This document shows, one piece after another, positions 1-64,000 of a stretch of DNA of 64,000 nt (position 1 is the first letter of the stretch; each line of letters starts with the position of its first letter). This DNA is from Archaeoglobus sp. UBA230 (GTDB lineage: Archaea; Halobacteriota; Archaeoglobi; Archaeoglobales; Archaeoglobaceae): NCBI GenBank assembly GCA_002507545.1, contig DAVR01000028.1, positions 1-64,000 on the forward strand. Direction: 5' to 3'. Both the position numbers and the translations under genes were made by a program. The notes below the pieces were generated by a model. That model did no database searches and was not told the origin of the DNA. It worked only from the letters and a program-made list of their open reading frames with translations.

Positions 1-14
1 CAAAAATTTCAGGA

Positions 15-305
15 CTATACACCGGCTGAAGTGTAGATGATTTCAACACCCGTATCGAGGGCAACCTCAAGATTCCTGTCGGATTCAGACTGATAAATTG
101 GTATGTTGACAGCAAATGGTTTCCCAACGGACTTGACCTTCTCGATCTCCTCTCTTAACTTCTGAGGTGTCAATCCCGCGGAAGCGATAACTCCGAGAGC
201 GCCAGATTTTGAAACCTCAGCAGCAAAATCGCCGAGGGTGATGGACATCATCGGGCCTTGGATTACCGGATATTTTGTTCCAAGTAACCTCTTAACTCTG
301 TTCAT
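15..305 (-). pseudogene. Nitronate monooxygenase (2-nitropropane dioxygenase) family, N-terminal fragment
   Basis: From the ATG at 305 the frame gives 96 residues with the family start (TKYPVIQGPMM near residue 10, then ALGVIASAG and TSAG at the end). It would be an FMN-binding TIM-barrel oxidoreductase of the enoyl-reductase FabK/NPD group. A TAG stop follows TSAGV only 96 codons in, while the family is usually 300 or more residues. One base out of frame the DNA continues with a plausible family-like stretch (YSPEIF), so a frameshift at the very edge of the window is likely. An upstream ATG at 401 would run through the promoter and is rejected. Confidence 0.7.
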
Positions 306-323
306 GGCAGGAACATTGTAGGT

Positions 324-337
324 AATATTTATAAACA
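324..337. promoter_or_regulatory. Shared TATA element of a divergent gene pair
   Basis: A/T-only TATA-like core (TATTTATAAA) lies 15-28 bases upstream of the plus-strand ATG at 352 and about 20-30 bases upstream of the minus-strand ATG at 305. The short spacing on both sides suggests leaderless or near-leaderless transcripts read in both directions from one region. Confidence 0.5.
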
Positions 338-351
338 TTTTTGCGTAAAAA

Positions 352-924
352 ATGAAGATGAGAGCTAAGTTTATCCTCTGCATTTTGCTTGGAATAGTCA
401 TTGGCGCATCCTCTGCATATCTTACAGTTAATCAGGTTGCAGAGATGTTCAGCGTGAGCAACGGGCCATGGAAGGCCAACTTACTCGCTGGTTCGGAGAG
501 GGCGGACATCTACACGAGGGCTGCGATCGCTCTTAACGCCCTCTTTGCTCTCAACAAATCTGAAGCTGTTTACTTTATCGCCAAAACGGACAGCAACTTT
601 CGCCCATTAAGGCTCGAATGCGATTACAGAATCGAAGGAAATTACCTCCCGGCGAGATGGTGGAGCATAACAGTCTATGGCTCAGACCTCTTCCTTATCC
701 CGAATGAACTCGACCGATATTCCTTCACCAGCACCAATATCAGAAAAGATGGTGGAAGATGGACGATACTTCTTTCAAAGGAGCCGAAGGAGGGGAACTG
801 GATACCACTGAATGGTAAAGGTCAGTTTTATCTCGTTCTAAGGCTCTACAATCCGGAGAAGGTTGTATATCAGTATCCAGAATCCATTGATCTGCCTAAA
901 ATCGTGCTGGAGGGGTGCTCATGA
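352..924 (+). CDS. DUF1214 domain protein, membrane-anchored
   Basis: 190 residues. An N-terminal hydrophobic segment (about residues 6-25) looks like a signal anchor. The rest matches DUF1214: RWWSITVYGSDLFLIPNEL near residues 101-120 and a C-terminal hydrophobic strand FYLVLRLYNPE. Function of the family is unknown; in many bacteria DUF1254 and DUF1214 are the two halves of one secreted protein. Here the C-terminal half comes first and its stop overlaps the next ATG by four bases (ATGA), so the two halves are separate but translationally coupled. Confidence 0.75.
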   Translation: MKMRAKFILCILLGIVIGASSAYLTVNQVAEMFSVSNGPWKANLLAGSERADIYTRAAIALNALFALNKSEAVYFIAKTDSNFRPLRLECDYRIEGNYLPARWWSITVYGSDLFLIPNELDRYSFTSTNIRKDGGRWTILLSKEPKEGNWIPLNGKGQFYLVLRLYNPEKVVYQYPESIDLPKIVLEGCS

Positions 925-1433
925 AAAGGTGTGTTGCTATTGTGATACTCTCCGCAATTGTGGCTCACGTTGTAGTTGTTGCCTTCATCCCACAACTCGT
1001 AATGTTCGCCTACTTTACGAAGATGAAGTCGGCAGATATTGAGGTTAACAGGGTTTATCATGTCCCTCCGATAAACGCGAGCTTTAGAGAAGTTGTTCTT
1101 CCGAGTCCCAACTTACTCTACTCCTACTGCATCTACGACGTGTCCAAGGGGGCGGTGTTTGTGAGAGCTGAGGTTCCTGAGGGCACATACTGGTCTGTAT
1201 CCTTCTACGATTCAGCGACGAACAACTTTTTCACCCTTAACGACAGAGATGTTGGGAAGGAGGCAAGAATTCTGTTGGTGAAGGACTTGAGTCAATTGAA
1301 GGAGATGAATGCAACGCTCGTGAAAGCAAAGAGCGAGAAGGGACTTATACTCTTCCGTATTTTTATTCCCGACGAGAGCACCATACCCTACCTCGATAAA
1401 GTCAGGCGGAATTCATCCTGTCAGGCAATTTAA
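921..1433 (+). CDS. DUF1254 domain protein, membrane-anchored
   Basis: 170 residues from the ATG that overlaps the previous stop. A hydrophobic N-terminal anchor (about residues 4-30) is followed by a DUF1254-like core (LYSYCIYDVSKG, then GTYWSVSFYDSATNNFFTLND). Partner of the upstream DUF1214 protein and probably in complex with it outside the membrane; that is inference from fused homologues. The start at 921 is chosen over 915 because of the ATGA coupling. Confidence 0.72.
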   Translation: MKRCVAIVILSAIVAHVVVVAFIPQLVMFAYFTKMKSADIEVNRVYHVPPINASFREVVLPSPNLLYSYCIYDVSKGAVFVRAEVPEGTYWSVSFYDSATNNFFTLNDRDVGKEARILLVKDLSQLKEMNATLVKAKSEKGLILFRIFIPDESTIPYLDKVRRNSSCQAI

Positions 1434-1533
1434 CCAAAACATATTTATTTGATTAGAGGTCAAATTAATTTTATGATTACTGGAGTTTGGGTGGCGAGCA
1501 TTGAAGTTCTGAAAAAAGTTTCGCCAGAAGAGG

Positions 1534-1728
1534 TTGAGGAGTTTGAAGGGCTTGGAAGTGATTGAAGAGCTATTGGAAATCTACGATAGTACAAAATTTG
1601 ATTCTGAGACTTCAGAGTTGCTGGAGAAGCTACTCTCCAGAGCAGTCCTGAAGTATATGTTCCTTCAGGAGGAAATGGATGAAGAGGTAAAGATAGCCTT
1701 ACAGGTCGTTAAAAAATTCATTTCTTAA
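1534..1728 (+). CDS. Small charged helical protein, possibly 5'-frameshifted
   Basis: 64 residues from a TTG, rich in E, L and K, with no motif I recognise. In another frame an ATG at 1473 opens a 30-codon reading that ends TGA at about 1565 and reads as the natural N-terminus (IEVLKKVSPEEVEEF). Joining the frames near 1520-1550 would give a protein of about 85 residues. Either the gene starts at the TTG or it has been broken by one indel in an A-rich stretch. Confidence 0.45.
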   Translation: MRSLKGLEVIEELLEIYDSTKFDSETSELLEKLLSRAVLKYMFLQEEMDEEVKIALQVVKKFIS

Positions 1729-1781
1729 ATTTTTTAGTCTGAAATAGAAATTTTAATTAATCTATGCTGTTAGGTATCAAT

Positions 1782-2687
1782 ATGAATGAAAAGGTTGTTA
1801 TTGTAGCAATAGTCACAATCGCCATTGTTTCTGTTTCTATCGCCGTTATCGCATCCCAGATCGAGAGTTATGCAAGACTTGGGAACATTGACATGAAGCT
1901 TGAAAGTGTTAACGAAAGCCATGCAGTGATTTCCTTTATCGTGGAAGTAAAGAAAGAAAACGTTAATTCCTTCACTCTGCAGGCAAAAATTTACGAAGAT
2001 CGGACGGGTTTGCTTTTGGATGAGGTTGAGAAGGATTTTGAAAGTCAAGACTCAAACTACGAAGCTGTAATGACCATCCCCTTTGAGAAAACCAAGGATT
2101 ACAGAATTGAGTTGATGTTGATGCAGGAGGATAGAGTCCTCAGCTCACGGCAGCTTCACCTAAAAAATCTCAGGAGTCTTGTAGCAGAAAATATGCAACT
2201 TGATGCGTCAATGGTGGGTGCGGATTTCCTGCTTACGGGTGTGAAAGACGAGAATGTTGAGTTTAAGGCGAGGTTTTATGTTGAGAGTGTAAGGGATTAC
2301 GATGTTGTGGCAAGGATAAAGGTTGTTCAGGCTGAGTCGAATGTTTTAGTTGACGAGGAATGGATGAACACAACACTGAAGAAGGGAAAGACGAACATCA
2401 TTGAAGCGAACTTTGAGGTGCCTGACGACTACAATTATATCGTCAAGCTTGAAGTATGGAGGGGTGGGAAGCTGGTTAAAACTTGGAAGGATGTGATCAA
2501 GCTGGCACCAACCAAGATAGTTCCAAAGGACGTGGAAGAGGAAAAGGTTGAATTTGAGGTTGAGAAGTTCGTCAGGGAAGAAGTTCCGGGTTATGTGGAG
2601 AGAGGAGCAGGAGTCCCCGGATTTGAGGTCGGACTGGCATTAGCGGCAATTGTGGGTGTTGCGGCATGGAGAAGAATGAGGATGTGA
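1782..2687 (+). CDS. Secreted surface protein with PGF-CTERM sorting signal
   Basis: 301 residues from the ATG at 1782. Residues 5-27 form an N-terminal hydrophobic signal segment. The middle is beta-rich with two similar Ig-like halves (about 45-145 and 150-250; strands such as VISFIVEVKK and VEFKARFYVES). The C-terminus has an acidic linker, the tripeptide PGF, a hydrophobic stretch and terminal RRMRM: the PGF-CTERM signal that archaeosortase A cuts to attach proteins to archaeal lipid. The protein is therefore likely anchored on the cell surface. Role unknown. Confidence 0.7.
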   Translation: MNEKVVIVAIVTIAIVSVSIAVIASQIESYARLGNIDMKLESVNESHAVISFIVEVKKENVNSFTLQAKIYEDRTGLLLDEVEKDFESQDSNYEAVMTIPFEKTKDYRIELMLMQEDRVLSSRQLHLKNLRSLVAENMQLDASMVGADFLLTGVKDENVEFKARFYVESVRDYDVVARIKVVQAESNVLVDEEWMNTTLKKGKTNIIEANFEVPDDYNYIVKLEVWRGGKLVKTWKDVIKLAPTKIVPKDVEEEKVEFEVEKFVREEVPGYVERGAGVPGFEVGLALAAIVGVAAWRRMRM

Positions 2688-2887
2688 AATTTCAGGAGAC
2701 TGTCAGAAGGGTAATCACAATTTTGCTGCTCTTACTCCTCATTATTTCTATCGTCGGGCTTTACATCTCGGCAAATACCCTGATAGATGTTTGGGCAGGT
2801 TACAAGTATGCGCCAATTTACAAAGTGCTAATGAACGCTGCCCTGCTGATAATAGCGGCTCACTTTCTCATGAAGTCCAAAGGTTAA
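2666..2887 (+). CDS. Small two-TM membrane protein
   Basis: 73 residues, ATG inside the end of the preceding PGF-CTERM gene (22-base overlap). Two hydrophobic helices at about residues 15-37 and 50-67 flank a short loop (ANTLIDVWAGYKYAP). No family recognised. The overlap suggests co-translation with the surface protein. Confidence 0.6.
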   Translation: MEKNEDVKFQETVRRVITILLLLLLIISIVGLYISANTLIDVWAGYKYAPIYKVLMNAALLIIAAHFLMKSKG

Positions 2888-2913
2888 TAATCCGGCTGAA
2901 AAATTCTAAATCC

Positions 2914-3453
2914 ATGAGATTATTTGTGGCTGTTGACGTGGATGAGATGGTTAGGGAGAGGGTCAAACCAGCACTGGAAAAATTTATGGAATTAAGTGGG
3001 ATTAAAGCAGTGGAACCTGAGAACCTCCATATCACGCTTCTTTTTCTTGGAGAAGTAAATGAGAGCAGAGTTGGAGAGATAGAGAACAGTCTCTCTTCAA
3101 TCGAATTTGAGCCCTTTAAGATTGTGTTTCATGGTATGGGAGCATTTCCAAATCCTAAGTCTCCGAGAGTTGTGTGGATAGGGGTAAAAGAGAATGGAGA
3201 GCTGACCAAGCTGGCAAACGCAGTTTACGGAAAGCTGAGGAGGCTCGGGTTCAAAAGGGATAAGGACTTCTCAGCTCATTTAACAATTGCGAGGGTCAAG
3301 AGAAAAAACCCTCAGGTGGTTGAGCTGATAAAGGAACACTCCTCAGATAGTTTTGGAAAGATGGAAGTAACGAATTTTAAGCTGAAACAGAGCATTTTAA
3401 AGCCTCAGGGCCCTGTTTATAAAGATTTAAGGGTTTTTGGTTATGAGGATTGA
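2914..3453 (+). CDS. thpR: RNA 2',3'-cyclic 3'-phosphodiesterase (2H family)
   Basis: 179 residues from the ATG at 2914 (MRLFVAVDV is the usual family start). Two catalytic HxT motifs of the 2H phosphoesterases are visible, HITLLFLGEV near residue 41 and HLTIARVK near residue 123. Members hydrolyse 2',3'-cyclic phosphates on RNA and can ligate tRNA halves in vitro. It overlaps the start of cca by 11 bases, fitting a tRNA-maintenance operon. Confidence 0.9.
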   Translation: MRLFVAVDVDEMVRERVKPALEKFMELSGIKAVEPENLHITLLFLGEVNESRVGEIENSLSSIEFEPFKIVFHGMGAFPNPKSPRVVWIGVKENGELTKLANAVYGKLRRLGFKRDKDFSAHLTIARVKRKNPQVVELIKEHSSDSFGKMEVTNFKLKQSILKPQGPVYKDLRVFGYED

Positions 3454-4753
3454 AGAAGTTGTTGAAAAGGCTCTAACCCTTGTAACTCCGGAAGAGGAGG
3501 AGATCAAAAGGGCTGAAGAGGCTGAAAAAGAGTTGAAAAGGAGACTCGACAGCCTTGGCATTGAATATCTTTTTGTGGGAAGTTATGCCAGAAACACATG
3601 GTTGAAGGGGAGTCTTGAGATTGACGTGTTCATTCCTTTCCCTGAAGAGGTGCCTAAGGAGGAGCTCAGAGAGAGGGGGCTTGAGATTGGAAAGGCTGTT
3701 CTCGACAGCTGTGAGATTAGATACGCTGAGCACCCTTACGTTCATGGCACTGTGAAGGGTGTGGAAGTTGATGTGGTGCCATGCTACAGATTGAAGGATG
3801 CCAGCAGGATTAAGTCAGCAGTTGACAGAACTCCCTTTCACCATGAATGGTTGAAGGACAGAATTAGGGGGAAGGAGAACGATGTAAGATTGCTAAAAGG
3901 ATTTTTAAAGGCAAACGGGCTTTATGGGGCAGAGTATAAGGTGAGGGGTTTCTCCGGGTATCTCTGCGAACTTCTCATCATCTTTTACGGCTCTTTCATT
4001 GAGACTGTAAAGAATGCACGTCGCTGGACGAGAAAAACAGTTATAGACGTAGCAAGTGGGGAGGTTAAGAAGGGAAAGGAATTTTTCGTCGTTGATCCGG
4101 TTGATGAGAAGAGGAATGTTGCCGCAAACCTAAGCTTGGATAACCTCGCGAGATTCGTCCACATTTCCCGTGAATTTTTCGAAAACCCATCACTTGATTT
4201 CTTCCTACCCCCGCACAGACCAGACGCTGACGTTGAAATGCTGAAAAAGGTTATAAAGGAGAGGGGTTCGGCTGTTTTCGCTGTAAAATTCAAAAGACCG
4301 GATATAGTGGAAGATAACCTATATCCGCAGCTTGAAAGGGCTTCAAGAAAGATTTTCGAGTTTCTTGAGAGGGAAAACTTCATGCCCCTCCGCTACACCT
4401 TTAAGGCTGCTGAGAACTGCTATCTGATTTTTGAGTGTCAGATCAGGGAATTGTCGAGAGTTTTCAAACGTCTCGGGCCTCAGTTCGAGGATGAGAAAAA
4501 TGTGAGAAAGTTTATCTCAAGGAAAAGACCGTTCAAACCATTTATAGAAGGTGGGAGGTGGTGGGCTTTCGAATACCGCAAGTTCACGACACCTGAAGAG
4601 GCTGTGAAGGATTACGTGTCAAGTCACTGGCACACACTTGGTAAGAACGTTGGCAAGTCAATCTCGGAGGGTTTTGAGGTAGTATCCGGTGAAAGCTTGC
4701 TTTCCGAGCCTGTGCTTTTTGAACTCTCCGAGTTCATGGGGGTGAGGTTGTGA
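3443..4753 (+). CDS. cca: CCA tRNA nucleotidyltransferase, archaeal class I
   Basis: 436 residues. Adds or repairs the 3' CCA end of tRNA. Visible: the nucleotidyltransferase signature GSYARNTWLKGSLEIDVF near residue 45 with the two metal-binding Asp (EIDVF), third carboxylate in VEVDVVPCY near 110, then the GFSGYLCELLI helical region and the archaeal tail domains (YTFKAAENCYLIFECQI, GRWWAFEYRKFTTPEEAV, SHWHTLGKNVG). The start at 3443 is chosen over 3437 because the family begins with a short MxxEEIxEKAL. Next gene overlaps by GTGA. Confidence 0.95.
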   Translation: MRIEEVVEKALTLVTPEEEEIKRAEEAEKELKRRLDSLGIEYLFVGSYARNTWLKGSLEIDVFIPFPEEVPKEELRERGLEIGKAVLDSCEIRYAEHPYVHGTVKGVEVDVVPCYRLKDASRIKSAVDRTPFHHEWLKDRIRGKENDVRLLKGFLKANGLYGAEYKVRGFSGYLCELLIIFYGSFIETVKNARRWTRKTVIDVASGEVKKGKEFFVVDPVDEKRNVAANLSLDNLARFVHISREFFENPSLDFFLPPHRPDADVEMLKKVIKERGSAVFAVKFKRPDIVEDNLYPQLERASRKIFEFLERENFMPLRYTFKAAENCYLIFECQIRELSRVFKRLGPQFEDEKNVRKFISRKRPFKPFIEGGRWWAFEYRKFTTPEEAVKDYVSSHWHTLGKNVGKSISEGFEVVSGESLLSEPVLFELSEFMGVRL

Positions 4754-5457
4754 AAGTCACCTTTCTCGGAACGGGTGTGGCTGTACCTTATGAAAACAGG
4801 GCTCAAAGCTCAATTCTCATCGAGCTTGACGATTTTAAGATTTTGATTGACTGTGGTATAGGCAGCTATCACCGTCTTGAGCAGATCGGTGTTGGACTTG
4901 CAGAGATTGATGCCGTCTGCATCACCCATCACCACCTCGATCACAACGGAGACCTGCTCAACATTCTCAAGGCAAGGTGGCTGCTTAACTGTGATACGCT
5001 GAAGATTTTTGGACCAACCGGGACGAAATCCTTTCTTGAATCTTTCCTCGAAGCCTATCCCTATCTCAGGGGCAAGCTGAAGTTTGAGATTGAGGAAAGA
5101 AAAGAGTTCACCTTGGGAGGGGCGAAATTCAAAGCTTTACCCACAATCCACTCCATCGAAAGTCAGGGCTATGTTATTGACAATGCACTTGCCATAAGCG
5201 GAGACACAAGGGCATTCAAAGACTTCATCTCGCAGGAGTGCGATATAATGGTTCATGAGCTTTCTCTGCCCTTCGGATACGATGCCGACTACCACACAAC
5301 CCCTGAAAATCTCAAAAGCCAGCTGGAGCATTGCAGGGCTGAGAAAATTTACCTGACTCACCTTTATCCTATGGCTCATGTTGTTAAGGACGAAATCCTG
5401 GAGTTTCTGGAATACGATGCTGTTGTTGCGGAGGACATGATGAGTTTTGAATTATGA
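4750..5457 (+). CDS. MBL-fold hydrolase, RNase Z/beta-CASP-less type
   Basis: 235 residues, GTG start overlapping the cca stop (GTGA). N-terminus VTFLGTG and the zinc motif THHHLDHNGD (residues 58-67) place it in the RNase Z/elaC-like branch of the metallo-beta-lactamase fold; further ligands are ISGDTR near 154 and the HLYP region near 202. Sitting behind thpR and cca, a role in tRNA 3'-end processing is attractive, but the length (shorter than typical tRNase Z of about 300) leaves another phosphodiesterase substrate possible. Confidence 0.75.
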   Translation: MKVTFLGTGVAVPYENRAQSSILIELDDFKILIDCGIGSYHRLEQIGVGLAEIDAVCITHHHLDHNGDLLNILKARWLLNCDTLKIFGPTGTKSFLESFLEAYPYLRGKLKFEIEERKEFTLGGAKFKALPTIHSIESQGYVIDNALAISGDTRAFKDFISQECDIMVHELSLPFGYDADYHTTPENLKSQLEHCRAEKIYLTHLYPMAHVVKDEILEFLEYDAVVAEDMMSFEL

Positions 5458-5502
5458 GCAAAATTTAAAATAGTGGCGGGCAAAGCAGATAAGGTGATAC
5501 TC

Positions 5503-5967
5503 ATGGATGAAGAGGTTAACAGGATCATTACGTTATGCGGTAAAGATTGGGCAAAGATCGGAACGGAGTTCATTTTTCTCGGAGGAAAGGCTGAATGTGA
5601 GAACTGTAAGATCAAAAAAGCCTGTCTCAGACTGAGAGAGGGTGCGAAATACAAGATCGTCGGTTTGAGAGATGGTGCGGTTCAGGACTGTCCACTTCAT
5701 GACGAGGGAGTTGTTGCAGTTGAAGTTGTTGAACTGCCAATAATAGCCCTTGTAGATTCAAAAATTGGTGTTGAAGGAACAAAGTTCCATTATGAGGAAA
5801 AGAAGTGTGATATATTCAACTGCAGCATGTTTTCCCTCTGCCATCCAGTAGAGCTGAACAGCGGGGAGATGGTTTTGGTTGAGAAGATTATTGGCGATGC
5901 ACCGGAAAAGTGCCAGAAGGGTTACAGTGTGGTCGTTGCAGAACTGAGGAGGGTTGAAGAAAGCTGA
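5503..5967 (+). CDS. UPF0179 family cysteine-rich protein
   Basis: 154 residues from the ATG at 5503, preceded by a TATA-like AAATTTAAAATAG about 32 bases upstream. Matches archaeal UPF0179: CENCKIKKACLRLREG near residues 32-47, then CPLHDEGV, CDIFNCSMFSLCHPVEL and CQKGYSVV. The eight conserved cysteines suggest metal or Fe-S binding. Function unknown. The start at 5473 would run across the promoter. Confidence 0.85.
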   Translation: MDEEVNRIITLCGKDWAKIGTEFIFLGGKAECENCKIKKACLRLREGAKYKIVGLRDGAVQDCPLHDEGVVAVEVVELPIIALVDSKIGVEGTKFHYEEKKCDIFNCSMFSLCHPVELNSGEMVLVEKIIGDAPEKCQKGYSVVVAELRRVEES

Positions 5968-6018
5968 ACTTTAACTGTAGTATCCCGAAATAACTTTACA
6001 CTTCAACAAGATTACCAC

Positions 6019-6441
6019 GTGAGGAAGCTAACAAAGACGGAGAATAGTCAAACAGTGGCTTAAAGGAAAGCCAATAACAAAGATAGCGGAATTCTTCCAA
6101 ATGACGAGGCAGAGACTCCATCAGATAAAAAGTTCAGAGAAACAGGAGAAATTCTCTTCCTGAAGAAACCGGGAAGAAAACCCAAACAGATAGACGAGGA
6201 AACAGAATAAATCATCTTGAAAGCCTACAAAAAGTTCAATCTTGGTCCAGTTTACCTGGAAAAGAAGATAGAAGAAGTCTACGGCATCCACATCCTGCAC
6301 AACACCATACAAGTTTTACTTAAACACGATCTGGTGGAGGAGGACATGAACGAGAAGAAGAGGAGACAGAGGAAGTGGGTTCGATATGAAAGAAAACACT
6401 TCTTTGAAGTCGAAAGTGATTACTGTGATTGGGAACTGGCT
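6019..6441 (+). pseudogene. IS481-type transposase remnant
   Basis: Translated across at least two frames and an in-frame TAA near 6208, the DNA encodes an IS481-like N-terminus: a helix-turn-helix (GKPITKIAEFFQMTRQRLHQI), then LKKPGRKPKQID, then KYGVHI-type second HTH (EEVYGIHILHNTIQVLLKHDLVEEDMNEKKRRQRKWVRYERKH) and the start of the catalytic core (DYCDWE, the first Asp). It stops there, joined to unrelated coding DNA. A dead insertion at the edge of the accessory island. Confidence 0.75.
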
Positions 6442-6494
6442 GTAGATGGTATAAAAACGGTTAAAGAGAAAATAGAAAAACTTGAAAGGCTGTT

Positions 6495-6839
6495 ATGAGC
6501 TTAAACGAATTCGTCGAGGAAGTTAAAAAAGTTGCAGACGTGTACTCTCTTAAAGTTGAAATACTCGCAAGAATCAAGAACGCCGTCAAGATTAGGGTCC
6601 GGTAACTGAAACATATACATTCAGCTGTATTACAGCCAAAAAACGGAACCAAAAATTACGTTTTAATAAGCTGGAGCAGGAGGTTGTTCGGAAGAGACTG
6701 CGTTGGTGGCGAGTGGCACAAGCATCCATTCGAAAATCCTGACGATCACGATTTTGGAGAGGACAGCAGCAAGGAGGTTTCAGTTTCAGAGTTCTTCGAA
6801 GAGGTCTTTAGGTTGTTGGTAGAAAAAGGACTTGTTTAA
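6495..6839 (+). pseudogene. TumE-like (DUF6516) toxin, broken
   Basis: An ATG at 6495 (ATGA overlap with the short frame fused to the transposase debris) opens 36 codons ending in TAA at 6603. Downstream in the same phase, 6657-6836 encodes the family C-terminus: YVLISWSRRLFGRD followed by GEWHKHPFENPDDHDF, the His-rich end of TumE-type toxins. Between them the best match (YIQLYYS) is in another frame, so there are two indels plus a stop. The preceding 20 codons (GIKTVKEKIEKLERLL) may be the tail of its antitoxin, cut by the insertion element. Confidence 0.6.
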
Positions 6840-7192
6840 TCCTCACACTTCTCCGTTTTTAATTCATGCTTAGGCTCGTATCAGTGTTCAAGATAGCTCC
6901 TCAGTCGTAACTCGGTAAAACTCAACAACAGCAACAAGCGATCCAAAGCCCATTACTGCGCGAATTACACTTTCATCTCAAAAAACAAGCCTGATAAACC
7001 AACTAAAATTACAATGAAGTATTTAGCAGCCAAATATTTTGCTCAAAAGTTTTTTCTCAGAGATTGTGGCAATTCCTGCATATATCCACAATATACCTAA
7101 TACCTAATCCAGTTTCCCCTTCGAGCAGGATAAAAATATCATTAAAATAAATAAAATGGGGAATATTGCTGGCAAGGTTCTGTTTGTCTGCG
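6840..7192. other. Intergenic stretch, nothing recognised
   Basis: About 350 bases between the broken TumE-like toxin and the first halocin-like pseudogene. I see no credible reading frame, RNA fold or repeat here. Confidence 0.5.
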
Positions 7193-7694
7193 TCATAATG
7201 CATCACAATAGGGTTGGTAACCTGCGCAGCAACAACAAACAACGCAAGATGCAACGATTCCAGTTCCACTTGCTATTGCTCCTACTATCGCCGATGACAC
7301 TACCAAAACTTCTGTCTGGGCACATATGAGAGTGCATATTCCGATGTTAGCCATGAATTTTTCACAAACTGCGACTCCAAATTTGCTGCATACTGGCGTC
7401 ACGAAGAATAGCTCGCAGGCACCAGCACATGTCAAATCCTGCCAGCTGACTGGTTCATTGCAAACTTTGCCGCAAATATCCAGAACAACCGATGTTTGAA
7501 AGAATACCACATACCGCTCCAACCCAAGGACCTCCTGCAACCGCCCCTGCTAAACATAATATGGCGAATCCTGAACCGCATGTAACATTACACAAATAAG
7601 AGCAGCCACTGCTGTCAATAACGATAGCGGACCCCTCTCCCTCGACATTGTACTCAGCCAAGTCCCTTTCAACCTTCTCAGCCAGATCGTTCAA
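7193..7694 (-). pseudogene. Halocin C8-like Cys-rich peptide precursor (copy a), frameshifted
   Basis: A TTG at 7694 follows a good ribosome site (GGGAGGA, nine bases). The first frame gives VERDLAEYNVEGEGSAIVI, the same prodomain end as copy c (VERDLREYNVEGTGIAVVV), then a Cys-rich region ending prematurely. Removing one base from the three-T run at 7474-7476 restores CSGYCGKVCN and runs on through the second frame to the stop at 7193, with the late motif CEKFMANIGICTLIC matching copy c. Signal peptide and most of the prodomain are missing. A Gly/Ala/Cys-rich tail (VVCCCCAGYQPYC) is extra. Confidence 0.65.
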
Positions 7695-7725
7695 TTAAAT
7701 TCCTCCCTTGACCGTCATCTGTTAT

Positions 7726-8712
7726 TCATTTTTCTCTTATTTTTTGTCTTTTTTGTCTCGAGTAAACACCGACCCAGCTTGAGATAACAAGGAAAGGTTC
7801 AAAAATTACTGTAAATATATATCCAAGCCTGTACATCTCATGTAACCATTCTGCAAAGTAAGCGGTTCCATAAATTCTGTTCACAGCCATTACCCCAACC
7901 ACCATTCCGTAAATAAGTCCCAAGGGTCGAAAGACAGCTCCAGCTCTTCTTTCCATCGCCTTTCTCTCATTTTCATCCATGAGCCTCGTCAACTTCTCAG
8001 CGCCTCTCCTATCGACTTCTACCATCAGCGTAAAAATGAGAGCGACTATGAGGCTTAGTTCAACGCCTGTTTTTACGAGGTACATCCATCCGATCATCAT
8101 TGCGACAAATACCAGAGAAAGTCTTAACACTACAAAGATTTTCGTGAAAGTGTATTTGTGCGAGAGCATGTGGTAGTACCATTGCGTCAGAATAAAGATA
8201 AAGAGTCCCACTGCTACACTCTTCGGTAAATTCAATCCCGATAAATACGCTAAAAATCCGAGAGCGACAGCTACAGCCGCTTCAAGGATAAAACGTCTGG
8301 TAGAGTATGCAACACTACCGTCCCAATCCACTTTACTCTTTTTCACATACTTTACGTAGCCAAGAACGGCGAGAATTGTTGCAATTGAGGCTATGGCGAA
8401 ACTTTCTAACAAAGTTATAACGGCTATGTGGTGAATCCCAAGCGCAAGGATTATGCCGGAGAGGATTATGAAGAAAATGGTGATTTTGTCTCCACGAGAA
8501 AGCTTTTCTTTCCTCTCTTCTTTATTTTTTCTTGCAGCAATGCGCTTCTCCAACACATAGGCGGTATCAAAAAGAAGAGAGAAGCCTACTCCTCCTATCA
8601 AAGCTTTTTTAATTGGGAGCGAGAGCAAGAAGTAGAATGCTGCGGTTAAGATGATTGTTCCTATAATAAAATTTATAAAAACAATAAAAAATAAATTATT
8701 TCTATTCAACAT
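7726..8712 (-). CDS. Polytopic membrane protein, candidate immunity/transport partner of copy b
   Basis: 328 residues with about eight or nine hydrophobic helices and a charged cytoplasmic loop (ARKNKEERKEKLSRGDK, residues 59-75, and ENERKAMERRAG near 249). No family recognised. Its ATG overlaps the end of the halocin-like peptide copy b by seven bases and has a ribosome site (GAGGTGGT) inside it, so the two are co-translated. The same peptide-then-membrane-protein order recurs at copies c, d and f, which suggests immunity or export. Confidence 0.7.
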   Translation of the reverse strand: MLNRNNLFFIVFINFIIGTIILTAAFYFLLSLPIKKALIGGVGFSLLFDTAYVLEKRIAARKNKEERKEKLSRGDKITIFFIILSGIILALGIHHIAVITLLESFAIASIATILAVLGYVKYVKKSKVDWDGSVAYSTRRFILEAAVAVALGFLAYLSGLNLPKSVAVGLFIFILTQWYYHMLSHKYTFTKIFVVLRLSLVFVAMMIGWMYLVKTGVELSLIVALIFTLMVEVDRRGAEKLTRLMDENERKAMERRAGAVFRPLGLIYGMVVGVMAVNRIYGTAYFAEWLHEMYRLGYIFTVIFEPFLVISSWVGVYSRQKRQKIREK

Positions 8713-8942
8713 ACCACCTCACAAGCCCCTGTACAGGCTGGAACACACGCATATTTCTCACATAAATACGCTAATTCAGGTCCGACCAACCTTATACAGA
8801 TTGCTGAGCAAGTTCCAGCACAAAATCCACCGCTGCATGGGTCTACGTTCCCCGTACACCAGTAATTGCATGCTACACCAACGAGACTGCCCATTCCTGC
8901 TGTAACTCCACTCCTCAAAACCACCAACAACAGCAGGCTCAA
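8706..8942 (-). CDS. Halocin C8-like peptide (copy b), short form: signal-like start joined to mature end
   Basis: 78 residues from a TTG. Residues 1-18 (SLLLLVVLRSGVTA) look like the signal-peptide core of the sibling precursors (LLVLVVLG..). They run straight into the mature domain: ACNYWC, CSGGFCAGTCSAIC, LCEKYACVPACTGACEVVC, aligned with copy c. The whole prodomain and the first mature cysteines are missing. Either an internal-deletion relic or a minimal secreted peptide; the intact frame and coupling to the next gene keep the second option open. Confidence 0.55.
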   Translation of the reverse strand: MSLLLLVVLRSGVTAGMGSLVGVACNYWCTGNVDPCSGGFCAGTCSAICIRLVGPELAYLCEKYACVPACTGACEVVC

Positions 8943-9039
8943 CTTTCCAGCCGCATGCTATCGCTAATCGTTATTGCAAAAAAATGTATTTATGAATATC
9001 GGAAAGGGCATTTAGCCTTAAAAATCCCCAATAACGCAA

Positions 9040-9258
9040 TCAACAGTAAAAAGTGAAGAAGAAAACAGGCTGAATAACACTAAAAACTAGTTGTTGGTAA
9101 CTAGGAACGAGGCTGAGAGAATAAGCAAAACGGAAAAAAGTTCTACTTGCTCTTTCTTCAAGCAGTAATCCGATGACGTAAGCAAACGAGTACATTATGA
9201 AAATTATGAATAATACACATTTAAATAATAACTGCAAAAAGAAAGAGTATGGAAACAA
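9040..9258 (-). CDS. Possible small hydrophobic protein
   Basis: 72 codons from a TTG, with one strong hydrophobic helix (residues 5-32, LLFKCVLFIIFIMYSFAYVIGLLL) and a hydrophobic C-terminus. No family match and no clear ribosome site. It lies among small membrane genes of the same strand, which is the only support. Apart from it, 8943-9298 shows nothing. Confidence 0.3.
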   Translation of the reverse strand: MFPYSFFLQLLFKCVLFIIFIMYSFAYVIGLLLEERASRTFFRFAYSLSLVPSYQQLVFSVIQPVFFFTFYC

Positions 9259-9409
9259 ACGGAATCGGGATATATTTCAAAAAATTAGAATTGTTCATAG
9301 CTCAGCCCCCCATACACTGTGCGGCCATTGCACATGTATATATCCCCCAGAACTAAGCCGCGTGATTGTTAGCAGAGCGACAGCGACAAAGAGGGCGGTG
9401 AGATTACGA

Positions 9410-9535
9410 TCAATTTGACTTTTTTTCTTCTATCAGCGTGTAAATCTCGATGAAATCGATAGCCACTTTTGCTAATGCAGCTATAATAAACACCAAGAAA
9501 GCAAGTATAAATGCAGCTCTCGTTTTGGCAGACAT
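9410..9535 (-). CDS. Single-TM small protein, 41 residues
   Basis: An ATG at 9535 gives 41 residues with one clear hydrophobic helix (residues 7-27, AAFILAFLVFIIAALAKVAI) and a charged tail ending EEKKSN. It is 18 bases downstream of the 126-residue membrane gene, same strand, and looks like the last member of the copy c operon. Downstream in another frame, 9299-9409 also encodes a hydrophobic stretch (LTALFVAVALLTITRL) but without a usable start. Confidence 0.5.
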   Translation of the reverse strand: MSAKTRAAFILAFLVFIIAALAKVAIDFIEIYTLIEEKKSN

Positions 9536-9552
9536 TGCAAACACCACGTGCT

Positions 9553-9933
9553 TTATTTCAAAAACAATTCTACCATCAGAAGCAAATTGACGAAAGAAAT
9601 CAGGGTATGAAGGAATAGATAGGCTCTTCCTTTCGAAATCATCCTTCCTGTCAAGCCGAAGAGAACATTCATAACCGTTATCTCGAGCATGGATTCGAAT
9701 AAATCATCACTTTTAAGCATTTCAAAAAGAACCTTCTGAAAGTGAAGCTCTTCTGGCTGAGAGATAGTTCTTACGAAAATTATCAGCAAAAGAATAAGCA
9801 AATTAGCCCAAATCCAGAATGAGAAGAAGCTATCCTCCAGCACAACTTTTCCTTTAATACTTCCGTAAATCTGGAGCGGAACAACAAAGAGGGAGAACGT
9901 GAAGAACAACAGAGGCGAGAAAGAGAATATCAT
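9553..9933 (-). CDS. Membrane protein, about three TM
   Basis: 126 residues; its ATG overlaps the end of the upstream 99-residue gene by four bases. Hydrophobic helices at about 1-23, 36-53 and 100-124, with a soluble loop containing PEELHFQKVLFEMLKSDD. No family recognised. Part of the chain of hydrophobic genes behind halocin-like copy c; likely an immunity, export or lipid-interacting component. Confidence 0.6.
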   Translation of the reverse strand: MIFSFSPLLFFTFSLFVVPLQIYGSIKGKVVLEDSFFSFWIWANLLILLLIIFVRTISQPEELHFQKVLFEMLKSDDLFESMLEITVMNVLFGLTGRMISKGRAYLFLHTLISFVNLLLMVELFLK

Positions 9934-10229
9934 GGTAAAAAAGGAGAGAACTCAACGATTACAGCCGGAAGATCACCGTAGTAGAAGATCAGAGTCCCAG
10001 TAAATGCTACAGGCACGAGGTGGAGGAAAGCGAGCCTCTTAAACTCGTATATGAAATTTTTATCGTTTTCAGCCATCTGCTCTAAAGCAATGTGAATTTG
10101 CCCTAACTCGTAGCCGTGCTGCCTGAGAAACCTTGGGAGGTTGAAAATGAGAGCGAGAATGAAGGGAATCGAAATCAGCAGAACCATAGCAATTCTCTCC
10201 GGAGTTATGTTCTCGGCTGGAATAGCCAA
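9930..10229 (-). CDS. Membrane protein, two TM
   Basis: 99 residues from TTG at 10229, three bases past the stop of the 21-residue frame. Helices at about 14-30 (AMVLLISIPFILALIFNL) and 66-90. No family recognised. ATGA coupling to the next gene places it in the copy c operon. Confidence 0.55.
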   Translation of the reverse strand: MAIPAENITPERIAMVLLISIPFILALIFNLPRFLRQHGYELGQIHIALEQMAENDKNFIYEFKRLAFLHLVPVAFTGTLIFYYGDLPAVIVEFSPFLP

Positions 10230-10232
10230 GAG

Positions 10233-10298
10233 TCAGAATGCTATCACAACTCCGATGGCCGCTGCAAACGTGTAAATCAGGGCTAATTTGCCCTTCAC
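10233..10298 (-). CDS. Mini membrane peptide, 21 residues
   Basis: GTG at 10298, three bases past the stop of the 354-type membrane gene, with a ribosome site formed by that gene's last codons (GGAGGTGA). The peptide is almost entirely one hydrophobic helix (KGKLALIYTFAAAIGVVIAF) and ends just before the next TTG. Size and position are unusual; coding is supported by spacing alone. Confidence 0.4.
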   Translation of the reverse strand: MKGKLALIYTFAAAIGVVIAF

Positions 10299-10301
10299 CG
10301 C

Positions 10302-11348
10302 TCACCTCCGAATTCTCAGCAGCAGCAGAAGGACTGCCAGTATTAAAAATATGCTCAGCAACATTTCCTGACTCAATTGAACGATCAAAACTCCAAGCCC
10401 TGCAATAGCAGCGTTCGTCCAGAGGAGCCAGAAAATCGGACTCTTCATCGTGTTGGAACTTTTAACCGCACTTTCGAGCTGATCAAGAGAGTAACCGAAA
10501 GCCCTGAGGACGATTTCAGAGGCTACGAGCATCGCCGTAATGATAGTGGCGCCGGCGAGAATCCCTGTCAAGAGGTTTTCCGTAACGGAAAGTCTTCCCA
10601 GCATCTCCAAAAGAATAGCGTAACAGATAACGGGAGCGGAAAATTGTATTAGAGTGAGTAAAATCAGCAATTTCGACCTCGCAATCACCATCAAACGCCA
10701 GATTAGCCCGACGGAAAAGTTGATCACTGTTGAAAGGTAGAAAGCTCTTTGATGAGTCAGTAGGGTGTTCAGATGTGGCAGAGTGTCTTTTTCAGTTTCG
10801 CCGGCAGTCCAAACGGACACCAGTATTAGAACTAATCCCAAAACCGATAGTTGCATCCAGAATTCCGAGGAGCTGGCAGAGGTGCTGAGATCCTTCTTTA
10901 TAAACCTGTTGTAGAGGTAGAGAATCGTGACGAGAGGGAGTATGCAAATCTGGGAAAAAGGAATCAGGACGGCAAAAAAGACGATGAAAAACTTTAAAGC
11001 TAGCATTACATCTCCCCACTCCAGAACGGCTCCGCAAAGCAGTATGATGGCTGTAGGAAACCCGATAATTATGTAACCGATATTGAATGCCAAGTCTCTG
11101 TCTTCTTTGTTTAGTTTTGCAATTTCTCCTTCCTTGAGCTCCAGAATCCACATCATTCCTTCTTTAAACTTCAAACCTCTACGCTTGAAGAGCAGGTAGA
11201 TGGACAGGATTTCGAAAAATAAAAGGGTAGCCAGAACGATTAAAGCGAGAACAAGTCTTTCGGAGGATGGCTTGGAAACGGAAATGAAAGGAATAAGAGA
11301 TGCTCCGATATGAAGGGCGATTAGAAGAATCAAATTTCTTTTCCACAT
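10302..11348 (-). CDS. Polytopic membrane protein behind halocin-like copy c, candidate immunity protein
   Basis: 348 residues from the ATG at 11348, preceded at seven bases by GAGGTGAC; the TTG at 11366 lies before that site and is rejected. About nine hydrophobic helices, a charged loop (KRRGLKFKEG, LKEGEIAKLNKEDRD) after the second, and a C-terminal helix ending LRIRR. No family recognised. It is the first gene after copy c and has the same relative position as the 328-residue protein behind copy b. Halocin C8 producers protect themselves with the N-terminal part of the precursor, so a membrane immunity protein would be a different arrangement. Confidence 0.7.
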   Translation of the reverse strand: MWKRNLILLIALHIGASLIPFISVSKPSSERLVLALIVLATLLFFEILSIYLLFKRRGLKFKEGMMWILELKEGEIAKLNKEDRDLAFNIGYIIIGFPTAIILLCGAVLEWGDVMLALKFFIVFFAVLIPFSQICILPLVTILYLYNRFIKKDLSTSASSSEFWMQLSVLGLVLILVSVWTAGETEKDTLPHLNTLLTHQRAFYLSTVINFSVGLIWRLMVIARSKLLILLTLIQFSAPVICYAILLEMLGRLSVTENLLTGILAGATIITAMLVASEIVLRAFGYSLDQLESAVKSSNTMKSPIFWLLWTNAAIAGLGVLIVQLSQEMLLSIFLILAVLLLLLRIRR

Positions 11349-11382
11349 GGGTTTGTCACCTCTCAAAAATAAATTAAAAAAT

Positions 11383-12418
11383 TTATGGTAGTGCGTCGAG
11401 CGCGGCGCAAAGTTGTGGACAGAAAATGGGCTCTATGGCCTTCTGACACAATTCTGTTCCAACTGGGACGTATTTTTTGCATATTCCGTAAACTACTAGA
11501 TTGCAACCTCCTGAGCAACCTGCATTAGGCCAGTCTGGATCTTCGCCACATGCGTAATTGCAACCCACACCGCAGACAGCTGTCGAACCAATTGCACATA
11601 TTACTGCTCCTATCAAACCACCACCTATTACCGCGCAAACAGAGGTCATTGCCAATGAGCACGGTAACGAACAGAGGTGAGAGCAAGCTGAATAGTCATC
11701 TACTACTACAGCAATTCCCGTCCCTTCAACGTTGTACTCTCTCAAATCCCTCTCAACAACCCTGCTCAGATAGTTTAGCTCGTTCTTTGCTTTATTCCAC
11801 ACCCAAGAGGTATCTTCATGCTTCCTTATCTCGTTTAACACCTTAGCAAGAATCCTGTAGTGCTCGGCAAGCGTAGTCTTGGATTTGATCTCTATGATGT
11901 CGGCAAAGGGAGCAAACTTCTTCTTCTCATCCTTAGGAGCAACGCTTATAGTCGTGACGAAGTGGTTCTCGCTGCCGATTTCCATTATCCTCGTCACAAG
12001 GCTGAGGTTGTAAGTTGCGGTTTCTGCAAAGTAGCTGAGGAGGTGGAACTTATAGCTCGCGGTCTCGTTGTAAATTCCTCACCTCCAGAAACTTCAGCTC
12101 TTTCCAGTTATTTGAGCTGTTAAAAAGCTCATTTATTTCTATCTGGTAATCAAAAGTCAAGCAACTCCCATCTGTACAGCTGAAACTTCCATTGAAGTTC
12201 TTAGCGAACCACTCGCTCAGGCTTTGGTTGACCTCAGCTACGTTTAGAATCGGTTTTCCGTTCTTAGCCAATTCCACTTCGACAACTCTCTTTAGTGTTA
12301 TCTCGCATGCCCCGCAACTGCACTCGGTCGCTTTGCTTGCAGCCATCGCTGGACTCACTACGTTGCTTAACACCACCAAAACCAACAACAGGCAAACAAA
12401 CTTTTGCCCAACCTTCAT
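11383..12418 (-). pseudogene. Halocin C8-like precursor (copy c), one frameshift
   Basis: The ATG at 12418 follows GGATGTGAT. Signal peptide residues 1-26 (FVCLLLVLVVLSNVVSPAMA), then the Cys triad TECSCGAC shared with copy d, then the prodomain. The frame stops at 12050, but deleting one T from the run at 12072-12076 continues smoothly (NYNETASYKFHLLSYFAETATYNLSLVTRI) to the stop at 11383. The C-terminal about 100 residues carry 14 cysteines (SACSHLCSLPC, VCGVGCNYAC, AGCSGGC, CPQLC). Prodomain ends VERDLREYNVEG as in copy a. The indel is in a homopolymer, so read error or phase variation are both possible. Confidence 0.7.
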
Positions 12419-12427
12419 CGAATCACA

Positions 12428-12515
12428 TCCTTGCCTTGTCATCACGTAACTTAAGACTTTTGCTATCATAGTGATATATATCCAAAATGTTAATATTGAA
12501 ATGTGCTAATACGAA
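12428..12515 (-). promoter_or_regulatory. Island promoter module, copy 1
   Basis: This stretch is nearly repeated at 15662 and 18132. On the minus strand it contains AATATTAACATTTTGGATATATATC, i.e. a near-palindrome AATRTTAAYATT immediately upstream of a TATA box (ATATATA), then about 55 bases of leader ending in the ribosome site GGATGTGAT of copy c. Homology with the other copies ends just past the TGCTAATAC on the far side. The rest of 12516-12844 holds nothing I recognise. Confidence 0.6.
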
Positions 12516-12844
12516 TCTTTCCCCAATTTCCGGCAACGCACGTAAAATCAGGTGAAGATGTGAGAGGGCAGAGTTCGAGAGGCTACTACACAAAACGTCA
12601 TATAATTTACAGCCATCAAGCAAGCTTTCTCAGAATTTCAAATCTCTTTGGAGAGTAGGGAATATAGTTCAGCTCTGGTTCCACAACCCCAAATCACTCC
12701 CAACCTCTGCGTAAAATGTAACTACTCAAATATTTTATGTGCAAAAGAGGTATAGGCGAGTTAGAGGACTGAGAAGACGTATCATGTCAATAAAAGACGT
12801 ATAATGACCAAAAACTAATATAGTATAAAGCTTAAGAAACAAAC

Positions 12845-13042
12845 ATGTCAATAGAAGTCCTGTTTGAGAATGGCGTATTCAAACCTTTAAAAAAGGAGAA
12901 TTTGCCGAAGAGGAGAGGAAAGTACAGGATTGTAATTCTGTCGGAGTTAGAGAAAGATGTAGAGGAGGTATTTGGAATTTTGAAGGAACCCATTGATTTT
13001 GAGGAACTAAGAAAAGAATGGGATAGAGATGTATCTGGTTGA
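12845..13042 (+). CDS. vapB: DUF104 (AF2212-like) antitoxin
   Basis: 65 residues, with the family's N-terminal beta hairpin (IEVLFENGVFKPLKK), a KYRIVI strand and an acidic helical tail ending in WDRD. Antitoxins of this group bind the PIN toxin encoded next to them and repress the operon. Overlaps the toxin start by 14 bases. It lies on the plus strand between minus-strand peptide operons. Confidence 0.85.
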   Translation: MSIEVLFENGVFKPLKKENLPKRRGKYRIVILSELEKDVEEVFGILKEPIDFEELRKEWDRDVSG

Positions 13043-13406
13043 CACAGACATAATAATCGATGTTTTAAGAGGATTTGAGGGCTCAAAAGAATTTTTACTG
13101 AAAATTGCCCAAGAGGGAATAGCAATTTCAACAATCACTGTTGCCGAAATCATCTCTGGAAAGGAAAGTAGAGACGCTGTAACGAGAGAGAAAATACTTA
13201 GATTTCTAAGGAATTTTGAGATTGTCCCCTTAACCATGGAAATCTCCGTTGTTGCGGGAGAAATTAGAAGAGACTACAGAATAGGTATTGCCGATGCAGT
13301 CATAGCGGCAACCGCTTTAAATTATGGAATGACTGTTGTTACCGGAAATGTTAAACACTTTGAGAGAGTGAAGGGTTTAAAATTGCTCAAGCCCGATTAT
13401 AGGTGA
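13029..13406 (+). CDS. vapC: VapC-type PIN-domain ribonuclease toxin
   Basis: 125 residues with the PIN acidic sites: DTDIIIDVL (residues 5-13), AEIISG with its Glu near 38, and IADAVIAATAL near 92 giving the third and fourth acidic positions. Cuts RNA when free of its antitoxin. Complete and not visibly damaged. Confidence 0.9.
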   Translation: MYLVDTDIIIDVLRGFEGSKEFLLKIAQEGIAISTITVAEIISGKESRDAVTREKILRFLRNFEIVPLTMEISVVAGEIRRDYRIGIADAVIAATALNYGMTVVTGNVKHFERVKGLKLLKPDYR

Positions 13407-13524
13407 TTTGCAAATCGTATCGAACCATTTTGTGTTTCACTTTATAGGATGGAGTTATTGGTTTTAGCACATTAACCAAAAATAGAAAAATTTTATTTTC
13501 AAAATATAATATCGAGATACAATA

Positions 13525-14499
13525 TCAAAACATAGATTCTGCAATCTTCAAAATTTCTTCCTTGTTAAGCTTTCCTGCTATCGTAATCTCCAAGTTGTTT
13601 ATCGGGAATTTCAGCATTCTGCTGCCAAAGATTTCCGCTAGCTCCCCATCAACATTCTTTATTTTCACCTTCTTTGCATTTGGCAAAGGTTTGCTTTCAC
13701 CACTCTCACCAATTCGTTCTGATATAACCATAACATTATCACCCTTCTTGTAGTAGAGTTGAGCCATACCCATGAAAACCATAGCATAATTAAATTCAAA
13801 GCCTGCTGTGTATGATGGGACAAGGATTGTGAAGTTAACTCGCTTTTGGACTTCTTCAATCGTAAGCTTCTCCGGCAGTTTAAATTCCTTCTCAACAATC
13901 TTCGCTCCTTCAGGAGGCTTGAACTCGAATTCTTCATCGCTTATTCCAGCGTTGAACTCTACGTTTTTGTATTCTACTGTTGAGCTGAAGTTTCCATAGT
14001 TTATTTCTATTTTTAAAGGATACCAGTATTCCTTGTCAACCCAGAGCTTTTGATTAATGAAGTAATCTTTACCTTTCGGTTTTAACTCGATAACATAACA
14101 ATTCCTGTTTGAGATTTTATCTTCTCCCACAAGCTCTATATCGTATTTTTCGAGCATGTCTTTTACAATTTTACCGTAATCAAATTCTGGCTGTTTGACT
14201 TCTGGAAGGTTGAACTTTGCCACCTCATTCTTTTGCTTATCGTAGATCCACATGGTTTTGCCGTTGGAGATTGTTAGTATGTTTTCATCTTCAGTTTTCC
14301 ACTTGTTAGGCTTTTTCATTGCAAATTTTGTGGTTTGAGTTTGTTGTTTTCCTAAATTTGTGGTTACAATCATCACTCCTTTCATGTCTTTGGTGGAGTT
14401 GTACTTCTCCTTCATCTTCTCTACTATCTGCTCGGCAGAGAGTTGGATGCAGGCGAGAAAGATCGTAGTTATAGTTAAAACTATTAGCACTTTTCTCAT
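13525..14499 (-). CDS. LolA-like secreted protein (outer-membrane-lipoprotein-sorting fold)
   Basis: 324 residues. N-terminal signal (VLIVLTITTIFLACIQLSAEQI) with a Cys after the hydrophobic core that may be lipidated. The body resembles LolA/LppX-fold proteins: QIVEKMKEKYNSTKDMKGVMIV, TMWIYDKQKNEVAKF, YWYPLKIEI, GISDEEFEFKPPEGAKIV. These bind lipids in a half-barrel. It is coupled (ATGA) to the membrane protein behind halocin-like copy d. A truncated paralog with the same neighbour lies at 27433. A lipid- or peptide-sequestering immunity role is plausible inference. Confidence 0.7.
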   Translation of the reverse strand: MRKVLIVLTITTIFLACIQLSAEQIVEKMKEKYNSTKDMKGVMIVTTNLGKQQTQTTKFAMKKPNKWKTEDENILTISNGKTMWIYDKQKNEVAKFNLPEVKQPEFDYGKIVKDMLEKYDIELVGEDKISNRNCYVIELKPKGKDYFINQKLWVDKEYWYPLKIEINYGNFSSTVEYKNVEFNAGISDEEFEFKPPEGAKIVEKEFKLPEKLTIEEVQKRVNFTILVPSYTAGFEFNYAMVFMGMAQLYYKKGDNVMVISERIGESGESKPLPNAKKVKIKNVDGELAEIFGSRMLKFPINNLEITIAGKLNKEEILKIAESMF

Positions 14500-14864
14500 C
14501 TAATCACCTCTTCCAATTTTGATAATTTATCGTTTACAAGAGAGAGAAGAGCGAAGAAGAGCAAACCAATCCAGAAGGAAGTCATGTAAGCTTGTATAAG
14601 GTTTTCTGAAAATAGGGATGGGAATGATGGATTGAAAGTCATGAACCATACAGTAATAACATATAAAACTAAAATTACAGATTTCAGAGAAATCAATTTA
14701 ATATTTATATGTATAAATTTTCTGCTATAGATTTTTCCACTCTGAGATGCAAATGACAATATAACTGCAAACATCAATCCAAGGTGTGGTGATAAGACAC
14801 TAAATACCGATGCAAAAATGAAAAGAGTCGCCAACTCCGCCAACGTCCTACAAATATGATTCAT
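14496..14864 (-). CDS. Four-TM membrane protein behind halocin-like copy d
   Basis: 122 residues from the ATG at 14864, with GGGGTGGAC seven bases upstream; the longer frame to 15011 overlaps copy d and is rejected. Hydrophobic helices at about 5-20, 22-36, 54-72 and 88-106, ending in NDKLSKLEEVIR. Its relative at 27573-27887 ends LNQRLQEVVE and is also followed by a LolA-like gene, so this is a conserved pair. Candidate immunity protein. Confidence 0.65.
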   Translation of the reverse strand: MNHICRTLAELATLFIFASVFSVLSPHLGLMFAVILSFASQSGKIYSRKFIHINIKLISLKSVILVLYVITVWFMTFNPSFPSLFSENLIQAYMTSFWIGLLFFALLSLVNDKLSKLEEVIR

Positions 14865-14901
14865 TAAGTCCACCCCATTACTGTGTAAAAAATTAAAAAA
14901 T

Positions 14902-15660
14902 TTAACAATATCCCTCACATCCCGAGTGTATGATACATGCAATCCAGTTCCCAAGTCTGCACCGGGCATCCATAGCAATACAGAAGGGGTCGCCCCACTC
15001 TTGCTCTCCACATTTACCTACACAGCACATGCCTTTACCTATGCAAAGTGCGCAACCGATGCAGGCGGCTATGCCCAGGGGATTCGGCCCACATGCTGCA
15101 CACGTAATAGCACATGCCGGTACTTCCCATCCTATGCAAGCCCATAAACACGTCGAAAACCCTGAAGTAGTGGTTGTGACTCGTAAATTTCCGTCGGAGT
15201 CTACATAGTAGATTTTCTTTAAAACAACATCACTTTTCTTCTGTAATTCTATTGCATAACTCTCAATGTGGCCATCTGAAATAAATGCAATAACTCCTGC
15301 TAATTTATTGTGCTCCACTTTAAAAGGAATTACTACAAGGAGTCCAGTTCCATAACTCGTGAATATCTTAGAGATCCTAGTTTTAGTGAGATCCTGTTTG
15401 TACCCTTTCTTTGCTAACACACCTATCAGTTTCTTCACGTCTTCATTCGTCAAGGCCTTCGCCAACACCTTGTTCTTCTCCAACCCCTTAAGCTCGAAAA
15501 CAGCCACATTCTTGTTCTCCAGGTTTGAACAGCTGTTGCAACTCCTACATTCGGTTTGTTTATTACTCACAGCCATCGCTGGCATTATTATGTTCCCTAA
15601 CACCACCAAAACCACCAGCAGAGCAACAAACTTTCTTGCCACCCCCATCTTAATCCCCAT
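14902..15660 (-). CDS. Halocin C8-like Cys-rich peptide precursor (copy d), intact
   Basis: 252 residues from ATG at 15660 (or 15648). Signal peptide FVALLVVLVVLGNIIMPAMA, then Cys triad TECRSCNSC, prodomain of about 140 residues (TSYGTGLLVVIPFKVEHNKLAGVIAF; DGHIESYAIEL), then a C-terminal domain of about 85 residues with 16 cysteines (CLWACIGWEVPAC, CAACGPNPLGIAACIGCALC, MCCVGKCGEQEWGDPFC, ending SGCEGYC). This is the halocin C8 plan: secreted precursor, release of a disulfide-rich, heat-stable antimicrobial peptide. The antimicrobial role here is inference. Promoter module copy 2 lies just upstream. Confidence 0.75.
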   Translation of the reverse strand: MGIKMGVARKFVALLVVLVVLGNIIMPAMAVSNKQTECRSCNSCSNLENKNVAVFELKGLEKNKVLAKALTNEDVKKLIGVLAKKGYKQDLTKTRISKIFTSYGTGLLVVIPFKVEHNKLAGVIAFISDGHIESYAIELQKKSDVVLKKIYYVDSDGNLRVTTTTSGFSTCLWACIGWEVPACAITCAACGPNPLGIAACIGCALCIGKGMCCVGKCGEQEWGDPFCIAMDARCRLGNWIACIIHSGCEGYC

Positions 15661-15661
15661 C

Positions 15662-15835
15662 CTTGCCTTGCCATCACGCAACTTAAGTATTTTGCTATCT
15701 TAGCTATATATATCCAAAATGTTAATATTGTAACGTGCTAATCCAATTCCAGCTTAGGATTGACACGAATAAACCAGCATACTCTAAATTTTTCTATCTT
15801 CTTCTACACTTTCAGCAACATTCCTAATCATTTCA
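15662..15835 (-). promoter_or_regulatory. Island promoter module, copy 2
   Basis: About 175 bases nearly identical to 18132-18306; the 85 bases nearest the gene also match 12428-12515. It contains the AATATTAACATT near-palindrome, a TATA box (GGATATATATAGC on the minus strand) and the leader of copy d. The distal 90 bases have coding character in one frame (EMIRNVAESVEED), so the duplication probably carried the tail of an upstream gene along. Confidence 0.6.
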
Positions 15836-16082
15836 TCCACATATCGTCCCCAACTCAAAGCACTCGATACATCCCTCCAAAGTTATACAGACCGGACAAA
15901 TAACAAAAACACACAGGGCACAGGATTTGAGGCCGCTCATGCAAGCAGGAAGACAGGTGTAACCACAGCACTCTACGATGCAACCCATATCAACATTGCC
16001 CTCACAGCAGGTCAGAACACACTCCTCCATGGGGTACTAGAGACAATCACTATCTTTTGTAACACTCATGCGGGCACGAATA
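15833..16082 (-). pseudogene. Halocin C8-like mature domain (copy e), decayed duplicate of copy f
   Basis: Nearly base-for-base the Cys-rich end of copy f (23658-24365), from SCPHEC onward. It has no signal peptide or prodomain, a one-base insertion before the KDSDC segment and a TAT to TAG change, so it cannot be expressed as such. The last about 25 codons before FELG are identical in DNA to copy f; a block of about 28 codons before that has nine amino-acid changes and only two silent ones, with every cysteine kept. Confidence 0.75.
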
Positions 16083-16232
16083 GTCGTCTTTTAGGTAATA
16101 ACAATATTATAGTAGTCGTAACATAAGACCCAAGACAAACAGAATTTGTACGGAATTTATAAAAGTGTTAAGACACATTTAAGTTTTCGAATACAAGATG
16201 CGGAGGAATTAAGAGAACTGCAACAATTTCGA

Positions 16233-16901
16233 TTACTTTACTAAGCAATCCTCTAATTTAGCGCAATCTAATTCTACTTCGAGGTATTTTGTTTCCATGT
16301 ACGGTTTAACATTCACCACTTGCAATTTATTATCACTATAAATCCACGCAAAACTGTCATTTAATTGTAATATCTCTTCGCCAAATTTTAAGGGATAACT
16401 TTTGTTCGCGTGAAACAGTAATATCCTTTCTCCATTCCAAGCGAATGAGAGATTGAGTGAATAGTTTTCAGCAAGTAAGAACTTCGAGACTCCATAGCTT
16501 ATTCCGTATAAACTTTCAACTCCGAGGGAGAAGTTGCACCATCTTTTGGTTTCGTTAAGACAACACAACGATCCAAGTGTACCAATAAGCGCTTCGCATC
16601 CATTAACGTTCGAGTAAACGATAAGTTTATTATTAACAAGGTCAAACTTCCTCATAAAAGGGAAAATATCTTTCTGACCATACTGGTAGCTTTCGATCGG
16701 TTTTCCTTCGACGAGATGATAGACTCTGAAGTAAAGAAACTGAATTTTGTTTGATTTTAGTGCTTGATTGGGTGTTTTATTAGCCTGGCTACCGTCTAGG
16801 CCGTGTTGTGTCTGATTTTCACTCCCTTTTTTCCAGAAGAACGTGTGAGATGCTGTAAGCATAGTAAGTAAAACTAATAAAATAATTAAAATCTTTTTCA
16901 T
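16233..16901 (-). CDS. Secreted or membrane-anchored protein, third gene of the Tat/metzincin operon
   Basis: 222 residues. N-terminal hydrophobic signal (ILIILLVLLTMLTASHTFF), then a Q/N/T-rich linker and a domain of about 160 residues with no recognised fold; a vicinal Cys pair (LGSLCCLNETKRWC) and a terminal CAKLEDC suggest disulfides. ATG overlaps the metzincin stop by four bases. It may be the membrane tether, inhibitor or immunity factor of the protease; that is inference from coupling. Confidence 0.6.
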   Translation of the reverse strand: MKKILIILLVLLTMLTASHTFFWKKGSENQTQHGLDGSQANKTPNQALKSNKIQFLYFRVYHLVEGKPIESYQYGQKDIFPFMRKFDLVNNKLIVYSNVNGCEALIGTLGSLCCLNETKRWCNFSLGVESLYGISYGVSKFLLAENYSLNLSFAWNGERILLFHANKSYPLKFGEEILQLNDSFAWIYSDNKLQVVNVKPYMETKYLEVELDCAKLEDCLVK

Positions 16902-17536
16902 AGTCTTAAATTCCTGTTCTCTATCATGATATCTAAATTGTCTCTATCTGGTAGTAGTGCCAGCAATCCTGGTCGCACTTCACCAGTTTCTCCGTTTGAG
17001 AACAAATCAACTACTCCAGATGGGATTGGATAACCCGAATTGCACGGGTCAGTGTGACAGTAGCATATTGACCCTAAATACATCCCTACCTGAGTTGCGT
17101 AGTATATCTGTCCTTCACAATGCAATCCTTGAAAGTTGTGCGCCAACTCGTGTTGAAGTATCTCCTGTCTCGTTCTAAGAGGGTACCAACTTCCATCATC
17201 AAAGGTTGTTCTTATAACACATTCATCGGGAGCTGAAGCAATCGTTGCACCACCGAATGGTAAAATCTTGCCACTAAATAGTTGTTCCATACGTGTATCC
17301 ATGTCTTGGTCACCATATACCTCTCTCAACTTTAAAAGCAATTTTGCACCATCATTGATATTGTCAAAAGTTGAGAAGTCTATCGTGTAAGATGGAATGT
17401 TAAAAGTAATTTGAAGCTGATCCTCAAATACTCCCTCAACGAGGTTCATGACGTCTCTCATCTGTATATACCATTCTGAGCCATAAGCGTTGTAGTATTC
17501 TTCATCACCTACAGGGTGCATTTCAAAGATGTACAT
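16898..17536 (-). CDS. Metzincin-type zinc metalloprotease
   Basis: 212 residues with HELAHNFQGLH at residues 129-139, an exact HExxHxxGxxH zinc site of the metzincin clan. A cysteine cluster follows (CYCHTDPC near 156). I see no clear Met-turn, and no signal peptide, although the Cys content suggests an extracellular enzyme. Good ribosome site (GGGAGGTGAAAA). Between a Tat-signal protein and a secreted protein, it may leave the cell as part of a Tat complex. Substrate unknown; maturation of the neighbouring Cys-rich peptides or attack on rivals are both possible. Confidence 0.75.
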   Translation of the reverse strand: MYIFEMHPVGDEEYYNAYGSEWYIQMRDVMNLVEGVFEDQLQITFNIPSYTIDFSTFDNINDGAKLLLKLREVYGDQDMDTRMEQLFSGKILPFGGATIASAPDECVIRTTFDDGSWYPLRTRQEILQHELAHNFQGLHCEGQIYYATQVGMYLGSICYCHTDPCNSGYPIPSGVVDLFSNGETGEVRPGLLALLPDRDNLDIMIENRNLRL

Positions 17537-17547
17537 TTTTCACCTCC

Positions 17548-18099
17548 CTAAAGAGGTAAATTAATTCTCTCCACATCCCATTGCCAGTAAGAGACAAGAA
17601 TAAGTTTATTATCTAGTCTACCAATTGTTTCAAAGTATTTTTTGAATCCGTTTATCTCCACATACCCTGAGATCGTGTTATGGATGTTTAATCTACATTT
17701 GCCTCCTTTGTGCTTGCCTTTATACTGCCATGTCTTGTTCAGAACATCTCTTTTTGTTTTACCTTCCGTCTTATACTCCATTATCCACTCTTTGTTGCCA
17801 AAATAATTAGGTTCTAATCTAAGTTTTATCGGTTCAGCGCTCCGACTTACGGGTAAGAAAACCTTGCCATACTTTAAATTTTCTTGTAGTTCTCTATAGT
17901 CCAGTATTATAATCTCAAAGTTTTTCAAACCCCTCGGCATCGTGATAGTAAAATCACTAGCACTCACTTTCCCAACTATACTTCCAAATACTGGAATTGC
18001 TGCCACGCTTGAGGCCAATTTAATGAATTCCCGTCTAGTTAAGTGAAGTATTTCATCTTTATCTCTACTCAGCTTTAATTTACGCACTTTATCACCCAT
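17548..18099 (-). CDS. Tat-exported protein, partner of the metzincin
   Basis: 183 residues from the ATG at 18099 (ribosome site GAGGAAG); a TTG at 18126 is an alternative start aligned with the GGATGTGAT site of sibling operons. A twin-arginine signal TRREFIKLASSVAA precedes a hydrophobic core and an SASD cleavage region. The rest is beta-rich and charged with no recognised family (KGGKCRLNIHNTISGYVEINGF). Tat export implies folding before export, possibly with the signal-less protease encoded next. Confidence 0.65.
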   Translation of the reverse strand: MGDKVRKLKLSRDKDEILHLTRREFIKLASSVAAIPVFGSIVGKVSASDFTITMPRGLKNFEIIILDYRELQENLKYGKVFLPVSRSAEPIKLRLEPNYFGNKEWIMEYKTEGKTKRDVLNKTWQYKGKHKGGKCRLNIHNTISGYVEINGFKKYFETIGRLDNKLILVSYWQWDVERINLPL

Positions 18100-18131
18100 T
18101 TTTCTTCCTCGCTGCCCACGTTTCAATCACA

Positions 18132-18306
18132 TCCTTGCCTTGCCATCACGCAACTTAAGTCTTTTGCTATCTTAGCTGTATATATCTAAAATGTTAATAT
18201 TGAAGCGTGCTAATACAATTCCAGCTTAGGATTGACACGAATAAACCAGCATACTCTAATTTTTCTACCCTCTTCTACACTTTCAGCAACATTTCTAATC
18301 ATTTCA
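18132..18306 (-). promoter_or_regulatory. Island promoter module, copy 3
   Basis: Matches 15662-15835 over its whole length and 12428-12515 over the gene-proximal half. Same near-palindrome, TATA box (AGATATATAC) and leader with GGATGTGAT. It drives the Tat/metzincin operon, whereas copies 1 and 2 drive halocin-like precursors. The further 18307-18492 shows nothing I can support. Confidence 0.6.
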
Positions 18307-18492
18307 TTTAACAGTCTCTGTATACTTAAAAACCACACGAAATCGTTCAAAAAATCCGAACAATCCTTAGGAGAGGTTAAAATTTGGGATTACTGCTGAA
18401 TATACTAAGGCTAATATTTTAGATGCTAATAACATTAAAAAGTGTGCATACCCAACCAATAAAAGTAACTATATGTATACACCAAAATCGCT

Positions 18493-18789
18493 TCATTTAC
18501 TTATCTCTTTTTTCAAAAGGACTCGCAGACTAATAACGAGAATAATAAACCAGCTCGTAAGCACTATTAGAGAGTAAATAGCTCTAACTATCACAGTAAA
18601 TATGAACCACACGAAGACGAATACAATAGATACGCCTACTAACTTTGCCACTGTTTTGTAGTTTACTTTTTCTTTCGAAAACCTATAGAACGCTAAGCTT
18701 ATCAGAAATATCACTGAAAACACGGTAATGCCAGCTAAATCAGGTTGATGCAGTATTGAGTATGAAATCTTCTCAACTAAAAGCGTCAA
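18493..18789 (-). CDS. Three- to four-TM small membrane protein
   Basis: 98 residues, hydrophobic helices at about 18-35, 46-62 and 67-90, ending LLKKEISK. No family recognised. It sits after the phospholipase-like/secreted gene pair; candidate immunity protein by position and size. Confidence 0.5.
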   Translation of the reverse strand: MTLLVEKISYSILHQPDLAGITVFSVIFLISLAFYRFSKEKVNYKTVAKLVGVSIVFVFVWFIFTVIVRAIYSLIVLTSWFIILVISLRVLLKKEISK

Positions 18790-18909
18790 AGAAACAATAG
18801 AAAGAAATGAGGCAAAATTCTTTAAATTTGGTTTGTACTCGATCTTATGTATGACCCTAACACGAACGATGGCATTATTACCAACGCAATTGTCTGTCCA
18901 CGAAAAATC

Positions 18910-19575
18910 CTACTGATAAACTAAGTAAACCGTTGAAGTCCCAGTTACATTCTCCCACCCTTTATATTTTATCACGAATTCGTCATACCTGTGCCCCGAG
19001 TACACCTCACCATTGTGCTTTGGTGCTACTGGTATCAGGCCAAGAAAGCAGTCCTGCCCAGAGTCCGCATAAAAGGTTACCTTAACCTCCGTAGCGTTCC
19101 CCTCGTAGTAAACATACACGGGTATTGTTAAGTTAGCGACTTTTTCGTAGTATCTGCCCATCCGCTCATCTTTTATGACTGATTCATTTAAGACGGGCTT
19201 TAATTTTATGTCAAGGATATCTAAGGGTACATTATACGGATGATCAAACACAACTCCGCCACTTCTGTTAATTCTCTTGATTTTGATCTCCCACATTTTT
19301 CCGTATTTTGTCTCGACAGTTGATATGCTATAGTTCTTAACTGATCCAGGTCGCAGATCAAAGTGTTTTGCTTCAAACGATTTGTTTTGGTAAACATACA
19401 CGGGAAAGAGTAGTGTAAAGTTATCCAAACAACCCTTTGAATCTATGTCCAACCTGACAAGCGCAGGAAGGTCGGTAAACTGCTCCACGAACGGGACAAA
19501 AACAAGCAGGAATACTGTTGCTGCAGCGATAGTCGTAAAAATCAAAAATAATAAAAATTTCTTGATCTTCTGCAT
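18910..19575 (-). CDS. Membrane-anchored extracellular protein behind phospholipase-like gene
   Basis: 221 residues from the ATG at 19575 (site GAGGGGTG). One N-terminal TM helix (about 8-30), then two similar beta-rich halves each with a PVYVYY/N-type strand (LFPVYVYQNKSF near 58 and TIPVYVYYEGN near 150) and several N-x-S/T sites. No known family. It starts nine bases after the phospholipase-like stop; an extracellular inhibitor or receptor for that enzyme is a reasonable guess. Confidence 0.6.
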   Translation of the reverse strand: MQKIKKFLLFLIFTTIAAATVFLLVFVPFVEQFTDLPALVRLDIDSKGCLDNFTLLFPVYVYQNKSFEAKHFDLRPGSVKNYSISTVETKYGKMWEIKIKRINRSGGVVFDHPYNVPLDILDIKLKPVLNESVIKDERMGRYYEKVANLTIPVYVYYEGNATEVKVTFYADSGQDCFLGLIPVAPKHNGEVYSGHRYDEFVIKYKGWENVTGTSTVYLVYQ

Positions 19576-19584
19576 CGGCACCCC

Positions 19585-20415
19585 TCATATGTTATCTTCA
19601 AGGTACTCTATCAAGCCTTTCGTGTACCCAGCCACTTTCTTGACGAGGAATTGAGTCGTTTGCTTCAGCTTCGCTTCATCTTTTATGTAAGGCACTGGAA
19701 CGTTGTTTACCCAGTACACTCCTATAGCTGAATCCAGATCATCCTTGTACCAGTAGGACATAAACGCCAGATCTTTAACGGCCTTCTGTGGATCTGTTAC
19801 AGTTATTTTCGGTGCATTGTAAGCAATATCATCAAGATTCCAGTCGTCCCACTTGCTGTACACGACTTGCTCGTAAAAATCGTGTCTGACCTTATTTTCT
19901 GCAGGATTTCCCGTAAAGAGATTTGAGTGGTATGGGTTACCGACATCCATTAAGTAATGGGAGGCTCTTCCCAAATCCAAATATGCTTCCGTGTATTTGC
20001 CATTCTGGGCGTAGTTAATCGCACTTTCCACTTTTTCGTTACATGCTTGTGGAGCACTTCCGAATCTGAATACTGGGTCATAGACATGCTTGCAAAGTCT
20101 TTCGGGACACCAAGGTGGCCACCAAGCCGAATCCTCCTCATCTGGAAGCTTTGACCCAAGTTTAAAGTTCGATAAGTTGCTTCCGCTTATACCCATGTAG
20201 TTGCCAGTTTTCTCTGCAATGAGCATGTGTGTGGACTGTGCCCACTTTACTTCAACTCCATCATCCGTGTGTGGCCAATATTCTAATAACTTCTTTATCA
20301 GCTCTGGAGATATTTTTGGAGATTTTTCAGAGATTTTGCTGGTATCTTTTGCAGCCATTGCTGGACTTACTGCACTTCCTATTGTCGCTAACACTAACAT
20401 CACAGCGCTTTTCAT
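19585..20415 (-). CDS. Secreted zinc-dependent phospholipase C-like enzyme (short form)
   Basis: 276 residues. Signal peptide (VMLVLATIGSAVSPAMA), a Trp/His N-terminal site (WAQSTHMLIAE near 58) and the zinc motif HYLMDVGNPYH (HxxxDxxxPxH, near residue 152), then a late DFYEQVVYSKW. This is the bacterial phospholipase C/S1-P1 nuclease fold, three zinc ions in an all-helical protein. Substrate could be lipid or nucleic acid. Its ATG overlaps the previous gene's stop (ATGA) with GGGGGTGAG as ribosome site. In a peptide-toxin island a lytic role is plausible. Confidence 0.75.
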   Translation of the reverse strand: MKSAVMLVLATIGSAVSPAMAAKDTSKISEKSPKISPELIKKLLEYWPHTDDGVEVKWAQSTHMLIAEKTGNYMGISGSNLSNFKLGSKLPDEEDSAWWPPWCPERLCKHVYDPVFRFGSAPQACNEKVESAINYAQNGKYTEAYLDLGRASHYLMDVGNPYHSNLFTGNPAENKVRHDFYEQVVYSKWDDWNLDDIAYNAPKITVTDPQKAVKDLAFMSYWYKDDLDSAIGVYWVNNVPVPYIKDEAKLKQTTQFLVKKVAGYTKGLIEYLEDNI

Positions 20416-20981
20416 CTCACCCCCTCACGTAAATTTATGATCCACGCACTAACAAAAAACAATCCAAAAATTGTAGCTATTAATTGAAACAGTCCATAAA
20501 ATAAAAGCAAACTTTCTCTGATTAAATGGTGCTCTGTGAAAAGCACGTCATAAGCTGAAGGTATCAATATCAAAGCAGAGTAGAGCAGTACAAATACTGA
20601 AAATCCTGCAACAGCCAGTTTTCCTACATCGATATTGCTGTAGAGAAAAATCGAAGCGCATATCATTAAACCAGACAGTAGAGAGTATTCGATCACAGCA
20701 AAACTGTCGTGAGTTGGGAAAAAGTTTGGGAATAATCCGTAGGTTGATATCAAGAGTGCATAAGCCAGAAGAGAAACTGCAAAGGGTATAGCAGATTTCT
20801 TATTCTCCACCTCCATGCTTAGAAAAATCAAACCAATCAGTGAGATTACTGCAAGCAAACCTCCGAATTCATAGGAAGACATTTTTGGAGACACTATGTA
20901 AATCGGAACGTTCATAAACACTATTGAAGTTAAAAACGATGAAATAAGAATTTTAAAAAATTTGAGAGTTAATTTTGGCAT
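20412..20981 (-). CDS. Six-TM membrane protein between the two phospholipase-like genes
   Basis: 189 residues with about six hydrophobic helices, short loops, no recognised family. Starts four bases after the P-domain enzyme's stop (site GGGTGAC) and is coupled by ATGA to the short enzyme. Position suggests immunity or membrane protection against the lipolytic enzymes. Confidence 0.65.
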   Translation of the reverse strand: MPKLTLKFFKILISSFLTSIVFMNVPIYIVSPKMSSYEFGGLLAVISLIGLIFLSMEVENKKSAIPFAVSLLAYALLISTYGLFPNFFPTHDSFAVIEYSLLSGLMICASIFLYSNIDVGKLAVAGFSVFVLLYSALILIPSAYDVLFTEHHLIRESLLLFYGLFQLIATIFGLFFVSAWIINLREGVR

Positions 20982-20985
20982 GGTG

Positions 20986-22347
20986 TCACCCTATCAGCAC
21001 GTAGAAGTCTGTTATTTTGCCCTGATCTCCGCTCCAAGCATCGTAAACTCTTAACCTCCAGTCATAATTCGATGGAGTTAACCAGAAATAGTGCTGTATT
21101 GTTATATGGTTATTATTGCCCCAATCATGATCCCAGACCTTTGTCTCTATATATGAGTTCTGGTAAGTTCTCTTGTAGCCTATCCAAACCTCTAAATCTG
21201 CTGGATAAGTGTGGTCTATCTCTACAATTGCCAAAACCTGATCGCTACAGGCAACATCATTTATGTTGACATAGGAAGTCTGATGATCGTAGATTGGGAC
21301 ATAATTGGAACCTGCAGTATCTGGCGATTCAAACTTGGTAGCGTAAACGATCATACCCATTGTATATTTTATAGTTTCACTTATTAGCGTTCTCGTAATG
21401 CTCTTCAATTGTTCATTTAATTGCTGGTTGTTTTTCCATCCTAGTGTATTCATTATATCGCAGATCTGCTGCAAGTATTGATGTGAGAAGGCTGCAAGGT
21501 TTTTTGCATCTTCGCTTGGATCTGTGATGATGTAATATTCATCAACATACATTGCTGATTTTAACTCGCTCCAGTGGCTGCTGACCCAGCTCTCATACTC
21601 TGTATGGTGAGCTTGACCATAAACCGACGAGGTGTGGAAAGGATTTCCTAAATCCTCAATGTAGTGTAGAGCTTTTCCAATGTATATATACGCTTCCTCA
21701 ACATTTCCCTGCTCAAATTGTGCTCTGGCTTTGTTTAAGTATAGCTCTAAAGAGTCTGGACCGTAATTATCGTATCCTGGTACAGGAACATCTCCAATCA
21801 CCCAACTGTGCCTATTCAAACCCCACCAAGGAACAAGCTCAGTTGGTTCCTTTCTATGATCGTCAGCCCAAGTAGCATAGCTTTTTAATGTATCCATATG
21901 GGCACCCGTCACATAATTCAAGTTGTCTCCGGCAGTATAGGACATATCCTCATGAGTACCGTAGCCCCATAGAATTCCAACATCTCCTGGAGATTCCGTT
22001 GCTATAGTTATGTAGTACGCTATACTCTGCAAAATTTTGGTTTGTTCTTCTTTAGATAACTTTGAATTTCCTCTGTATATCTTTTTTGCTTCGTTGATTA
22101 TTCTGTTCTTTTCTTCTTCAGTTAGATCGTACATTGCATATTTTACAAATTTCCAGTCTTCTTCACTCGGTATAAGCTTTTTAGCCGGTTTTGTTATCTT
22201 CGGCGGTTTAACTGGTTTTAAATTTGCAAATGTGGTTTTAATTGGTTGTTTTTGATCTACCATTCTTGGTTTATCCGCAATCACTGGCACCACTACACTC
22301 CCTAACACTACCAAAACTAGCAGTAGTGCAGCTAACTTCCTCAACAT
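20986..22347 (-). CDS. Secreted phospholipase C-like enzyme with C-terminal P-domain
   Basis: 453 residues from the ATG at 22347 (ribosome site GGGGTGAT); 22371 would precede that site. Signal peptide LAALLLVLVVLGSVVVPVIA, close to that of the halocin-like precursors. Catalytic domain: THEDMSYTAGD near 142, NRHSW near 190 and zinc motif HYIEDLGNPFH near 239. The last about 105 residues look like a proprotein-convertase P-domain/jelly roll (LAIVEIDHTYPADLEVWIGY, WRLRVYDAWSGDQGKITDFYV). Expression lies under operator array 1. Confidence 0.75.
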   Translation of the reverse strand: MLRKLAALLLVLVVLGSVVVPVIADKPRMVDQKQPIKTTFANLKPVKPPKITKPAKKLIPSEEDWKFVKYAMYDLTEEEKNRIINEAKKIYRGNSKLSKEEQTKILQSIAYYITIATESPGDVGILWGYGTHEDMSYTAGDNLNYVTGAHMDTLKSYATWADDHRKEPTELVPWWGLNRHSWVIGDVPVPGYDNYGPDSLELYLNKARAQFEQGNVEEAYIYIGKALHYIEDLGNPFHTSSVYGQAHHTEYESWVSSHWSELKSAMYVDEYYIITDPSEDAKNLAAFSHQYLQQICDIMNTLGWKNNQQLNEQLKSITRTLISETIKYTMGMIVYATKFESPDTAGSNYVPIYDHQTSYVNINDVACSDQVLAIVEIDHTYPADLEVWIGYKRTYQNSYIETKVWDHDWGNNNHITIQHYFWLTPSNYDWRLRVYDAWSGDQGKITDFYVLIG

Positions 22348-22382
22348 TTTATCACCCCACTGACAATTCACACACTTCTAAA

Positions 22383-22402
22383 TATTTAAATTTTATTTAA
22401 TT
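22383..22402 (-). promoter_or_regulatory. TATA region of the P-domain phospholipase-like gene
   Basis: A/T-only stretch (AAATAAAATTTAAATATTT on the minus strand), 36-55 bases upstream of the ATG at 22347 and immediately downstream of operator array 1. The same A/T stretch follows array 2 before copy f. Confidence 0.5.
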
Positions 22403-22482
22403 ATCAACTAAAAATTTTAGTCAGTAACTAAACAATTTAGACGGTAACTAAAAAGTTTAGATGAGAACTAAACCTCTAATTG
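22403..22482 (-). repeat. Tandem operator array 1 (four 20-bp units)
   Basis: Units start at 22403, 22423, 22443 and 22463, an exact 20-bp period. Core is AACTAAA-N3-TTTAG, an inverted repeat CTAAA/TTTAG; the fourth unit is degenerate. The array abuts the TATA stretch of the phospholipase-like gene. Two helical turns per unit would line up bound regulators on one face of the DNA. Confidence 0.8.
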
Positions 22483-22486
22483 ACAC

Positions 22487-22873
22487 TCAAATAAATAGAT
22501 TAACTTTCATGAATTTGAAAATGAATTTAAAGCATGGAATGGACAGTAAAGTACAAAAAGATTTCAATCCTGCCATTTTCTTTCCGTCCAATGCACAGCT
22601 CTGTATAGCAATAAATATATAAGCGAGATAACCACCAAAACAGCACTCCAGAACACTCCACAGCTTTTCCTGTCCGATATAGAGTGGAAATACGGCAGTG
22701 TATGTGATTATCGCTATCACGGAGATGGAGGCAATTGCTGAGAATACCTCAAGGTTCTCTTCGGTGTGTATTGCCATGCTTACGCTGATTAGTGTAAAAA
22801 AGAGTGTTAGAAAGATACTTCTCTCCAAGAACTCAACACTAATCCACTTCATCGCATACTTGCCCAACTCCAA
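22487..22873 (-). CDS. Small three-TM membrane protein, candidate immunity protein
   Basis: 128 residues from TTG at 22873, or 121 from ATG at 22852 (KWISVEFLERSIFLTLFF). About three hydrophobic helices with motifs IITYTAVFPLYIGQEKLWSVLECC. The neighbour at 23288 has ITYTTIVPPYIKQEDFRLWSGVFW, so the two are clearly related. The first codons line up with the end of halocin-like copy f (ECLELGKY against ECFEWGTT), so this gene follows the debris of another peptide copy. Confidence 0.6.
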   Translation of the reverse strand: MELGKYAMKWISVEFLERSIFLTLFFTLISVSMAIHTEENLEVFSAIASISVIAIITYTAVFPLYIGQEKLWSVLECCFGGYLAYIFIAIQSCALDGKKMAGLKSFCTLLSIPCFKFIFKFMKVNLFI

Positions 22874-22916
22874 GCACTCTGATGTCGGTATGTATCGTTT
22901 TCACTCTCGCAGTTAT

Positions 22917-23267
22917 TCACCTCAAGCGTTTTTTAATTTTCAGGTATGCAAGGTGCAGTGCAAATCCAACAGCCCATAAAAGCAAAATGTAAGAAGTCCT
23001 CTCGTCGTAATATATTGAGAGAAAGTAACCGGTTACAAATGCAGCAATTACCGACAGATCTCTTCTCTCGTCCTCCTGCAAATGCGTGTATCTCTCAACT
23101 AGAAAATACACTAAGGTGAATGCTGAGAGCATCACCGCACCAAACAGCTCCATTTCGAGGGCATCCTGAGGGTAACCTGCCATGTACACGAGTAAACTTA
23201 CTAGAGACCAAGCTAAGAAAATTAAAATCGTCCTGAGGTAAATATTTGGCATTCTTGTTAACTTCAT
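22917..23267 (-). CDS. Small four-TM membrane protein, candidate immunity protein
   Basis: 116 residues, good ribosome site (GGGGAGGAA). Hydrophobic helices at about 10-28, 40-56, 68-84 and 90-108. Loops contain LQEDERRDLSVIAAF and YYDERTSYILLLW, a layout shared with the two flanking small membrane proteins (charged xxDRR then TM then YI..). Three in a row after copy f suggests a stacked immunity set. Confidence 0.6.
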   Translation of the reverse strand: MKLTRMPNIYLRTILIFLAWSLVSLLVYMAGYPQDALEMELFGAVMLSAFTLVYFLVERYTHLQEDERRDLSVIAAFVTGYFLSIYYDERTSYILLLWAVGFALHLAYLKIKKRLR

Positions 23268-23287
23268 AAATTTTCCTCCCCGAGTTT

Positions 23288-23656
23288 TTAACCTCCATCC
23301 GCTCTACAAACCGATGCCCTTTTGCACTTCATGTAAAAAAGGTGTGCCACCAAAACAGCACTCCAGAACACTCCACTCCACAATCTGAAATCTTCCTGCT
23401 TGATGTAAGGTGGAACGATGGTTGTGTAAGTTATTATCGCCAGAATTGCGGAAATCAACCTTCTATCATTTTCTGGGATTTTGAATGCGTTGAGAATTGT
23501 GTAGCTTACAACGAGCACAGATGTAGATGTGAGAGACGAGAATTCCCATTTTAGGAATTCATCGCTGTCAAAGTGCCCTTTTGGGCAATATACAACTAAG
23601 AAATTCATGATGGTGAAAAATAGAAGTAAGCAGAGTACCCAGATCCAAAATCTCAT
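23288..23656 (-). CDS. Small four-TM membrane protein directly behind halocin-like copy f
   Basis: 122 residues from the ATG at 23656, one base after the copy f stop; the longer frame to 23698 overlaps copy f. Helices at about 4-20, 35-55, 64-80 and 93-108, with PENDRRLISAILAIITYTTIVPPYIKQEDF. Paralog of the protein at 22487. First candidate for immunity to copy f. Confidence 0.65.
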   Translation of the reverse strand: MRFWIWVLCLLLFFTIMNFLVVYCPKGHFDSDEFLKWEFSSLTSTSVLVVSYTILNAFKIPENDRRLISAILAIITYTTIVPPYIKQEDFRLWSGVFWSAVLVAHLFYMKCKRASVCRADGG

Positions 23657-23657
23657 A

Positions 23658-24365
23658 TCAATCCCAGCTTGCTTCCTCGCATGTTGTTCCCCACTCAAAG
23701 CACTCGATACATCCCTCCAAAGTTATACAGACCGGACAAATAACAAAAACACACAGGGCACAGGATTTAGGTCCACCCATGCAAGCAAGAACACAGCTGT
23801 AACCACAGCACGTCCGTATGCAACTCATATCAACATTGCCATCACAGCAGGTCAGAACACACTCCTCCATGGGGTAATAGGGACAATCACTATCTTTTGA
23901 ACACTCATGCGGGCACGAATCCAATGTTGTTACATGCCCGTTAATACTTACAGCTTCTGTTTTTATTCTGCTTCCGTTCACACTGAGCAGGTAGGCTAAA
24001 CTCCTAACACCTTCCACAGACTCTGAAAACTCGTAGTACGCCAGAACCTTATCGTTTTTCAGAGGAATACCGATCGCAACCATGTCTATTTTCTCACCCC
24101 TATACTCAACCTCGTGCTTAACAACCTTAACTCCTCGGTATTCTATCTCCCATGGCTTCGCCAGACTTCTGATGTCTCTACTCGCAATCGCTTTTACAAG
24201 CACTTCCACCACAGATATCTCCTTTGGAGTTTTACTCAGTGGCTTAACTTCTCTAAATACACTTACACATCCGGTAACATCTGGCTCTTTTTGAAACTGG
24301 GCATAAGCTGTAAGTGTGCCAGCCATCACCAAAACCAACAGCAGTGCGACCATCTTTTTTACCAT
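23658..24365 (-). CDS. Halocin C8-like Cys-rich peptide precursor (copy f), intact
   Basis: 235 residues, ATG at 24365 after GGGTGAT. Signal peptide MVALLLVLVMAGTLTAYA, prodomain with EYRGEKIDMVAIGIPL and KVLAYYEFSESVEGVRSLAYLL (same plan as copy d), then a C-terminal domain of about 85 residues with 18 cysteines (SCPHEC, CVLTCC, CIRTCCGYSC, CALCVFVICPVC, GCIECF). Different mature class from copies a-d but same precursor design. Under operator array 2. Target unknown; function as an antimicrobial is inferred from the halocin C8 resemblance. Confidence 0.75.
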   Translation of the reverse strand: MVKKMVALLLVLVMAGTLTAYAQFQKEPDVTGCVSVFREVKPLSKTPKEISVVEVLVKAIASRDIRSLAKPWEIEYRGVKVVKHEVEYRGEKIDMVAIGIPLKNDKVLAYYEFSESVEGVRSLAYLLSVNGSRIKTEAVSINGHVTTLDSCPHECSKDSDCPYYPMEECVLTCCDGNVDMSCIRTCCGYSCVLACMGGPKSCALCVFVICPVCITLEGCIECFEWGTTCEEASWD

Positions 24366-24422
24366 GCTATCACCCTACCGACAGTTATTTGTTAGCACTT
24401 TCTATTTAAATTTTATTTAATT

Positions 24423-24542
24423 ATCAACTAAAAATTTTAGTCGGTAACTAAACGGTTTAGACGGTAACTAAAAAGTTTAGATTGGAATTAAAAAGTTTAG
24501 ATGGAGGCTAAAAAGTTTAGTTGGGAATTAAGCTTCCAGTCC
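24423..24542 (-). repeat. Tandem operator array 2 (six 20-bp units)
   Basis: Units begin at 24423, 24443, 24463, 24483, 24503 and 24523. Units 1-3 read AACTAAA-N3-TTTAG; units 4-6 vary in the left half (AATTAAA, GGCTAAA). Immediately downstream is the same A/T TATA stretch as at array 1. The DNA beyond the far end (24541-24640) also matches 22484-22560, so a larger block was duplicated. Confidence 0.8.
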
Positions 24543-24704
24543 GAAATTTAAATAAATATATTAGTTTTATGAATTCGAAATTGAATTTGAACCATGGAAT
24601 GGACATTAAAATACAAAATCATTCAAACCTTGACATGAACGAACAGACTGATTTCAGTTCAATTCCCATCTAATTTTCAAAAACTTCCACAACTCTAACC
24701 TTGC

Positions 24705-24869
24705 TTACCTCAGCAACGTAAGATGATAGATAATTAATGATTTCAATCCCGCCACTCTCTCGCGATCCCCGTCCGATGCACAGTTCTGTACGGCAATAAA
24801 ATGGCAGCACTCAGGAACACTCACAGCTTCAGTCTTTATCCTGCTCAGAGGCATACCGATTGCAATCAT
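24705..24869 (-). pseudogene. Collapsed cassette: prodomain pieces of copy f fused to immunity-protein piece
   Basis: One open 54-codon frame. VDMIAIGMPL matches the prodomain of copy f (IDMVAIGIPL), SRIKTEAVS matches a later prodomain piece, and ECCHFIAVQNCASDGDRERVAGLKSL matches the end of the 22487 membrane protein (FIAIQSCALDGKKMAGLKSF). So an entire peptide-plus-immunity unit has been compressed by internal deletions. Array 3 lies upstream with its own TATA (GTATATATAG). Confidence 0.65.
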
Positions 24870-24923
24870 GTCAACCTCATGCTCTCACCGTGCACACCTG
24901 TGTTCGCTATATATACTTTTCGA

Positions 24924-24983
24924 AAATAAAAATTTTAGTCGACAACTAAACAGTTTAGACGTCAACTAAACCTTTAACCAAGT
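24924..24983 (-). repeat. Tandem operator array 3 (three 20-bp units)
   Basis: Units begin at about 24924, 24944 and 24964, again 20 bp apart, with TAAA-N3-TTTAG cores. It sits between the FilR1-type regulator's 3' end and the collapsed cassette, in the place of that cassette's promoter. Confidence 0.7.
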
Positions 24984-25029
24984 TGGAAAAACTGGCAAGG
25001 TTCAGACGGGCTCATTACGAGGTAAAAAA

Positions 25030-25827
25030 TCACCTCCGAAGAAGCTCATTCAGTTTTGACCTGTCAATTAGCTCGGAATTTCCTCTGACGAACTCAAACA
25101 GATCGTTTCCCCAGCGAACCGCATTCCCTCTGCAAACAAAGTCGCGCATGTAATCAAAAACACCGGTTTTCAGATAGAATGAAATCAGAAGATGTGAGTC
25201 CGTGACAATGAACGCAAATCTGTACCTCTCTCTCGATACGTATAACCTAACGTTGTCAAAACTCAAACCACTTTCCAGCTCTCTCGGGAAATCAGAAAGT
25301 ATACGGCTGAAAACTTCTCCAGTCATGATCAGGTCAATCTTAACTCCTCTTTCAGCCAGTTCCAGAAAGAAATCAACGTACTCATTGAAAAAAACAGGCG
25401 TATAACCCATTATAGCACTCGTGCTGGAAGTTATGGAAAAGAACTTTCGGTGCGGCTCCACAAAATTCTCGTTGTTGTGAATTACTTCAATTGAGTCGAG
25501 TTCGTAGAACCTCGAGATCAACCAGTCCGGGATGTCTGCCAGTTCGAACTCGTTAGAAAGATCTCCGAACTTCTCAAAGAACCTGCTGAACTTCAGCAAA
25601 ACCCTGTGAACTTCGAGTGCAATCTTTCCCTTAGGCAAAACCTTTATAGTATCTCTTTTCCTCTCAACAAGCCCCAACCTCTCAAGATCTCTGATAATCT
25701 GGGTTAAATGCGATGGAGTAAGTTTCAGCTCGCCCTCAACGTAACTCCTCGTTGCGTCCGGTTTCAGAATCTTCAGCACATCCATTTTCCGTGGAGAATT
25801 GAGTAGGTTCATTAGCTCCATACTCAC
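25030..25827 (-). CDS. FilR1-domain (DUF1724) winged-helix transcription regulator
   Basis: 265 residues. N-terminal winged helix, residues 5-75 (RKMDVLKILKPDATRSYVEGELKLTPSHLTQIIRDLERLGLVER), then the FilR1-type sensor domain: SIEVIHNNENFVEPHRKFF, GYTPVFFNEYVDFFLELAERGVKIDLIMT, and a C-terminal SFYLKTGVFDYMRDFVCRGNAVRWGNDLFEFVR. The domain is common in methanogen and Archaeoglobus regulators. It heads the island's minus-strand genes next to three operator arrays and is the natural candidate to bind them. Confidence 0.8.
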   Translation of the reverse strand: MSMELMNLLNSPRKMDVLKILKPDATRSYVEGELKLTPSHLTQIIRDLERLGLVERKRDTIKVLPKGKIALEVHRVLLKFSRFFEKFGDLSNEFELADIPDWLISRFYELDSIEVIHNNENFVEPHRKFFSITSSTSAIMGYTPVFFNEYVDFFLELAERGVKIDLIMTGEVFSRILSDFPRELESGLSFDNVRLYVSRERYRFAFIVTDSHLLISFYLKTGVFDYMRDFVCRGNAVRWGNDLFEFVRGNSELIDRSKLNELLRR

Positions 25828-25914
25828 ACACTGATTAGCTAACTTAGATATAAATTTTACCGTGGAAAGTTAAATCAAAACAGAAATAGATCCGGACTGA
25901 GGCAGACTACCATC

Positions 25915-26348
25915 TCATCGAGAAATACTCGTACTCCTCGTCCAAGCATCTGTAACTGCCAGAACTGCAATTATTCCCCAGAGAATTTCGTCGATTCTGT
26001 CCCCCTTCATAACACCTAAACGCAGATACGGTTGTAAACTGCAGAAGTGCGGGATTAAGGAGATTGCAAAGATGACCATCGAGATCGAGTTAGCTGCCAC
26101 CAAGATGTGATCAGACACTTCCTGTTGACGCTGGTGAGGGTATAAGATGAAACGTAGCCGAGGATTGCTCCTGACGGAATTGCATCGATCAGGGGATAGT
26201 ACGGTATGCCAAAATTAAAAAACATAAAAACACTAAATATAAAAGTTACAGTCACCCACTTCAACTTCGAGGTTGCAGTTCCATGCTGGAATTGACCAAC
26301 TGCCTGCTCGACGATTGTCAAAGGCAATGATGTGGTAAGGATAGCCAT
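25915..26348 (-). pseudogene. Membrane protein, frameshifted
   Basis: Two overlapping frames carry one membrane protein: the first (from ATG at 26348) has VTVTFIFSVFMFFNFGIPYYPLIDAIPSGAILGYVSSY, and after an indel near 26110 the second continues SDHILVAANSISMVIFAISLIP and EILWGIIAVLAVTDAW. No family recognised; hydrophobic layout fits the immunity-type genes of this island. Confidence 0.45.
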
Positions 26349-26743
26349 ATGGAGAGATCTGCCATCACGATTTCAATTGAATCAGGATTCTCCACAGTGA
26401 TTCTCTACTTCATAGCTCCACGCATCGTGGTGAAATGAGACTTATCGGTTTTGCTGGAAGCTCTGGTAGCAATTGCTGAGTAAATTAACTGTGGAGTTGT
26501 GAGAGAGGTTGCAAAGAACATCTTTGAGGAATGGAAACAGCGATACGGCTTTGAAAGCCTTGCAGATCAGAATGTGTTGCCCAACGAAGTTTCAGTTTAG
26601 TTCTCAGGAACAGATGAGGAGAGAAGATGAAAAACTGGAAGAGCACGATATTGGTAAAATAGCAAATAGGAAGATCGATTAGATAATAAAATCCGATAAA
26701 ACAATTGAACAAACAACGAACTTGCCAAGCAATCGTTGAAGGC
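26349..26743. other. Intergenic stretch, nothing recognised
   Basis: About 395 bases. Open frames here are short, lack motifs and lack ribosome sites. Probably degraded island DNA. Confidence 0.4.
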
Positions 26744-27364
26744 TTAGAAGCTACAGGATAGACTTGCAACAACCTGAAGGAATGAAAGCAGAAGCATTAC
26801 AAAAACACCAAAGAACGTCAGAACGTAATAAATCTGGCTTCTGTATTCCTGCTTGATTGCGTAGGCAAAGAATGAGGAGAAGAGGATGAAGAACAGAGTT
26901 GATGAAGAAAACAAAACGAGATCCTTAACATCAGTCAGAATCCAAGAGGCCAAGAATACAACATAGGATGATGCTATGACTGCAAGCTGAACAATAAGGG
27001 ATTTCACCGATATTTCCTTTTCCTTAATCTTTCTTACCTTTGCTCTCAGCTCAACACCATCATAATACTTTGCAATACACCAAGAAACTTTATTGCATTC
27101 TGGACACTTGAGAAGCTTGTAGTATGTTTGGTGTGGGCTGAAAAAGAATGCGGTTGCTGAAGTTTTGAAGATTTTTCCGCATTCCGGACATAAAAATTCG
27201 ATTTTCTCTGCCATCTGTCTCAGGAGTACGTACAATCCTGCTGCAAGAATAAAGAAGGATAAGTAGGTGAACTCAGGGGCAAATTGTACTGTTAGTATTA
27301 AAGCGATTAAAAATGGGATTATTAGGAGTAGTACTTTTCTTACAACAATTCCCAGTAGATCCAT
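26744..27364 (-). CDS. Membrane protein with central zinc ribbon
   Basis: 206 residues from the ATG at 27364. Two N-terminal helices (about 8-30 and 34-48), then a cytoplasmic zinc-ribbon of CPECGKIF and CPECNKVSWC (CxxC pairs about 33 residues apart), then three helices toward the C-terminus. No named family. The frame is intact although surrounded by debris. Confidence 0.6.
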   Translation of the reverse strand: MDLLGIVVRKVLLLIIPFLIALILTVQFAPEFTYLSFFILAAGLYVLLRQMAEKIEFLCPECGKIFKTSATAFFFSPHQTYYKLLKCPECNKVSWCIAKYYDGVELRAKVRKIKEKEISVKSLIVQLAVIASSYVVFLASWILTDVKDLVLFSSSTLFFILFSSFFAYAIKQEYRSQIYYVLTFFGVFVMLLLSFLQVVASLSCSF

Positions 27365-27432
27365 GAGTGGCACTTTGAGTCTAAAAACTTAATTTTTTTG
27401 CTATTCTTGCTCAGCTACAAAAAGCCGCAGTC

Positions 27433-27576
27433 TCAGCGAGGACGATTGAAGAACAGCTGAGCAGGTGTTTGATGGGCTTCGTAGCGTTTCTGCATCTCCT
27501 TCGCTATCTCCTCTGCAGTCAGTTGCGTGCATCCGAGGAGGAGCAGGACTAAAATCAGCAACGCAAATTTCCTCAC
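27433..27576 (-). pseudogene. LolA-like lipoprotein, truncated
   Basis: GTG at 27576 overlaps the previous stop (GTGA). 47 codons: lipoprotein signal with lipobox LLLGCTQ, then TAEEIAKEMQKRYEA, matching the start of the 324-residue LolA-like protein at 14499 (SAEQIVEKMKEKYNS). It ends early in unrelated codons, so only the N-terminus survives. Confidence 0.6.
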
Positions 27577-27887
27577 TCAACCACCTCCTGCAGTCTCTGA
27601 TTCAGGTAGAGATGTACCCAGAAGATGATGACCAGAGCTCCTACAAGATCGCGGAGGCTGAGTTGGGGAAGAGCTACCCACCCATACGCTTGGGCAAACA
27701 CTGCAGAAAGTGACATCAAAACAGGGATTTTGAATATGACGAAGAGCTTTGATTTCACCTTTTCTTTACCCATTAGTAACTCAGATGTAGGTATGGCAAT
27801 TGAAATGGCAAAGGCTACATAAAAGTTCAAAAAAGAGAAAAACAAGATTGGAGCCTCTTCGGAGATTATTTTTCTAAGTAGACCCAC
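27573..27887 (-). CDS. Small membrane protein, paralog of the copy d partner
   Basis: 104 residues from GTG at 27887 with a strong site (AAGGAGGTGG). Three hydrophobic helices, C-terminus LNQRLQEVVE. Like its relative at 14496 it is followed, overlapping, by a LolA-like gene and preceded by the end of a halocin-like peptide. Still intact while both neighbours are broken, as expected if immunity is retained after loss of the toxin. Confidence 0.55.
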   Translation of the reverse strand: MGLLRKIISEEAPILFFSFLNFYVAFAISIAIPTSELLMGKEKVKSKLFVIFKIPVLMSLSAVFAQAYGWVALPQLSLRDLVGALVIIFWVHLYLNQRLQEVVE

Positions 27888-27899
27888 TTAGCCACCTCC

Positions 27900-27962
27900 T
27901 TAAAAGATACAGTTGTCCTGGCATCCCATGTTCACCACACAAGCTCCAAGCTGACCCAAAAC
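27900..27962 (-). pseudogene. Halocin C8-like peptide, C-terminal remnant (copy g)
   Basis: The last codons before TAA at 27900 read LGACVVNMGCQDNCIF, which lines up with the end of copy d (LGNWIACIIHSGCEGYC). Everything upstream is lost; the UPF0173 gene begins the conserved chromosome a few bases on. It marks the edge of the island. Confidence 0.5.
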
Positions 27963-27969
27963 CAAAAAT

Positions 27970-28596
27970 TTAAAAAAGGGGTTTTAGAATAACCGCCCCT
28001 CTAACATTTCTTTTGAACTCTTCAGGGTCTGCCTGGGTTTGTGGAATTGCCCCAAAGTGCATGGGTATGTAGTGCTTGGCCTTTATGTCCTTCGCAGCCT
28101 CTGTCGCCTCCCTCAAATCCATCGTATACGTTCCACCAACTGGTAGAAGAGCAACATCCACTTCGATCTCCTTCATCTCAGGAATCCTGTCCGTATCGCC
28201 TGCATGGTAAATCCTGACCCCATCAATTTCGACAACGTACCCAACACAGTTCTCCTTATGGAATGGTTTGTCAACGTTGTAGGCGGGAACGGGCTTTACC
28301 TTAACACCCTTTATCTCCGTTTCCTCCCCAACCTTTACCTCGCAACTTTCAAACCCCTCTATTATGCAGCCTGATGGATGAACCACAACCGTGTCATCCT
28401 TTGAGAGTTTCTTTATACTCTTCATATCCATGTGGTCAAAGTGGTCGTGGGTAACGAGGATCAAATCCGCCTTTTCAAGCTCCTTTGGAATCTCGTAGGG
28501 GTCAATGTAAACAACCTTGGACCCCTTGATTCTGAAACCAGCATGCTTCAGCCAGGTTATCTCCACGCCATTGTAAACAAAACTGCTTTCAGCCAT
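27970..28596 (-). CDS. UPF0173 metal-dependent hydrolase (UlaG-like MBL fold)
   Basis: 208 residues. Motifs THDHFDHMDM near residue 50, YHAGDTDRIPEM near 130 and PMHFGAIPQ near 178 define the UPF0173 metallo-beta-lactamase group (LKHAGFRI start). Zinc hydrolase of unknown substrate, cytoplasmic. Divergent from rps8e. Confidence 0.9.
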   Translation of the reverse strand: MAESSFVYNGVEITWLKHAGFRIKGSKVVYIDPYEIPKELEKADLILVTHDHFDHMDMKSIKKLSKDDTVVVHPSGCIIEGFESCEVKVGEETEIKGVKVKPVPAYNVDKPFHKENCVGYVVEIDGVRIYHAGDTDRIPEMKEIEVDVALLPVGGTYTMDLREATEAAKDIKAKHYIPMHFGAIPQTQADPEEFKRNVRGAVILKPLF

Positions 28597-28688
28597 AAAA
28601 CAAGTGGTTTTAATTGTTATAAAATTTTACCGCACTGCTAAACTTTTTAAGGCGGAAGAGTTTTATTCTGTATCAGGAGTGATGCAGT

Positions 28689-29066
28689 ATGATCTGGCAG
28701 GGGAGAAGCAGAAGGAAACCGACTGGGGGATTCTACAAACGTGCGAGGAAAAAGAGAAAGTACGAGCTTGGTAGGGAACAGGTTGAAACGCTCGTAGGGG
28801 AGAGGAAGATAAAGAAAGTTAGAGTTAGGGGTGGAAATTACAAGATAAAGCTTTTCTCAGATAAATATGCTAATGTTTACGATCCTAAGCAGAAAAAGGT
28901 TGTAAGGGTTGAGATACAGGGTGTTGTTGAGAATCCCGCCCATGTCCACTATTCAAGGAGGAATGTTGTGACAAAGGGAGCGATAATTGCCACAGAGATT
29001 GGGAAGGCAAAAGTCACCAACAGACCAAGCCAAGAGGGCGTGATAAACGCGGTGCTAGTAGAATAA
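28689..29066 (+). CDS. rps8e: 30S ribosomal protein S8e
   Basis: 125 residues, archaeal S8e length. WQGRSRRKPTGGFYKRARKKRKYELGR start and the VENPAHVHYSRRNVVTKGAIIATEIGKAKVTNRPSQEG end are characteristic. Binds 16S rRNA in the small subunit. Promoter TATA-like CTTTTTA lies about 45 bases upstream of the ATG. Confidence 0.97.
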   Translation: MIWQGRSRRKPTGGFYKRARKKRKYELGREQVETLVGERKIKKVRVRGGNYKIKLFSDKYANVYDPKQKKVVRVEIQGVVENPAHVHYSRRNVVTKGAIIATEIGKAKVTNRPSQEGVINAVLVE

Positions 29067-29133
29067 GGGGTGCCGATAAAAACAATATACAGCGGTGACG
29101 GCGGGATAGCTGAGACCGATGCACCGGCACCCC
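29067..29133 (+). ncRNA. Structured RNA hairpin behind rps8e, possible H/ACA-type guide
   Basis: A perfect nine-base-pair stem (GGGGTGCCG with CGGCACCCC) encloses asymmetrical unpaired stretches of 17 and 6 bases and an upper stem CGGT/ACCG topped by CGGC/GCTG. GTGA and CTGA flank the upper loop, as in kink-turn/K-loop elements bound by L7Ae. That shape is like a single-hairpin archaeal H/ACA guide RNA, but I see no clean ACA box, so a terminator or 3' stabiliser of rps8e is the alternative. Confidence 0.4.
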
Positions 29134-29200
29134 ATTTAGAATTGGCGTAGAAAGTTAATAAATTTTTCGGAAGTAAATTTGCTTTATATAAATTATAGCT

Positions 29201-29743
29201 TTAGTATTGTAGCATTGCTGTGAACTCTGTCGAAGTCACAATCTTTGCCTGAAACACGTTTTCCATATGCTTTATACCGTATTCGTATTCATAGTCGCTT
29301 AGAGCCTTCGTGCAGTCCTTTAGCACTACCACATCATAGCCTCTCAAGACCGCATCACCTGCAGTGTGCAGAACACAGATGTTTGTTGCAACACCGCAGA
29401 CGTAGAGCTTTTTAATCCCAAGCTCTCTGAGCAGCAAATCCAGATCGGTGCCGAAGAAGGCTGAATACCTCCTCTTTCTGATATAATAGTCACTCTCCTG
29501 CGGTTCAAGCTCGTCTATAACCTCAGCTCCGGTTGTGTTCATCACACAGTGCTTCGGCCAGATTTTGAACTCCACGTCATCCTCCCTGTGCCAGTCCTGA
29601 GTGAATATCACAGGCATTCTCTCTCTTGCGGCTTTCACAACCTTTGCTGTGGCATTGAAAATGCTCTCAGCATTTGGGACGTAAAGGGCACCATCCTTGT
29701 AGCAGAAGTCCTTCTGCATGTCCACAACAACGAGAGCCTCCAT
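29201..29743 (-). CDS. Nicotinamidase/isochorismatase-family hydrolase
   Basis: 180 residues. Cys-hydrolase triad: Asp in VVDMQKDFC (residue 8), Lys in the IRKRRYSAF region and Cys in [14 protein letters not shown] (near 124); metal-site DWH near 50 ([10 protein letters not shown]). These fit nicotinamidase PncA, which deaminates nicotinamide in NAD salvage. Substrate is inferred. Confidence 0.8.
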
Positions 29744-29794
29744 GTAGTTAGTCGAATCAGGGAAGATATATTTTTACCTAAGAAGATACTGATT

Positions 29795-30265
29795 ATGGAG
29801 TTCACTCACATCGAAGACGGCAAGGTTAGAATGGTTGATGTGTCTGAGAAGGAGGATGTAACACGTGTCTCAGTTGCTGAGGGATTTATTAAACTCAGAA
29901 GCTCTACTATTAATGCCATTTTAAACAAAGAGGTAGCAAAGGGGAACGTTATAGCAGCCGCTAATATTGCTGGTGTTCTCGCCGTTAAGAAAACACCTGA
30001 ACTTATTCCGATGTGTCACCCTATTCCAATAACTTCCGTTAAATTCGACTTTGACATTGAGAGTGTGGGTATCAGAGTAAGGTGCACTGTAAAGTCAAAA
30101 GGAAAGACCGGAGTTGAAATGGAGGCTTTAACGGGTGTTAGCGTCGCCCTTCTGACAATATGGGATATGGTTAAAAGCTTGGAGAAGGACGAGTACGGGA
30201 ATTATCCCAAAACCTTGATAGAGGTTATAAAAGTGGTCGAGAAGGTTAAGGGTGGAGAGCTATGA
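29795..30265 (+). CDS. moaC: Cyclic pyranopterin monophosphate synthase MoaC
   Basis: 156 residues from the ATG at 29795. Family motifs: [21 protein letters not shown] at the start, [10 protein letters not shown] near residue 73 and [32 protein letters not shown]. Second step of molybdopterin synthesis, needed for Mo/W enzymes. Four-base overlap with the next gene. Confidence 0.95.
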
Positions 30266-30897
30266 TTGACAGAATCAAAAAATTCGTCTTAGGTGGTGAA
30301 AAGGAAAGAGAAGTCGTGAACATGATGAGAGATCAGATAGGGCTGATCATTGATACATGCGAACTTATGAAAATGATAGTAGAGCAGAACGACGAGGCTG
30401 TAGTTGGGGATGTTTGTGAGGCTGAGAAGATGGGCGATGCGATAAGAAGGGACATAATGGTAAAAATACATTCAGGAGCATTCATCCCTGCGCTCAGATC
30501 GGATTTCTGCAGCCTTGCAGAGGAGCTTGACGAAATCCTCGACGAGCTTGAGGACATCGCGATGCTCTTCCTTTCTATAAAATATATCCCCGATGAGTTG
30601 AGGAGCGATTTCGTGAGGGTGGCTGAAATAAACTCCCGAATGAGTTATGATCTTTTAAAGGCCTTCAATGCTCTTGAGGAAGGTGATTTGAGTGACATTC
30701 TCCTGAAAATTAAAATTTCAGAGGAGGAGGTTGACAGCATAAAAGGTAGAATATATCAAAAGCTCCCACAGACGAAATTTGAGAGTTACGCGGAGTGGTA
30801 TTTTTTCATAAAGTTCGTAGAGAAGCTTTTAAACGTCAGTGATCTGATAGAAGACGCTGCAGACACAATACAGATTCTCAGCGTCAGCATAAGGTGA
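30262..30897 (+). CDS. DUF47/PhoU-like protein
   Basis: 211 residues, all-helical. The start [13 protein letters not shown] and the repeated acidic helix EEVDSIK and [11 protein letters not shown] fit the DUF47 (TIGR00153) PhoU-like family, often paired with phosphate transporters and thought to bind metal clusters. No transporter is adjacent; it is coupled to moaC. Confidence 0.8.
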
Positions 30898-31762
30898 AGC
30901 TCACCACACCATCAACTACTTCCCTCCGGATTTTCCCCTGTTCTTCGAGATAGTGTAGGAAGGCAAGAGTCTCACAAATTGCCATGAAGCGGTTGAAATC
31001 ATCAAATTCCCAGTAGTTTCCGATACTCCAATTAATTTTAGCCGCTATATCTTCAAGCATTGTAGGTTTGTCCCTAATAGCATCGTAAACCTCCTTTGCC
31101 CTGCTGGTGCAGTGTTCTATCAGCTCATACACTCTCTTCTGTGGATTTCTTATAACTCTCTCATGGGCGGGATATACCGTGTCAATCTCGAGTTCCAGTA
31201 CCTTGTGGAGTGATTGCAGATAATCAGCCACGCCACTCGTGTAGTCAGGATAGAAGCCTATATTTGGAGTTGTGTTGCTGAGCATAAAGTCTCCCGAGAA
31301 CAGACAGTTGTCTGCAAGCACACTTACATGCCCTGATGTGTGACCGGGGGTCTCAATAACTCTGAACTCCTTTACTTCTCTCAATTCAGAGATTTTTGCT
31401 CTTGGCTTCAGATTCAGTGCAGTGAGAATCTTAAGGGTTTCAACATACCTCTCATTTACCCCAAAGGATTGGAAGAGCTTTGAGTAAACTTCAATGAACT
31501 TCTCTGGATTCGAGTAGACCTCAAGATACCTGACCTCCAACGGATGGAGTATCACATTTCTATCAGAGAAGAAAATCAGGCCAACATGGTCTATGTGGTG
31601 ATGGGTGATAATTCTATATTTTACATCATGTTCTTCAAGCTTAGCTGCATGCTCAGCACTGCAGAAACCCCCGTCAATCATCAGTTCAGAGTTGACGACG
31701 TAAACATAAACGTAGTCGGGATTTTCAAAGGGGGTTCTCAACTTTATCCTCTCAATCTCCAT
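30884..31762 (-). CDS. MBL-fold hydrolase
   Basis: 292 residues from the ATG at 31762 ([23 protein letters not shown]). Zinc motif [10 protein letters not shown] near residue 62, [13 protein letters not shown] near 150, [17 protein letters not shown] near 214, and a C-terminal helical wing typical of MBL lactonase/glyoxalase-like enzymes. Ends overlap the DUF47 gene tail to tail by 14 bases. Confidence 0.8.
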
Positions 31763-31872
31763 GCTACAGCAAGTGAAATCGGGAATAAAAAAGTAATTAC
31801 TCATCTGTATTTACTTTGAAGAAATTTTATTTTCATGCGAAAATCTTATTTTTATTTACCCAAACTCTGGTT

Positions 31873-32460
31873 ATGGATGTGATAACGAACATGTTCAATT
31901 CAGCAGATGATGGCGACCGAATCCTGATTTGTTTCCCCGATATTTACAGCTTTCACGGTATAACCAGATGGCTTTCAGAACAGTTTGGTGATCCCCTCTG
32001 GATACTCTGGACTGACGCTGCAGTAGAGAGGGTTAACTACATTGGAAAAAAATATGGTTTTCCGACACACGGGGAGGCAATAGTAATTGGAGCTAAGAAG
32101 AAATGTAGTTTTCTCGATGTGGTTGGGAGATATGAGATTTTTGAGGATTTGAGTGAGATTCTAAAGTCTTTACCCCTCACAAACAGGATAATAATTTCCT
32201 TTGGCGTGAATTTTCTCGAACTTTTTGGTTATGAAATCTCTAAGGCCGTTGAGGTTATTATAGAACACGATAGAGGTATAATGTGTACTTGCACTGTTGG
32301 GGAGATGCCAGAGAAGCTTTTGCCCTTTCATGATGTTGTCATAGAAATAACGAAGAGCGAAGATTCCTTTCTATCCTATCACTCCTACGTAGCGAAGCTC
32401 AAGTTTTCAATGGAGGGTGGAGTGGCTGAGGTGAGTGATGTTTTTTTCCTGAAAGAATAA
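31873..32460 (+). CDS. Uncharacterised archaeal protein, RecA/KaiC-like without P-loop
   Basis: 195 residues from the ATG at 31873, with a TATA-like stretch 15-30 bases upstream; the earlier ATG at 31816 would include that promoter. Alternating beta/alpha core (RILICFPDIYSFHGITRWL, RIIISFGVNFLELFGYE) resembles the ATPase-like folds of archaeal regulator partners, but no Walker A is visible. I do not recognise a function. Confidence 0.55.
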   Translation: MDVITNMFNSADDGDRILICFPDIYSFHGITRWLSEQFGDPLWILWTDAAVERVNYIGKKYGFPTHGEAIVIGAKKKCSFLDVVGRYEIFEDLSEILKSLPLTNRIIISFGVNFLELFGYEISKAVEVIIEHDRGIMCTCTVGEMPEKLLPFHDVVIEITKSEDSFLSYHSYVAKLKFSMEGGVAEVSDVFFLKE

Positions 32461-32496
32461 AGACTTTTATTCAGAATTCCCTGTCATGAAACTAAG

Positions 32497-33555
32497 ATGG
32501 GTATAGAGCAGCAAATAAAGGAGCTTGAGGAGGAAATAAAGAGGACACCCTACAATAAAGCCACTGAGCATCACATAGGCAAGTTAAAGGCAAAGCTCGC
32601 AAGATTGAGGGAGGAGGTGGAGAAGCAGAAAGCAAAAACTGCAAGACAGGCTTTTTCGCTCAAAAAGGAGGGAGATGCAACCGCAGTTCTTATTGGTTAT
32701 CCATCAGTGGGTAAATCAACGATACTCAACAGGCTTACTGGAGCCAAGAGCGAGGTTGCGGATTACGATTTCACAACTCTCAAACCCGTTCCAGGCATTC
32801 TGAATTACAAAGGAGCGGCTATACAGATAATAGATGCTCCGGGAATAGTTGAGGGCGCCTCGAGGGGAAGAGGAAGGGGCAAGGAGGTTATATCTGCTGT
32901 AAGAGTAGCAGACCTCATAATCATTGTTGCTGATGTGTTTAACCTTCACACAATTGACATTGTGAAGAGGGAACTCTACGAGGGCGGGATTAGGCTTGAT
33001 CAGAAACCACCCAACATCGCGATAAGGAAAAAGGAAAGGGGAGGAGTCAGAATAAGTTCAACTGTCAACCAAAAAATTGACGAGAGGACAATTGTTGAAA
33101 TTTTAAAGGAATACAAAATTCACAGCGCGGACGTTATCATACGTGAGGAGTTAAGCATCGAAAGACTTATTGATGCACTCGCAGGTAACCGGGTTTACAT
33201 TCCATCCCTGACAGTTGTGAACAAGATTGATCTGATGGATGTTGAGGTTGACGGCGCAATAAAAATTTCTGCCGAGAAAGGAATTAATCTCGACCTTCTG
33301 AAAGAGCAGATTTACAGAAAGCTCGATTTTATAAGGGTTTACCTCAAACCTCCCGGTGGGAAGGCAGATATGGAGAATCCGATGATTTTGAGGAGAGGTG
33401 CAAAGGTTGAGGACATTTGCAGAAAACTGCATCGAGATTTCGTTGAGAACTTCAGATACGCGAAGGTTTGGGGAAACTCTGTTAAGTTCGATGGTCAGAG
33501 AGTTGGTTTAGACCATGTGGTTGAAGATGGAGATATTTTAACGATTTATGCATAG
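32497..33555 (+). CDS. DRG-family GTPase with TGS domain
   Basis: 352 residues. Order: helical N-terminus (KAKLARLREEVEKQ), G1 GYPSVGKST near residue 67, G2 DFTTLKPVPG, G3 DAPG near 115, G4 NKID near 240, SAEKG, then TGS domain at 285-352 (IRVYLKPPG ... VWGNSVKFDGQRVGLDHVVEDGDILTIY). Ribosome-associated GTPase universal in archaea and eukaryotes. Confidence 0.93.
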   Translation: MGIEQQIKELEEEIKRTPYNKATEHHIGKLKAKLARLREEVEKQKAKTARQAFSLKKEGDATAVLIGYPSVGKSTILNRLTGAKSEVADYDFTTLKPVPGILNYKGAAIQIIDAPGIVEGASRGRGRGKEVISAVRVADLIIIVADVFNLHTIDIVKRELYEGGIRLDQKPPNIAIRKKERGGVRISSTVNQKIDERTIVEILKEYKIHSADVIIREELSIERLIDALAGNRVYIPSLTVVNKIDLMDVEVDGAIKISAEKGINLDLLKEQIYRKLDFIRVYLKPPGGKADMENPMILRRGAKVEDICRKLHRDFVENFRYAKVWGNSVKFDGQRVGLDHVVEDGDILTIYA

Positions 33556-33556
33556 T

Positions 33557-33585
33557 TTTTACCGATTTTGTCAAAACCGGTAAAA
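33557..33585. promoter_or_regulatory. 29-bp inverted repeat upstream of the thioredoxin operon
   Basis: Arms TTTTACCG and CGGTAAAA flank inner arms TTTTG and CAAAA; only three positions break symmetry. It starts one base after the DRG stop and ends just before the TATA box at 33589-33597. As DNA it is a good operator for a dimeric regulator; as RNA it could also be the DRG terminator. Confidence 0.6.
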
Positions 33586-33628
33586 TCATTTATATAGTGC
33601 CGTTAATTACCAATTGAGGTGATGGAAA

Positions 33629-33904
33629 ATGGTGGTAATGAAGTTGTTCACATCTCCAACATGTCCCTACTGTCCGAAAGCTGAAAAGGTGGTGAGTAAG
33701 GTTGCGAAGGAGGGGGGTGTCTTGGCTCTTCAGCTGCATGTCAACACAGATGAGGGCATGAGGGAAGCTCTTAAGTATGGTATAAGGGGAGTTCCTGCGT
33801 TAGTGGTAAACGAGAAATATCTCATCCTCGGAGTGCCGGATGAGGATGAGCTCAGGAGGTTAGTAAGGGAGCTGAAGGGGGGTGATGTGAATGAGGCATC
33901 TTAA
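33629..33904 (+). CDS. Glutaredoxin/thioredoxin-like small redox protein
   Basis: 91 residues, ribosome site GAGGTGAT. Active site CPYC at residues 11-14 (FTSPTCPYCPKAEKVV) and the cis-Pro motif RGVPALVVN. Archaeal glutaredoxin-like fold, cytoplasmic thiol-disulfide exchange. First gene of a coupled operon. Confidence 0.85.
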   Translation: MVVMKLFTSPTCPYCPKAEKVVSKVAKEGGVLALQLHVNTDEGMREALKYGIRGVPALVVNEKYLILGVPDEDELRRLVRELKGGDVNEAS

Positions 33905-34208
33905 CAGTAAGGAGTTTAAAAAAGCAATAGAGAGCGAAAAGCTCGTGGTAGTGGACTTCTACGCGGACTGGTGCATGCCCTGCCGCTACATATCTCCAGT
34001 GCTCGAGAAACTTGAGAAGGAGTATGATGGGCAGGCAGAGTTCTACAAGTTGAATGTGGATGAGAATCAGGATGTAGCAATTGAGTTTGGAATTGCAAGC
34101 ATCCCAACGGTGTTGTTCTTCAGAAACGGGAAGGTAGTTGGCGGTTTCATAGGAGCAATGCCTGAAAGTGCTGTGAGATCGGAGATAGACAAAGCATTGC
34201 GAGCATGA
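33891..34208 (+). CDS. trx: Thioredoxin
   Basis: 105 residues with active site DWCMPCR (VVVDFYADWCMPCRYISPVLEKL) and cis-Pro in IASIPTVLFF. Full-length canonical thioredoxin. Overlaps both neighbours, so it is coupled to the redox protein before and the wHTH after. Confidence 0.92.
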   Translation: MRHLNSKEFKKAIESEKLVVVDFYADWCMPCRYISPVLEKLEKEYDGQAEFYKLNVDENQDVAIEFGIASIPTVLFFRNGKVVGGFIGAMPESAVRSEIDKALRA

Positions 34209-34591
34209 AATCCATAAAAGAAATGGTTTCAACGCTCAACTGTGGAAACATGCTTGAATGCGTATTCGGATTGGCTCCGGTAGATGTCAGAGTTTACGAG
34301 GCTTTGCTGCGGGGGATGGAGAGGATTGAGGAAATCAGCAAGGCAGTGGGAAAGGGTGAAAGTGCAGTTTACAAATCGCTCCAGAGGCTGTTAATTGCTG
34401 GTATGGCCTACAGGATAAAAATGCCGCTTGAGGGGGGCGGCTACTACTTCATTTACAAACCCACTCCAAAGGAGAAGGTTGCTGAAGAGGTGGATAAGGT
34501 TATACAGGAGCTTTGTGTAAGGGTGAAGAAGACGCTGGAGGAGTTCTTGAATGATAGCAGTCCTTGGATGCCAGGGATGCGGAACATGTAG
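34205..34591 (+). CDS. Winged-helix regulator (TrmB/ArsR-like)
   Basis: 128 residues. HTH at residues 25-75 ([48 protein letters not shown]), wing and C-terminal helix. An N-terminal Cys ([13 protein letters not shown]) pair could sense redox state. Inside the thioredoxin operon it probably regulates that operon through the inverted repeat at 33557. Confidence 0.75.
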
Positions 34592-34721
34592 CAGAGTCTG
34601 TCCTACGGATGCGATAATCAGAGAAGGGGGAAAGGTTGTCAGAATTGATCAATCCAAATGCGAGGAATGTTACGAATGTGTGAAAGCATGCCCTTACGGG
34701 GCGCTTATAGTTATGGACTGA
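34551..34721 (+). CDS. Small 2[4Fe-4S] ferredoxin
   Basis: 56 residues from the ATG at 34551, within the end of the wHTH gene in another frame. Two clusters are obvious: [15 protein letters not shown] and [15 protein letters not shown], each CxxCxxCxxxCP. Cytoplasmic electron carrier. Too short for many gene callers; context is redox. Confidence 0.9.
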
Positions 34722-34729
34722 AGGATATT

Positions 34730-35273
34730 TTGGAACTTCTGGGTAAAGACAGTGATACTAAGAAGGCTTTGGAGATTATTCTAAGATACTTTAAGAAAGG
34801 GGGTTATTCCAGCAGAGGAGCTTGATGAGGAGGTGGCGCTAATCCTCGACTACTACAGGCTTGCTGTACCGATGAATTCCGTCTATGGGCCACTCTCATG
34901 GAGAATGCGTCTGTTTTCGGTAGCGGACATGGAGATTCCCTACGTAATTAGATACTTTTTCGAGGAATTGCAAAAGGGGTCAGGGTGGAGAAGGGCTGTG
35001 GTGAGGTATTTCAGTGATATTGGTGAGTCCCGGCCAGAAGAGTTTGTGGAGATTTTTGAAGAAATGGTAAAGAGGAGTAAAAACTTGATAATATGTGGGG
35101 AAGACATCGTGGACGTTTCGATGAAATATGGCAGGGATGGCGGAGTCGTGATTGCAGAAATGAAGGGGGCTGGTTTGATAAGTCCAACAGTTGGTTGTGG
35201 AGGTTTTGGGCGAGCCAAAGCTCCTCTGTACGAAATCAACAGATTTTTTGCCCTTCTCCTCAAATTATCCTGA
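34730..35273 (+). pseudogene. Uncharacterised protein, frameshifted at a G run
   Basis: TTG at 34730 (site GAAGGAT) opens [23 protein letters not shown]; with one G removed from the five-G run near 34799-34803 it continues [25 protein letters not shown] to the stop at 35273, about 180 residues. A C-terminal piece has [40 protein letters not shown]. No family recognised. Homopolymer indel could be a read error, in which case the gene is intact and fifth in the redox operon. Confidence 0.55.
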
Positions 35274-35594
35274 AGTTGAACATTCCGATCTCAACTCACT
35301 TCTATCCGTTGGAGACAGGAAAACTATTGCCCTTTTGTCATAAATGTAGATCCTAACATCTTTGAGCCTTTTTCCCAATCTTCTCCGTACAACTCTAACA
35401 ACGCCAAGATCTACCAACCTGTCGACATGGTACTTCACAGTTGAGACAGGAATTCCAAGTTCTTTCGAAAGTTCTGTAATGCTTTGTGGTTTTTTGCACA
35501 ATTCTTTCAGGATTTTACGAGCGGTTTCATTACCGATCTCAGATGCGAGTGTCTTCGCTTCCTCAGAGAACATGTCCACCACGTGAAAATCCAC
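35265..35594 (-). CDS. ArsR-type winged-helix regulator
   Basis: 109 residues. HTH at residues 15-75 ([55 protein letters not shown]). No metal-binding ELCV-Cys box; archaeal variant. Divergent from the surface protein at 35693 with an inverted repeat between them. Confidence 0.82.
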
Positions 35595-35632
35595 ATGTCG
35601 AATGTATCAAATCACTCTTAAACTTTTCTATT

Positions 35633-35652
35633 ACTTCAACTTAGATTGAAGT
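35633..35652. promoter_or_regulatory. 20-bp inverted repeat between ArsR-type gene and surface protein
   Basis: ACTTCAA and TTGAAGT, perfect seven-base arms with a six-base spacer. It lies 38 bases from the regulator's ATG and just before the TATA box of the surface-protein gene (CTTATAAAT, 35663-35671). A natural operator for the neighbouring wHTH. Confidence 0.55.
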
Positions 35653-35692
35653 GATCATATAACTTATAAATCAATTCGTGCACATTGCCATC

Positions 35693-36760
35693 ATGTGGAA
35701 CAAGAAAAAACTCGGAGTGTTGCTGGCATTTCTAATAGGAACCGCAGCTGTTGTTGCGGGAGTAATAAAGTTCGTACCTGACGACCGGCTCGTTGTAAAT
35801 ATAAACGCTCAAATTGTAGATGAGAAAGGAGAAGCGATATCGGGTAAGGTTGTGGTTTTCGAGCTGACTGAGAACGGACCAAAGAAAATATACGAAGGCT
35901 ACGCACATGGCACTGCTACGTTCTCGGTAGCGGTAAAGAGGGAACTCGTTACCATGTACGTTGAAAACGGAAAGGAAATGAGAATATACAAGCCCGTAAA
36001 CCTGCAAATTGCCGTTGCCAACAAGGAGCTGAAGAAGCTTGGAGTTGTAAACCTTGCCGTCGATCCAACGAACGAGCCACATCCGGTGGCATTAAAGAGT
36101 GTGAAGATTGTCATGAGAAGCGTTTCCGAACTCAAATCGGAGCCGGTTGAGGGCAGCTGGAGCACTTACAAACTCACACCCGTTCTCAGCTTCGCCGTTT
36201 GGGATGACATTCAGGCCAGATACTTGTATCCGGTTGGGTCGAAGCTGAAAATTGAAAGCAAGTTCAGACCGTGGGGGTCTACAACTTGGGTTTCAAACGG
36301 ATACACTGAAGTTGAACTTGACAGTGGGATTAGCAGCCCGTATCTTGGCGGAAAGAAGAGTTACACCGTGCACTTCAACCTCAAATACAAGTACGCGATC
36401 ACCGAAATAGAAATGGACGACTACAGCTTTTTCTACGAGAACATCTACGCTGTCGACACGAACTACGACCCGCAGCACTACACCAGAACGTCAGCAGGCT
36501 GGGATGGACATTTGCCTTCAGGAGAGTACTACATCACTCCCGCTGGAGACACTCGAACAATACCGATAACCGGTGGCTCTAACTACGCTTTTACCGTATC
36601 AGTGGGATTCTCGTATCCGTATGGTGTCTCAGCATCCCTCGGAGTGACGAAGGTGCCGGCTCCTCAAGCCACACTCGTTGTAACCTCGACCGGATCGTCG
36701 GGATACGTGAAAACCGTCGGCTCAGACGGATTCCTCAAGAGTTATTCCAACTGGCTATGA
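35693..36760 (+). CDS. Signal-anchored surface protein with Ig-like domain
   Basis: 355 residues from the ATG at 35693. N-terminal TM signal (LGVLLAFLIGTAAVVAGVI), an Ig-like/carboxypeptidase-regulatory domain (INAQIVDEKGEAISGKVVVFEL), then a long Y/S/T-rich beta region (AITEIEMDDYSFFYENIYAVDTNYDPQHYT) with no PGF-CTERM. Role unknown; probably exposed on the surface and controlled by the divergent ArsR-type protein. Confidence 0.6.
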   Translation: MWNKKKLGVLLAFLIGTAAVVAGVIKFVPDDRLVVNINAQIVDEKGEAISGKVVVFELTENGPKKIYEGYAHGTATFSVAVKRELVTMYVENGKEMRIYKPVNLQIAVANKELKKLGVVNLAVDPTNEPHPVALKSVKIVMRSVSELKSEPVEGSWSTYKLTPVLSFAVWDDIQARYLYPVGSKLKIESKFRPWGSTTWVSNGYTEVELDSGISSPYLGGKKSYTVHFNLKYKYAITEIEMDDYSFFYENIYAVDTNYDPQHYTRTSAGWDGHLPSGEYYITPAGDTRTIPITGGSNYAFTVSVGFSYPYGVSASLGVTKVPAPQATLVVTSTGSSGYVKTVGSDGFLKSYSNWL

Positions 36761-36852
36761 TGTGTTTTCATGTGTTTTTAAAAGGACATATCCCCATTAC
36801 TATAAACCTAAATAAATCTAAAACATAGCACAACAAAAATATACAGTCTGTG

Positions 36853-37425
36853 AAGGAAATTGTAAAAGCTTAAAGTGTTTGAAAGGAACAAAATTTTGAA
36901 ATCAAGGTTCTCGGTATAGCAACCTACATCCAGACATCTTCTGTAAGAAGGACAGTCAAAATCCTATCAGAGATGCATCCTATCTCGAAGTCATCATCGC
37001 TGGATAAGTTTGAAGAAAAACTGCCAATTTCAGCGGAGAAAAAGCCGAGAAATCTAATTGCAATTGATGAAACAGTTGTTAAAGCTAACAAGAAGAAGTA
37101 TTACGTATATGCAGCAATAGACGTTGATAGAAACGAGCCAATTCTAATGAGAGTTTATACAACAAGGAATTACTTGACTACGAAGTCATTCATCAAAGAA
37201 GTTCTTAAGTACTGCGAGAACAAGCCTAAATTCGTTGTTGATAAGGCTCTCTGGTTAATTGATGCTTTAGAAAGTTTAAATCTGGAATTTGAGCATCAAA
37301 CCTTTCGGTGATCGCAGTTTAGTTAAATCCGTGTTTAGTTCGATGAAGAGAGGGTAAAGATATTCTTTTGCTATGCTCAAGCAGTTCAACAAAATGATAA
37401 CAGGTGAAAGAATGTCCCGAAGTGA
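36853..37425 (+). pseudogene. IS6-family (ISA1214-like) transposase remnant
   Basis: Several frames together read like an archaeal IS6 transposase: RNLIAIDETVVKANKKKYYVYAAIDVDRNEPILMRVY (first catalytic Asp), KSFIKEVLKYCENKPKFVVDKALW (second), then FEHQTF and, out of frame, FSSMKRG (near the catalytic Glu). The N-terminus is broken and stops interrupt it. No inverted repeats could be assigned. Confidence 0.75.
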
Positions 37426-37464
37426 TTCACAGCCTTTAAATTTGGGGAGGTGTTACTTCTTTTT

Positions 37465-38622
37465 GTGAAGTTGATTGCAATTTCAGTCTACGGTGAGGAC
37501 AAGCCGGGAATAGTTCACGAGATATCGAAGGCTTTGGCTGACTGCAACGCCAACATAGTGGACATTGAGCAGTCGGTTCTGCAAGGAATGTTCGCAATGT
37601 TCATCGTTGCAGAGGTTGAGGATGAGGAATGTGTGAAGGTTAGTGTGGAAGAAGCTGCGAGGAGGAAGCAGGTTCATGTCAGCCTGACACCCTTTCTTAG
37701 AAGGGGTGAAGGAGATAAGAACCTACAGGTTGTAACGATTCTCGGAAAGGATAGAGTTGGAATTGTGAGAGATGTCACGCGAGTTTTTCTCGATTTTGGG
37801 ATAAATATTGAGAGAACAAGTCTTACGGCGAGAGAAGAGCTGATATCAATAGAGTTCCTTGTTGATATCGGAGACAGAGATGCAGGTGCAATAAAGAGGA
37901 GATTGAGGGAGGAAGCGGAGAGAATGGGTTTGGACATAGTTATGCAGCCCTACTCGACCTTCAGAAGGGAAAAAAGGCTCATAGTATTTGATATGGATTC
38001 AACTCTTGTTGATGCCGAGATAATAGATGAGCTTGCGAAAGAGGCTGGGGTTGACAAAGAGATTGCTCAGCTTACTGAGAGGGCAATGAGGGGCGAGATA
38101 AGCTTCAAGGAGGCTCTTGAGGAGAGGGTAAGGCTGCTGAAAGGGCTTCCGGTTGAAGTTCTTGAGAACATCTACGCAAGGATTAAGCTTACTGAGGGAG
38201 CTAAGGAGCTCGTTAGGAGTTTGAAGGAGTCCGGATATAAGGTAGCAGTTGTGAGTGGGGGATTCAGCTACTTCACTGACAGGCTCAAAAAGGAGCTCGA
38301 CCTCGATTATGCCTTTGGCAACGAACTTGAGATCGAGAATGGGAGACTCACGGGAAGAATCAAAGGAAAAATAATAGATGCTGAAGAGAAGGCGAGAATT
38401 GTGGAGGAAATAGCGAGAAAGGAAGGAATAAATCCTGAAAACGTTGTTGCCGTTGGAGATGGTGCAAATGACAGGCTTATGATTGAAAAGGCCGGGCTGG
38501 GTATAGCCTTCAACGCAAAGGAAATTCTCAAGGATGTTGCAGACGGCAGCATATCGAAGGAGAACCTCGTTGGACTGGCAAGCGTGCTGAAACTGCCAGC
38601 TGAGTTTGTTAAGAGGATATGA
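37465..38622 (+). CDS. serB: Phosphoserine phosphatase with two N-terminal ACT domains
   Basis: 385 residues from GTG at 37465 (a GTG at 37450 is possible). ACT domains at about 1-80 (KLIAISVYGEDKPGIVHEISKALADCNANIVDIEQ) and 90-165. HAD phosphatase after 175: DMDSTLVDAE with nucleophile Asp, VVSGGFSYFTDRLKK and GDGANDRLMIEKAGLGIAF. Last step of serine synthesis; ACT domains imply amino-acid feedback. Confidence 0.93.
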   Translation: MKLIAISVYGEDKPGIVHEISKALADCNANIVDIEQSVLQGMFAMFIVAEVEDEECVKVSVEEAARRKQVHVSLTPFLRRGEGDKNLQVVTILGKDRVGIVRDVTRVFLDFGINIERTSLTAREELISIEFLVDIGDRDAGAIKRRLREEAERMGLDIVMQPYSTFRREKRLIVFDMDSTLVDAEIIDELAKEAGVDKEIAQLTERAMRGEISFKEALEERVRLLKGLPVEVLENIYARIKLTEGAKELVRSLKESGYKVAVVSGGFSYFTDRLKKELDLDYAFGNELEIENGRLTGRIKGKIIDAEEKARIVEEIARKEGINPENVVAVGDGANDRLMIEKAGLGIAFNAKEILKDVADGSISKENLVGLASVLKLPAEFVKRI

Positions 38623-39476
38623 TAGACATTCTTGCAATCTACATCCTTTCTTTTGGAATTAAGCTGGTTGCCTATTACTTGTCGGGCTTTACGGCAATTC
38701 TTGCAGACGCAACGCATTCTGTTGTTGATATAACAATGATTCTGATTCTTCTCGCGTCGGAGAGGGTTGCGAGAAAATCACCCGACTCATCTCACCCTCT
38801 GGGTCATGAGATGGCGAAGAACGTCGCATCTCTGATCGTCGGTGTGGGTTTTATCACCTTCCTCTCTTTTGAGCTTGCAAAGGAGGGAGTGAGCAAGGTT
38901 CTTAACCCAACACCTCTCTACCAGAACATTGCTATTGCGATATCTGCCGAAATCATCGTTCTCCTCTTGCTTTTTCTTGCAGCCTATCTTTCAGCAAAGA
39001 GGACAGGCATACTGAACAGAACGCTTTTGATCGAGAGCGTCAACGATGCTCTGTCCACATTCACCGCTATTTTAGGCGTAGGTCTCGTTTGGATTGGGCA
39101 TCTAATTTTTGATGGTGTTGCCACTTTGGTAATAGCTTCTATAATCTTCTACAACTCCTTCAAGCTTGTGAGAGACAATGCAAAGATTCTTCTTGGACTG
39201 TCACCCTCCGACGAGTTCTACGACAGTGTAGAAAAGGTGTGTGCCGATATTGATGGAGTTGAAGGTGTGCACGACATGGTCGGAGTTTATACCGGAGAGA
39301 ACTCGATACATCTCGACCTGCATGTTACGGTTGATGAGGGGATGACTGTAAAGGATGCCGACAGACTATCTGTGGAGATAGCAGAAGCAATAATGGCAAA
39401 ACATCCGGAGGTAAAGCACATCTCTGTCCATTTCTGCCCGCATGATGGAGAGAGGAGAAAGATATACGAAGCTTAA
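38619..39476 (+). CDS. Cation diffusion facilitator (metal efflux)
   Basis: 285 residues; ATGA overlap with serB. Six-TM CDF layout: ADATHSVVD (HxxxD site in TM2, near residue 29), SSHPLGHEM, ESVNDALST (DxxxD-like site in TM5, near 144) and a C-terminal cytoplasmic domain with HLDLHVTVDEGM and KHISVHFCPHDGE. Exports divalent cations such as zinc, iron or manganese. Confidence 0.9.
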   Translation: MIDILAIYILSFGIKLVAYYLSGFTAILADATHSVVDITMILILLASERVARKSPDSSHPLGHEMAKNVASLIVGVGFITFLSFELAKEGVSKVLNPTPLYQNIAIAISAEIIVLLLLFLAAYLSAKRTGILNRTLLIESVNDALSTFTAILGVGLVWIGHLIFDGVATLVIASIIFYNSFKLVRDNAKILLGLSPSDEFYDSVEKVCADIDGVEGVHDMVGVYTGENSIHLDLHVTVDEGMTVKDADRLSVEIAEAIMAKHPEVKHISVHFCPHDGERRKIYEA

Positions 39477-39545
39477 TTGCCAATTCTTATTATTATAACT
39501 ATTATTCAGGATAAAATTTAAAAATTTTTGAATAATGCCATCTAC

Positions 39546-40664
39546 ATGAGAGGGAGGATTGTTTTGGTAATAATGCTCCTTGTGGTTTGTGCCACTCAGG
39601 CGACAGCCCTGTCATTCAGCAAGAAGGTGGTGGTGCAGGAATACTACGCAGACCCATACTCGGTTGATGTTTCTTCAATGCCATCTCTTGACAGTATGCC
39701 AGTGGACAAGCCCTATGACGGAATAGATTGGGTTAAGGTTGACCTTCCAGAGCCGTGTGTCAGTGGTGATGGAAGTGAAACGTTCATAATGGTGAGTAGG
39801 GGGAGTTCAAACAATCTGCTGGTCTACTTTGAGGGTGGAGGAGCGTGCACCGACTACATCACCTGTAAGTTCATGGTTATAACCCTTCATCCTGAGTTCA
39901 GCCAGTCTGTTCTAATGTCTAAGCTTGGAATCTTCAACAGGGCAAACCCGCTCAATCCGTTCAAGGACTGGACGATAGTTTACATCCCTTACGGAACTGG
40001 AGATGTGCACATTGGAAACAGGGTTATGAAATACTACTTCTTCAAATATAGCAAGACGGTATATCACGTGGGTTATGTCAATGCTGTGGTGGCTATGAGG
40101 TGGATTGCCAGTCAGGGCAATTTTGAAAAGATAGTGATTGCAGGTTCGAGTGCTGGAGGCTATGCAACCGTTCTTCATACTCTAACAGCCAGAGAGATAT
40201 TCGGAAAGAGCATTGTGGTGATAAACGATGCCGGTCCGGGGCTTGTGTCGGAGAGAGACCCCAAGTTTACCTTCGAAGCTTCGGTCGAAAGCTGGGGCTG
40301 GACTCAGAATTTGCCACCTGATGCCCTAAGTTATCTTGGGGATGAACCTGTTTACGCCCTCGCATACACCTTTGAGAAATACAGCGATATTATCTACGGT
40401 TTCTTTGAAGACGAAAGAGATTTTGTTATAGGTGTTGCCTTCCTCAAATACAGTCAGAGCGAGTTCAAGAAGAAACTGCTTGAGGTGACGTCTGATCTGA
40501 GAAATCAGTTTCCTGACAACTACTACAGATTTTTGGTTGACAAGTCAATGCATACTGCTCTTGAACTACCAAGGGTTTACTGGCTGAATGTTGACGGCAT
40601 ATATCTCTTCCAGTGGATTGAAAAGCTGATAGGGGGGCAGCCTGTAGATTTAGTTGAGACCTAA
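39546..40664 (+). CDS. Secreted PAE-family alpha/beta hydrolase
   Basis: 372 residues from the ATG at 39546. Signal peptide IVLVIMLLVVCATQATA. Pectin-acetylesterase/notum-like core: NNLLVYFEGGGACTDY (oxyanion Gly run), nucleophile GSSAGGYAT near 204 and a late MHTALELP supplying His. Extracellular esterase of unknown substrate. Confidence 0.8.
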   Translation: MRGRIVLVIMLLVVCATQATALSFSKKVVVQEYYADPYSVDVSSMPSLDSMPVDKPYDGIDWVKVDLPEPCVSGDGSETFIMVSRGSSNNLLVYFEGGGACTDYITCKFMVITLHPEFSQSVLMSKLGIFNRANPLNPFKDWTIVYIPYGTGDVHIGNRVMKYYFFKYSKTVYHVGYVNAVVAMRWIASQGNFEKIVIAGSSAGGYATVLHTLTAREIFGKSIVVINDAGPGLVSERDPKFTFEASVESWGWTQNLPPDALSYLGDEPVYALAYTFEKYSDIIYGFFEDERDFVIGVAFLKYSQSEFKKKLLEVTSDLRNQFPDNYYRFLVDKSMHTALELPRVYWLNVDGIYLFQWIEKLIGGQPVDLVET

Positions 40665-40699
40665 TTTTTTATGGTCTTAGCATATTTATACTAAAAAAC

Positions 40700-41372
40700 A
40701 ACGTGGGTAGAAAGTTTACGAAGTTGTAAAACATCTGCCAGTAGAAGAACTGGATAAAATGATCAAATCGAAAAAGATACGCGAATCCTAAGAAGGCTTT
40801 ACTTCATAAGATATCTCCACAGAGGAATGAGCATTGGGGAAGCAGCAGAACTTGCAGGAATTACCAAACCTACAGGCTATACATGGATTAAAAGATGGAA
40901 CTCCAAAGGCTATGAAGACTTAATTCCAGAATTCGGAGGAAGAGACCTTCCAAACTCAGCAAAGAGCACAGAAGGAAAAACCAAGGGAAGTGATCAAGAA
41001 CAACGATCGGATATAATGGAGGGGTTTATTGACGAGATGGAGTTCGGCGGTCAAATACTGCAAGGAAGACTTGTAGTTGTTCTCTGGAAGATAAGGGAAG
41101 CAAATCCCGGAAAAAGTGGCTGGACGATTTTAGGATGCACTATGCTAAGAAGGTAAGAGAAGAAGCAAATAAACTGGATATCCTGCTGGTTTACCTTTTC
41201 CCCCCTCACTCTCCCGACTTGAATCTAATTGAAAACGTTTGGAAGGGTGTTAAAAGAATTTGTCTCTGAGATATCTCTGCTGGATGTAGAAGAGCTTAAA
41301 GAAACAATTGGTAAAACCTCAAAAAGTCAATTGCGAAGGGATTGAGAAATTTTTGGTAAGTTAAAAAATGTT
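40700..41372 (+). pseudogene. IS630-family transposase remnant
   Basis: Frames pieced together give PVEELDKMI, LRRLYFIRYLHRGMSIGEAAELAGITKPTGYTWIKRWNSKGYEDLIPEFGG (HTH) and, after several indels, LLVYLFPPHSPDLNLIENVWKGVK, the diagnostic DDE end of IS630. Dead element between the PAE hydrolase and VapBC. Confidence 0.75.
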
Positions 41373-41439
41373 AAGCACTTAACGAATTTACGAGAAAAGT
41401 TAATATACTATTTTTTCAAGAGTAGTAATAAGTGAATGA

Positions 41440-42089
<650 letters not shown>

Positions 42090-42548
42090 AGCTTTTGATA
42101 CAAGAGCACTGCCGAATTATATTGTCCAAGTTGTACACTGAGAATTCGCAGTGAAGTATGAAGATGAGGTTACAAAGCAGAAGCATCCCGAAGTTGAGCA
42201 TATCTCCGTTCAAAGGGGAATTTGGGATGTGGTGTATGAGCATCATGTTGAGGTTTGCGTTGCGGCATACCTGATCAGGTAGTTAGAGAGATGATAAAGG
42301 CTTATATTGCCTCAAATCGGAGTATAAAGGCAAGGTAGCGGGATCAGGAGCTGGTAGAGTGGAGCCAAGAAGAGGACGACCACTTACAAGTATCCGAGAA
42401 ATGTTGAGTTCAGAGATGAGTTGCTGAAGTCTGCTGCTGGGGAATATCTGGGAAGAATATTGAAGAGAGGAGGGAGATGAAAAAACTTGAGAGTGAGATT
42501 ATAAGAATGCAGTACAACAGGATAAAGAGACTGATAAATTAAATAAAG
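42090..42548. other. Decayed coding-like DNA, family not recognised
   Basis: Fragments in different frames, such as KYEDEVTKQKHPEVEHISVQRGIWDVVYEH near 42150 and NVEFRDELLKSAAGEYLGRILKR near 42400, followed by a lysine/glutamate-rich coil ending at 42541. Stops interrupt every frame. Probably relics of a mobile or accessory gene. Confidence 0.35.
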
Positions 42549-43688
42549 TCACTTCAAAAGCCTCTCCAGCCTATTTAAAAACTCTGCTATCCTTTCCCTC
42601 GAAGTTGCGTAGCTCAGCCTTACCCAGCTTTTGTATGCAACTCCGAAGGCAGAACCCGGAGTTAAGGCGACATACTCCTTCTTCAGAAACTCCTCGCAGA
42701 ACTCTGCACTGTCCCTGTTTACATTCATGAAAATGTAAAATGCTCCCTTGGGGGGAGCGTATTCAATGCCCAGCTCTCCCAATTTCTCCATTATCATGTC
42801 TCTCCTCACTCTGAATTCCTCCACGACTTTCCTGATGAAGTCCTGATCTCCCTTAAGAGCGGCAACACCGGCATACTGCACGAAGGATGTCGGATGACTG
42901 ACTGAATGGCTCTGCATGCGATTCATCAGCTTTATTATCCATTCCGGAGCAGCAGCATAGCCTAATCGCCAGCCTGTCATTGAGTAGGTCTTGGAGAAGC
43001 CGTTGATTGTTATTGTTCTCTCAAGCATCCCGTCCATCGCTGCAAGGCTGTAATGCTCACCTTCAAAGATGATTTTCTCGTAAATCTCGTCTGACATAAC
43101 AAGCAAATCCTTCTCGACGGCAATGTCCCTTACCTTCTTCAAAAAATCCTTGGGATAAACCACTCCGAGAGGGTTGCTGGGGGAGTTAATTACAATCATC
43201 TTCGTGTTTCCAGTAATGTAATCTTCAATCGGAGCATCTTCAAAACCCTCTTCGTGAGGTACCCAAACTGGCTTGGCTCCAGCCATCAGAATGCATGCCT
43301 CGTAGCTGACCCAAGATGGATCGAGCAGAATAACCTCATCGCCCTCCTGCAGCAGGCACATCATTGCCTCGTAAATGGCATACTTCGCCCCTGGCGTTAC
43401 GATGATATTCTCTGCACCAACCTCTATACCGTTCTCCTTTCTCAACTTCTCGACAATTGCTTCAATGAGTTCTGGAATTCCCTTCGTGGGGGTGTAGAAG
43501 ACTTTCCCCTCCTTCATCGCCTTGTATGCTGCTTCTATAATAAATTTGGGTGTCGTGAAGTCTGGTTCTCCAACACTCATATCCACTACGTCTTTGCCCT
43601 CCCTTGCCAGCTCTTTTGCCATCGTTGAGACTCTGAGCGTGGCTGACGGCTGGACTACCTCAATCCTGTTAGCTCCCCTCTGAATCAT
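42549..43688 (-). CDS. Class I/II aminotransferase (aspartate aminotransferase type)
   Basis: 379 residues. PLP fold I motifs: [17 protein letters not shown] start, [24 protein letters not shown] near 165, [10 protein letters not shown], catalytic Lys in [17 protein letters not shown] near 232 and RLSYATSRE. Transaminates aspartate or related amino acids. Its start overlaps the end of ribH by 20 bases. Confidence 0.93.
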
Positions 43689-44100
43689 ACTCCTTCAACC
43701 TCTTTACGAGCTTAACCGCAGCCTCAACAGCCCTTTTAGCGTAATCAACCCTCTCGGTTGCTGCAATCCTGCCCATTCCCGGACCGCTTATGCCGAGGGT
43801 TACCGGTTTACCATACTCAAGGCTTAGGTCAAGTATTTTCCTGGCAGCATGCTGGGCAACTATCTCATCATGCTCCGTCTCGCCCTCAATAACACAGCCT
43901 ATGGCAACAACAGCATCAACATTGCCTTTTTCAAGCATTTTCTTCACGGCAATCGGAATATCAAAGGTTCCGGGGACCCTGATAACTTCGGAAACTTCAG
44001 CCCCTAAAAATTCAGCATGCTCCCTTCCGAGAATCTCCATCATATAGGTGATATCTCTGTTGAATTCGGCAACAACCATCCCGAGCTTGACTTTATCCAT
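43669..44100 (-). CDS. ribH: 6,7-dimethyl-8-ribityllumazine synthase
   Basis: 143 residues from the ATG at 44100. Lumazine-synthase motifs: [32 protein letters not shown] near 42, [18 protein letters not shown] near 70 with catalytic His and [10 protein letters not shown]. Penultimate riboflavin step; forms icosahedral or pentameric shells. Confidence 0.94.
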
Positions 44101-44201
44101 CACAACCACCCTTCAAAAATCTCCGGTAGTATTTAATAGTTTACCAAATCACTGAACAAATATGCAAAAATTTTAAAAACCAATTGCTAAATTTTCGAAC
44201 C

Positions 44202-45140
44202 ATGGTCAGACTGGACTTTATGCGAACCTTCATAGAGGTTGTTGAGTCGGGAAGTCTGAAGAAGGCAGCGAAAAATCTTGGAATGTCTGTTAGCTCCGTT
44301 AGCTTTCAAATCAACTCAATAGAATCCTTTTACGGTGCGAAACTTCTTGAGAGGAGTACAAATGGTGTAAGGCTGACAGATGAAGGGAATATAGCCATCA
44401 AAAATATGAAATCGGTTTTGAGTAGTGTAGATGAAACAAGAAGGCTCATCTCAAACCTGAGGGGAGATAAAATAACGATAGCGTCCGGAATGGTCGGTCT
44501 GAACATCGTTCATGCGATTCAGACACTCCTGAAATCTCAGTATCCACAGCTTGAGGTGAGTATAGCTTTGAGAGGTGCTCATGAGTGTGTGAGGGGGGTT
44601 TTGAGTGGCAAATACGACTTTGCAATTGCTGGGGATTTGCTTGAAGAACATCTTGAGTTTGAGAGGTTGAACTACGATATTTTGGGTGACGATCTTCTTG
44701 TTCTGATCACCCCTCCCAACCACGAACTCGCAAGGAAGGATGAGGTAACACTGGATGACGTTACGAAATATCCGATAGTCATGCTTACCGACGATTACGG
44801 GATAACCACGAGCACAAAAAAGAATTTGATCGAGAGTGGAGTCAGGCCAGATGACCTGAACATTGCCTACACAGTCGGAGATTTCTATTCAAAAATAAAT
44901 GCTGTGAGCAGTGGGATAGGAATTGCCATTACATCCTACATAGCTGCATGCAAGGCTTGTGAGGTTGGTTTGATTAAAATGAGGAAGATAAAGGGGTTTA
45001 AAGCAGAGAGAAAGATATTTCTCGTATCCTCAAAGTTATCCTTAGAGAGCAAGAAGATGAAGGAGTATCTGAACTTCATACTGGCTAAAGGCAGACAACT
45101 CTTTGAAGATTTTGCCATGCAGTGCCGTTGTTTCGAATAG
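44202..45140 (+). CDS. LysR-type transcription regulator
   Basis: 312 residues from the ATG at 44202. wHTH at 3-65 (RLDFMRTFIEVVESGSLKKAAKNLGMSVSSVSFQINSIESFYGAKLLERSTNGVRLTDEG), then a periplasmic-binding-type effector domain (DKITIASGMVGLNIVHAI, YDFAIAG, VSSGIGIAITSYIA). TTTTCGAA sits at 44192-44199 right before the start, the same box that is doubled upstream of the next operon. Probably controls DUF169/TauE in response to a sulfur compound. Confidence 0.88.
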   Translation: MVRLDFMRTFIEVVESGSLKKAAKNLGMSVSSVSFQINSIESFYGAKLLERSTNGVRLTDEGNIAIKNMKSVLSSVDETRRLISNLRGDKITIASGMVGLNIVHAIQTLLKSQYPQLEVSIALRGAHECVRGVLSGKYDFAIAGDLLEEHLEFERLNYDILGDDLLVLITPPNHELARKDEVTLDDVTKYPIVMLTDDYGITTSTKKNLIESGVRPDDLNIAYTVGDFYSKINAVSSGIGIAITSYIAACKACEVGLIKMRKIKGFKAERKIFLVSSKLSLESKKMKEYLNFILAKGRQLFEDFAMQCRCFE

Positions 45141-45288
45141 GTTTAGATTTTCAAATTTTTTAAATACTTTTAAATCTCTTTTAACGAATTTTTTAAAAGT
45201 TGAAAAAAGTTTATCTAAATATTTTAGAAGTATTAAATTTTATTTCAAAACTAAGATTAGGTAAGCAAAAACTCCGTAATTTCAAAAT

Positions 45289-45319
45289 TTTTCGAAACAT
45301 ATTTGGAAAATTTCGAAAA
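45289..45319. promoter_or_regulatory. Candidate LysR-type operator before the DUF169/TauE operon
   Basis: TTTTCGAAA at 45289-45297 and TTTCGAAAA at 45311-45319 form a perfect nine-base inverted repeat with a 13-base spacer. It ends next to a TATA-like AACATAAGTATT, about 30 bases before the ATG at 45350. One more box lies at the regulator's own start (44192). Confidence 0.55.
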
Positions 45320-45349
45320 ACATAAGTATTCTGGAGTGCAGCGAGACCT

Positions 45350-46222
45350 ATGGAGCGGATTGAGGTGAGGGTGGATAGTGAGACTCTTCTCGACGACAGA
45401 AAGTTTGCAGAGGCAATGCTTTTGAAAAGGGACATGCAAGGCTTGAGCAAAGCGGACATGGTCTTCATTTTGAGGAATCTGTTGAAACTAAAATACTACC
45501 CAGTAGCAGTAAGATTCTTTTTCGACGAAGAAGAATTGCAGAAATTCAAGGACGAACACGAGTACCTTGTAGCCTGTAATCCCTTTACCTTTTGCCATTT
45601 CTCTGCCGAATCAAGGCAGAAGGGGGATGTGCTGCTTGGGGACAGGAGAACTTTGGGATGTAGTAACGCGAGGTATATCTTTGGCTGGAAGGATTTGGAT
45701 GAACAGGAGATTAAGAGTCACTTGAAATACGTTAGAGACAGAGAACAGGCTGAGAATTTTGTTAAAACCAAACCGAGGCTTCCTGAAGGTTTGCTTGCCT
45801 TCGCAACCGCACCTTTACACAAGGCAAAATTTGAGCCGGACTTGGTTCATATAATATGCGACGTTCTTCAGAGCTACCACCTCTACAACGACTACGCTTC
45901 TGCGATGAACATGCATCCTGTACAGCCGAACCTGATGATGAACTCAGCCGTCTGCGGGGGTGCAGTGTGGACTTACAACAGCAGGAAGATTAACGTGGTG
46001 CCAATGTGCAGCAGCAGCTACACTTCAGGAAAGACTGAGCAGGGCGAGATCAACGTATACATCCCTTGGGAGCATTTTGAGGCGATGGTGGTGAGATTGC
46101 TTGATAGAACTGCCAAATACGGTGGAGCGAGTTATCCGAGGACTGGTGAGACGTATCCGGGCTTCAATGTATGCAAACTCTGTAACTTCCTGCTCTTCAG
46201 GAAGCCTAAGGAGGATGAGTAA
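45350..46222 (+). CDS. DUF169 family protein
   Basis: 290 residues. DUF169 features: LLKLKYYPVAVRFF, CNPFTFCHFSAESRQKGDVLLGDRRTLGCSNARYIFGW and a C-terminal Cys motif FNVCKLCNFLLF. Function unknown; family members often sit near metal or sulfur genes in anaerobes. First gene of a coupled operon with TauE/SafE. Confidence 0.82.
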   Translation: MERIEVRVDSETLLDDRKFAEAMLLKRDMQGLSKADMVFILRNLLKLKYYPVAVRFFFDEEELQKFKDEHEYLVACNPFTFCHFSAESRQKGDVLLGDRRTLGCSNARYIFGWKDLDEQEIKSHLKYVRDREQAENFVKTKPRLPEGLLAFATAPLHKAKFEPDLVHIICDVLQSYHLYNDYASAMNMHPVQPNLMMNSAVCGGAVWTYNSRKINVVPMCSSSYTSGKTEQGEINVYIPWEHFEAMVVRLLDRTAKYGGASYPRTGETYPGFNVCKLCNFLLFRKPKEDE

Positions 46223-46234
46223 GGAGGTGAAAGT

Positions 46235-47257
46235 TTGTTGGATGTGGTATGGGCGGAAATTGACGGGAATGTCATAACCGTAAATGCACTGTTGGTTTTC
46301 CTGTGGTTTATCTGGGTTGGTTGGATTTTTTCCACGGTAGGAGCTTTTGGGGGTATAATGGCAGGATTCGGACACATTACGATCTTTGGAATTGGTGACT
46401 GGGCGAGCAAACTTAAAGGCACTAAGATTTCAATTGGCTCTTATACGGATGCGGGCAAGTATCTCACAGACACGATAAGGCTCGGAAACTCCGTTCAGAC
46501 GTGGTTCAATGCTGTATCATCTACTTACAACTGGTATACTCAGAAAAGACTTGTTTGGCCAGCTGGAGTAGCACTTGGCTTGGGTGCAGTCATAGGTGCG
46601 CAGGTTGGTGTATGGGGCACAGGTGGACAGGTGGCTCCCGGCGTTTACAAGGGCATCTTCGGTCTGGCAACTTATCTCATCGCTGGTTACATGTTCTATC
46701 AGCTAACTCCAAGGGCTAAAGCGGGGAAGAAGGCGGGTAGAGAAGCTGCCCAGAGATTCCAGGAGAGGGTCAAGGAGCTCAGGGAGAGTGGAAGACTGCA
46801 CGAGCTTGAGGGCATAAAGAATCTGAAGGTCGGTGTTAGTGAAACACAGTTCGAGTTCTTTGGAGAAAGCTTCAGGGTAAAGAACTTTGCCCCCTTCATC
46901 GTTGGTTTCCTCATAGGTCTCTTCTCTGCAGTTATTGGTATCGGCGGTGGTTTCCTATTCGTCCCCTTCCTGACGAGCCTTGGACTACCATTCTACGTCG
47001 TTCCCGGAGCTTCGACGCTTGCGGTGTTCTTCACGCAAACTTCAACAGTCCTCGGATGGCTCGCAAGAGGCGTCATGTATCCCATCGCGCTCATAGTGGC
47101 TGGATGGGCAGGAATCTTCATCGGAAGCTATATAGGGCCAAGAACTCAGAAATACATACCTCAAGACGCGCTATTTACTCTCTTCGGCATCCTCGCTCTC
47201 TACGTCGGTACGAGGTATGTGCTCAGCGCTTTTCTTGGAATCAAGCTCCCACCATGA
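46235..47257 (+). CDS. TauE/SafE family sulfite/sulfonate exporter
   Basis: 340 residues, TTG start with GGAGGTGA nine bases before. About eight TM helices: N-terminal GAFGGIMAGFGHITIFG, a large soluble insert (KAGREAAQRFQERVKELRESGRLHELEGIKNLKV near 160-195), then the second repeat FSAVIGIGGGFLFVPFL, VPGASTLAVFFTQTSTVLGW and GIFIGSYIGPRTQKYIP. Exports sulfur anions; apt for a sulfate reducer. Confidence 0.85.
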   Translation: MLDVVWAEIDGNVITVNALLVFLWFIWVGWIFSTVGAFGGIMAGFGHITIFGIGDWASKLKGTKISIGSYTDAGKYLTDTIRLGNSVQTWFNAVSSTYNWYTQKRLVWPAGVALGLGAVIGAQVGVWGTGGQVAPGVYKGIFGLATYLIAGYMFYQLTPRAKAGKKAGREAAQRFQERVKELRESGRLHELEGIKNLKVGVSETQFEFFGESFRVKNFAPFIVGFLIGLFSAVIGIGGGFLFVPFLTSLGLPFYVVPGASTLAVFFTQTSTVLGWLARGVMYPIALIVAGWAGIFIGSYIGPRTQKYIPQDALFTLFGILALYVGTRYVLSAFLGIKLPP

Positions 47258-47703
47258 ACCCCTATTTTTTTATTTTTGTTACACTTGGAACTCTTGTTTT
47301 GACGGAAAAAATTGAATCAGCCGTACTCAGAAGATTTTTTGGTGGGTATCTTGATGAAATTGCCAGAGCAGAAGCAGAGATTGCCGAATATCATGAGCTA
47401 TCCATGCTTGCTGCTGCCTCTGGAGATAAGGAAGCCTTTAAAGGTTTTCAGGATATGATGAGTGAAATCTACACAAAGGTCTTTTTCAGGAAGATTGCTT
47501 TCTTCACTTCCCTTTACTTCCTCCTGCTGAGCCCATACATAGCAGTCTGCGAGTTTATCGGTATTGAGAATTCAACGGCGACGATTCTAATTCTGGCTTT
47601 GAGCTACTTCTCGGTCAAACTTCTTTGTGGGATGGTCTATGACTTTTACCGCTCGTGGAAGGATGCTAAGGAGGCGAGGAAGATTGTTGGGGGCAAATTT
47701 TAA
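47254..47703 (+). CDS. Membrane protein with internal helical hairpin (EMC3/DUF106-like layout)
   Basis: 149 residues; ATG overlaps the TauE stop (ATGA). TM at about 2-16, an amphipathic coiled stretch (DEIARAEAEIAEYHELSMLAAASGDKEAFKGFQDMMSEIYTK), then two or three TM. The layout is like DUF106/EMC3 insertases, but I cannot confirm the family. Coupled to the exporter, so perhaps its accessory subunit. Confidence 0.5.
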   Translation: MNPYFFIFVTLGTLVLTEKIESAVLRRFFGGYLDEIARAEAEIAEYHELSMLAAASGDKEAFKGFQDMMSEIYTKVFFRKIAFFTSLYFLLLSPYIAVCEFIGIENSTATILILALSYFSVKLLCGMVYDFYRSWKDAKEARKIVGGKF

Positions 47704-47927
47704 TTTTTAGCTTATTAGATTCTTTCTCGCTTTTTGCGTTTTTTGTTATGTTTTAATCGCTCACACACAGCAAATCTTGATTCCAATTTTGTGACGGAGA
47801 ATATAAATCTTAATAAACGTCAAGAAAGCAGAAAAGAATTTGAAAAGCCTGAAAACGATACTCATTATTAGGCTTAGTTCAAACACATCGAAAAGTTTTT
47901 TATTCGGTAATGATAATTTAGTGTTGA

Positions 47928-48365
47928 ATGGCTAGTGTAACCCCTGCTGAGTTCGGTAATGTAATATTTCAGTTAATTCTGGCAAATCTTGAGTTAATGA
48001 GCAATACTTTCAGGCTGCTTATGAACAACTCAATTTCCGCTGTAGAGGTATGGAATGTTATATATCACGCTGCAAGTTTTGGGTATTGGGTTGCCAACTC
48101 CTTTGTGGGTGATGGTGGTGCTTTGGATGTTATGAGAGAAAACGTTTCAGCTATGAAGAATTTTACTAATATGGTTAGTTATTTGGGTGGAAATGCGGAG
48201 GTGATATTTGGTAACGAGAGTGGTGGGGAAGGAATTTCGGCTGTAATGAAGAATGTCGCGGCACTGATAGACGAGAACTTTACAATCAAGTTCTGGAGCA
48301 CATTAAAGCTTGGCATAATTGCTGTGATAAAATTGATGGGACAGATTTCTGCAGCTTTCGGGTGA
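47928..48365 (+). CDS. Tandem small paralog 1 of a novel hydrophobic/N-glycosylation-rich domain
   Basis: 145 residues. No signal peptide. Amphipathic helices at each end and the shared central motif: F-T/N run, then GGNAEVIFGNESGGEGISAVMK. N-x-S/T sequons recur (NNSIS, NVSA, NFTN, NESG, NFTI). Function unknown. Promoter TATA-like TTTTTTATTCG lies 30 bases upstream. Confidence 0.6.
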   Translation: MASVTPAEFGNVIFQLILANLELMSNTFRLLMNNSISAVEVWNVIYHAASFGYWVANSFVGDGGALDVMRENVSAMKNFTNMVSYLGGNAEVIFGNESGGEGISAVMKNVAALIDENFTIKFWSTLKLGIIAVIKLMGQISAAFG

Positions 48366-48370
48366 GGAAG

Positions 48371-48799
48371 ATGCCAATAGCGACGATAAGCGAGTTTGTC
48401 AGGATGGGGATTCTAACACCGATATCAGACATATTCGTTCTGATCTATGGGCTGACCGAACCAATCGTCTCACACCTAACACAAGACCATCCTAACTGGA
48501 TATATTCTCATTTTGCAGTGCTCTTATGGGTTACAAAGTTGCTGAGTGCTGTTGTTGGACTTACGGTAAGCAACGGAACCTTAACTGCAGCATTCAACGA
48601 CACTCTTCACACTCTTTCCACAAACTCAAACGATTTCTTTGGAAACTTCACTGGTAAAAGCGGTATGAGTTATATAGCGAAGCATGCTTACCTTGAACTG
48701 GTAAACAACAAAACTCTGGCTAATGATCTGGCTGTGAAATTTGCCAGAGCCATAAATAGCACGGTGATTTTTATAATGAAAGCATTCGAATTTTTGTGA
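48371..48799 (+). CDS. Tandem small paralog 2
   Basis: 142 residues from the ATG at 48371, with GGTGAGGAAG directly before; the GTG at 48362 overlaps the previous stop and is an alternative. Motif [37 protein letters not shown] is the family core (sequon, F, about 17 residues, G-x-x-G, Y-I-x-K). Ends in an amphipathic helix. Confidence 0.6.
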
Positions 48800-48803
48800 T
48801 ACT

Positions 48804-49271
48804 ATGCCGACCGCTGCTGAGCTTGGGGATGTGGTACTTCAAGGCCTCTCAGCGTTGCTGAGGGCACTTGGAAGATACTTTATTTACCTCAAATACACTG
48901 GACATAATGAAAGTATTGTGAATGCCTCAAGAGGGTATTACCAGAGCTTCTGGGAAATCTGGTATCACATCAATGCCATGATCTCATGGTTCAGAAAACT
49001 TCTCTTCGATAGTCATGGGTTTATCTGGCAGATCAACCACAATGCCACCCTTGAGAACGAATTTGCCCAAGTTGTGGCTATAGCTGCAAACAATTCAACA
49101 AGAATGCTTGGAGAAGTATCGGGAAATTACGGCATAACTTTCATCCTGAGGGTTATGACAGAGAGAGTTTCAGACAACCCTGATTTCGTTCTGTATCTCT
49201 GGTATGCAGCGAAACATGCTGTAATCCTTGTAGCTGATGCTTTAAGAGTGTTTCCGTCTTACTTCCCGTAG
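48804..49271 (+). CDS. Tandem small paralog 3
   Basis: 155 residues. Core motif [37 protein letters not shown], preceded by an aromatic region ([19 protein letters not shown]). Starts four bases after paralog 2 and ends just before the ribosome site of paralog 4. Confidence 0.6.
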
Positions 49272-49281
49272 GGTGAGGAAA

Positions 49282-49734
49282 ATGCCAATAAATGTTTCCA
49301 TATCAACCTCATACATCCTCGAATTCGTTCAGGCACTTTTCATGCTTAACGCTGAATTATTCAGAGCGATAGCAATAAATGGAACACTTGTCAACAGAGC
49401 TGCAGAGGATATATACTACATTTTCGGATTTATCAAATATTTCTCAGACGGTTTCAGAGACGTGGTTAATGTTGTGATTAATAACTCTACGATGATGCAA
49501 TACAGTGTAGGGATTTGGCAGAAAGTTGCAACGAACGCAACTTACGTTTTTGGGGATGATAGTGCTACTTGGGGGTTGGCTTACTTGTGGAGAAAGGGAT
49601 ACGAATGCATACAACCGGGGGCTTACTGTGAAAGTTATGGTCCGAGTGTTACATACTGGGGGCTGCAGTTTTTTAAGTGGCTGTTCATTGCCATGTCGAA
49701 GATCGGGCAAAACCTTTCTGTATTATATTCTTAA
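49282..49734 (+). CDS. Tandem small paralog 4
   Basis: 150 residues from the ATG at 49282 (site GGGTGAGG). Core motif NSTMMQYSVGIWQKVATNATYVFGDDSATWGLAYLWR; two cysteines follow (YECIQPGAYC), absent from the other three. Last of the set. Confidence 0.6.
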   Translation: MPINVSISTSYILEFVQALFMLNAELFRAIAINGTLVNRAAEDIYYIFGFIKYFSDGFRDVVNVVINNSTMMQYSVGIWQKVATNATYVFGDDSATWGLAYLWRKGYECIQPGAYCESYGPSVTYWGLQFFKWLFIAMSKIGQNLSVLYS

Positions 49735-49813
49735 CTTAACCTCTTTCGGGTGGCATTCTCAATGAAAAAATCGAGAAGAGAGATATATAAAAGTTTCAAA
49801 ATCAAGGGATGTT

Positions 49814-51235
49814 ATGCTCACAGGTGGTAAGTTATTAGCATCTCTTGTTCTTGTTCTGGTACTGTTACCTTCGGCAAGTGCAGGTTACTGGGCAAAATTT
49901 TACGGTGGAAGTGGATGGGAGTATTTTCACAGTGTGACAGAGTTATCAAACGGGGACATAATCATTGCTGGCAAAACGAACAGCTTTGGCGCTGGTAAAT
50001 ATGATATCTTGATTCTCAGGCTTGATGCCGAAGGAAACATCAAGTGGCAGAAAACATATGGTGGTAGAAACGATGATGAGGTTTTTTCAATTGCAGAAGC
50101 CGCTAACGGAGACATTATTGTTGCAGCCGGAACCGAGAGTTTTGGAGCTGGCGATTACGATTTCTGGATATTAAGGCTTGATGCTGATGGAAACATCAAA
50201 TGGCAGAAGACTTATGGTGGTGCTAAGCGTGACGAGGCTATGTCGTTGGTTGAGGCAGCTAATGGAGATATTATTGTTGTTGGTGCTGCATACAGTTTCG
50301 GTTCAGGTTTGGAGGACGAAGCATGGATATTAAGGCTTGATGCTGATGGAAACATCAAATGGCAGAAGACTTATGGTGGTGCTAAGCGTGACGCATTTTG
50401 TGCAGTTAGGGAAGCTTCAAATGGGGATATTATTGTTGCGGGCGTAACATGGAGCTTTGGTGCTGGGAAAGGCGATTTCTGGGTTTTAAGATTAGATGCC
50501 GAAGGAAAGATCAAGTGGCAGAAAACATATGGTGGAGCTGAATTCGAGGTAGCATGGTCGTTGGTTGAGGCAACTAATGGAGACATAATCGTTGCAGGAG
50601 TTACTTACAGCTTCGGTGAAGGTCAAAAATTCTGGGTTTTAAGATTAGATGCCGAAGGAAAGATCAAGTGGCAGAAAACATATGGTGGAGCTGAGAATGA
50701 CTGGTTGTGGGAGATGGTCGAAGCCTCAAATGGAGACATAATCGTTGCAGGAGTAACCGAGAGTTTTGGAGCTGGCGATTACGATGCTTGGATTTTAAGA
50801 TTAGATGCCGAAGGAAAGATCAAGTGGCAGAAAACATATGGTGGAGCTAAACGTGATGGGGCTCTGGCGATGGTCGAAGCCTCAAATGGAGACATAATCG
50901 TTGCAGGAGTAACCGAGAGTTTTGGAGCTGGTGACAAAAATGCATGGATTCTCAAATTGCCCTCAGACGGCTCGCTTGAGTATTTCTCACAGGATTCACA
51001 TGCCATTTTGAATGATACAAACGCTCAGTCAAACAACTCCAATGCTTCAATATTGGCTCCATCTGTTCAAGTTAACAATTCACAGGCATTGGTTGAAGAT
51101 TTAAATTTACCACTTGTGTTGATAACACCGACCGAAAAAATGCCGAGAAGAGGCAAGGGGGTACCCGGTTTCGAAGCTGTCTTTACACTTACAATAATGC
51201 TCTCAGCAGCGTATCTACTCAGAAAAACTTATTAA
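49814..51235 (+). CDS. Secreted WQKTYGG-repeat propeller protein with PGF-CTERM
   Basis: 473 residues. Signal peptide (LLASLVLVLVLLPSASA), then about seven repeats of roughly 50 residues, each NGDIIVAGVTxSFGAGDxDAWILRLDAEGKIKWQKTYGG, probably blades of a beta-propeller. A low-complexity N/S-rich linker leads to PGF plus hydrophobic helix and RKTY: PGF-CTERM for lipid anchoring. TATA (ATATATAAAAG) about 25 bases upstream. Ligand unknown. Confidence 0.75.
   Translation: MLTGGKLLASLVLVLVLLPSASAGYWAKFYGGSGWEYFHSVTELSNGDIIIAGKTNSFGAGKYDILILRLDAEGNIKWQKTYGGRNDDEVFSIAEAANGDIIVAAGTESFGAGDYDFWILRLDADGNIKWQKTYGGAKRDEAMSLVEAANGDIIVVGAAYSFGSGLEDEAWILRLDADGNIKWQKTYGGAKRDAFCAVREASNGDIIVAGVTWSFGAGKGDFWVLRLDAEGKIKWQKTYGGAEFEVAWSLVEATNGDIIVAGVTYSFGEGQKFWVLRLDAEGKIKWQKTYGGAENDWLWEMVEASNGDIIVAGVTESFGAGDYDAWILRLDAEGKIKWQKTYGGAKRDGALAMVEASNGDIIVAGVTESFGAGDKNAWILKLPSDGSLEYFSQDSHAILNDTNAQSNNSNASILAPSVQVNNSQALVEDLNLPLVLITPTEKMPRRGKGVPGFEAVFTLTIMLSAAYLLRKTY
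50486..50865 (+). repeat. Near-identical DNA repeats inside the propeller gene
   Basis: The segment coding for DAEGKIKWQKTYGGA recurs at about 50490, 50648 and 50799 with almost no base change, and 50740-50770 recurs at 50890-50920. Spacing about 150 bp equals one protein repeat, so copies can expand or contract by recombination. Confidence 0.7.
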
Positions 51236-51248
51236 TAAAAAATGTAAA

Positions 51249-51392
51249 TCAGTTGAGACCAAAAATTGCGTTCAGAAACTTTCCGAGAGGTGTCAGCAGC
51301 CAGTTCAGAAACTCGTTCAGCCAAGCTGGAATATATATCCATATTGTGTGTCCGAAGATATCGAAACTTATTGTTATCGGTCCCAAACTCAT
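51249..51392 (-). CDS. Possible 47-residue amphipathic/hydrophobic peptide
   Basis: ATG at 51392, on the minus strand in an otherwise empty 270-base gap. SLGPITISFDIFGHTIWIYIPAW then LNEFLNWLLTPLGKFLNAIFGLN, a strongly amphipathic helix. A TATA-like stretch (TAAATTTTTCG region) lies to its right. No known family. Coding is supported by the unusually regular composition only. Confidence 0.4.
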   Translation of the reverse strand: MSLGPITISFDIFGHTIWIYIPAWLNEFLNWLLTPLGKFLNAIFGLN

Positions 51393-51507
51393 GATTTATT
51401 CTTAATTTCTAAGTATTTAAATTTTTCGTCTATATACATTGACATTATAATTCTCATTACGAAGTAATCATTTTCATCATTAACATTTTGCGAAAATTTT
51501 AATAAAT

Positions 51508-53997
51508 TTGATGTTTCAACCTATTTTCGTGAGAGTTGTAAGAATCATGCTATTTGCCTTCATCATCAGCTTTGTTGCTGCCGTTAATGTGGTCGAGGCG
51601 AAGACGTATGTGGAGAACTTTTATCAGGTTGGTGGAGTTGATGTAACTACAGCTTCACCTTTTCCTAAGGCGTGGACTCGTACGTGGGATAGTGGTGAAA
51701 CGAATAACGACTTTGATCCCCCAAGTGGAACACCATCAACATACCAAGCCACTCCGTATTCTCAAGCAGACATTGATGCAGTTGAAGCTTTGGATGGATC
51801 ATATTCTTCAGTTTCAGTAACTTCAACTGATAGTGGTCTTTTTGGACCTAGTGATGAAGACTATGCGACTCACCTTTTTATGTTTAGTGTTGTTAATAAC
51901 CAAAATGCAACGATTGAACTTCATGCTTATGTGAGTGCAGTACAAGGATATAACGGAAATAGCTATATCTACTTATGGGATGGAAGCACTTTTGTGTATC
52001 AGACTCAAATTGGGGTTGGATGGAACAACATCTCAATATCTCCAAGTTATGTATCATCCAATGGAGAACTTTATGTCCTTTTTATAACTCAAGCATATGC
52101 GACTTCGAGTTGGGGTAGTGTATCTTTTACTGCATATATCAGAATAGACTACATTGAAGTCGTAGCTGTAGTCCCAGATACGGCCGTTCAAACAGCATGC
52201 GCCCAGTTCATCTCCGGAGCGCCGCGTGACTGGGATGGAATATTTGACGATGACACGCTAACTTTCGTTGGGCGTGTGACAGATACATCCGGATCACCAA
52301 TTCCGAACTATCCCATAGTTTCCGGAGGCGTATGGACGGGCGGTTACGGTATAATGGCCACCGGTTATACAAACTCAACTGGATACGCTACCCTTACCGG
52401 AAGACCGATTGATGGAGGTATAACAGATAAATGGCGCGTCAATTTTGCTGTTGCGATTCTCGGAGATGTTATGGTTAACGGAAACGCCTATCAGATAGGG
52501 TCAAGCTGCTACATTGATTATGGTGCTTACAATGTAGCCGTAACTCCTGGAAGCTACGACATCATGCTTGTTGGGCGTTACTGGGACAATGGTGGGGGAG
52601 ATTGGGTTCGAATACGCTGGATCGCAGAAGCGGGAGACGTATCACACGTCAATCTTGGAGGATACAACATTCCGGTAGCCCAGCGCTTTGATGACTGGGA
52701 CTTTTTGCTGTGGAAGATAGGTGTTCCCGATCCAAACAACGATAACGATGGAGAGATTGAAGGTGTTAACGGCAACACGAACGACATGAACTCAGCAGCG
52801 TATCCGGCCTGCGTCGGACCTGACACGAGCCCCTACTGTCCCGGAATGGACAGCTGCAGAAACGGCAGAAGTATAAATGTTCTCCTGATCGGCTATATAG
52901 GTTCATATCCACCGGGATGCTGCATCAGGGAGCGTTCTGGAAGTGTAGATGCCCACGACTGTGGAACCTATATGAGCGGTTACAGATTTGGCCCGCTTCT
53001 GGAATTCAACCTTCCAGACCACGCACTGGGTGAACCGGGAAAGTCAGCTATGTTCATATGTCAAGAATATAATACCCTGAGCGGGATGTTGAGGACAACG
53101 AGTTACAGCGGTCACGAAGGTTGTGGAGGTGGTAACTGCAGAATTAGTTGTACTGCCTGTCTGTGGTCGATCATCAACATAGGACAGTCCCCCGGAGCTA
53201 CGGAATATCTTGCAATGAGCGGTTATACATACTTAGGAACTACGATAATTAGACCATGGCCCAACGGCGGTCTTGGAACTCTTAGCTTCATCGGTTTGGC
53301 TGCAGATAACCAGCACGTTGTCGGTTTGGTTGTCGGCCATCGCTGGGGTGTTCATCCATTTTTGGCACTCGTTACATCTATGCCGAGTGGGACTTATCCT
53401 GCAGATACTGATACAGCTGGCTGGCAGAACTTCTATCCAACGTGGATATACTACCTCCTTCGCAATGTGGCGTATAACATAAAGGTGATGGGAGAGGAAC
53501 TGTGGCACTGGTCGGATCGCTATCCTCCGAGTGGTGAAGACAACATTATACTTGCGAATAGAGCGTTTAACACACTGTTACTCGACTTCTTACCTTACCT
53601 TGATGAGACATTGTGGATACTCCAAGCAAGCGGAAACAACACCATACATCCCTTTATCGTAACGACATTTACCCAACTATATGATAACGCAAGGATTGTC
53701 AAGTACATAGTAACAAATAGTACTCTAAGATCAGAATTTGCCAACACTATAGGAACGGCTTTAACTTACCTGCCAAACATAACTGGGACGGTAGATGGAT
53801 CAACGGGCTTGAACTACTTCCTTAAATACAGAGTGCAGATGCCTTACAACGAGAAAGAGTCTGTAAACTATCAGCTAATGAAATTATTAAACCAGCTAAC
53901 TTCCTTCGTCATAACAATCCTCCACCATATCCCGATTATGGAATACGCCCCCAATTCTCCCGGCTGGAATTTCGGAAACTGGATATCCGATTATTAA
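51508..53997 (+). CDS. Large secreted protein with C-terminal copy of the tandem-paralog domain
   Basis: 829 residues (a start at codon 14 is possible). Signal peptide LFAFIISFVAAVNVVEA. Region 30-230: beta-rich, jelly-roll-like. 245-345: Ig-like (DTLTFVGRVTDTSGSPIPNYPIVSGG). 440-570: Cys-rich (CPGMDSC, PPGCCIRERSG, CGGGNCRISCTACLW). C-terminal about 180 residues repeat the domain of the four small genes at 47928-49734: NSTLRSEFANTIGTALTYLPNITGTVDGSTGLNYFLK. No anchor visible, so it is either released or held by partners. Confidence 0.7.
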   Translation: MMFQPIFVRVVRIMLFAFIISFVAAVNVVEAKTYVENFYQVGGVDVTTASPFPKAWTRTWDSGETNNDFDPPSGTPSTYQATPYSQADIDAVEALDGSYSSVSVTSTDSGLFGPSDEDYATHLFMFSVVNNQNATIELHAYVSAVQGYNGNSYIYLWDGSTFVYQTQIGVGWNNISISPSYVSSNGELYVLFITQAYATSSWGSVSFTAYIRIDYIEVVAVVPDTAVQTACAQFISGAPRDWDGIFDDDTLTFVGRVTDTSGSPIPNYPIVSGGVWTGGYGIMATGYTNSTGYATLTGRPIDGGITDKWRVNFAVAILGDVMVNGNAYQIGSSCYIDYGAYNVAVTPGSYDIMLVGRYWDNGGGDWVRIRWIAEAGDVSHVNLGGYNIPVAQRFDDWDFLLWKIGVPDPNNDNDGEIEGVNGNTNDMNSAAYPACVGPDTSPYCPGMDSCRNGRSINVLLIGYIGSYPPGCCIRERSGSVDAHDCGTYMSGYRFGPLLEFNLPDHALGEPGKSAMFICQEYNTLSGMLRTTSYSGHEGCGGGNCRISCTACLWSIINIGQSPGATEYLAMSGYTYLGTTIIRPWPNGGLGTLSFIGLAADNQHVVGLVVGHRWGVHPFLALVTSMPSGTYPADTDTAGWQNFYPTWIYYLLRNVAYNIKVMGEELWHWSDRYPPSGEDNIILANRAFNTLLLDFLPYLDETLWILQASGNNTIHPFIVTTFTQLYDNARIVKYIVTNSTLRSEFANTIGTALTYLPNITGTVDGSTGLNYFLKYRVQMPYNEKESVNYQLMKLLNQLTSFVITILHHIPIMEYAPNSPGWNFGNWISDY

Positions 53998-54007
53998 CAC
54001 TTTCATG

Positions 54008-55270
54008 CTAAGTCATGCGGTAGAGCAGGTAACCCACCAAAATTGCAATGACAAGTAGAAAAACAGCCATTGCTGGAAATGAATTTTTTCCTTCCTCTTC
54101 TGTTTTCGCAATTTTAACATTACTCAACCCTTTGTAAGTTTTCTCCCAAACCAGCTTTCCATCAAAACTAAGTTTCCCGAGCCAGACGCAAGCACCATCT
54201 TTGCACTCTTTACTGCTTATCACCACATATCCATCAGTAACATTTAGAATTCTCACAGTTCCAAATACAAAGGATAGAAAAGTGAAGTTTCCCTTTATTA
54301 TTTCAATCCAGTCACCCATCGCACTAACCCAGATGAAGCCACTCTCATTACCTCCAGAACCTGCTATAACCTTATTGTTTTCGTTTGCAGCCACCGACCA
54401 ACCGACGGTAATTTTACCAAACTCAAAAAATTTCTCCCACTCCAGATTTCCATTTCTGTCGAGTTTTAAAACGATAGCTTTCACGGGAGTAGTTGTGTTC
54501 GCGAAGTTCTCTACTTCAACATTCCATACTTCACCGACGATGATGTATCCATCTCCGACCTCGGCAACATCCCACGCAATGTCGTCGAACCCGAAATCAA
54601 AGGTTCTGTTCCATTCTACCTTTCCATTTCCATCAAACTTCACTATCCAGATGTCATAGTTGCCGTAGGGTCTCAGCCCTCCTTTGTAATCTCCAACGCA
54701 TCCTACGCCGATATATCCTCCATCGGAAGTCCTCTTAATTCGCTTTATACTGTCATACTCCTTGTAATCAATTTCCTTTTTCCAGACCTCTTTACCGCTC
54801 TCATCAAGCCGCACAAGCCACACGTCCTCATTTATACAACCATCATCGCACGGTGCTATTGTAATCGAGGCAACAACTCCACCCTCATCTCCTACTATTG
54901 AGGTTGCGCTGTCTCCCTCACCACTGTAACCATACTTTTTCTGCCAGAGGATGTTACCAGCCCAATCTAACTTCACAATCCAAGCATCATTACCATGGCA
55001 ACCCGTTACACCTCCTATTACATACCCGTCCTCCACTTTCACAACATTCCACGCCTGCGACCTGCACTCTCCAATGTATGTTTTATTCCAGATTTCATTA
55101 CCCTGCGAATCAACCTTTATGAGCCACGCGTAGCTCCACTTATAGTTCAGTCCGGTAGCTCCAGCTATAACATATCCTCCATCCGACGAGTTTGTTACAT
55201 CAAAAGCCATACTCCATCCTGATACAGGTAAGGCGAGAGTCATGATAATAAAAGGTAATATTATCCTCAC
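54008..55270 (-). CDS. Secreted propeller-repeat protein with C-terminal TM anchor
   Basis: 420 residues from GTG. Signal peptide IILPFIIMTLALPVSG. About seven repeats of 50-60 residues (GGYVIAGATG; AWLIKVDSQGNEIWNKTY; WDVAEVGDGYIIVGEV; LKLDRNGNLEWEK), same architecture as the 49814 protein but more diverged. The C-terminus is a plain TM helix (MAVFLLVIAILVGYLLYRMT), not PGF-CTERM. Convergent with the 829-residue gene. Confidence 0.7.
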   Translation of the reverse strand: MRIILPFIIMTLALPVSGWSMAFDVTNSSDGGYVIAGATGLNYKWSYAWLIKVDSQGNEIWNKTYIGECRSQAWNVVKVEDGYVIGGVTGCHGNDAWIVKLDWAGNILWQKKYGYSGEGDSATSIVGDEGGVVASITIAPCDDGCINEDVWLVRLDESGKEVWKKEIDYKEYDSIKRIKRTSDGGYIGVGCVGDYKGGLRPYGNYDIWIVKFDGNGKVEWNRTFDFGFDDIAWDVAEVGDGYIIVGEVWNVEVENFANTTTPVKAIVLKLDRNGNLEWEKFFEFGKITVGWSVAANENNKVIAGSGGNESGFIWVSAMGDWIEIIKGNFTFLSFVFGTVRILNVTDGYVVISSKECKDGACVWLGKLSFDGKLVWEKTYKGLSNVKIAKTEEEGKNSFPAMAVFLLVIAILVGYLLYRMT

Positions 55271-55687
55271 GGTCTTCCATTAAGTGTTGAGCAATTTAAA
55301 TGTTTTTTATGGTCTTCTCCATCTCACCACTCAGATAATTTCTAAATAACCCTCTTTTCCCCTGAATCTGAGCTTAAAAGTCACTGTCAACAGGACAGAA
55401 AGAGAACACCTCTTTTTAACTGGCTCGCAATCATAGCAGTGCAACTTAAATATGAAAAGAGGATAGCTTATCAAACCTCTAAGCCTCTCAAACCTGAAAT
55501 TTTTGAGATAATCAGTATTATGCCGTATCTAATCCCGATCCCCAAACGCTATTAAAAGATCCTCCAATTTTTTTATATTATATTGGTTAATATATTACAT
55601 CACGTATATTGCTTAAAAACTTTAGAATTTTAAAACCATCAAAACCCAAAGTGGGGAAAAGTATACACTCAATCCCAGATTTATCCA
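55271..55687. other. Intergenic stretch, nothing recognised
   Basis: About 415 bases, A/T rich, no credible frame, repeat or RNA fold. Confidence 0.5.
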
Positions 55688-55986
55688 ATGCCATCAGAAG
55701 AAATCGAAATCCTCCGGAAAGGGTTGAGAAGTTCTTAAAAAACTCGGAACAGTTAATCTCCTAAGAGATTTGCGATCTGGCAGCATTTAACGTTCAACAG
55801 TTGAGGAAGGTTGCAGGCAAGGAAAAAGAAATTGCCAGATTTATGGAAGACAACATTGACAGGATTTCTAACCTCGAAAATGCTTACATAACGTCAGTAT
55901 ACATCCCATCGGAGTTTGAAAGAAAAGAGGTTGAGAACATGCTCGAAATAGCTGGAAAAATAAGGGGGCTGGTTGATAGTTTATAA
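55688..55986 (+). pseudogene. HEPN-domain protein, internally deleted
   Basis: Reads PSEEIEIL, VEKFLKNSEQLI and DLAAFNVQQ in broken frames, then KEKEIARFMEDNIDRISNLENAYITSVYIPSEFERKEVENMLEIAGKIRGLVDSL in one frame. Compared with the intact HEPN gene at 59236 it lacks the stretch from HVELYLKYK to the TGKENE region and has extra stops. No MNT partner remains behind it. Confidence 0.7.
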
Positions 55987-56154
55987 TAGGCAAAAACTGT
56001 TATATTTTCCAAATTAAACTATGGAAGCTGTTGAGAAAAGAGCGAAGAGAAATATTTTAGCCGGCACTCCCGAAGATTACGAAAATGAATTTGAACATGG
56101 ATCGTAAAAATTTCACATTGAAAATTACCGGAAAATACTGAAAAAATCTGAATT

Positions 56155-56544
56155 TCAGTATAAAATCACCTCGACATCAGATACCTTTGCAATCTCCCCG
56201 AAATCAGCATCTCTTGTTACAATCTTCTCTGCCCCATTTGCGATGGCTATTCCCGCTATTAGGATATCAAGGGCGTTTACCTCTCTGCCAATCGCCATGA
56301 GCCTCGCAACTATATTGCTCGATTCCTCAGCAGCTTCCTCATCGAAAGGAAGCACTCTTAATTCGGAAAGGAATCTTCTGAAAACTTTCTCCTCCTTTCT
56401 GCTTTTCTTTCTTTTCAGACCTACCAGTATTTCGTGGTATGTTATGCTCGTAATAGCAAACTCTTCATCTTCGCCAATAATATCTCTGACAGCCTCTGAT
56501 CCTCGCAAATAGTCTATAACAAAGCTCGTGTCAAGGATGATCAT
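56155..56544 (-). CDS. vapC: VapC-type PIN-domain toxin
   Basis: 129 residues. LDTSFVIDYLRG (residues 4-15), TYHEILVGL with Glu near 39, ALDILIAGIAIANGAEKIVTRDADF (Asp 93 and 113 region). ATGA overlap with the antitoxin before it. Confidence 0.9.
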   Translation of the reverse strand: MIILDTSFVIDYLRGSEAVRDIIGEDEEFAITSITYHEILVGLKRKKSRKEEKVFRRFLSELRVLPFDEEAAEESSNIVARLMAIGREVNALDILIAGIAIANGAEKIVTRDADFGEIAKVSDVEVILY

Positions 56545-56750
56545 ATCCTGAACCTCGCCGTTTTTCTTGCTGCCAAAGTCTTTTCAATCTCGTCAAGAAC
56601 TTCGCTGTCTTCCAAAACTCCGAAATATTTCTTGATGCTGGTTTTATCCCTTTTCAATAGCTTTTCTATTACGTCGCTAAAACTCTCCCCCTCTCCCTTC
56701 ATTTCGGCAAGTTTTTTGTAGACATCATCTCGGATTGAAATTGTTTTCAT
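56541..56750 (-). CDS. vapB: VapB-type antitoxin (DUF217/RHH-like)
   Basis: 69 residues. KTISIRDDVYKKLAEMKGEGESFSDVIEKLLKR matches archaeal VapB of the DUF217 type, with a toxin-binding tail (FGVLEDSEVLDEIEKTLAARK). Confidence 0.85.
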   Translation of the reverse strand: MKTISIRDDVYKKLAEMKGEGESFSDVIEKLLKRDKTSIKKYFGVLEDSEVLDEIEKTLAARKTARFRI

Positions 56751-56760
56751 GCATTAATGT

Positions 56761-56770
56761 GTGTATACAC
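56761..56770. promoter_or_regulatory. Palindrome upstream of vapBC at 56750
   Basis: GTGTATACAC, perfect palindrome ten bases before the antitoxin ATG; a likely autoregulatory operator by analogy with other VapBC. Confidence 0.45.
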
Positions 56771-56875
56771 GAATAAATAGTTTTTGCAATCAGCGGCGAC
56801 TCCATGTCGAGAAAAATTCTTGCCTCCAAACTCTACCTCTTTCCATAAAACGTTTCCAACTTCGTTAAGGAGCTT

Positions 56876-57049
56876 TTAACGTAAAGCTTAACGGCAAGGA
56901 AGCCGCTGTAGTATTGCTCGATGCCCCAGCTGAGATTGCAGAAATGTTAAAGTTGAGAATCCAGACCGAGAAACCCGAAAAGGCTAAAGTTGAATCGGTC
57001 ATCTTTGAGGAGTATAAATACGATGCTCCTCCCATTGGAAGGAGCATAT
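56876..57049 (+). pseudogene. Relic of the acylphosphatase-like gene
   Basis: KEAAVVLLDAPAEIAEMLKLRIQTEKPEKAKVESVIFEEYKYDAPPIGRSI then stop. It is a near copy of residues 37-95 of the protein at 58564 (KEALIVLIDAPEEIAEILKARIKSEKPEKAVVESISFEEYKYEVPPIERCI). The catalytic start is missing. The rest of 56771-57265 holds nothing recognisable. Confidence 0.75.
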
Positions 57050-57265
57050 AAGTTGCCTACGTCATCATCTGGTTTTATTTCGGGCAATTCAACTCCTATG
57101 AGCTTTATCATGATAATTCTTAATCAAACAGTATAAAAGTATTTTTCAAGTTTTTCTATCAATCTCTCGCTCTTTTGCATGTGAGGTCAGATTCTGAAAC
57201 TAAACATGCCGATCTACCTATCTTTGAGAGATATTTTTTTAAATTTTAAAAATTCATAGTGAAAC

Positions 57266-57619
57266 ATGCAGGTTGAATACAGCAGGGACGAGTTGGGTTT
57301 CGCGACAATCCTTGGAAAAATACTTGAAGAGAAGTTAAGAGATGGAAAAAAGGAGGAAATTGCGAGGAGAATTAACGGCAGCGTCACCGTAGAGTGCAGA
57401 GACCTGAAGATGAGCGCTACTATAACGTTCAAAGGGGATAGAGTTGTGGTAGAGAACGGTTCGGGAGGCAAATACCTGATCTCCGCTGATCTACAAACAC
57501 TGAACGGACTAACATTCGGGAAAATAGGACTTCTTGGTACTGTAAAACTCGTTATCAAGGGAAGGCTGAAGATAAAGGGGATGACGTTTGCGATGAAGTT
57601 TAGGAAATTGCTTGGATGA
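57266..57619 (+). CDS. SCP2-like lipid-binding domain protein
   Basis: 117 residues. The pattern RINGSVTVECRDLKMSATITFKGDRVVVENGSGGKYLISADLQTLNGL followed by GTVKLVIKGRLKIKG resembles a small sterol-carrier-type domain as found in archaea. Function uncertain; hydrophobic ligand binding is inferred. Confidence 0.5.
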   Translation: MQVEYSRDELGFATILGKILEEKLRDGKKEEIARRINGSVTVECRDLKMSATITFKGDRVVVENGSGGKYLISADLQTLNGLTFGKIGLLGTVKLVIKGRLKIKGMTFAMKFRKLLG

Positions 57620-57662
57620 TTTTTCGGGGGTTTCTCCCCATGTAAAATTTCAATTTTCTGAT

Positions 57663-58088
57663 TTAGAGGACAATCTCTTTCGTTAGTTGGGAAACCCTTA
57701 TTGCTTCGGGGTATTTGGTAAGATCGGAGTCCTCAGTTACAAGTTTCAGGTTACTAACACGGGCAACATGGAGATAAGAGGCATCGTAAAACGTTAGATT
57801 TTCCTTTATAGCGAGTTCTGCAATTTCTCTCCAAAAAGGTCGAATTTCAATCAGTGTTACACCTTCCAAAAACTCCTTAAATAAATTGAAAACCACTTCC
57901 CGATTCTTTATCTTTCCAAACCTTACTTCTTTCCACAAGGCGTTTCCAACTTCATAGGGGGTAAGTGTGATTGCTGCGAACTTATCTATGTGCTCAAAGG
58001 CGACATGTTTTAAACTTAAGATGAGCGGGAATACTGCCGAAGCGTCGAGAAGGTATTTTGCAGTTATACTATCTCTCGACTCTTGCAT
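57663..58088 (-). CDS. vapC: VapC-type PIN-domain toxin
   Basis: 141 residues. YLLDASAVFPLIL (first Asp), TPYEVGNALW with Glu near 45, LTFYDASYLHVAR near 97 and LVTEDSDL near 115. Complete. Confidence 0.88.
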   Translation of the reverse strand: MQESRDSITAKYLLDASAVFPLILSLKHVAFEHIDKFAAITLTPYEVGNALWKEVRFGKIKNREVVFNLFKEFLEGVTLIEIRPFWREIAELAIKENLTFYDASYLHVARVSNLKLVTEDSDLTKYPEAIRVSQLTKEIVL

Positions 58089-58305
58089 CTTTAATCACTC
58101 TCACCCATTCCCCAGCTGTGAACTCTATAGAATTCAAAGCTTCTTCAACAAGCTTTTCCAGCTTTTTGATTTTGGCTTTTCTAACCTCTTCTTCAAGAGT
58201 TCTTTCGATGATCGCCCTTATATCAATGCCTAATTTTTTTGCCTCCTCCTTAATGTCTCTTCGAACTCTAACAGAGATCACGGAGGTGGGCTCCTTTTTT
58301 ACCAT
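58069..58305 (-). CDS. vapB: CcdA/VapB-type antitoxin
   Basis: 78 residues. RHH domain TSVISVRVRRDIKEEAKKLGIDIRAIIERTLEEEVRKAK and tail RKAKIKKLEKLVEEALNSI. Overlaps the toxin by 20 bases. Confidence 0.85.
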   Translation of the reverse strand: MVKKEPTSVISVRVRRDIKEEAKKLGIDIRAIIERTLEEEVRKAKIKKLEKLVEEALNSIEFTAGEWVRVIKDARVER

Positions 58306-58313
58306 AAATTTGT

Positions 58314-58323
58314 ATACGCGTAT
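58314..58323. promoter_or_regulatory. Palindrome upstream of vapBC at 58305
   Basis: ATACGCGTAT, perfect palindrome nine bases before the antitoxin start, in the same place as the palindrome before the 56750 operon but of different sequence. Confidence 0.45.
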
Positions 58324-58373
58324 TCTGTTTATAAGATTTTTGTAAACGTCTTGTTACGTAGTTTCATTTAATC

Positions 58374-58508
58374 ATGGTAGAATTAAATCTCAAAGGCGAC
58401 TTTTCTAACTTCATACCACTTGAAAAGTCCGATGAAGCTTTAGATAAAAGAGCTACAATGTCTCTCTGCAGGGTTAAATCTAACTTCTCAGGAATTTCAG
58501 CAACTTGA
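58374..58508 (+). CDS. Possible 44-residue protein or gene fragment
   Basis: ATG at 58374, MVELNLKGDFSNFIPL then EKSDEALDKRATMSLCRVKSNFSGISAT. No family recognised. May be the N-terminus of a lost gene. Confidence 0.25.
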   Translation: MVELNLKGDFSNFIPLEKSDEALDKRATMSLCRVKSNFSGISAT

Positions 58509-58563
58509 ATCGAGACAAACTTTCAGAAACTTATTTTAATCTTCAATATAAGAGAAGATTTGA

Positions 58564-59163
58564 ATGAAATTAAAGGCAGTCATCAGAGGAAAAGTTCACG
58601 GAGTTGGTTACAGAGTTGCACTGATAAACATGGCTTTAGAGTATGGAATAGATAGATTTGCAGCTTTTAATGTTGTGCTTGATGGCAAAGAGGCTTTAAT
58701 TGTTCTTATTGATGCTCCAGAAGAGATAGCCGAAATTTTGAAGGCGAGGATTAAATCCGAGAAACCGGAAAAGGCGGTTGTTGAATCAATAAGCTTTGAG
58801 GAATACAAATACGAGGTTCCACCAATTGAGAGATGCATACAAACGTTTCAGATGGAGCACTGGGGGAGGGCTATTCCGATACTGCTCGAAATGCTCAATA
58901 AGCAGGACAAAATGCTTGAAAAGCAAGATTTGATGCTGGAGAAGCAGGACAAGATGCTTGAAAAACAGGATGCAATGCTTGAAAAGCAAGATTCGACAAT
59001 CAAGGCAATAAGGGAGGAATCAGAAAAAACAAGAGCCGAATTGGGAGGTAAAATAGACCTGCTTCGCTCCGATTTAAAAGAGTACATGGAGTCAAATCTG
59101 CGGAGGATAAGGGAGGAAATTGCAGAAATCAGGGAAGCGCTGAGGAAGGCGGGGATTATGTAA
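58564..59163 (+). CDS. Acylphosphatase-like domain fused to a heptad coiled coil
   Basis: 199 residues. Residues 1-90: acylphosphatase fold (IRGKVHGVGYRVAL with catalytic Arg 17; FNVVLDGKEA with the Asn). From 117 five exact-type heptads of MLEKQDx form a coiled coil, then a charged helix ESNLRRIREEIAEIREALRKAG. The middle (RCIQTFQMEHWGRAIPILLEML) links them. Likely an oligomeric protein with an unusual, perhaps non-enzymatic, acylphosphatase head. Confidence 0.7.
   Translation: MKLKAVIRGKVHGVGYRVALINMALEYGIDRFAAFNVVLDGKEALIVLIDAPEEIAEILKARIKSEKPEKAVVESISFEEYKYEVPPIERCIQTFQMEHWGRAIPILLEMLNKQDKMLEKQDLMLEKQDKMLEKQDAMLEKQDSTIKAIREESEKTRAELGGKIDLLRSDLKEYMESNLRRIREEIAEIREALRKAGIM
58905..58999 (+). 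repeat. 21-bp tandem repeats coding for coiled-coil heptads
   Basis: Four to five imperfect copies of a 21-base unit (GAAAAGCAAGATNNNATGCT type). Each unit is one heptad, so changes in copy number keep the frame. Confidence 0.7.
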
Positions 59164-59235
59164 TTCGCGATTAACCTATCAGGGATCATATTCAATGTGA
59201 AAAGTACTTTATTGACAGCAGTCAAATATTGTTTA

Positions 59236-59622
59236 ATGTCAATTGAAGAAATTGAAGTTCTGAAGGACAGGGCTGAAAAATTTTTGAAAAATGCCGTTCA
59301 GCTAATTGATCAGGGAGTGTATGATCTTGCTGCATTCAACATTCAGCAGCACGTTGAGTTGTATCTGAAATACAAACTTTTTCTTTTAATTGGAAACTAT
59401 CCAAAAACCCATTCGATAAAGAAACTTCTGAAGGGGATCGGGATCGCTACAGGTAAAGAGAATGAGATTATCAGCTTCATGGAAGAGAATATTGACAGGA
59501 TTTCCAATCTTGAAAATGCATATATAATATCGAGATGTATCCCTTCGGAATTTGAAAAGAAAGAGGTTGAAAACATGCTCGAAGTGGCTGAGAAAATAAG
59601 GAAACTGGTGGATGGGCTATGA
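59236..59622 (+). CDS. HEPN-domain protein of a HEPN-MNT pair
   Basis: 128 residues from the ATG at 59236. VLKDRAEKFLKNAVQLIDQGVYDLAAFNIQQHVELYLKYKLF is the HEPN helix pair; the usual Rx4-6H is weak. ATGA coupling to the nucleotidyltransferase. In such pairs HEPN is the RNase toxin and MNT its AMPylating antitoxin. Confidence 0.85.
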   Translation: MSIEEIEVLKDRAEKFLKNAVQLIDQGVYDLAAFNIQQHVELYLKYKLFLLIGNYPKTHSIKKLLKGIGIATGKENEIISFMEENIDRISNLENAYIISRCIPSEFEKKEVENMLEVAEKIRKLVDGL

Positions 59623-59960
59623 GTTTCGACGTCTTCGTTAAAATTGCCAAAGAAGAAAGAAAATATTTTGAGAACTACGTGGAATACGCTAAAAAGATAG
59701 AGAGAATAGCAGAAATGCTGCTTGGTGAAGCGGAAGTATTCGTATTCGGTTCTGTTGTGGAGGGCAGACACACTCCAGCAAGCGACATTGACATCCTGAT
59801 ATGTTCCAAAAACGCCCCGCGGAAAATGGAGGAGAAGGCAAAAATCACTGGCAAGATTTTAAAGGAAATTGACATCTTAGCCCCATTCGAAATCCATATC
59901 GTTACTCCAGAAGAGTTCGAGTGGTACAGAAAGTTTCTGGGGAAGACTGTAAAGGTTTGA
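59619..59960 (+). CDS. Minimal nucleotidyltransferase (MNT) antitoxin
   Basis: 113 residues. FGSVVEGRHTPASDIDILI (GS-x9-DxD, residues 44-62) is the pol-beta type active site, with a third acidic residue in PFEIHIV. Partner of the HEPN protein. Confidence 0.88.
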   Translation: MSFDVFVKIAKEERKYFENYVEYAKKIERIAEMLLGEAEVFVFGSVVEGRHTPASDIDILICSKNAPRKMEEKAKITGKILKEIDILAPFEIHIVTPEEFEWYRKFLGKTVKV

Positions 59961-60009
59961 CCTGCGTAGTAGCTGACCAACACGACAAGATTTTATTCAC
60001 TCAAGAGTA

Positions 60010-60264
60010 CCATCAATTAATAAGGGATGATGTTGAAATTTTTCTTGAAAGGACTAAGAAGTTTGAGATTGCGAGCAAGTATTTTGTAGTGTTTATGATT
60101 TGGCAGCACTCACATTGATTTTTGAGTTTTACAGAGACGACGAGATAGGGTGAAGGTGATAGGGGATGCGTGTGTACTTTTAAGCTGTTATCCGAGAGAG
60201 TATTATAGGGAAGAAATATCTAAAATGATGGAGGTTTTAAATCGCTTCAAGGAGGTTTTCAAAA
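60010..60264 (+). pseudogene. HEPN-domain relic
   Basis: LIRDDVEIFLERTKKFEIASKYFV then, in another frame, VYDLAALTLIFEFYRDDEI and IGDACVLLSCYPREYYREEISKMMEVLNRFKEVF. Same HEPN plan as 59236 but of another subtype, broken by at least two indels. Confidence 0.6.
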
Positions 60265-60612
60265 ATGGATATTATAGATGATATTGTTGGATGATCTTTT
60301 GAAAGAGAAAAAGAAAGAGAGAAAAATTTTCAACAATTACAAAGAATTCGTCAGGCAGATAAAAAATTGTCAAAAAGATACTTCGGAAATGCTAAAGTTT
60401 ATGTTTTCGGCTCTGTAGTTTGGGGGATTACCATGTTTATTCTATCCGACGTTGACGTTGCCGTAATTATAAACTGTGAAAATAATGAAAACATCTATCG
60501 GTTCAAGACTGAAATAGCAGAAACTCTGGAGATGTATTATGAAGTAGATATACTCAACAAAAGGCTCTGGAATTTTTACAAGAGATTTATAAACGCTTTT
60601 GAGGAAATTTAA
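60265..60612 (+). pseudogene. MNT nucleotidyltransferase, frameshifted
   Basis: DDLLKEKKKERKIFNNYKEFVRQIK and, one frame on, YFGNAKVYVFGSVVWGITMFILSDVDVAVIINC to the end. The GS-x9-DxD is present. Two indels in the N-terminal half (near 60290 and 60365). Second HEPN-MNT pair of the region, decaying. Confidence 0.65.
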
Positions 60613-60615
60613 TAA

Positions 60616-61173
60616 CTAGCGGATTTGAGTCAAAAACTTCATTACATCCTGCTTGGTTACAATTCCCACAAGTTCGCCTTCCTCAATAACCAGAACCGCA
60701 GGAGAGTCAAAAAGTAGTTTTGAAATCGTGTTAAGACTTTCATCTGGATTTACCGCCGGAAAAGGCTCATTCATAACTTCTCCCACTCTAATGCTTTCAG
60801 CGGAAGAGCCTTTCTCTACTACAGCCTTTACAACGTCGTTTTCGGTTATACTTCCAATAACCTTTTTTCTGTAGGTAACCGGAAGCTGTGAAATCTCCCT
60901 CTCGATCATAATCTCTGCCGCCCTTTTCAGACTGTCTTCGGGGGAGACCGTGATTACGGGCGAGTTCATAATCGCCTTTGCTTTAACTCTTCCCCCCTCA
61001 ATCTCCTCCAGAACCTTCTGAATTCTCTTTATCAGAGACAGCTTGGGATCAAACCTTCCAGACTCTATCCTCGCTATCAGTGGCTGGCTAACTCCAACAA
61101 GCTCTGCCAGCTTTTTCTGGCTAACCCCCAGCTTTTTCCTCTTCCTCTTTAGCTCCTCAATTTCCGGGAACAT
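60616..61173 (-). CDS. XRE-HTH and double-CBS regulator
   Basis: 185 residues. N-terminal XRE helix-turn-helix (KKLGVSQKKLAELVGVSQPLIARIESGRFDP), then two CBS domains at about 62-120 and 125-180 (NSPVITVSPEDSLKRAAEIM; NEPFPAVNPDESLNTISKLL). CBS pairs bind adenine nucleotides. Archaeal transcription regulator. Confidence 0.9.
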   Translation of the reverse strand: MFPEIEELKRKRKKLGVSQKKLAELVGVSQPLIARIESGRFDPKLSLIKRIQKVLEEIEGGRVKAKAIMNSPVITVSPEDSLKRAAEIMIEREISQLPVTYRKKVIGSITENDVVKAVVEKGSSAESIRVGEVMNEPFPAVNPDESLNTISKLLFDSPAVLVIEEGELVGIVTKQDVMKFLTQIR

Positions 61174-61196
61174 TTTGTGTAAGATTGACTTTTAAC

Positions 61197-62069
61197 CTAA
61201 AAAACTTTTTTACGGTCGTAGAGAAACAGGTAGAACAGAATGTCCCTCGAGAACTTCCCGAATTGATTATTAGCGACTTCTCTCACTATAGCAGAATCCT
61301 GAAGCTCACCGTCAAAGTAAAGCTTTGACACAGCCCTCCTGATCCCAAGGTCTTCTGCTGGAAAAACGTTCATTCCAAGTACCATAGACATCACGAGCTC
61401 TGCAGTCCACCTTCCGATTCCCTTAAAGGACGTCAGAAACTCATACACCTCCTCCTCTCCCAAATTCCTGAGTTCCTCAAGCCCATCAGTCCCTGCAATC
61501 TCCATTATCAGCTCAGCCTTCCGTCTGCTCAGTCCACATTCCCTCAGCTTATCGTATCCTGCAGAGAGGATCGTGTCCTGAGATGGAAAGTCGTAGAATC
61601 TAACCTTCCTCCACTCCACAACGTCCCCAAACCTCTCAACGATTCTTGCTGCAATCTTCTCTGCTACAATGAAAGAAATCTGCTGCTGAATTACCGCCTT
61701 AACCAGTCCCTCAAATACGGACATGGACATCAGCCCGGCTCTGCCAAACCCCCAGAAAGTCCTAAGCAAGCCCTTGAGCTTCTCATCTCTTTCCATGAAC
61801 CTGTAAAGCTCCTCAGGATTCTGAAGACCAAAGTAATCCACAAGCTTTCCTCTAATTTCCTTCCATTCCCTGTCATCGAAATCTCCCTCAACAATCAGCA
61901 CTCTCTCACTTTCAGGGTAAACCAGAACTGCCCTGACTTCATCGTTCAGTCTAAGTGCTCTCCTCCACCTGTCTTCTTCAACAACATCTGGGGTTGGCAG
62001 ATTGGGAAGGACGAAGAATTTCATCTTCAAATTCCAGTTTATCGGGTGTTCAAGCTTTATTTTTCTCAT
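61197..62069 (-). CDS. alkA: DNA-3-methyladenine glycosylase II (AlkA)
   Basis: 290 residues. HhH-GPD fold: [29 protein letters not shown], hairpin [37 protein letters not shown] with catalytic Asp near 235. Excises alkylated bases; the A. fulgidus homologue is characterised. The four-helix N-terminus is that of archaeal AlkA. Confidence 0.92.
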
Positions 62070-62110
62070 ACTTTCACAACCTTTTTAATACGCCTTTTAA
62101 TGCAGCCATT

Positions 62111-63526
62111 ATGGATGAAGTGGTGATAGGACTTGAGGTTCATGTTCAGCTTAACAAGCTCAGAACTAAACTTTTCTGTTCATGCCCCCTTAACTATCAT
62201 CACAGCCCCCCTAACACCCATGTCTGTCCCGTCTGCCTTGGCATGCCGGGGGCAATGCCGGTAATAAACAAAGAGGCAGTGAAGGCTGCGATTAAGGTTG
62301 CAATAGCCTTGAATGCTGAAATACAACCCTTCACGGTTTTTGATAGAAAGAACTATTTCTATCCCGACTTGCCCAGAGGATTCCAGATCAGCCAGTATGA
62401 TCGCCCCTTAGCTCTCGGCGGTTACGTTACGATAGAACTGGACGGGGAGGAGAAGAGGATAAAGCTTAAAAGAGTTCATATGGAGGAGGATCCGGGGAAG
62501 CTTAGCTATAGGGGTTCGATAACGACTGCAAAGTATTCCCTGATAGATTATAACAGGAGCGGAGCACCCCTTCTTGAAATTGTCACCGAGCCAGTGATGA
62601 ACTCCCCCAAAGAAGCGAGACTCTTTTTGAACAAGCTCAGGATGATTCTCGAATACCTCGATGTCTTTGATGGTGATTTGGAGGGTGCGATGAGAGTTGA
62701 TGCGAACATATCGCTAAAGGGTGGGGGGAGAGTTGAGGTAAAGAACATCTCGTCCTTCAAAGGAGTTGAGAAGGCTCTCAGCTATGAGGTAATGAGGCAG
62801 AAGAATCTTCTGCAGAGGGGAAGGATTGTAACAAGGGAAACGAGACACTTTGACGAAGCGAGGAACATAACCGTCACCCTGAGGAGCAAGGAGGAGGAGC
62901 AGGACTACCGCTACTTTCCTGAGCCGGACCTTGTTCCAATCTTGACCGAAGAACTGGTTAAGGAGGTTGAGGGAACTCTACCCGAAATGCCAGAGGAAAA
63001 GAGGGAGAGATTCAAGGAGCAATACGGCTTAGGCGACAACTACGCCAAGGTTCTAATTCTTGACGTGAAGATGGCAGATTATTTTGAAGATGTTGCAAAA
63101 TACGTCAGCCCAAAGCTTGCAGCAAGCTGGATAGTTGATGTGCTGAGAGGGGAGCTTAACTACAGAGGATGGAATTTTCTGAAATGTAGAGAGGTTCTCT
63201 CTCCCGAAGAATTTGCAAGGCTTATGAAGTACTTTGAGGAGGAGAGGATTACTGAGAAGGGTGTTGTTGAAGTTATAAGGACGAAGCTCGATGAAGGTGG
63301 AGATGTGGAGGATATAATAAAGAAGAAGGGCTTATTTGCCATACCCAAGGAGGAGATAGTTCGATTCTGTAAGGAGGCCATTGAAGAGAATCCAAAGGCT
63401 GTTCAGGACTATTTAGGCGGTAAGAAACAGGCTCTCAACTTCCTTGTTGGGCAGGTCATGAAAAAAACACGCGGAAGAGCAGATCCCGGTGAAACCGCAA
63501 AAATGCTTGAAGAGCTTCTTGCATGA
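62111..63526 (+). CDS. gatB: Aspartyl/glutamyl-tRNA(Asn/Gln) amidotransferase subunit B
   Basis: 471 residues from the ATG at 62111. [41 protein letters not shown] (zinc-type Cys), [21 protein letters not shown], and a YqeY-like tail. Works with GatA/GatC; archaea also use GatDE for Gln, so here it probably makes Asn-tRNA. Confidence 0.95.
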
Positions 63527-64000
63527 AGGTTGCAGTTATAGTACCTGTCTCCCCCTTTGAAAGTGAGGAAATCTTAAGGAAGAGTATTGAACATCTGAAA
63601 AACCTCGATTATGCAGATTTTGATGTTCGAATACTCTATGTGATAGACAGGGTGTCAGATGAGGACAGGAGAGAAAAAGTGGCAGAGGAAATGGGTGTTG
63701 AGGTTCTGCTCAGAAACAATAGGAGAGGTAAGAGGGCAGGAGCGATAAACGATGCTCTCGATTTTTTGTCTGATTTTAATCCAGATTACATAGCCATTTT
63801 CGACGTAGATTCGAGACCTGAGAGAAACTTTGTCGTGGAGTGTGTAAAAGCCCTTGAAAGCTATCAGAACTGCTATATCGCCTCATCAAAGAGGTATATC
63901 TACAATGGAATAAATCTCGTCTCAGAGACGGTTGAAGCCGAATATTACTTTATCAACTTTCTCCTGAAGAGGAGCAGATTCAAGCAGTTCAACGGGATGA
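63523..64000 (+). CDS. Family 2 glycosyltransferase, C-terminus outside the window
   Basis: 159 residues visible. [40 protein letters not shown] near 66 and [13 protein letters not shown] (DxD near 92) are GT2 motifs. ATGA overlap with gatB. Transfers sugar from a nucleotide donor, probably to lipid or surface glycan. Confidence 0.88.

What the first reader, a model, noticed from the sequence alone, without database searches (positions are those of the whole stretch)
7193..27967. Multi-copy halocin C8-like peptide island with paired membrane proteins
Seven loci (a 7193, b 8706, c 11383, d 14902, e 15833, f 23658, g 27900) carry signal peptide/prodomain/Cys-rich plan or parts of it. Copies b, c, d, f and g are each followed directly, often overlapping, by hydrophobic genes. 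Halocin C8 is established as a Cys-rich archaeal antimicrobial in haloarchaea; that this hyperthermophile uses the same plan in a large, diversified arsenal is inference. To my knowledge such an array with separate candidate immunity genes is not described in detail.
Basis: partly seen in the sequence, partly recalled or inferred. Interest (0 to 1): 0.92.

Follow-up and report, generated by a model that had tools for sequence, protein, structure and literature searches.

The report
Archaeal toxin island with swappable warheads
An archaeon carries a cluster of genes for secreted, cysteine-rich, probably toxic peptides, most of them now broken, in which the peptide end and the membrane gene behind it appear to be exchanged together between relatives under a shared genetic switch, suggesting how archaea arm and rearm against each other.

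Summary
Seven places carry the plan or pieces of it, but only d (14902-15681) and f (23658-24365) are intact. Copy c is split between two frames; a, b, e and g are C-terminal remnants. Copies b, c, d, f and g are followed by membrane genes. Direct membership in the halocin C8 profile fails: a/c-type and b C-termini are at best distant relatives, d and f C-termini show none. The link is real at family level: the c-type and d-type prodomains carry genuine C8 domains in other genomes.

Three findings go further. (1) One prodomain bears different C-termini, and the downstream membrane protein follows the C-terminus: 6 of 9 related C-terminal pairs have related partners, 0 of 69 other pairs do. Displaced cassettes sit downstream. 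(2) 21 of 28 C8-domain precursors found in 392 genomes have a small membrane ORF behind them, against 14/256 and 33/273 control genes. (3) f and a phospholipase-like gene share arrays of CTAAANNNTTTAG at 20-bp spacing, present in 18 of 55 family genomes.

Best reading: polymorphic secreted toxins with cognate membrane immunity and co-regulated secreted proteins. Killing and immunity are untested.

The parts
23658..24365 (-). copy f, intact precursor (235 aa): signal peptide, own prodomain, C-terminal domain with 18 Cys
   Evidence: one distant relative in G025; C-terminus not related to C8
23288..23698 (-). first of three small membrane genes behind f; likely start ATG at 23656, one base after f's stop
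22917..23267 (-). second small membrane gene behind f (116 aa, 3 hydrophobic segments)
22487..22873 (-). third small membrane gene behind f (128 aa, 2 hydrophobic segments)
24428..24520 (.). operator array of f: palindromes CTAAANNNTTTAG at 20-bp spacing
24926..24978 (.). further palindromes between regulator gene and f
25030..25827 (-). regulator, FilR1_middle (PF08350, 1.2e-29) with winged helix; upstream of precursor genes also in G003:C6, G006:C9 and G018
22408..22460 (.). operator array in front of the 461-aa phospholipase-like gene
20986..22371 (-). secreted protein with a sub-threshold Zn_dep_PLPC match (461 aa; 17.3 bits, cut-off 26.8), same signal-peptide type as the peptides
20412..20981 (-). 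membrane partner (189 aa, 6 hydrophobic segments) behind the 461-aa protein
19585..20415 (-). second secreted protein with a sub-threshold Zn_dep_PLPC match (276 aa; 24.8 bits, cut-off 26.8); homologue near a c-type peptide gene in G007
18910..19581 (-). partner of the 276-aa protein (223 aa, one membrane anchor); two copies follow its homologue in G007
14902..15681 (-). copy d, intact precursor (likely start 15648): prodomain of a type that carries C8 domains in other genomes, C-terminus with 16 Cys not related to C8
14496..14864 (-). membrane gene behind d (open frame reaches 15011); homologues behind the d-type genes of G023 and G032
13525..14499 (-). LolA-like lipoprotein (PF17131, 1.2e-13), third gene of the d cassette; also behind peptide genes in G018, G023, G007, G201, G178 and G218
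15833..16036 (-). copy e, C-terminal fragment of an f-type gene (78% identical to f)
11383..12469 (-). copy c, precursor read in two overlapping frames; intact homologue in G003
10302..11366 (-). membrane partner of c (354 aa, ~10 hydrophobic segments); 44% identical partner behind the c homologue in G003
9930..10229 (-). small ORF with one hydrophobic segment behind the c partner
9553..9933 (-). small membrane ORF (3 hydrophobic segments) behind the c partner
8706..8957 (-). copy b, orphan C-terminus without signal peptide or prodomain
7726..8712 (-). membrane partner of b (328 aa, ~8 hydrophobic segments); 25% identical to the partner behind the b-type gene of G005
7193..7694 (-). copy a, orphan C-terminus beginning in the last part of the prodomain, broken across two frames; no partner found behind it
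27401..27960 (-). copy g remnant (by eye): last ~20 codons, 104-aa membrane ORF (27573-27887) and short lipoprotein-like ORF
12475..12498 (-). shared 24-base promoter element in front of c, identical to that of d, one base different from 18179-18202
15707..15730 (-). shared promoter element in front of d
18179..18202 (-). same promoter element in front of the Tat-signal protein and metallopeptidase-like genes

Best explanation
The island is a polymorphic secreted-toxin locus. A precursor leaves the cell by its signal peptide, its prodomain is removed, and the Cys-rich C-terminus, held together by disulfides, attacks the membrane of related archaea. The gene directly behind it encodes a membrane protein that protects the producer from that one C-terminus; for d a LolA-like lipoprotein may help. 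C-terminus and partner are exchanged together against a constant prodomain, and displaced cassettes remain downstream as orphans. A FilR1-type regulator is the likely reader of the CTAAANNNTTTAG arrays and would control the peptide f together with secreted phospholipase-like proteins. Shown from sequence: architecture, modular C-termini, co-variation of partner and C-terminus, orphan cassettes, arrays and their place. Inferred: secretion, cleavage, disulfides, killing, immunity, and binding of the regulator.
For: Prodomains of c-type precursors are 43-84% identical (some over only about 50 residues) while their C-termini differ. Of 78 pairs of 13 loci, 9 have related C-termini (E < 1e-10), 6 have related partners (E < 1e-3), and all 6 are among the 9; 0 of 20000 label shuffles match this. 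The first analysis of 10 loci gave 5 of 8, 13 of 20000 shuffles. Displacement: in G143:C9 a different C-terminus with its own 66-aa membrane ORF interrupts a precursor, and the remainder with the old C-terminus and old partner follows; G026:C10 has the uninterrupted form with the same C-terminus and partner, both 94% identical. G005 and G006 also have a full-length gene first and an orphan with its own partner behind. 21 of 28 C8-domain precursors are followed by a 40-200 aa ORF with two or more hydrophobic segments, against 14 of 256 and 33 of 273 control genes. Of genes with the conserved signal peptide outside the window, 19 of 22 are followed by a membrane gene, against 46 of 441 others. 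Arrays: 18 of 55 family genomes; 14 of 25 arrays examined have a gene with such a signal peptide starting within 110 bases. Genomes with the close regulator mostly have arrays (12 of 14; 18 of 55 overall; p 2.9e-6), and four arrays lie beside regulator-like genes, two of which were checked and are of HVO_A0261/FilR1 type. The regulator gene lies in front of a precursor in 4 genomes including this one.
Against: No activity, secretion or cleavage has been tested. 3 of 9 related C-terminal pairs have no detectable relation between their partners. 7 of 28 C8 precursors lack the small ORF by my rule, although one has a 59-aa ORF just under the rule and one a larger 7-segment protein. Only 6 of 15 peptide-bearing genomes (a set drawn by hand) have arrays. 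The reversed palindrome itself occurs 5 times in this genome against 12 for the palindrome. 5 of 7 copies here are broken or partial. Hydrophobic segments were counted by a simple hydropathy rule and genes by a crude caller. Related genomes are not independent, so the p-values are optimistic.
Confidence: 0.66

Rival explanations
1. Halocin C8-style one-gene immunity: the prodomain itself protects the producer, and the membrane genes behind are exporters, processing factors or assembly helpers.
For: For halocin C8 one gene is reported to give both toxin and immunity protein HalI (passages read in PMC11509114, and PMC8628083). The locus whose C-terminus I recognise from memory as halocin C8 (L046) has no small membrane ORF behind it, nor by my rule have two loci that look like its relatives by eye (L060, which has a 70-aa ORF with one segment, and L068).
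Against: The c-type prodomain stays the same while C-termini change, which does not suit a matching immunity protein. It has no detectable similarity to six prodomains of haloarchaea-like C8 precursors (at most 1%). The membrane partner, not the prodomain, follows the C-terminus. A general exporter would not be expected to vary with the cargo.
Confidence: 0.12
2. Secreted Cys-rich proteins with a non-antagonistic role (metal binding, envelope structure, signalling) with a membrane receptor or anchor.
For: Cys-rich secreted proteins and co-encoded membrane receptors also fit signalling; no toxicity is shown. Arrays and a dedicated regulator fit a regulated physiological role.
Against: Patchy distribution (c-type prodomain at E < 1e-10 in 10 of 55 family genomes), many broken copies, different C-termini on one prodomain, orphan cassettes, and halocin C8 domains on the same prodomains.
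Confidence: 0.13
3. A decaying island with no present function in this strain; remnants of transferred cassettes.
For: a, b, c, e and g are broken or partial.
Against: d and f are open and have partners. The f and 461-aa gene promoters keep exact operator palindromes; eight of the twelve exact palindromes of the genome lie in the island. The c and d promoter elements are identical over 24 bases.
Confidence: 0.07

Closest known systems
Halocin C8 (TIGR04449 halocin_C8_dom; HalC8/HalI, ProC8)
   Same: Signal, prodomain, Cys-rich C-terminal peptide at the very end of the precursor; c-type and d-type prodomains bear C8 domains in other genomes.
   Different: Window copies fail the profile cut-off; d and f C-termini unrelated by profile comparison; separate membrane partner; no twin-arginine signal seen by eye in d or f; more Cys (16 and 18 against 10, the latter recalled).
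Polymorphic toxin systems (Zhang et al. 2012, PMC3482391; start of abstract seen in the listing, rest recalled)
   Same: Constant N-terminal part, variable C-terminus, partner gene matched to the C-terminus, displaced standalone cassettes.
   Different: Small Cys-rich peptide-like warheads and a plain signal peptide; no large delivery protein seen; membrane partners.
Archaeal conflict systems surveyed by Makarova et al. 2019 (mBio 10:e00715-19; not held here, content recalled)
   Same: Recalled: the survey expands the halocin C8 family in diverse archaea. It is cited for a regulator, arCOG02808, near archaeocin genes (PMC8416519, passage read).
   Different: Whether it describes the partner genes, the cassette exchange or the operator arrays could not be checked.
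Sulfolobus spindle-shaped virus toxin B310 with downstream membrane gene C108 (PMC8628083, passages read)
   Same: Secreted archaeal toxin with a small membrane gene directly downstream.
   Different: There the authors suggest the toxin may act as its own protective factor; viral; no similarity was tested.
VARTIG modules of Thermococcales (PMC8416519, passages read)
   Same: Hypervariable protein with matched downstream membrane proteins.
   Different: Immunoglobulin-domain proteins; no Cys-rich peptides mentioned in the passages read.

Membership tests
Halocin C8 family (TIGR04449) | C-terminal domain above the curated cut-off (24 bits) | tested here: not met
   best window copy 13.2 bits; own genome no match at E <= 0.001. 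Relatives with the same prodomain types meet it
Halocin C8 family (TIGR04449) | distant similarity of the C-terminus by profile comparison | tested here: inconclusive
   set of window c, G003 c and G006 a 53-77%; b 2-32%; d and f at most 2%
Halocin C8 family (TIGR04449) | architecture: signal, prodomain, Cys-rich peptide at the C-terminal end | tested here: met
   d and f in the window; c-type in G003, G005, G006
Halocin C8 family (TIGR04449) | prodomain related to HalI | tested here: inconclusive
   c-, d- and f-type prodomains against six prodomains of haloarchaea-like genomes: at most 1%; d-type is related to the prodomain of C8 precursors of G178, G218 and G244 (98%)
Halocin C8 family (TIGR04449) | antimicrobial activity and self-immunity from one gene | not testable with these tools
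   needs bench work
Polymorphic toxin system | constant N-terminal part with exchanged C-termini | tested here: met
Polymorphic toxin system | partner gene specific to the C-terminus, directly downstream | tested here: met
   6 of 9 related C-terminal pairs against 0 of 69 others, by homology only; protection itself not tested
Polymorphic toxin system | orphan C-terminus cassettes downstream of a full-length gene | tested here: met
   G005, G006, G026:C7, G143:C9; in the window b and a lie behind c, itself split between frames
Polymorphic toxin system | known toxin domain (nuclease, etc.) or dedicated large delivery module | tested here: not met
   no Pfam domain above cut-off in the peptides; plain signal peptide
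FilR1-type regulator | PF08350 middle domain with winged helix | tested here: met
   1.2e-29, over the cut-off; winged-helix matches below their cut-offs
FilR1-type regulator | binds CTAAANNNTTTAG arrays | not testable with these tools
   co-occurrence and adjacency only

The most novel reading that the evidence does not exclude
Halocin C8-type archaeocins as a whole are mostly two-gene, cassette-swapping toxin and membrane-immunity systems, of which the one-gene halocin C8 is the exception. In Archaeoglobaceae they belong to a regulon, read from 20-bp-spaced palindrome arrays, that also fires secreted phospholipase-like and peptidase-like effectors, each with its own membrane partner.
Probability: 0.42. 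Interest if true: 0.87.

Novelty: new variant of a known kind. Interest (0 to 1): 0.72.

Why it matters
If true, it supplies separate, testable immunity genes for a toxin family whose model member is described as self-immune. It shows cassette exchange, known as the engine of bacterial toxin diversity, at work in peptide toxins of archaea. It also gives a sequence tag (the operator array and the shared signal peptide) by which an uncharacterised arsenal of secreted archaeal proteins and partners can be listed genome by genome. Peptides of this kind, if stable to heat, may also be useful.

Tried and rejected
Direct profile search of window copies gave nothing above a cut-off for the peptides (Pfam and NCBIfam on all but g; PHROGs and PADLOC on d and f, and PHROGs on G003 c). 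The regulator had only weak PADLOC CARF matches. AlphaFold on the intact c homologue of G003 (7 rows) gave mean pLDDT 60.8. Foldseek against the PDB had no match at E <= 0.001, and the second alignment had no Z above 5.3: no fold can be named and none is excluded. The metallopeptidase-like protein at 16898-17536 was considered as the maturation enzyme because its operon shares the c/d promoter element. It has no homologue at E <= 1e-5 in the other 54 family genomes, so it is not a general maturation factor. Plasmid origin: no near match of 22000-28000 in the plasmid collection. RNA families: none at the gathering score. Papers: ten searches listed no paper that, by title or start of abstract, treats halocin C8-like peptides in Archaeoglobus, small membrane partners of the C8 family, or the arrays. 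The library holds open papers only and the most relevant survey was not held, so absence from print is not claimed.

Rows dropped before counts; the d-type pair was removed. Not entered were the f-type, window a (no partner), the decayed a-type locus of G007, G026:C7, the inserted cassette of G143:C9, the G000:C27 locus and other fragments; control genes are at least 100 aa, with Cys-rich ones left out; the window and duplicate loci were left out; 25 of the 27 array places were examined; G201:C25 and G009:C104 (two mismatches each) were not.


Full report
WHAT IS THERE. The window is G000:C28:1-64000 of a 2.27-Mb draft genome. Named relatives found by sequence are Archaeoglobi, Archaeoglobales and Archaeoglobaceae assemblies. 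One congener, G005, is a single contig of 2,178,400 bases, which I recall as the size of A. fulgidus VC-16. From 28.6 kb down to 7.2 kb most long frames run on the minus strand. d and f are intact precursors. c is in two frames, while G003 has an intact homologue of about 340 aa. a is broken, while G006 has an intact homologue. b, e and g are 3' parts. Membrane genes follow b, c, d, f and g. Behind d, and in short form behind g by eye, comes a LolA-like lipoprotein.

RELATION TO HALOCIN C8. TIGR04449 has matches over its cut-off in 24 of 392 genomes of the phylum, six of them in this family, but none at E <= 0.001 in this genome. The c-type prodomain carries a C8 domain in G005 and G290, and in G003:C6 and G026:C9 in another frame. 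The G007 protein itself scored 24.4 bits and 22.0, around the cut-off. C-termini of window c, G003 c and G006 a together are distantly linked to C8 (53-77%) and b to c (64%); d and f C-termini are not linked. So the island belongs to the same world as halocin C8, but the copies here cannot be filed as members of that family.

MODULES. Prodomains of c-type precursors are 43-84% identical whatever they carry. Partners follow the C-terminus: c with c (73% C-terminus, 44% partner), b with b in three genomes (60-63% C-terminus, 25-85% partner), and the shared C-terminus of G026:C10 and G143:C9 (both parts 94%). Across 13 loci, 6 of 9 related C-terminal pairs have related partners and none of the other 69 pairs does; 0 of 20000 shuffles reach this (first version with 10 loci, 13 of 20000). 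Three related pairs lack a partner relation at the threshold: two of C8-type genes with short partners, and c of G003 with a of G006 (partner E 0.024). G006 carries a full-length a-type gene with an 8-segment partner, then an orphan b C-terminus with its partner. G005 has a full-length b-type gene with partner, then a C8 orphan that begins inside the prodomain and overlaps the partner's stop. The window has c with partner and two small ORFs, then orphan b with partner, then orphan a. In G143:C9 a different C-terminus with its own 66-aa membrane ORF interrupts the precursor after about residue 72 of the prodomain, and the displaced remainder with old C-terminus and old partner follows; G026:C10 shows the undisturbed state. 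This is the logic of polymorphic toxins.

PARTNERS IN GENERAL. Of 28 C8-domain precursors, 21 are followed by an ORF of 40-200 aa with at least two hydrophobic segments starting between -60 and +150 of the stop. Outside Archaeoglobaceae it is 15 of 22, against 14 of 256 control genes from the same neighbourhoods; in Archaeoglobaceae 6 of 6, against 33 of 273 control genes, which include other effector genes with partners. Those without are L046, L047, L051, L056, L060, L066 and L068. L047 has a 59-aa ORF just under the rule and L056 a 363-aa protein with 7 segments. L046, which I recognise from memory as halocin C8 itself, has none, in keeping with its reported one-gene immunity (PMC11509114, passages). 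A LolA-like protein also follows in C8 loci of G178 (two), G218 and, weakly, G302; the G302 piece has no Pfam match of its own.

SIGNAL PEPTIDE AND OTHER EFFECTORS. The signal peptide of the precursors recurs on other secreted proteins of the family: proteins with Zn_dep_PLPC matches below the Pfam cut-off, a C39-peptidase-like protein over the cut-off, and a protein with only a weak Bacteriocin_IIc match. Of 22 such genes of at least 150 aa outside the window, 19 are followed within 100 bases by a gene with two or more hydrophobic segments, against 46 of 441 other genes and 14 of 52 others with a single N-terminal hydrophobic segment. In the window the two PLPC-like proteins (20986-22371, 19585-20415) are followed by a 6-segment protein and by a singly anchored one. 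The second pair recurs in G007 near a c-type prodomain piece with an a-type C-terminus.

REGULATION. The promoters of f and of the 461-aa PLPC-like gene share palindromes CTAAANNNTTTAG spaced 20 bases apart. The window has 9 exact sites against 0.2 expected. The genome has 12 (5 for the reversed control pattern), of which 8 are in the island and one lies in front of a broken PLPC-like gene. Tandem pairs with up to 2 mismatches occur in 18 of 55 family genomes; the reversed control occurs once each in 3. Of 25 arrays whose surroundings I examined, 14 have a gene with the conserved or a similar signal peptide starting within 110 bases. Four stand beside regulator-like genes in genus g6, of which two were checked and belong to the HVO_A0261/FilR1 type. 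Three end at contig ends. The remaining four are the second cluster in front of f, one before a secreted protein with another signal peptide, and two without an evident target. Homologues of the regulator at 25030-25827 at E <= 1e-40 occur in 14 of 55 genomes, 12 of which have arrays (p 2.9e-6). Against this, only 6 of 15 peptide-bearing genomes have arrays, so other switches must exist. c, d and the operon of a Tat-signal protein and a metallopeptidase-like protein share another promoter element, identical over 24 bases or one base off.

MECHANISM. Most likely the precursors are secreted and cut, the Cys-rich C-termini act on membranes of relatives, and the adjacent membrane protein, with a lipoprotein in the d type, gives protection matched to the C-terminus. 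Modularity, co-variation, cassette displacement and arrays are shown from sequence; secretion, cleavage, killing, protection and regulator binding are inferred. The protease that matures halocin C8 is itself said to be unidentified (PMC12893001, passage). The fold of the c-type precursor could not be assigned.

NOVELTY. Expansion of the halocin C8 family in archaea (recalled) and a regulator near archaeocin genes (as cited in PMC8416519) are already in print (Makarova et al. 2019, not held). My ten searches listed nothing on cassette exchange, matched membrane partners or operator arrays for this family, but that library is partial. I therefore file it as a new variant of a known kind.

Noticed in passing
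16233-18126: Operon of a Tat-signal protein (192 aa), a metallopeptidase-like protein with HELAH motif (PF13688 5.5e-5, below cut-off) and a 222-aa secreted protein, sharing the c/d promoter element; the peptidase has no homologue at E <= 1e-5 in the other 54 family genomes.
   Followed up: partly
12845-13406: AF2212-like protein and PIN-domain protein (PF01954, PF01850), a likely antitoxin and toxin pair, on the plus strand between c and the d cassette.
   Followed up: partly
26744-27373: Membrane protein of 209 aa with a CxxC...CxxC zinc-ribbon-like stretch, between the regulator and the g remnant; only weak family matches.
   Followed up: no
L087, L172, L224, L238 beside the arrays: By eye a similar membrane protein (start like MRHVYVSLPTAVS) is read away from several operator arrays, opposite the effector gene; no Pfam match for the L238 piece.
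   Followed up: partly
L072 (G000:C27) about 7372-9700: A second degenerate locus of this genome with the signal peptide, a c-type prodomain piece and a piece clustering with the b-type partner.
   Followed up: partly
L225, L227, L229: Three operator arrays lie within about 150 bases of contig ends, suggesting that these repeats break draft assemblies and hide effector genes.
   Followed up: no
58848-59297: Minus-strand frame with tandem CFSSI-type repeats, perhaps the antisense of a repetitive protein.
   Followed up: no
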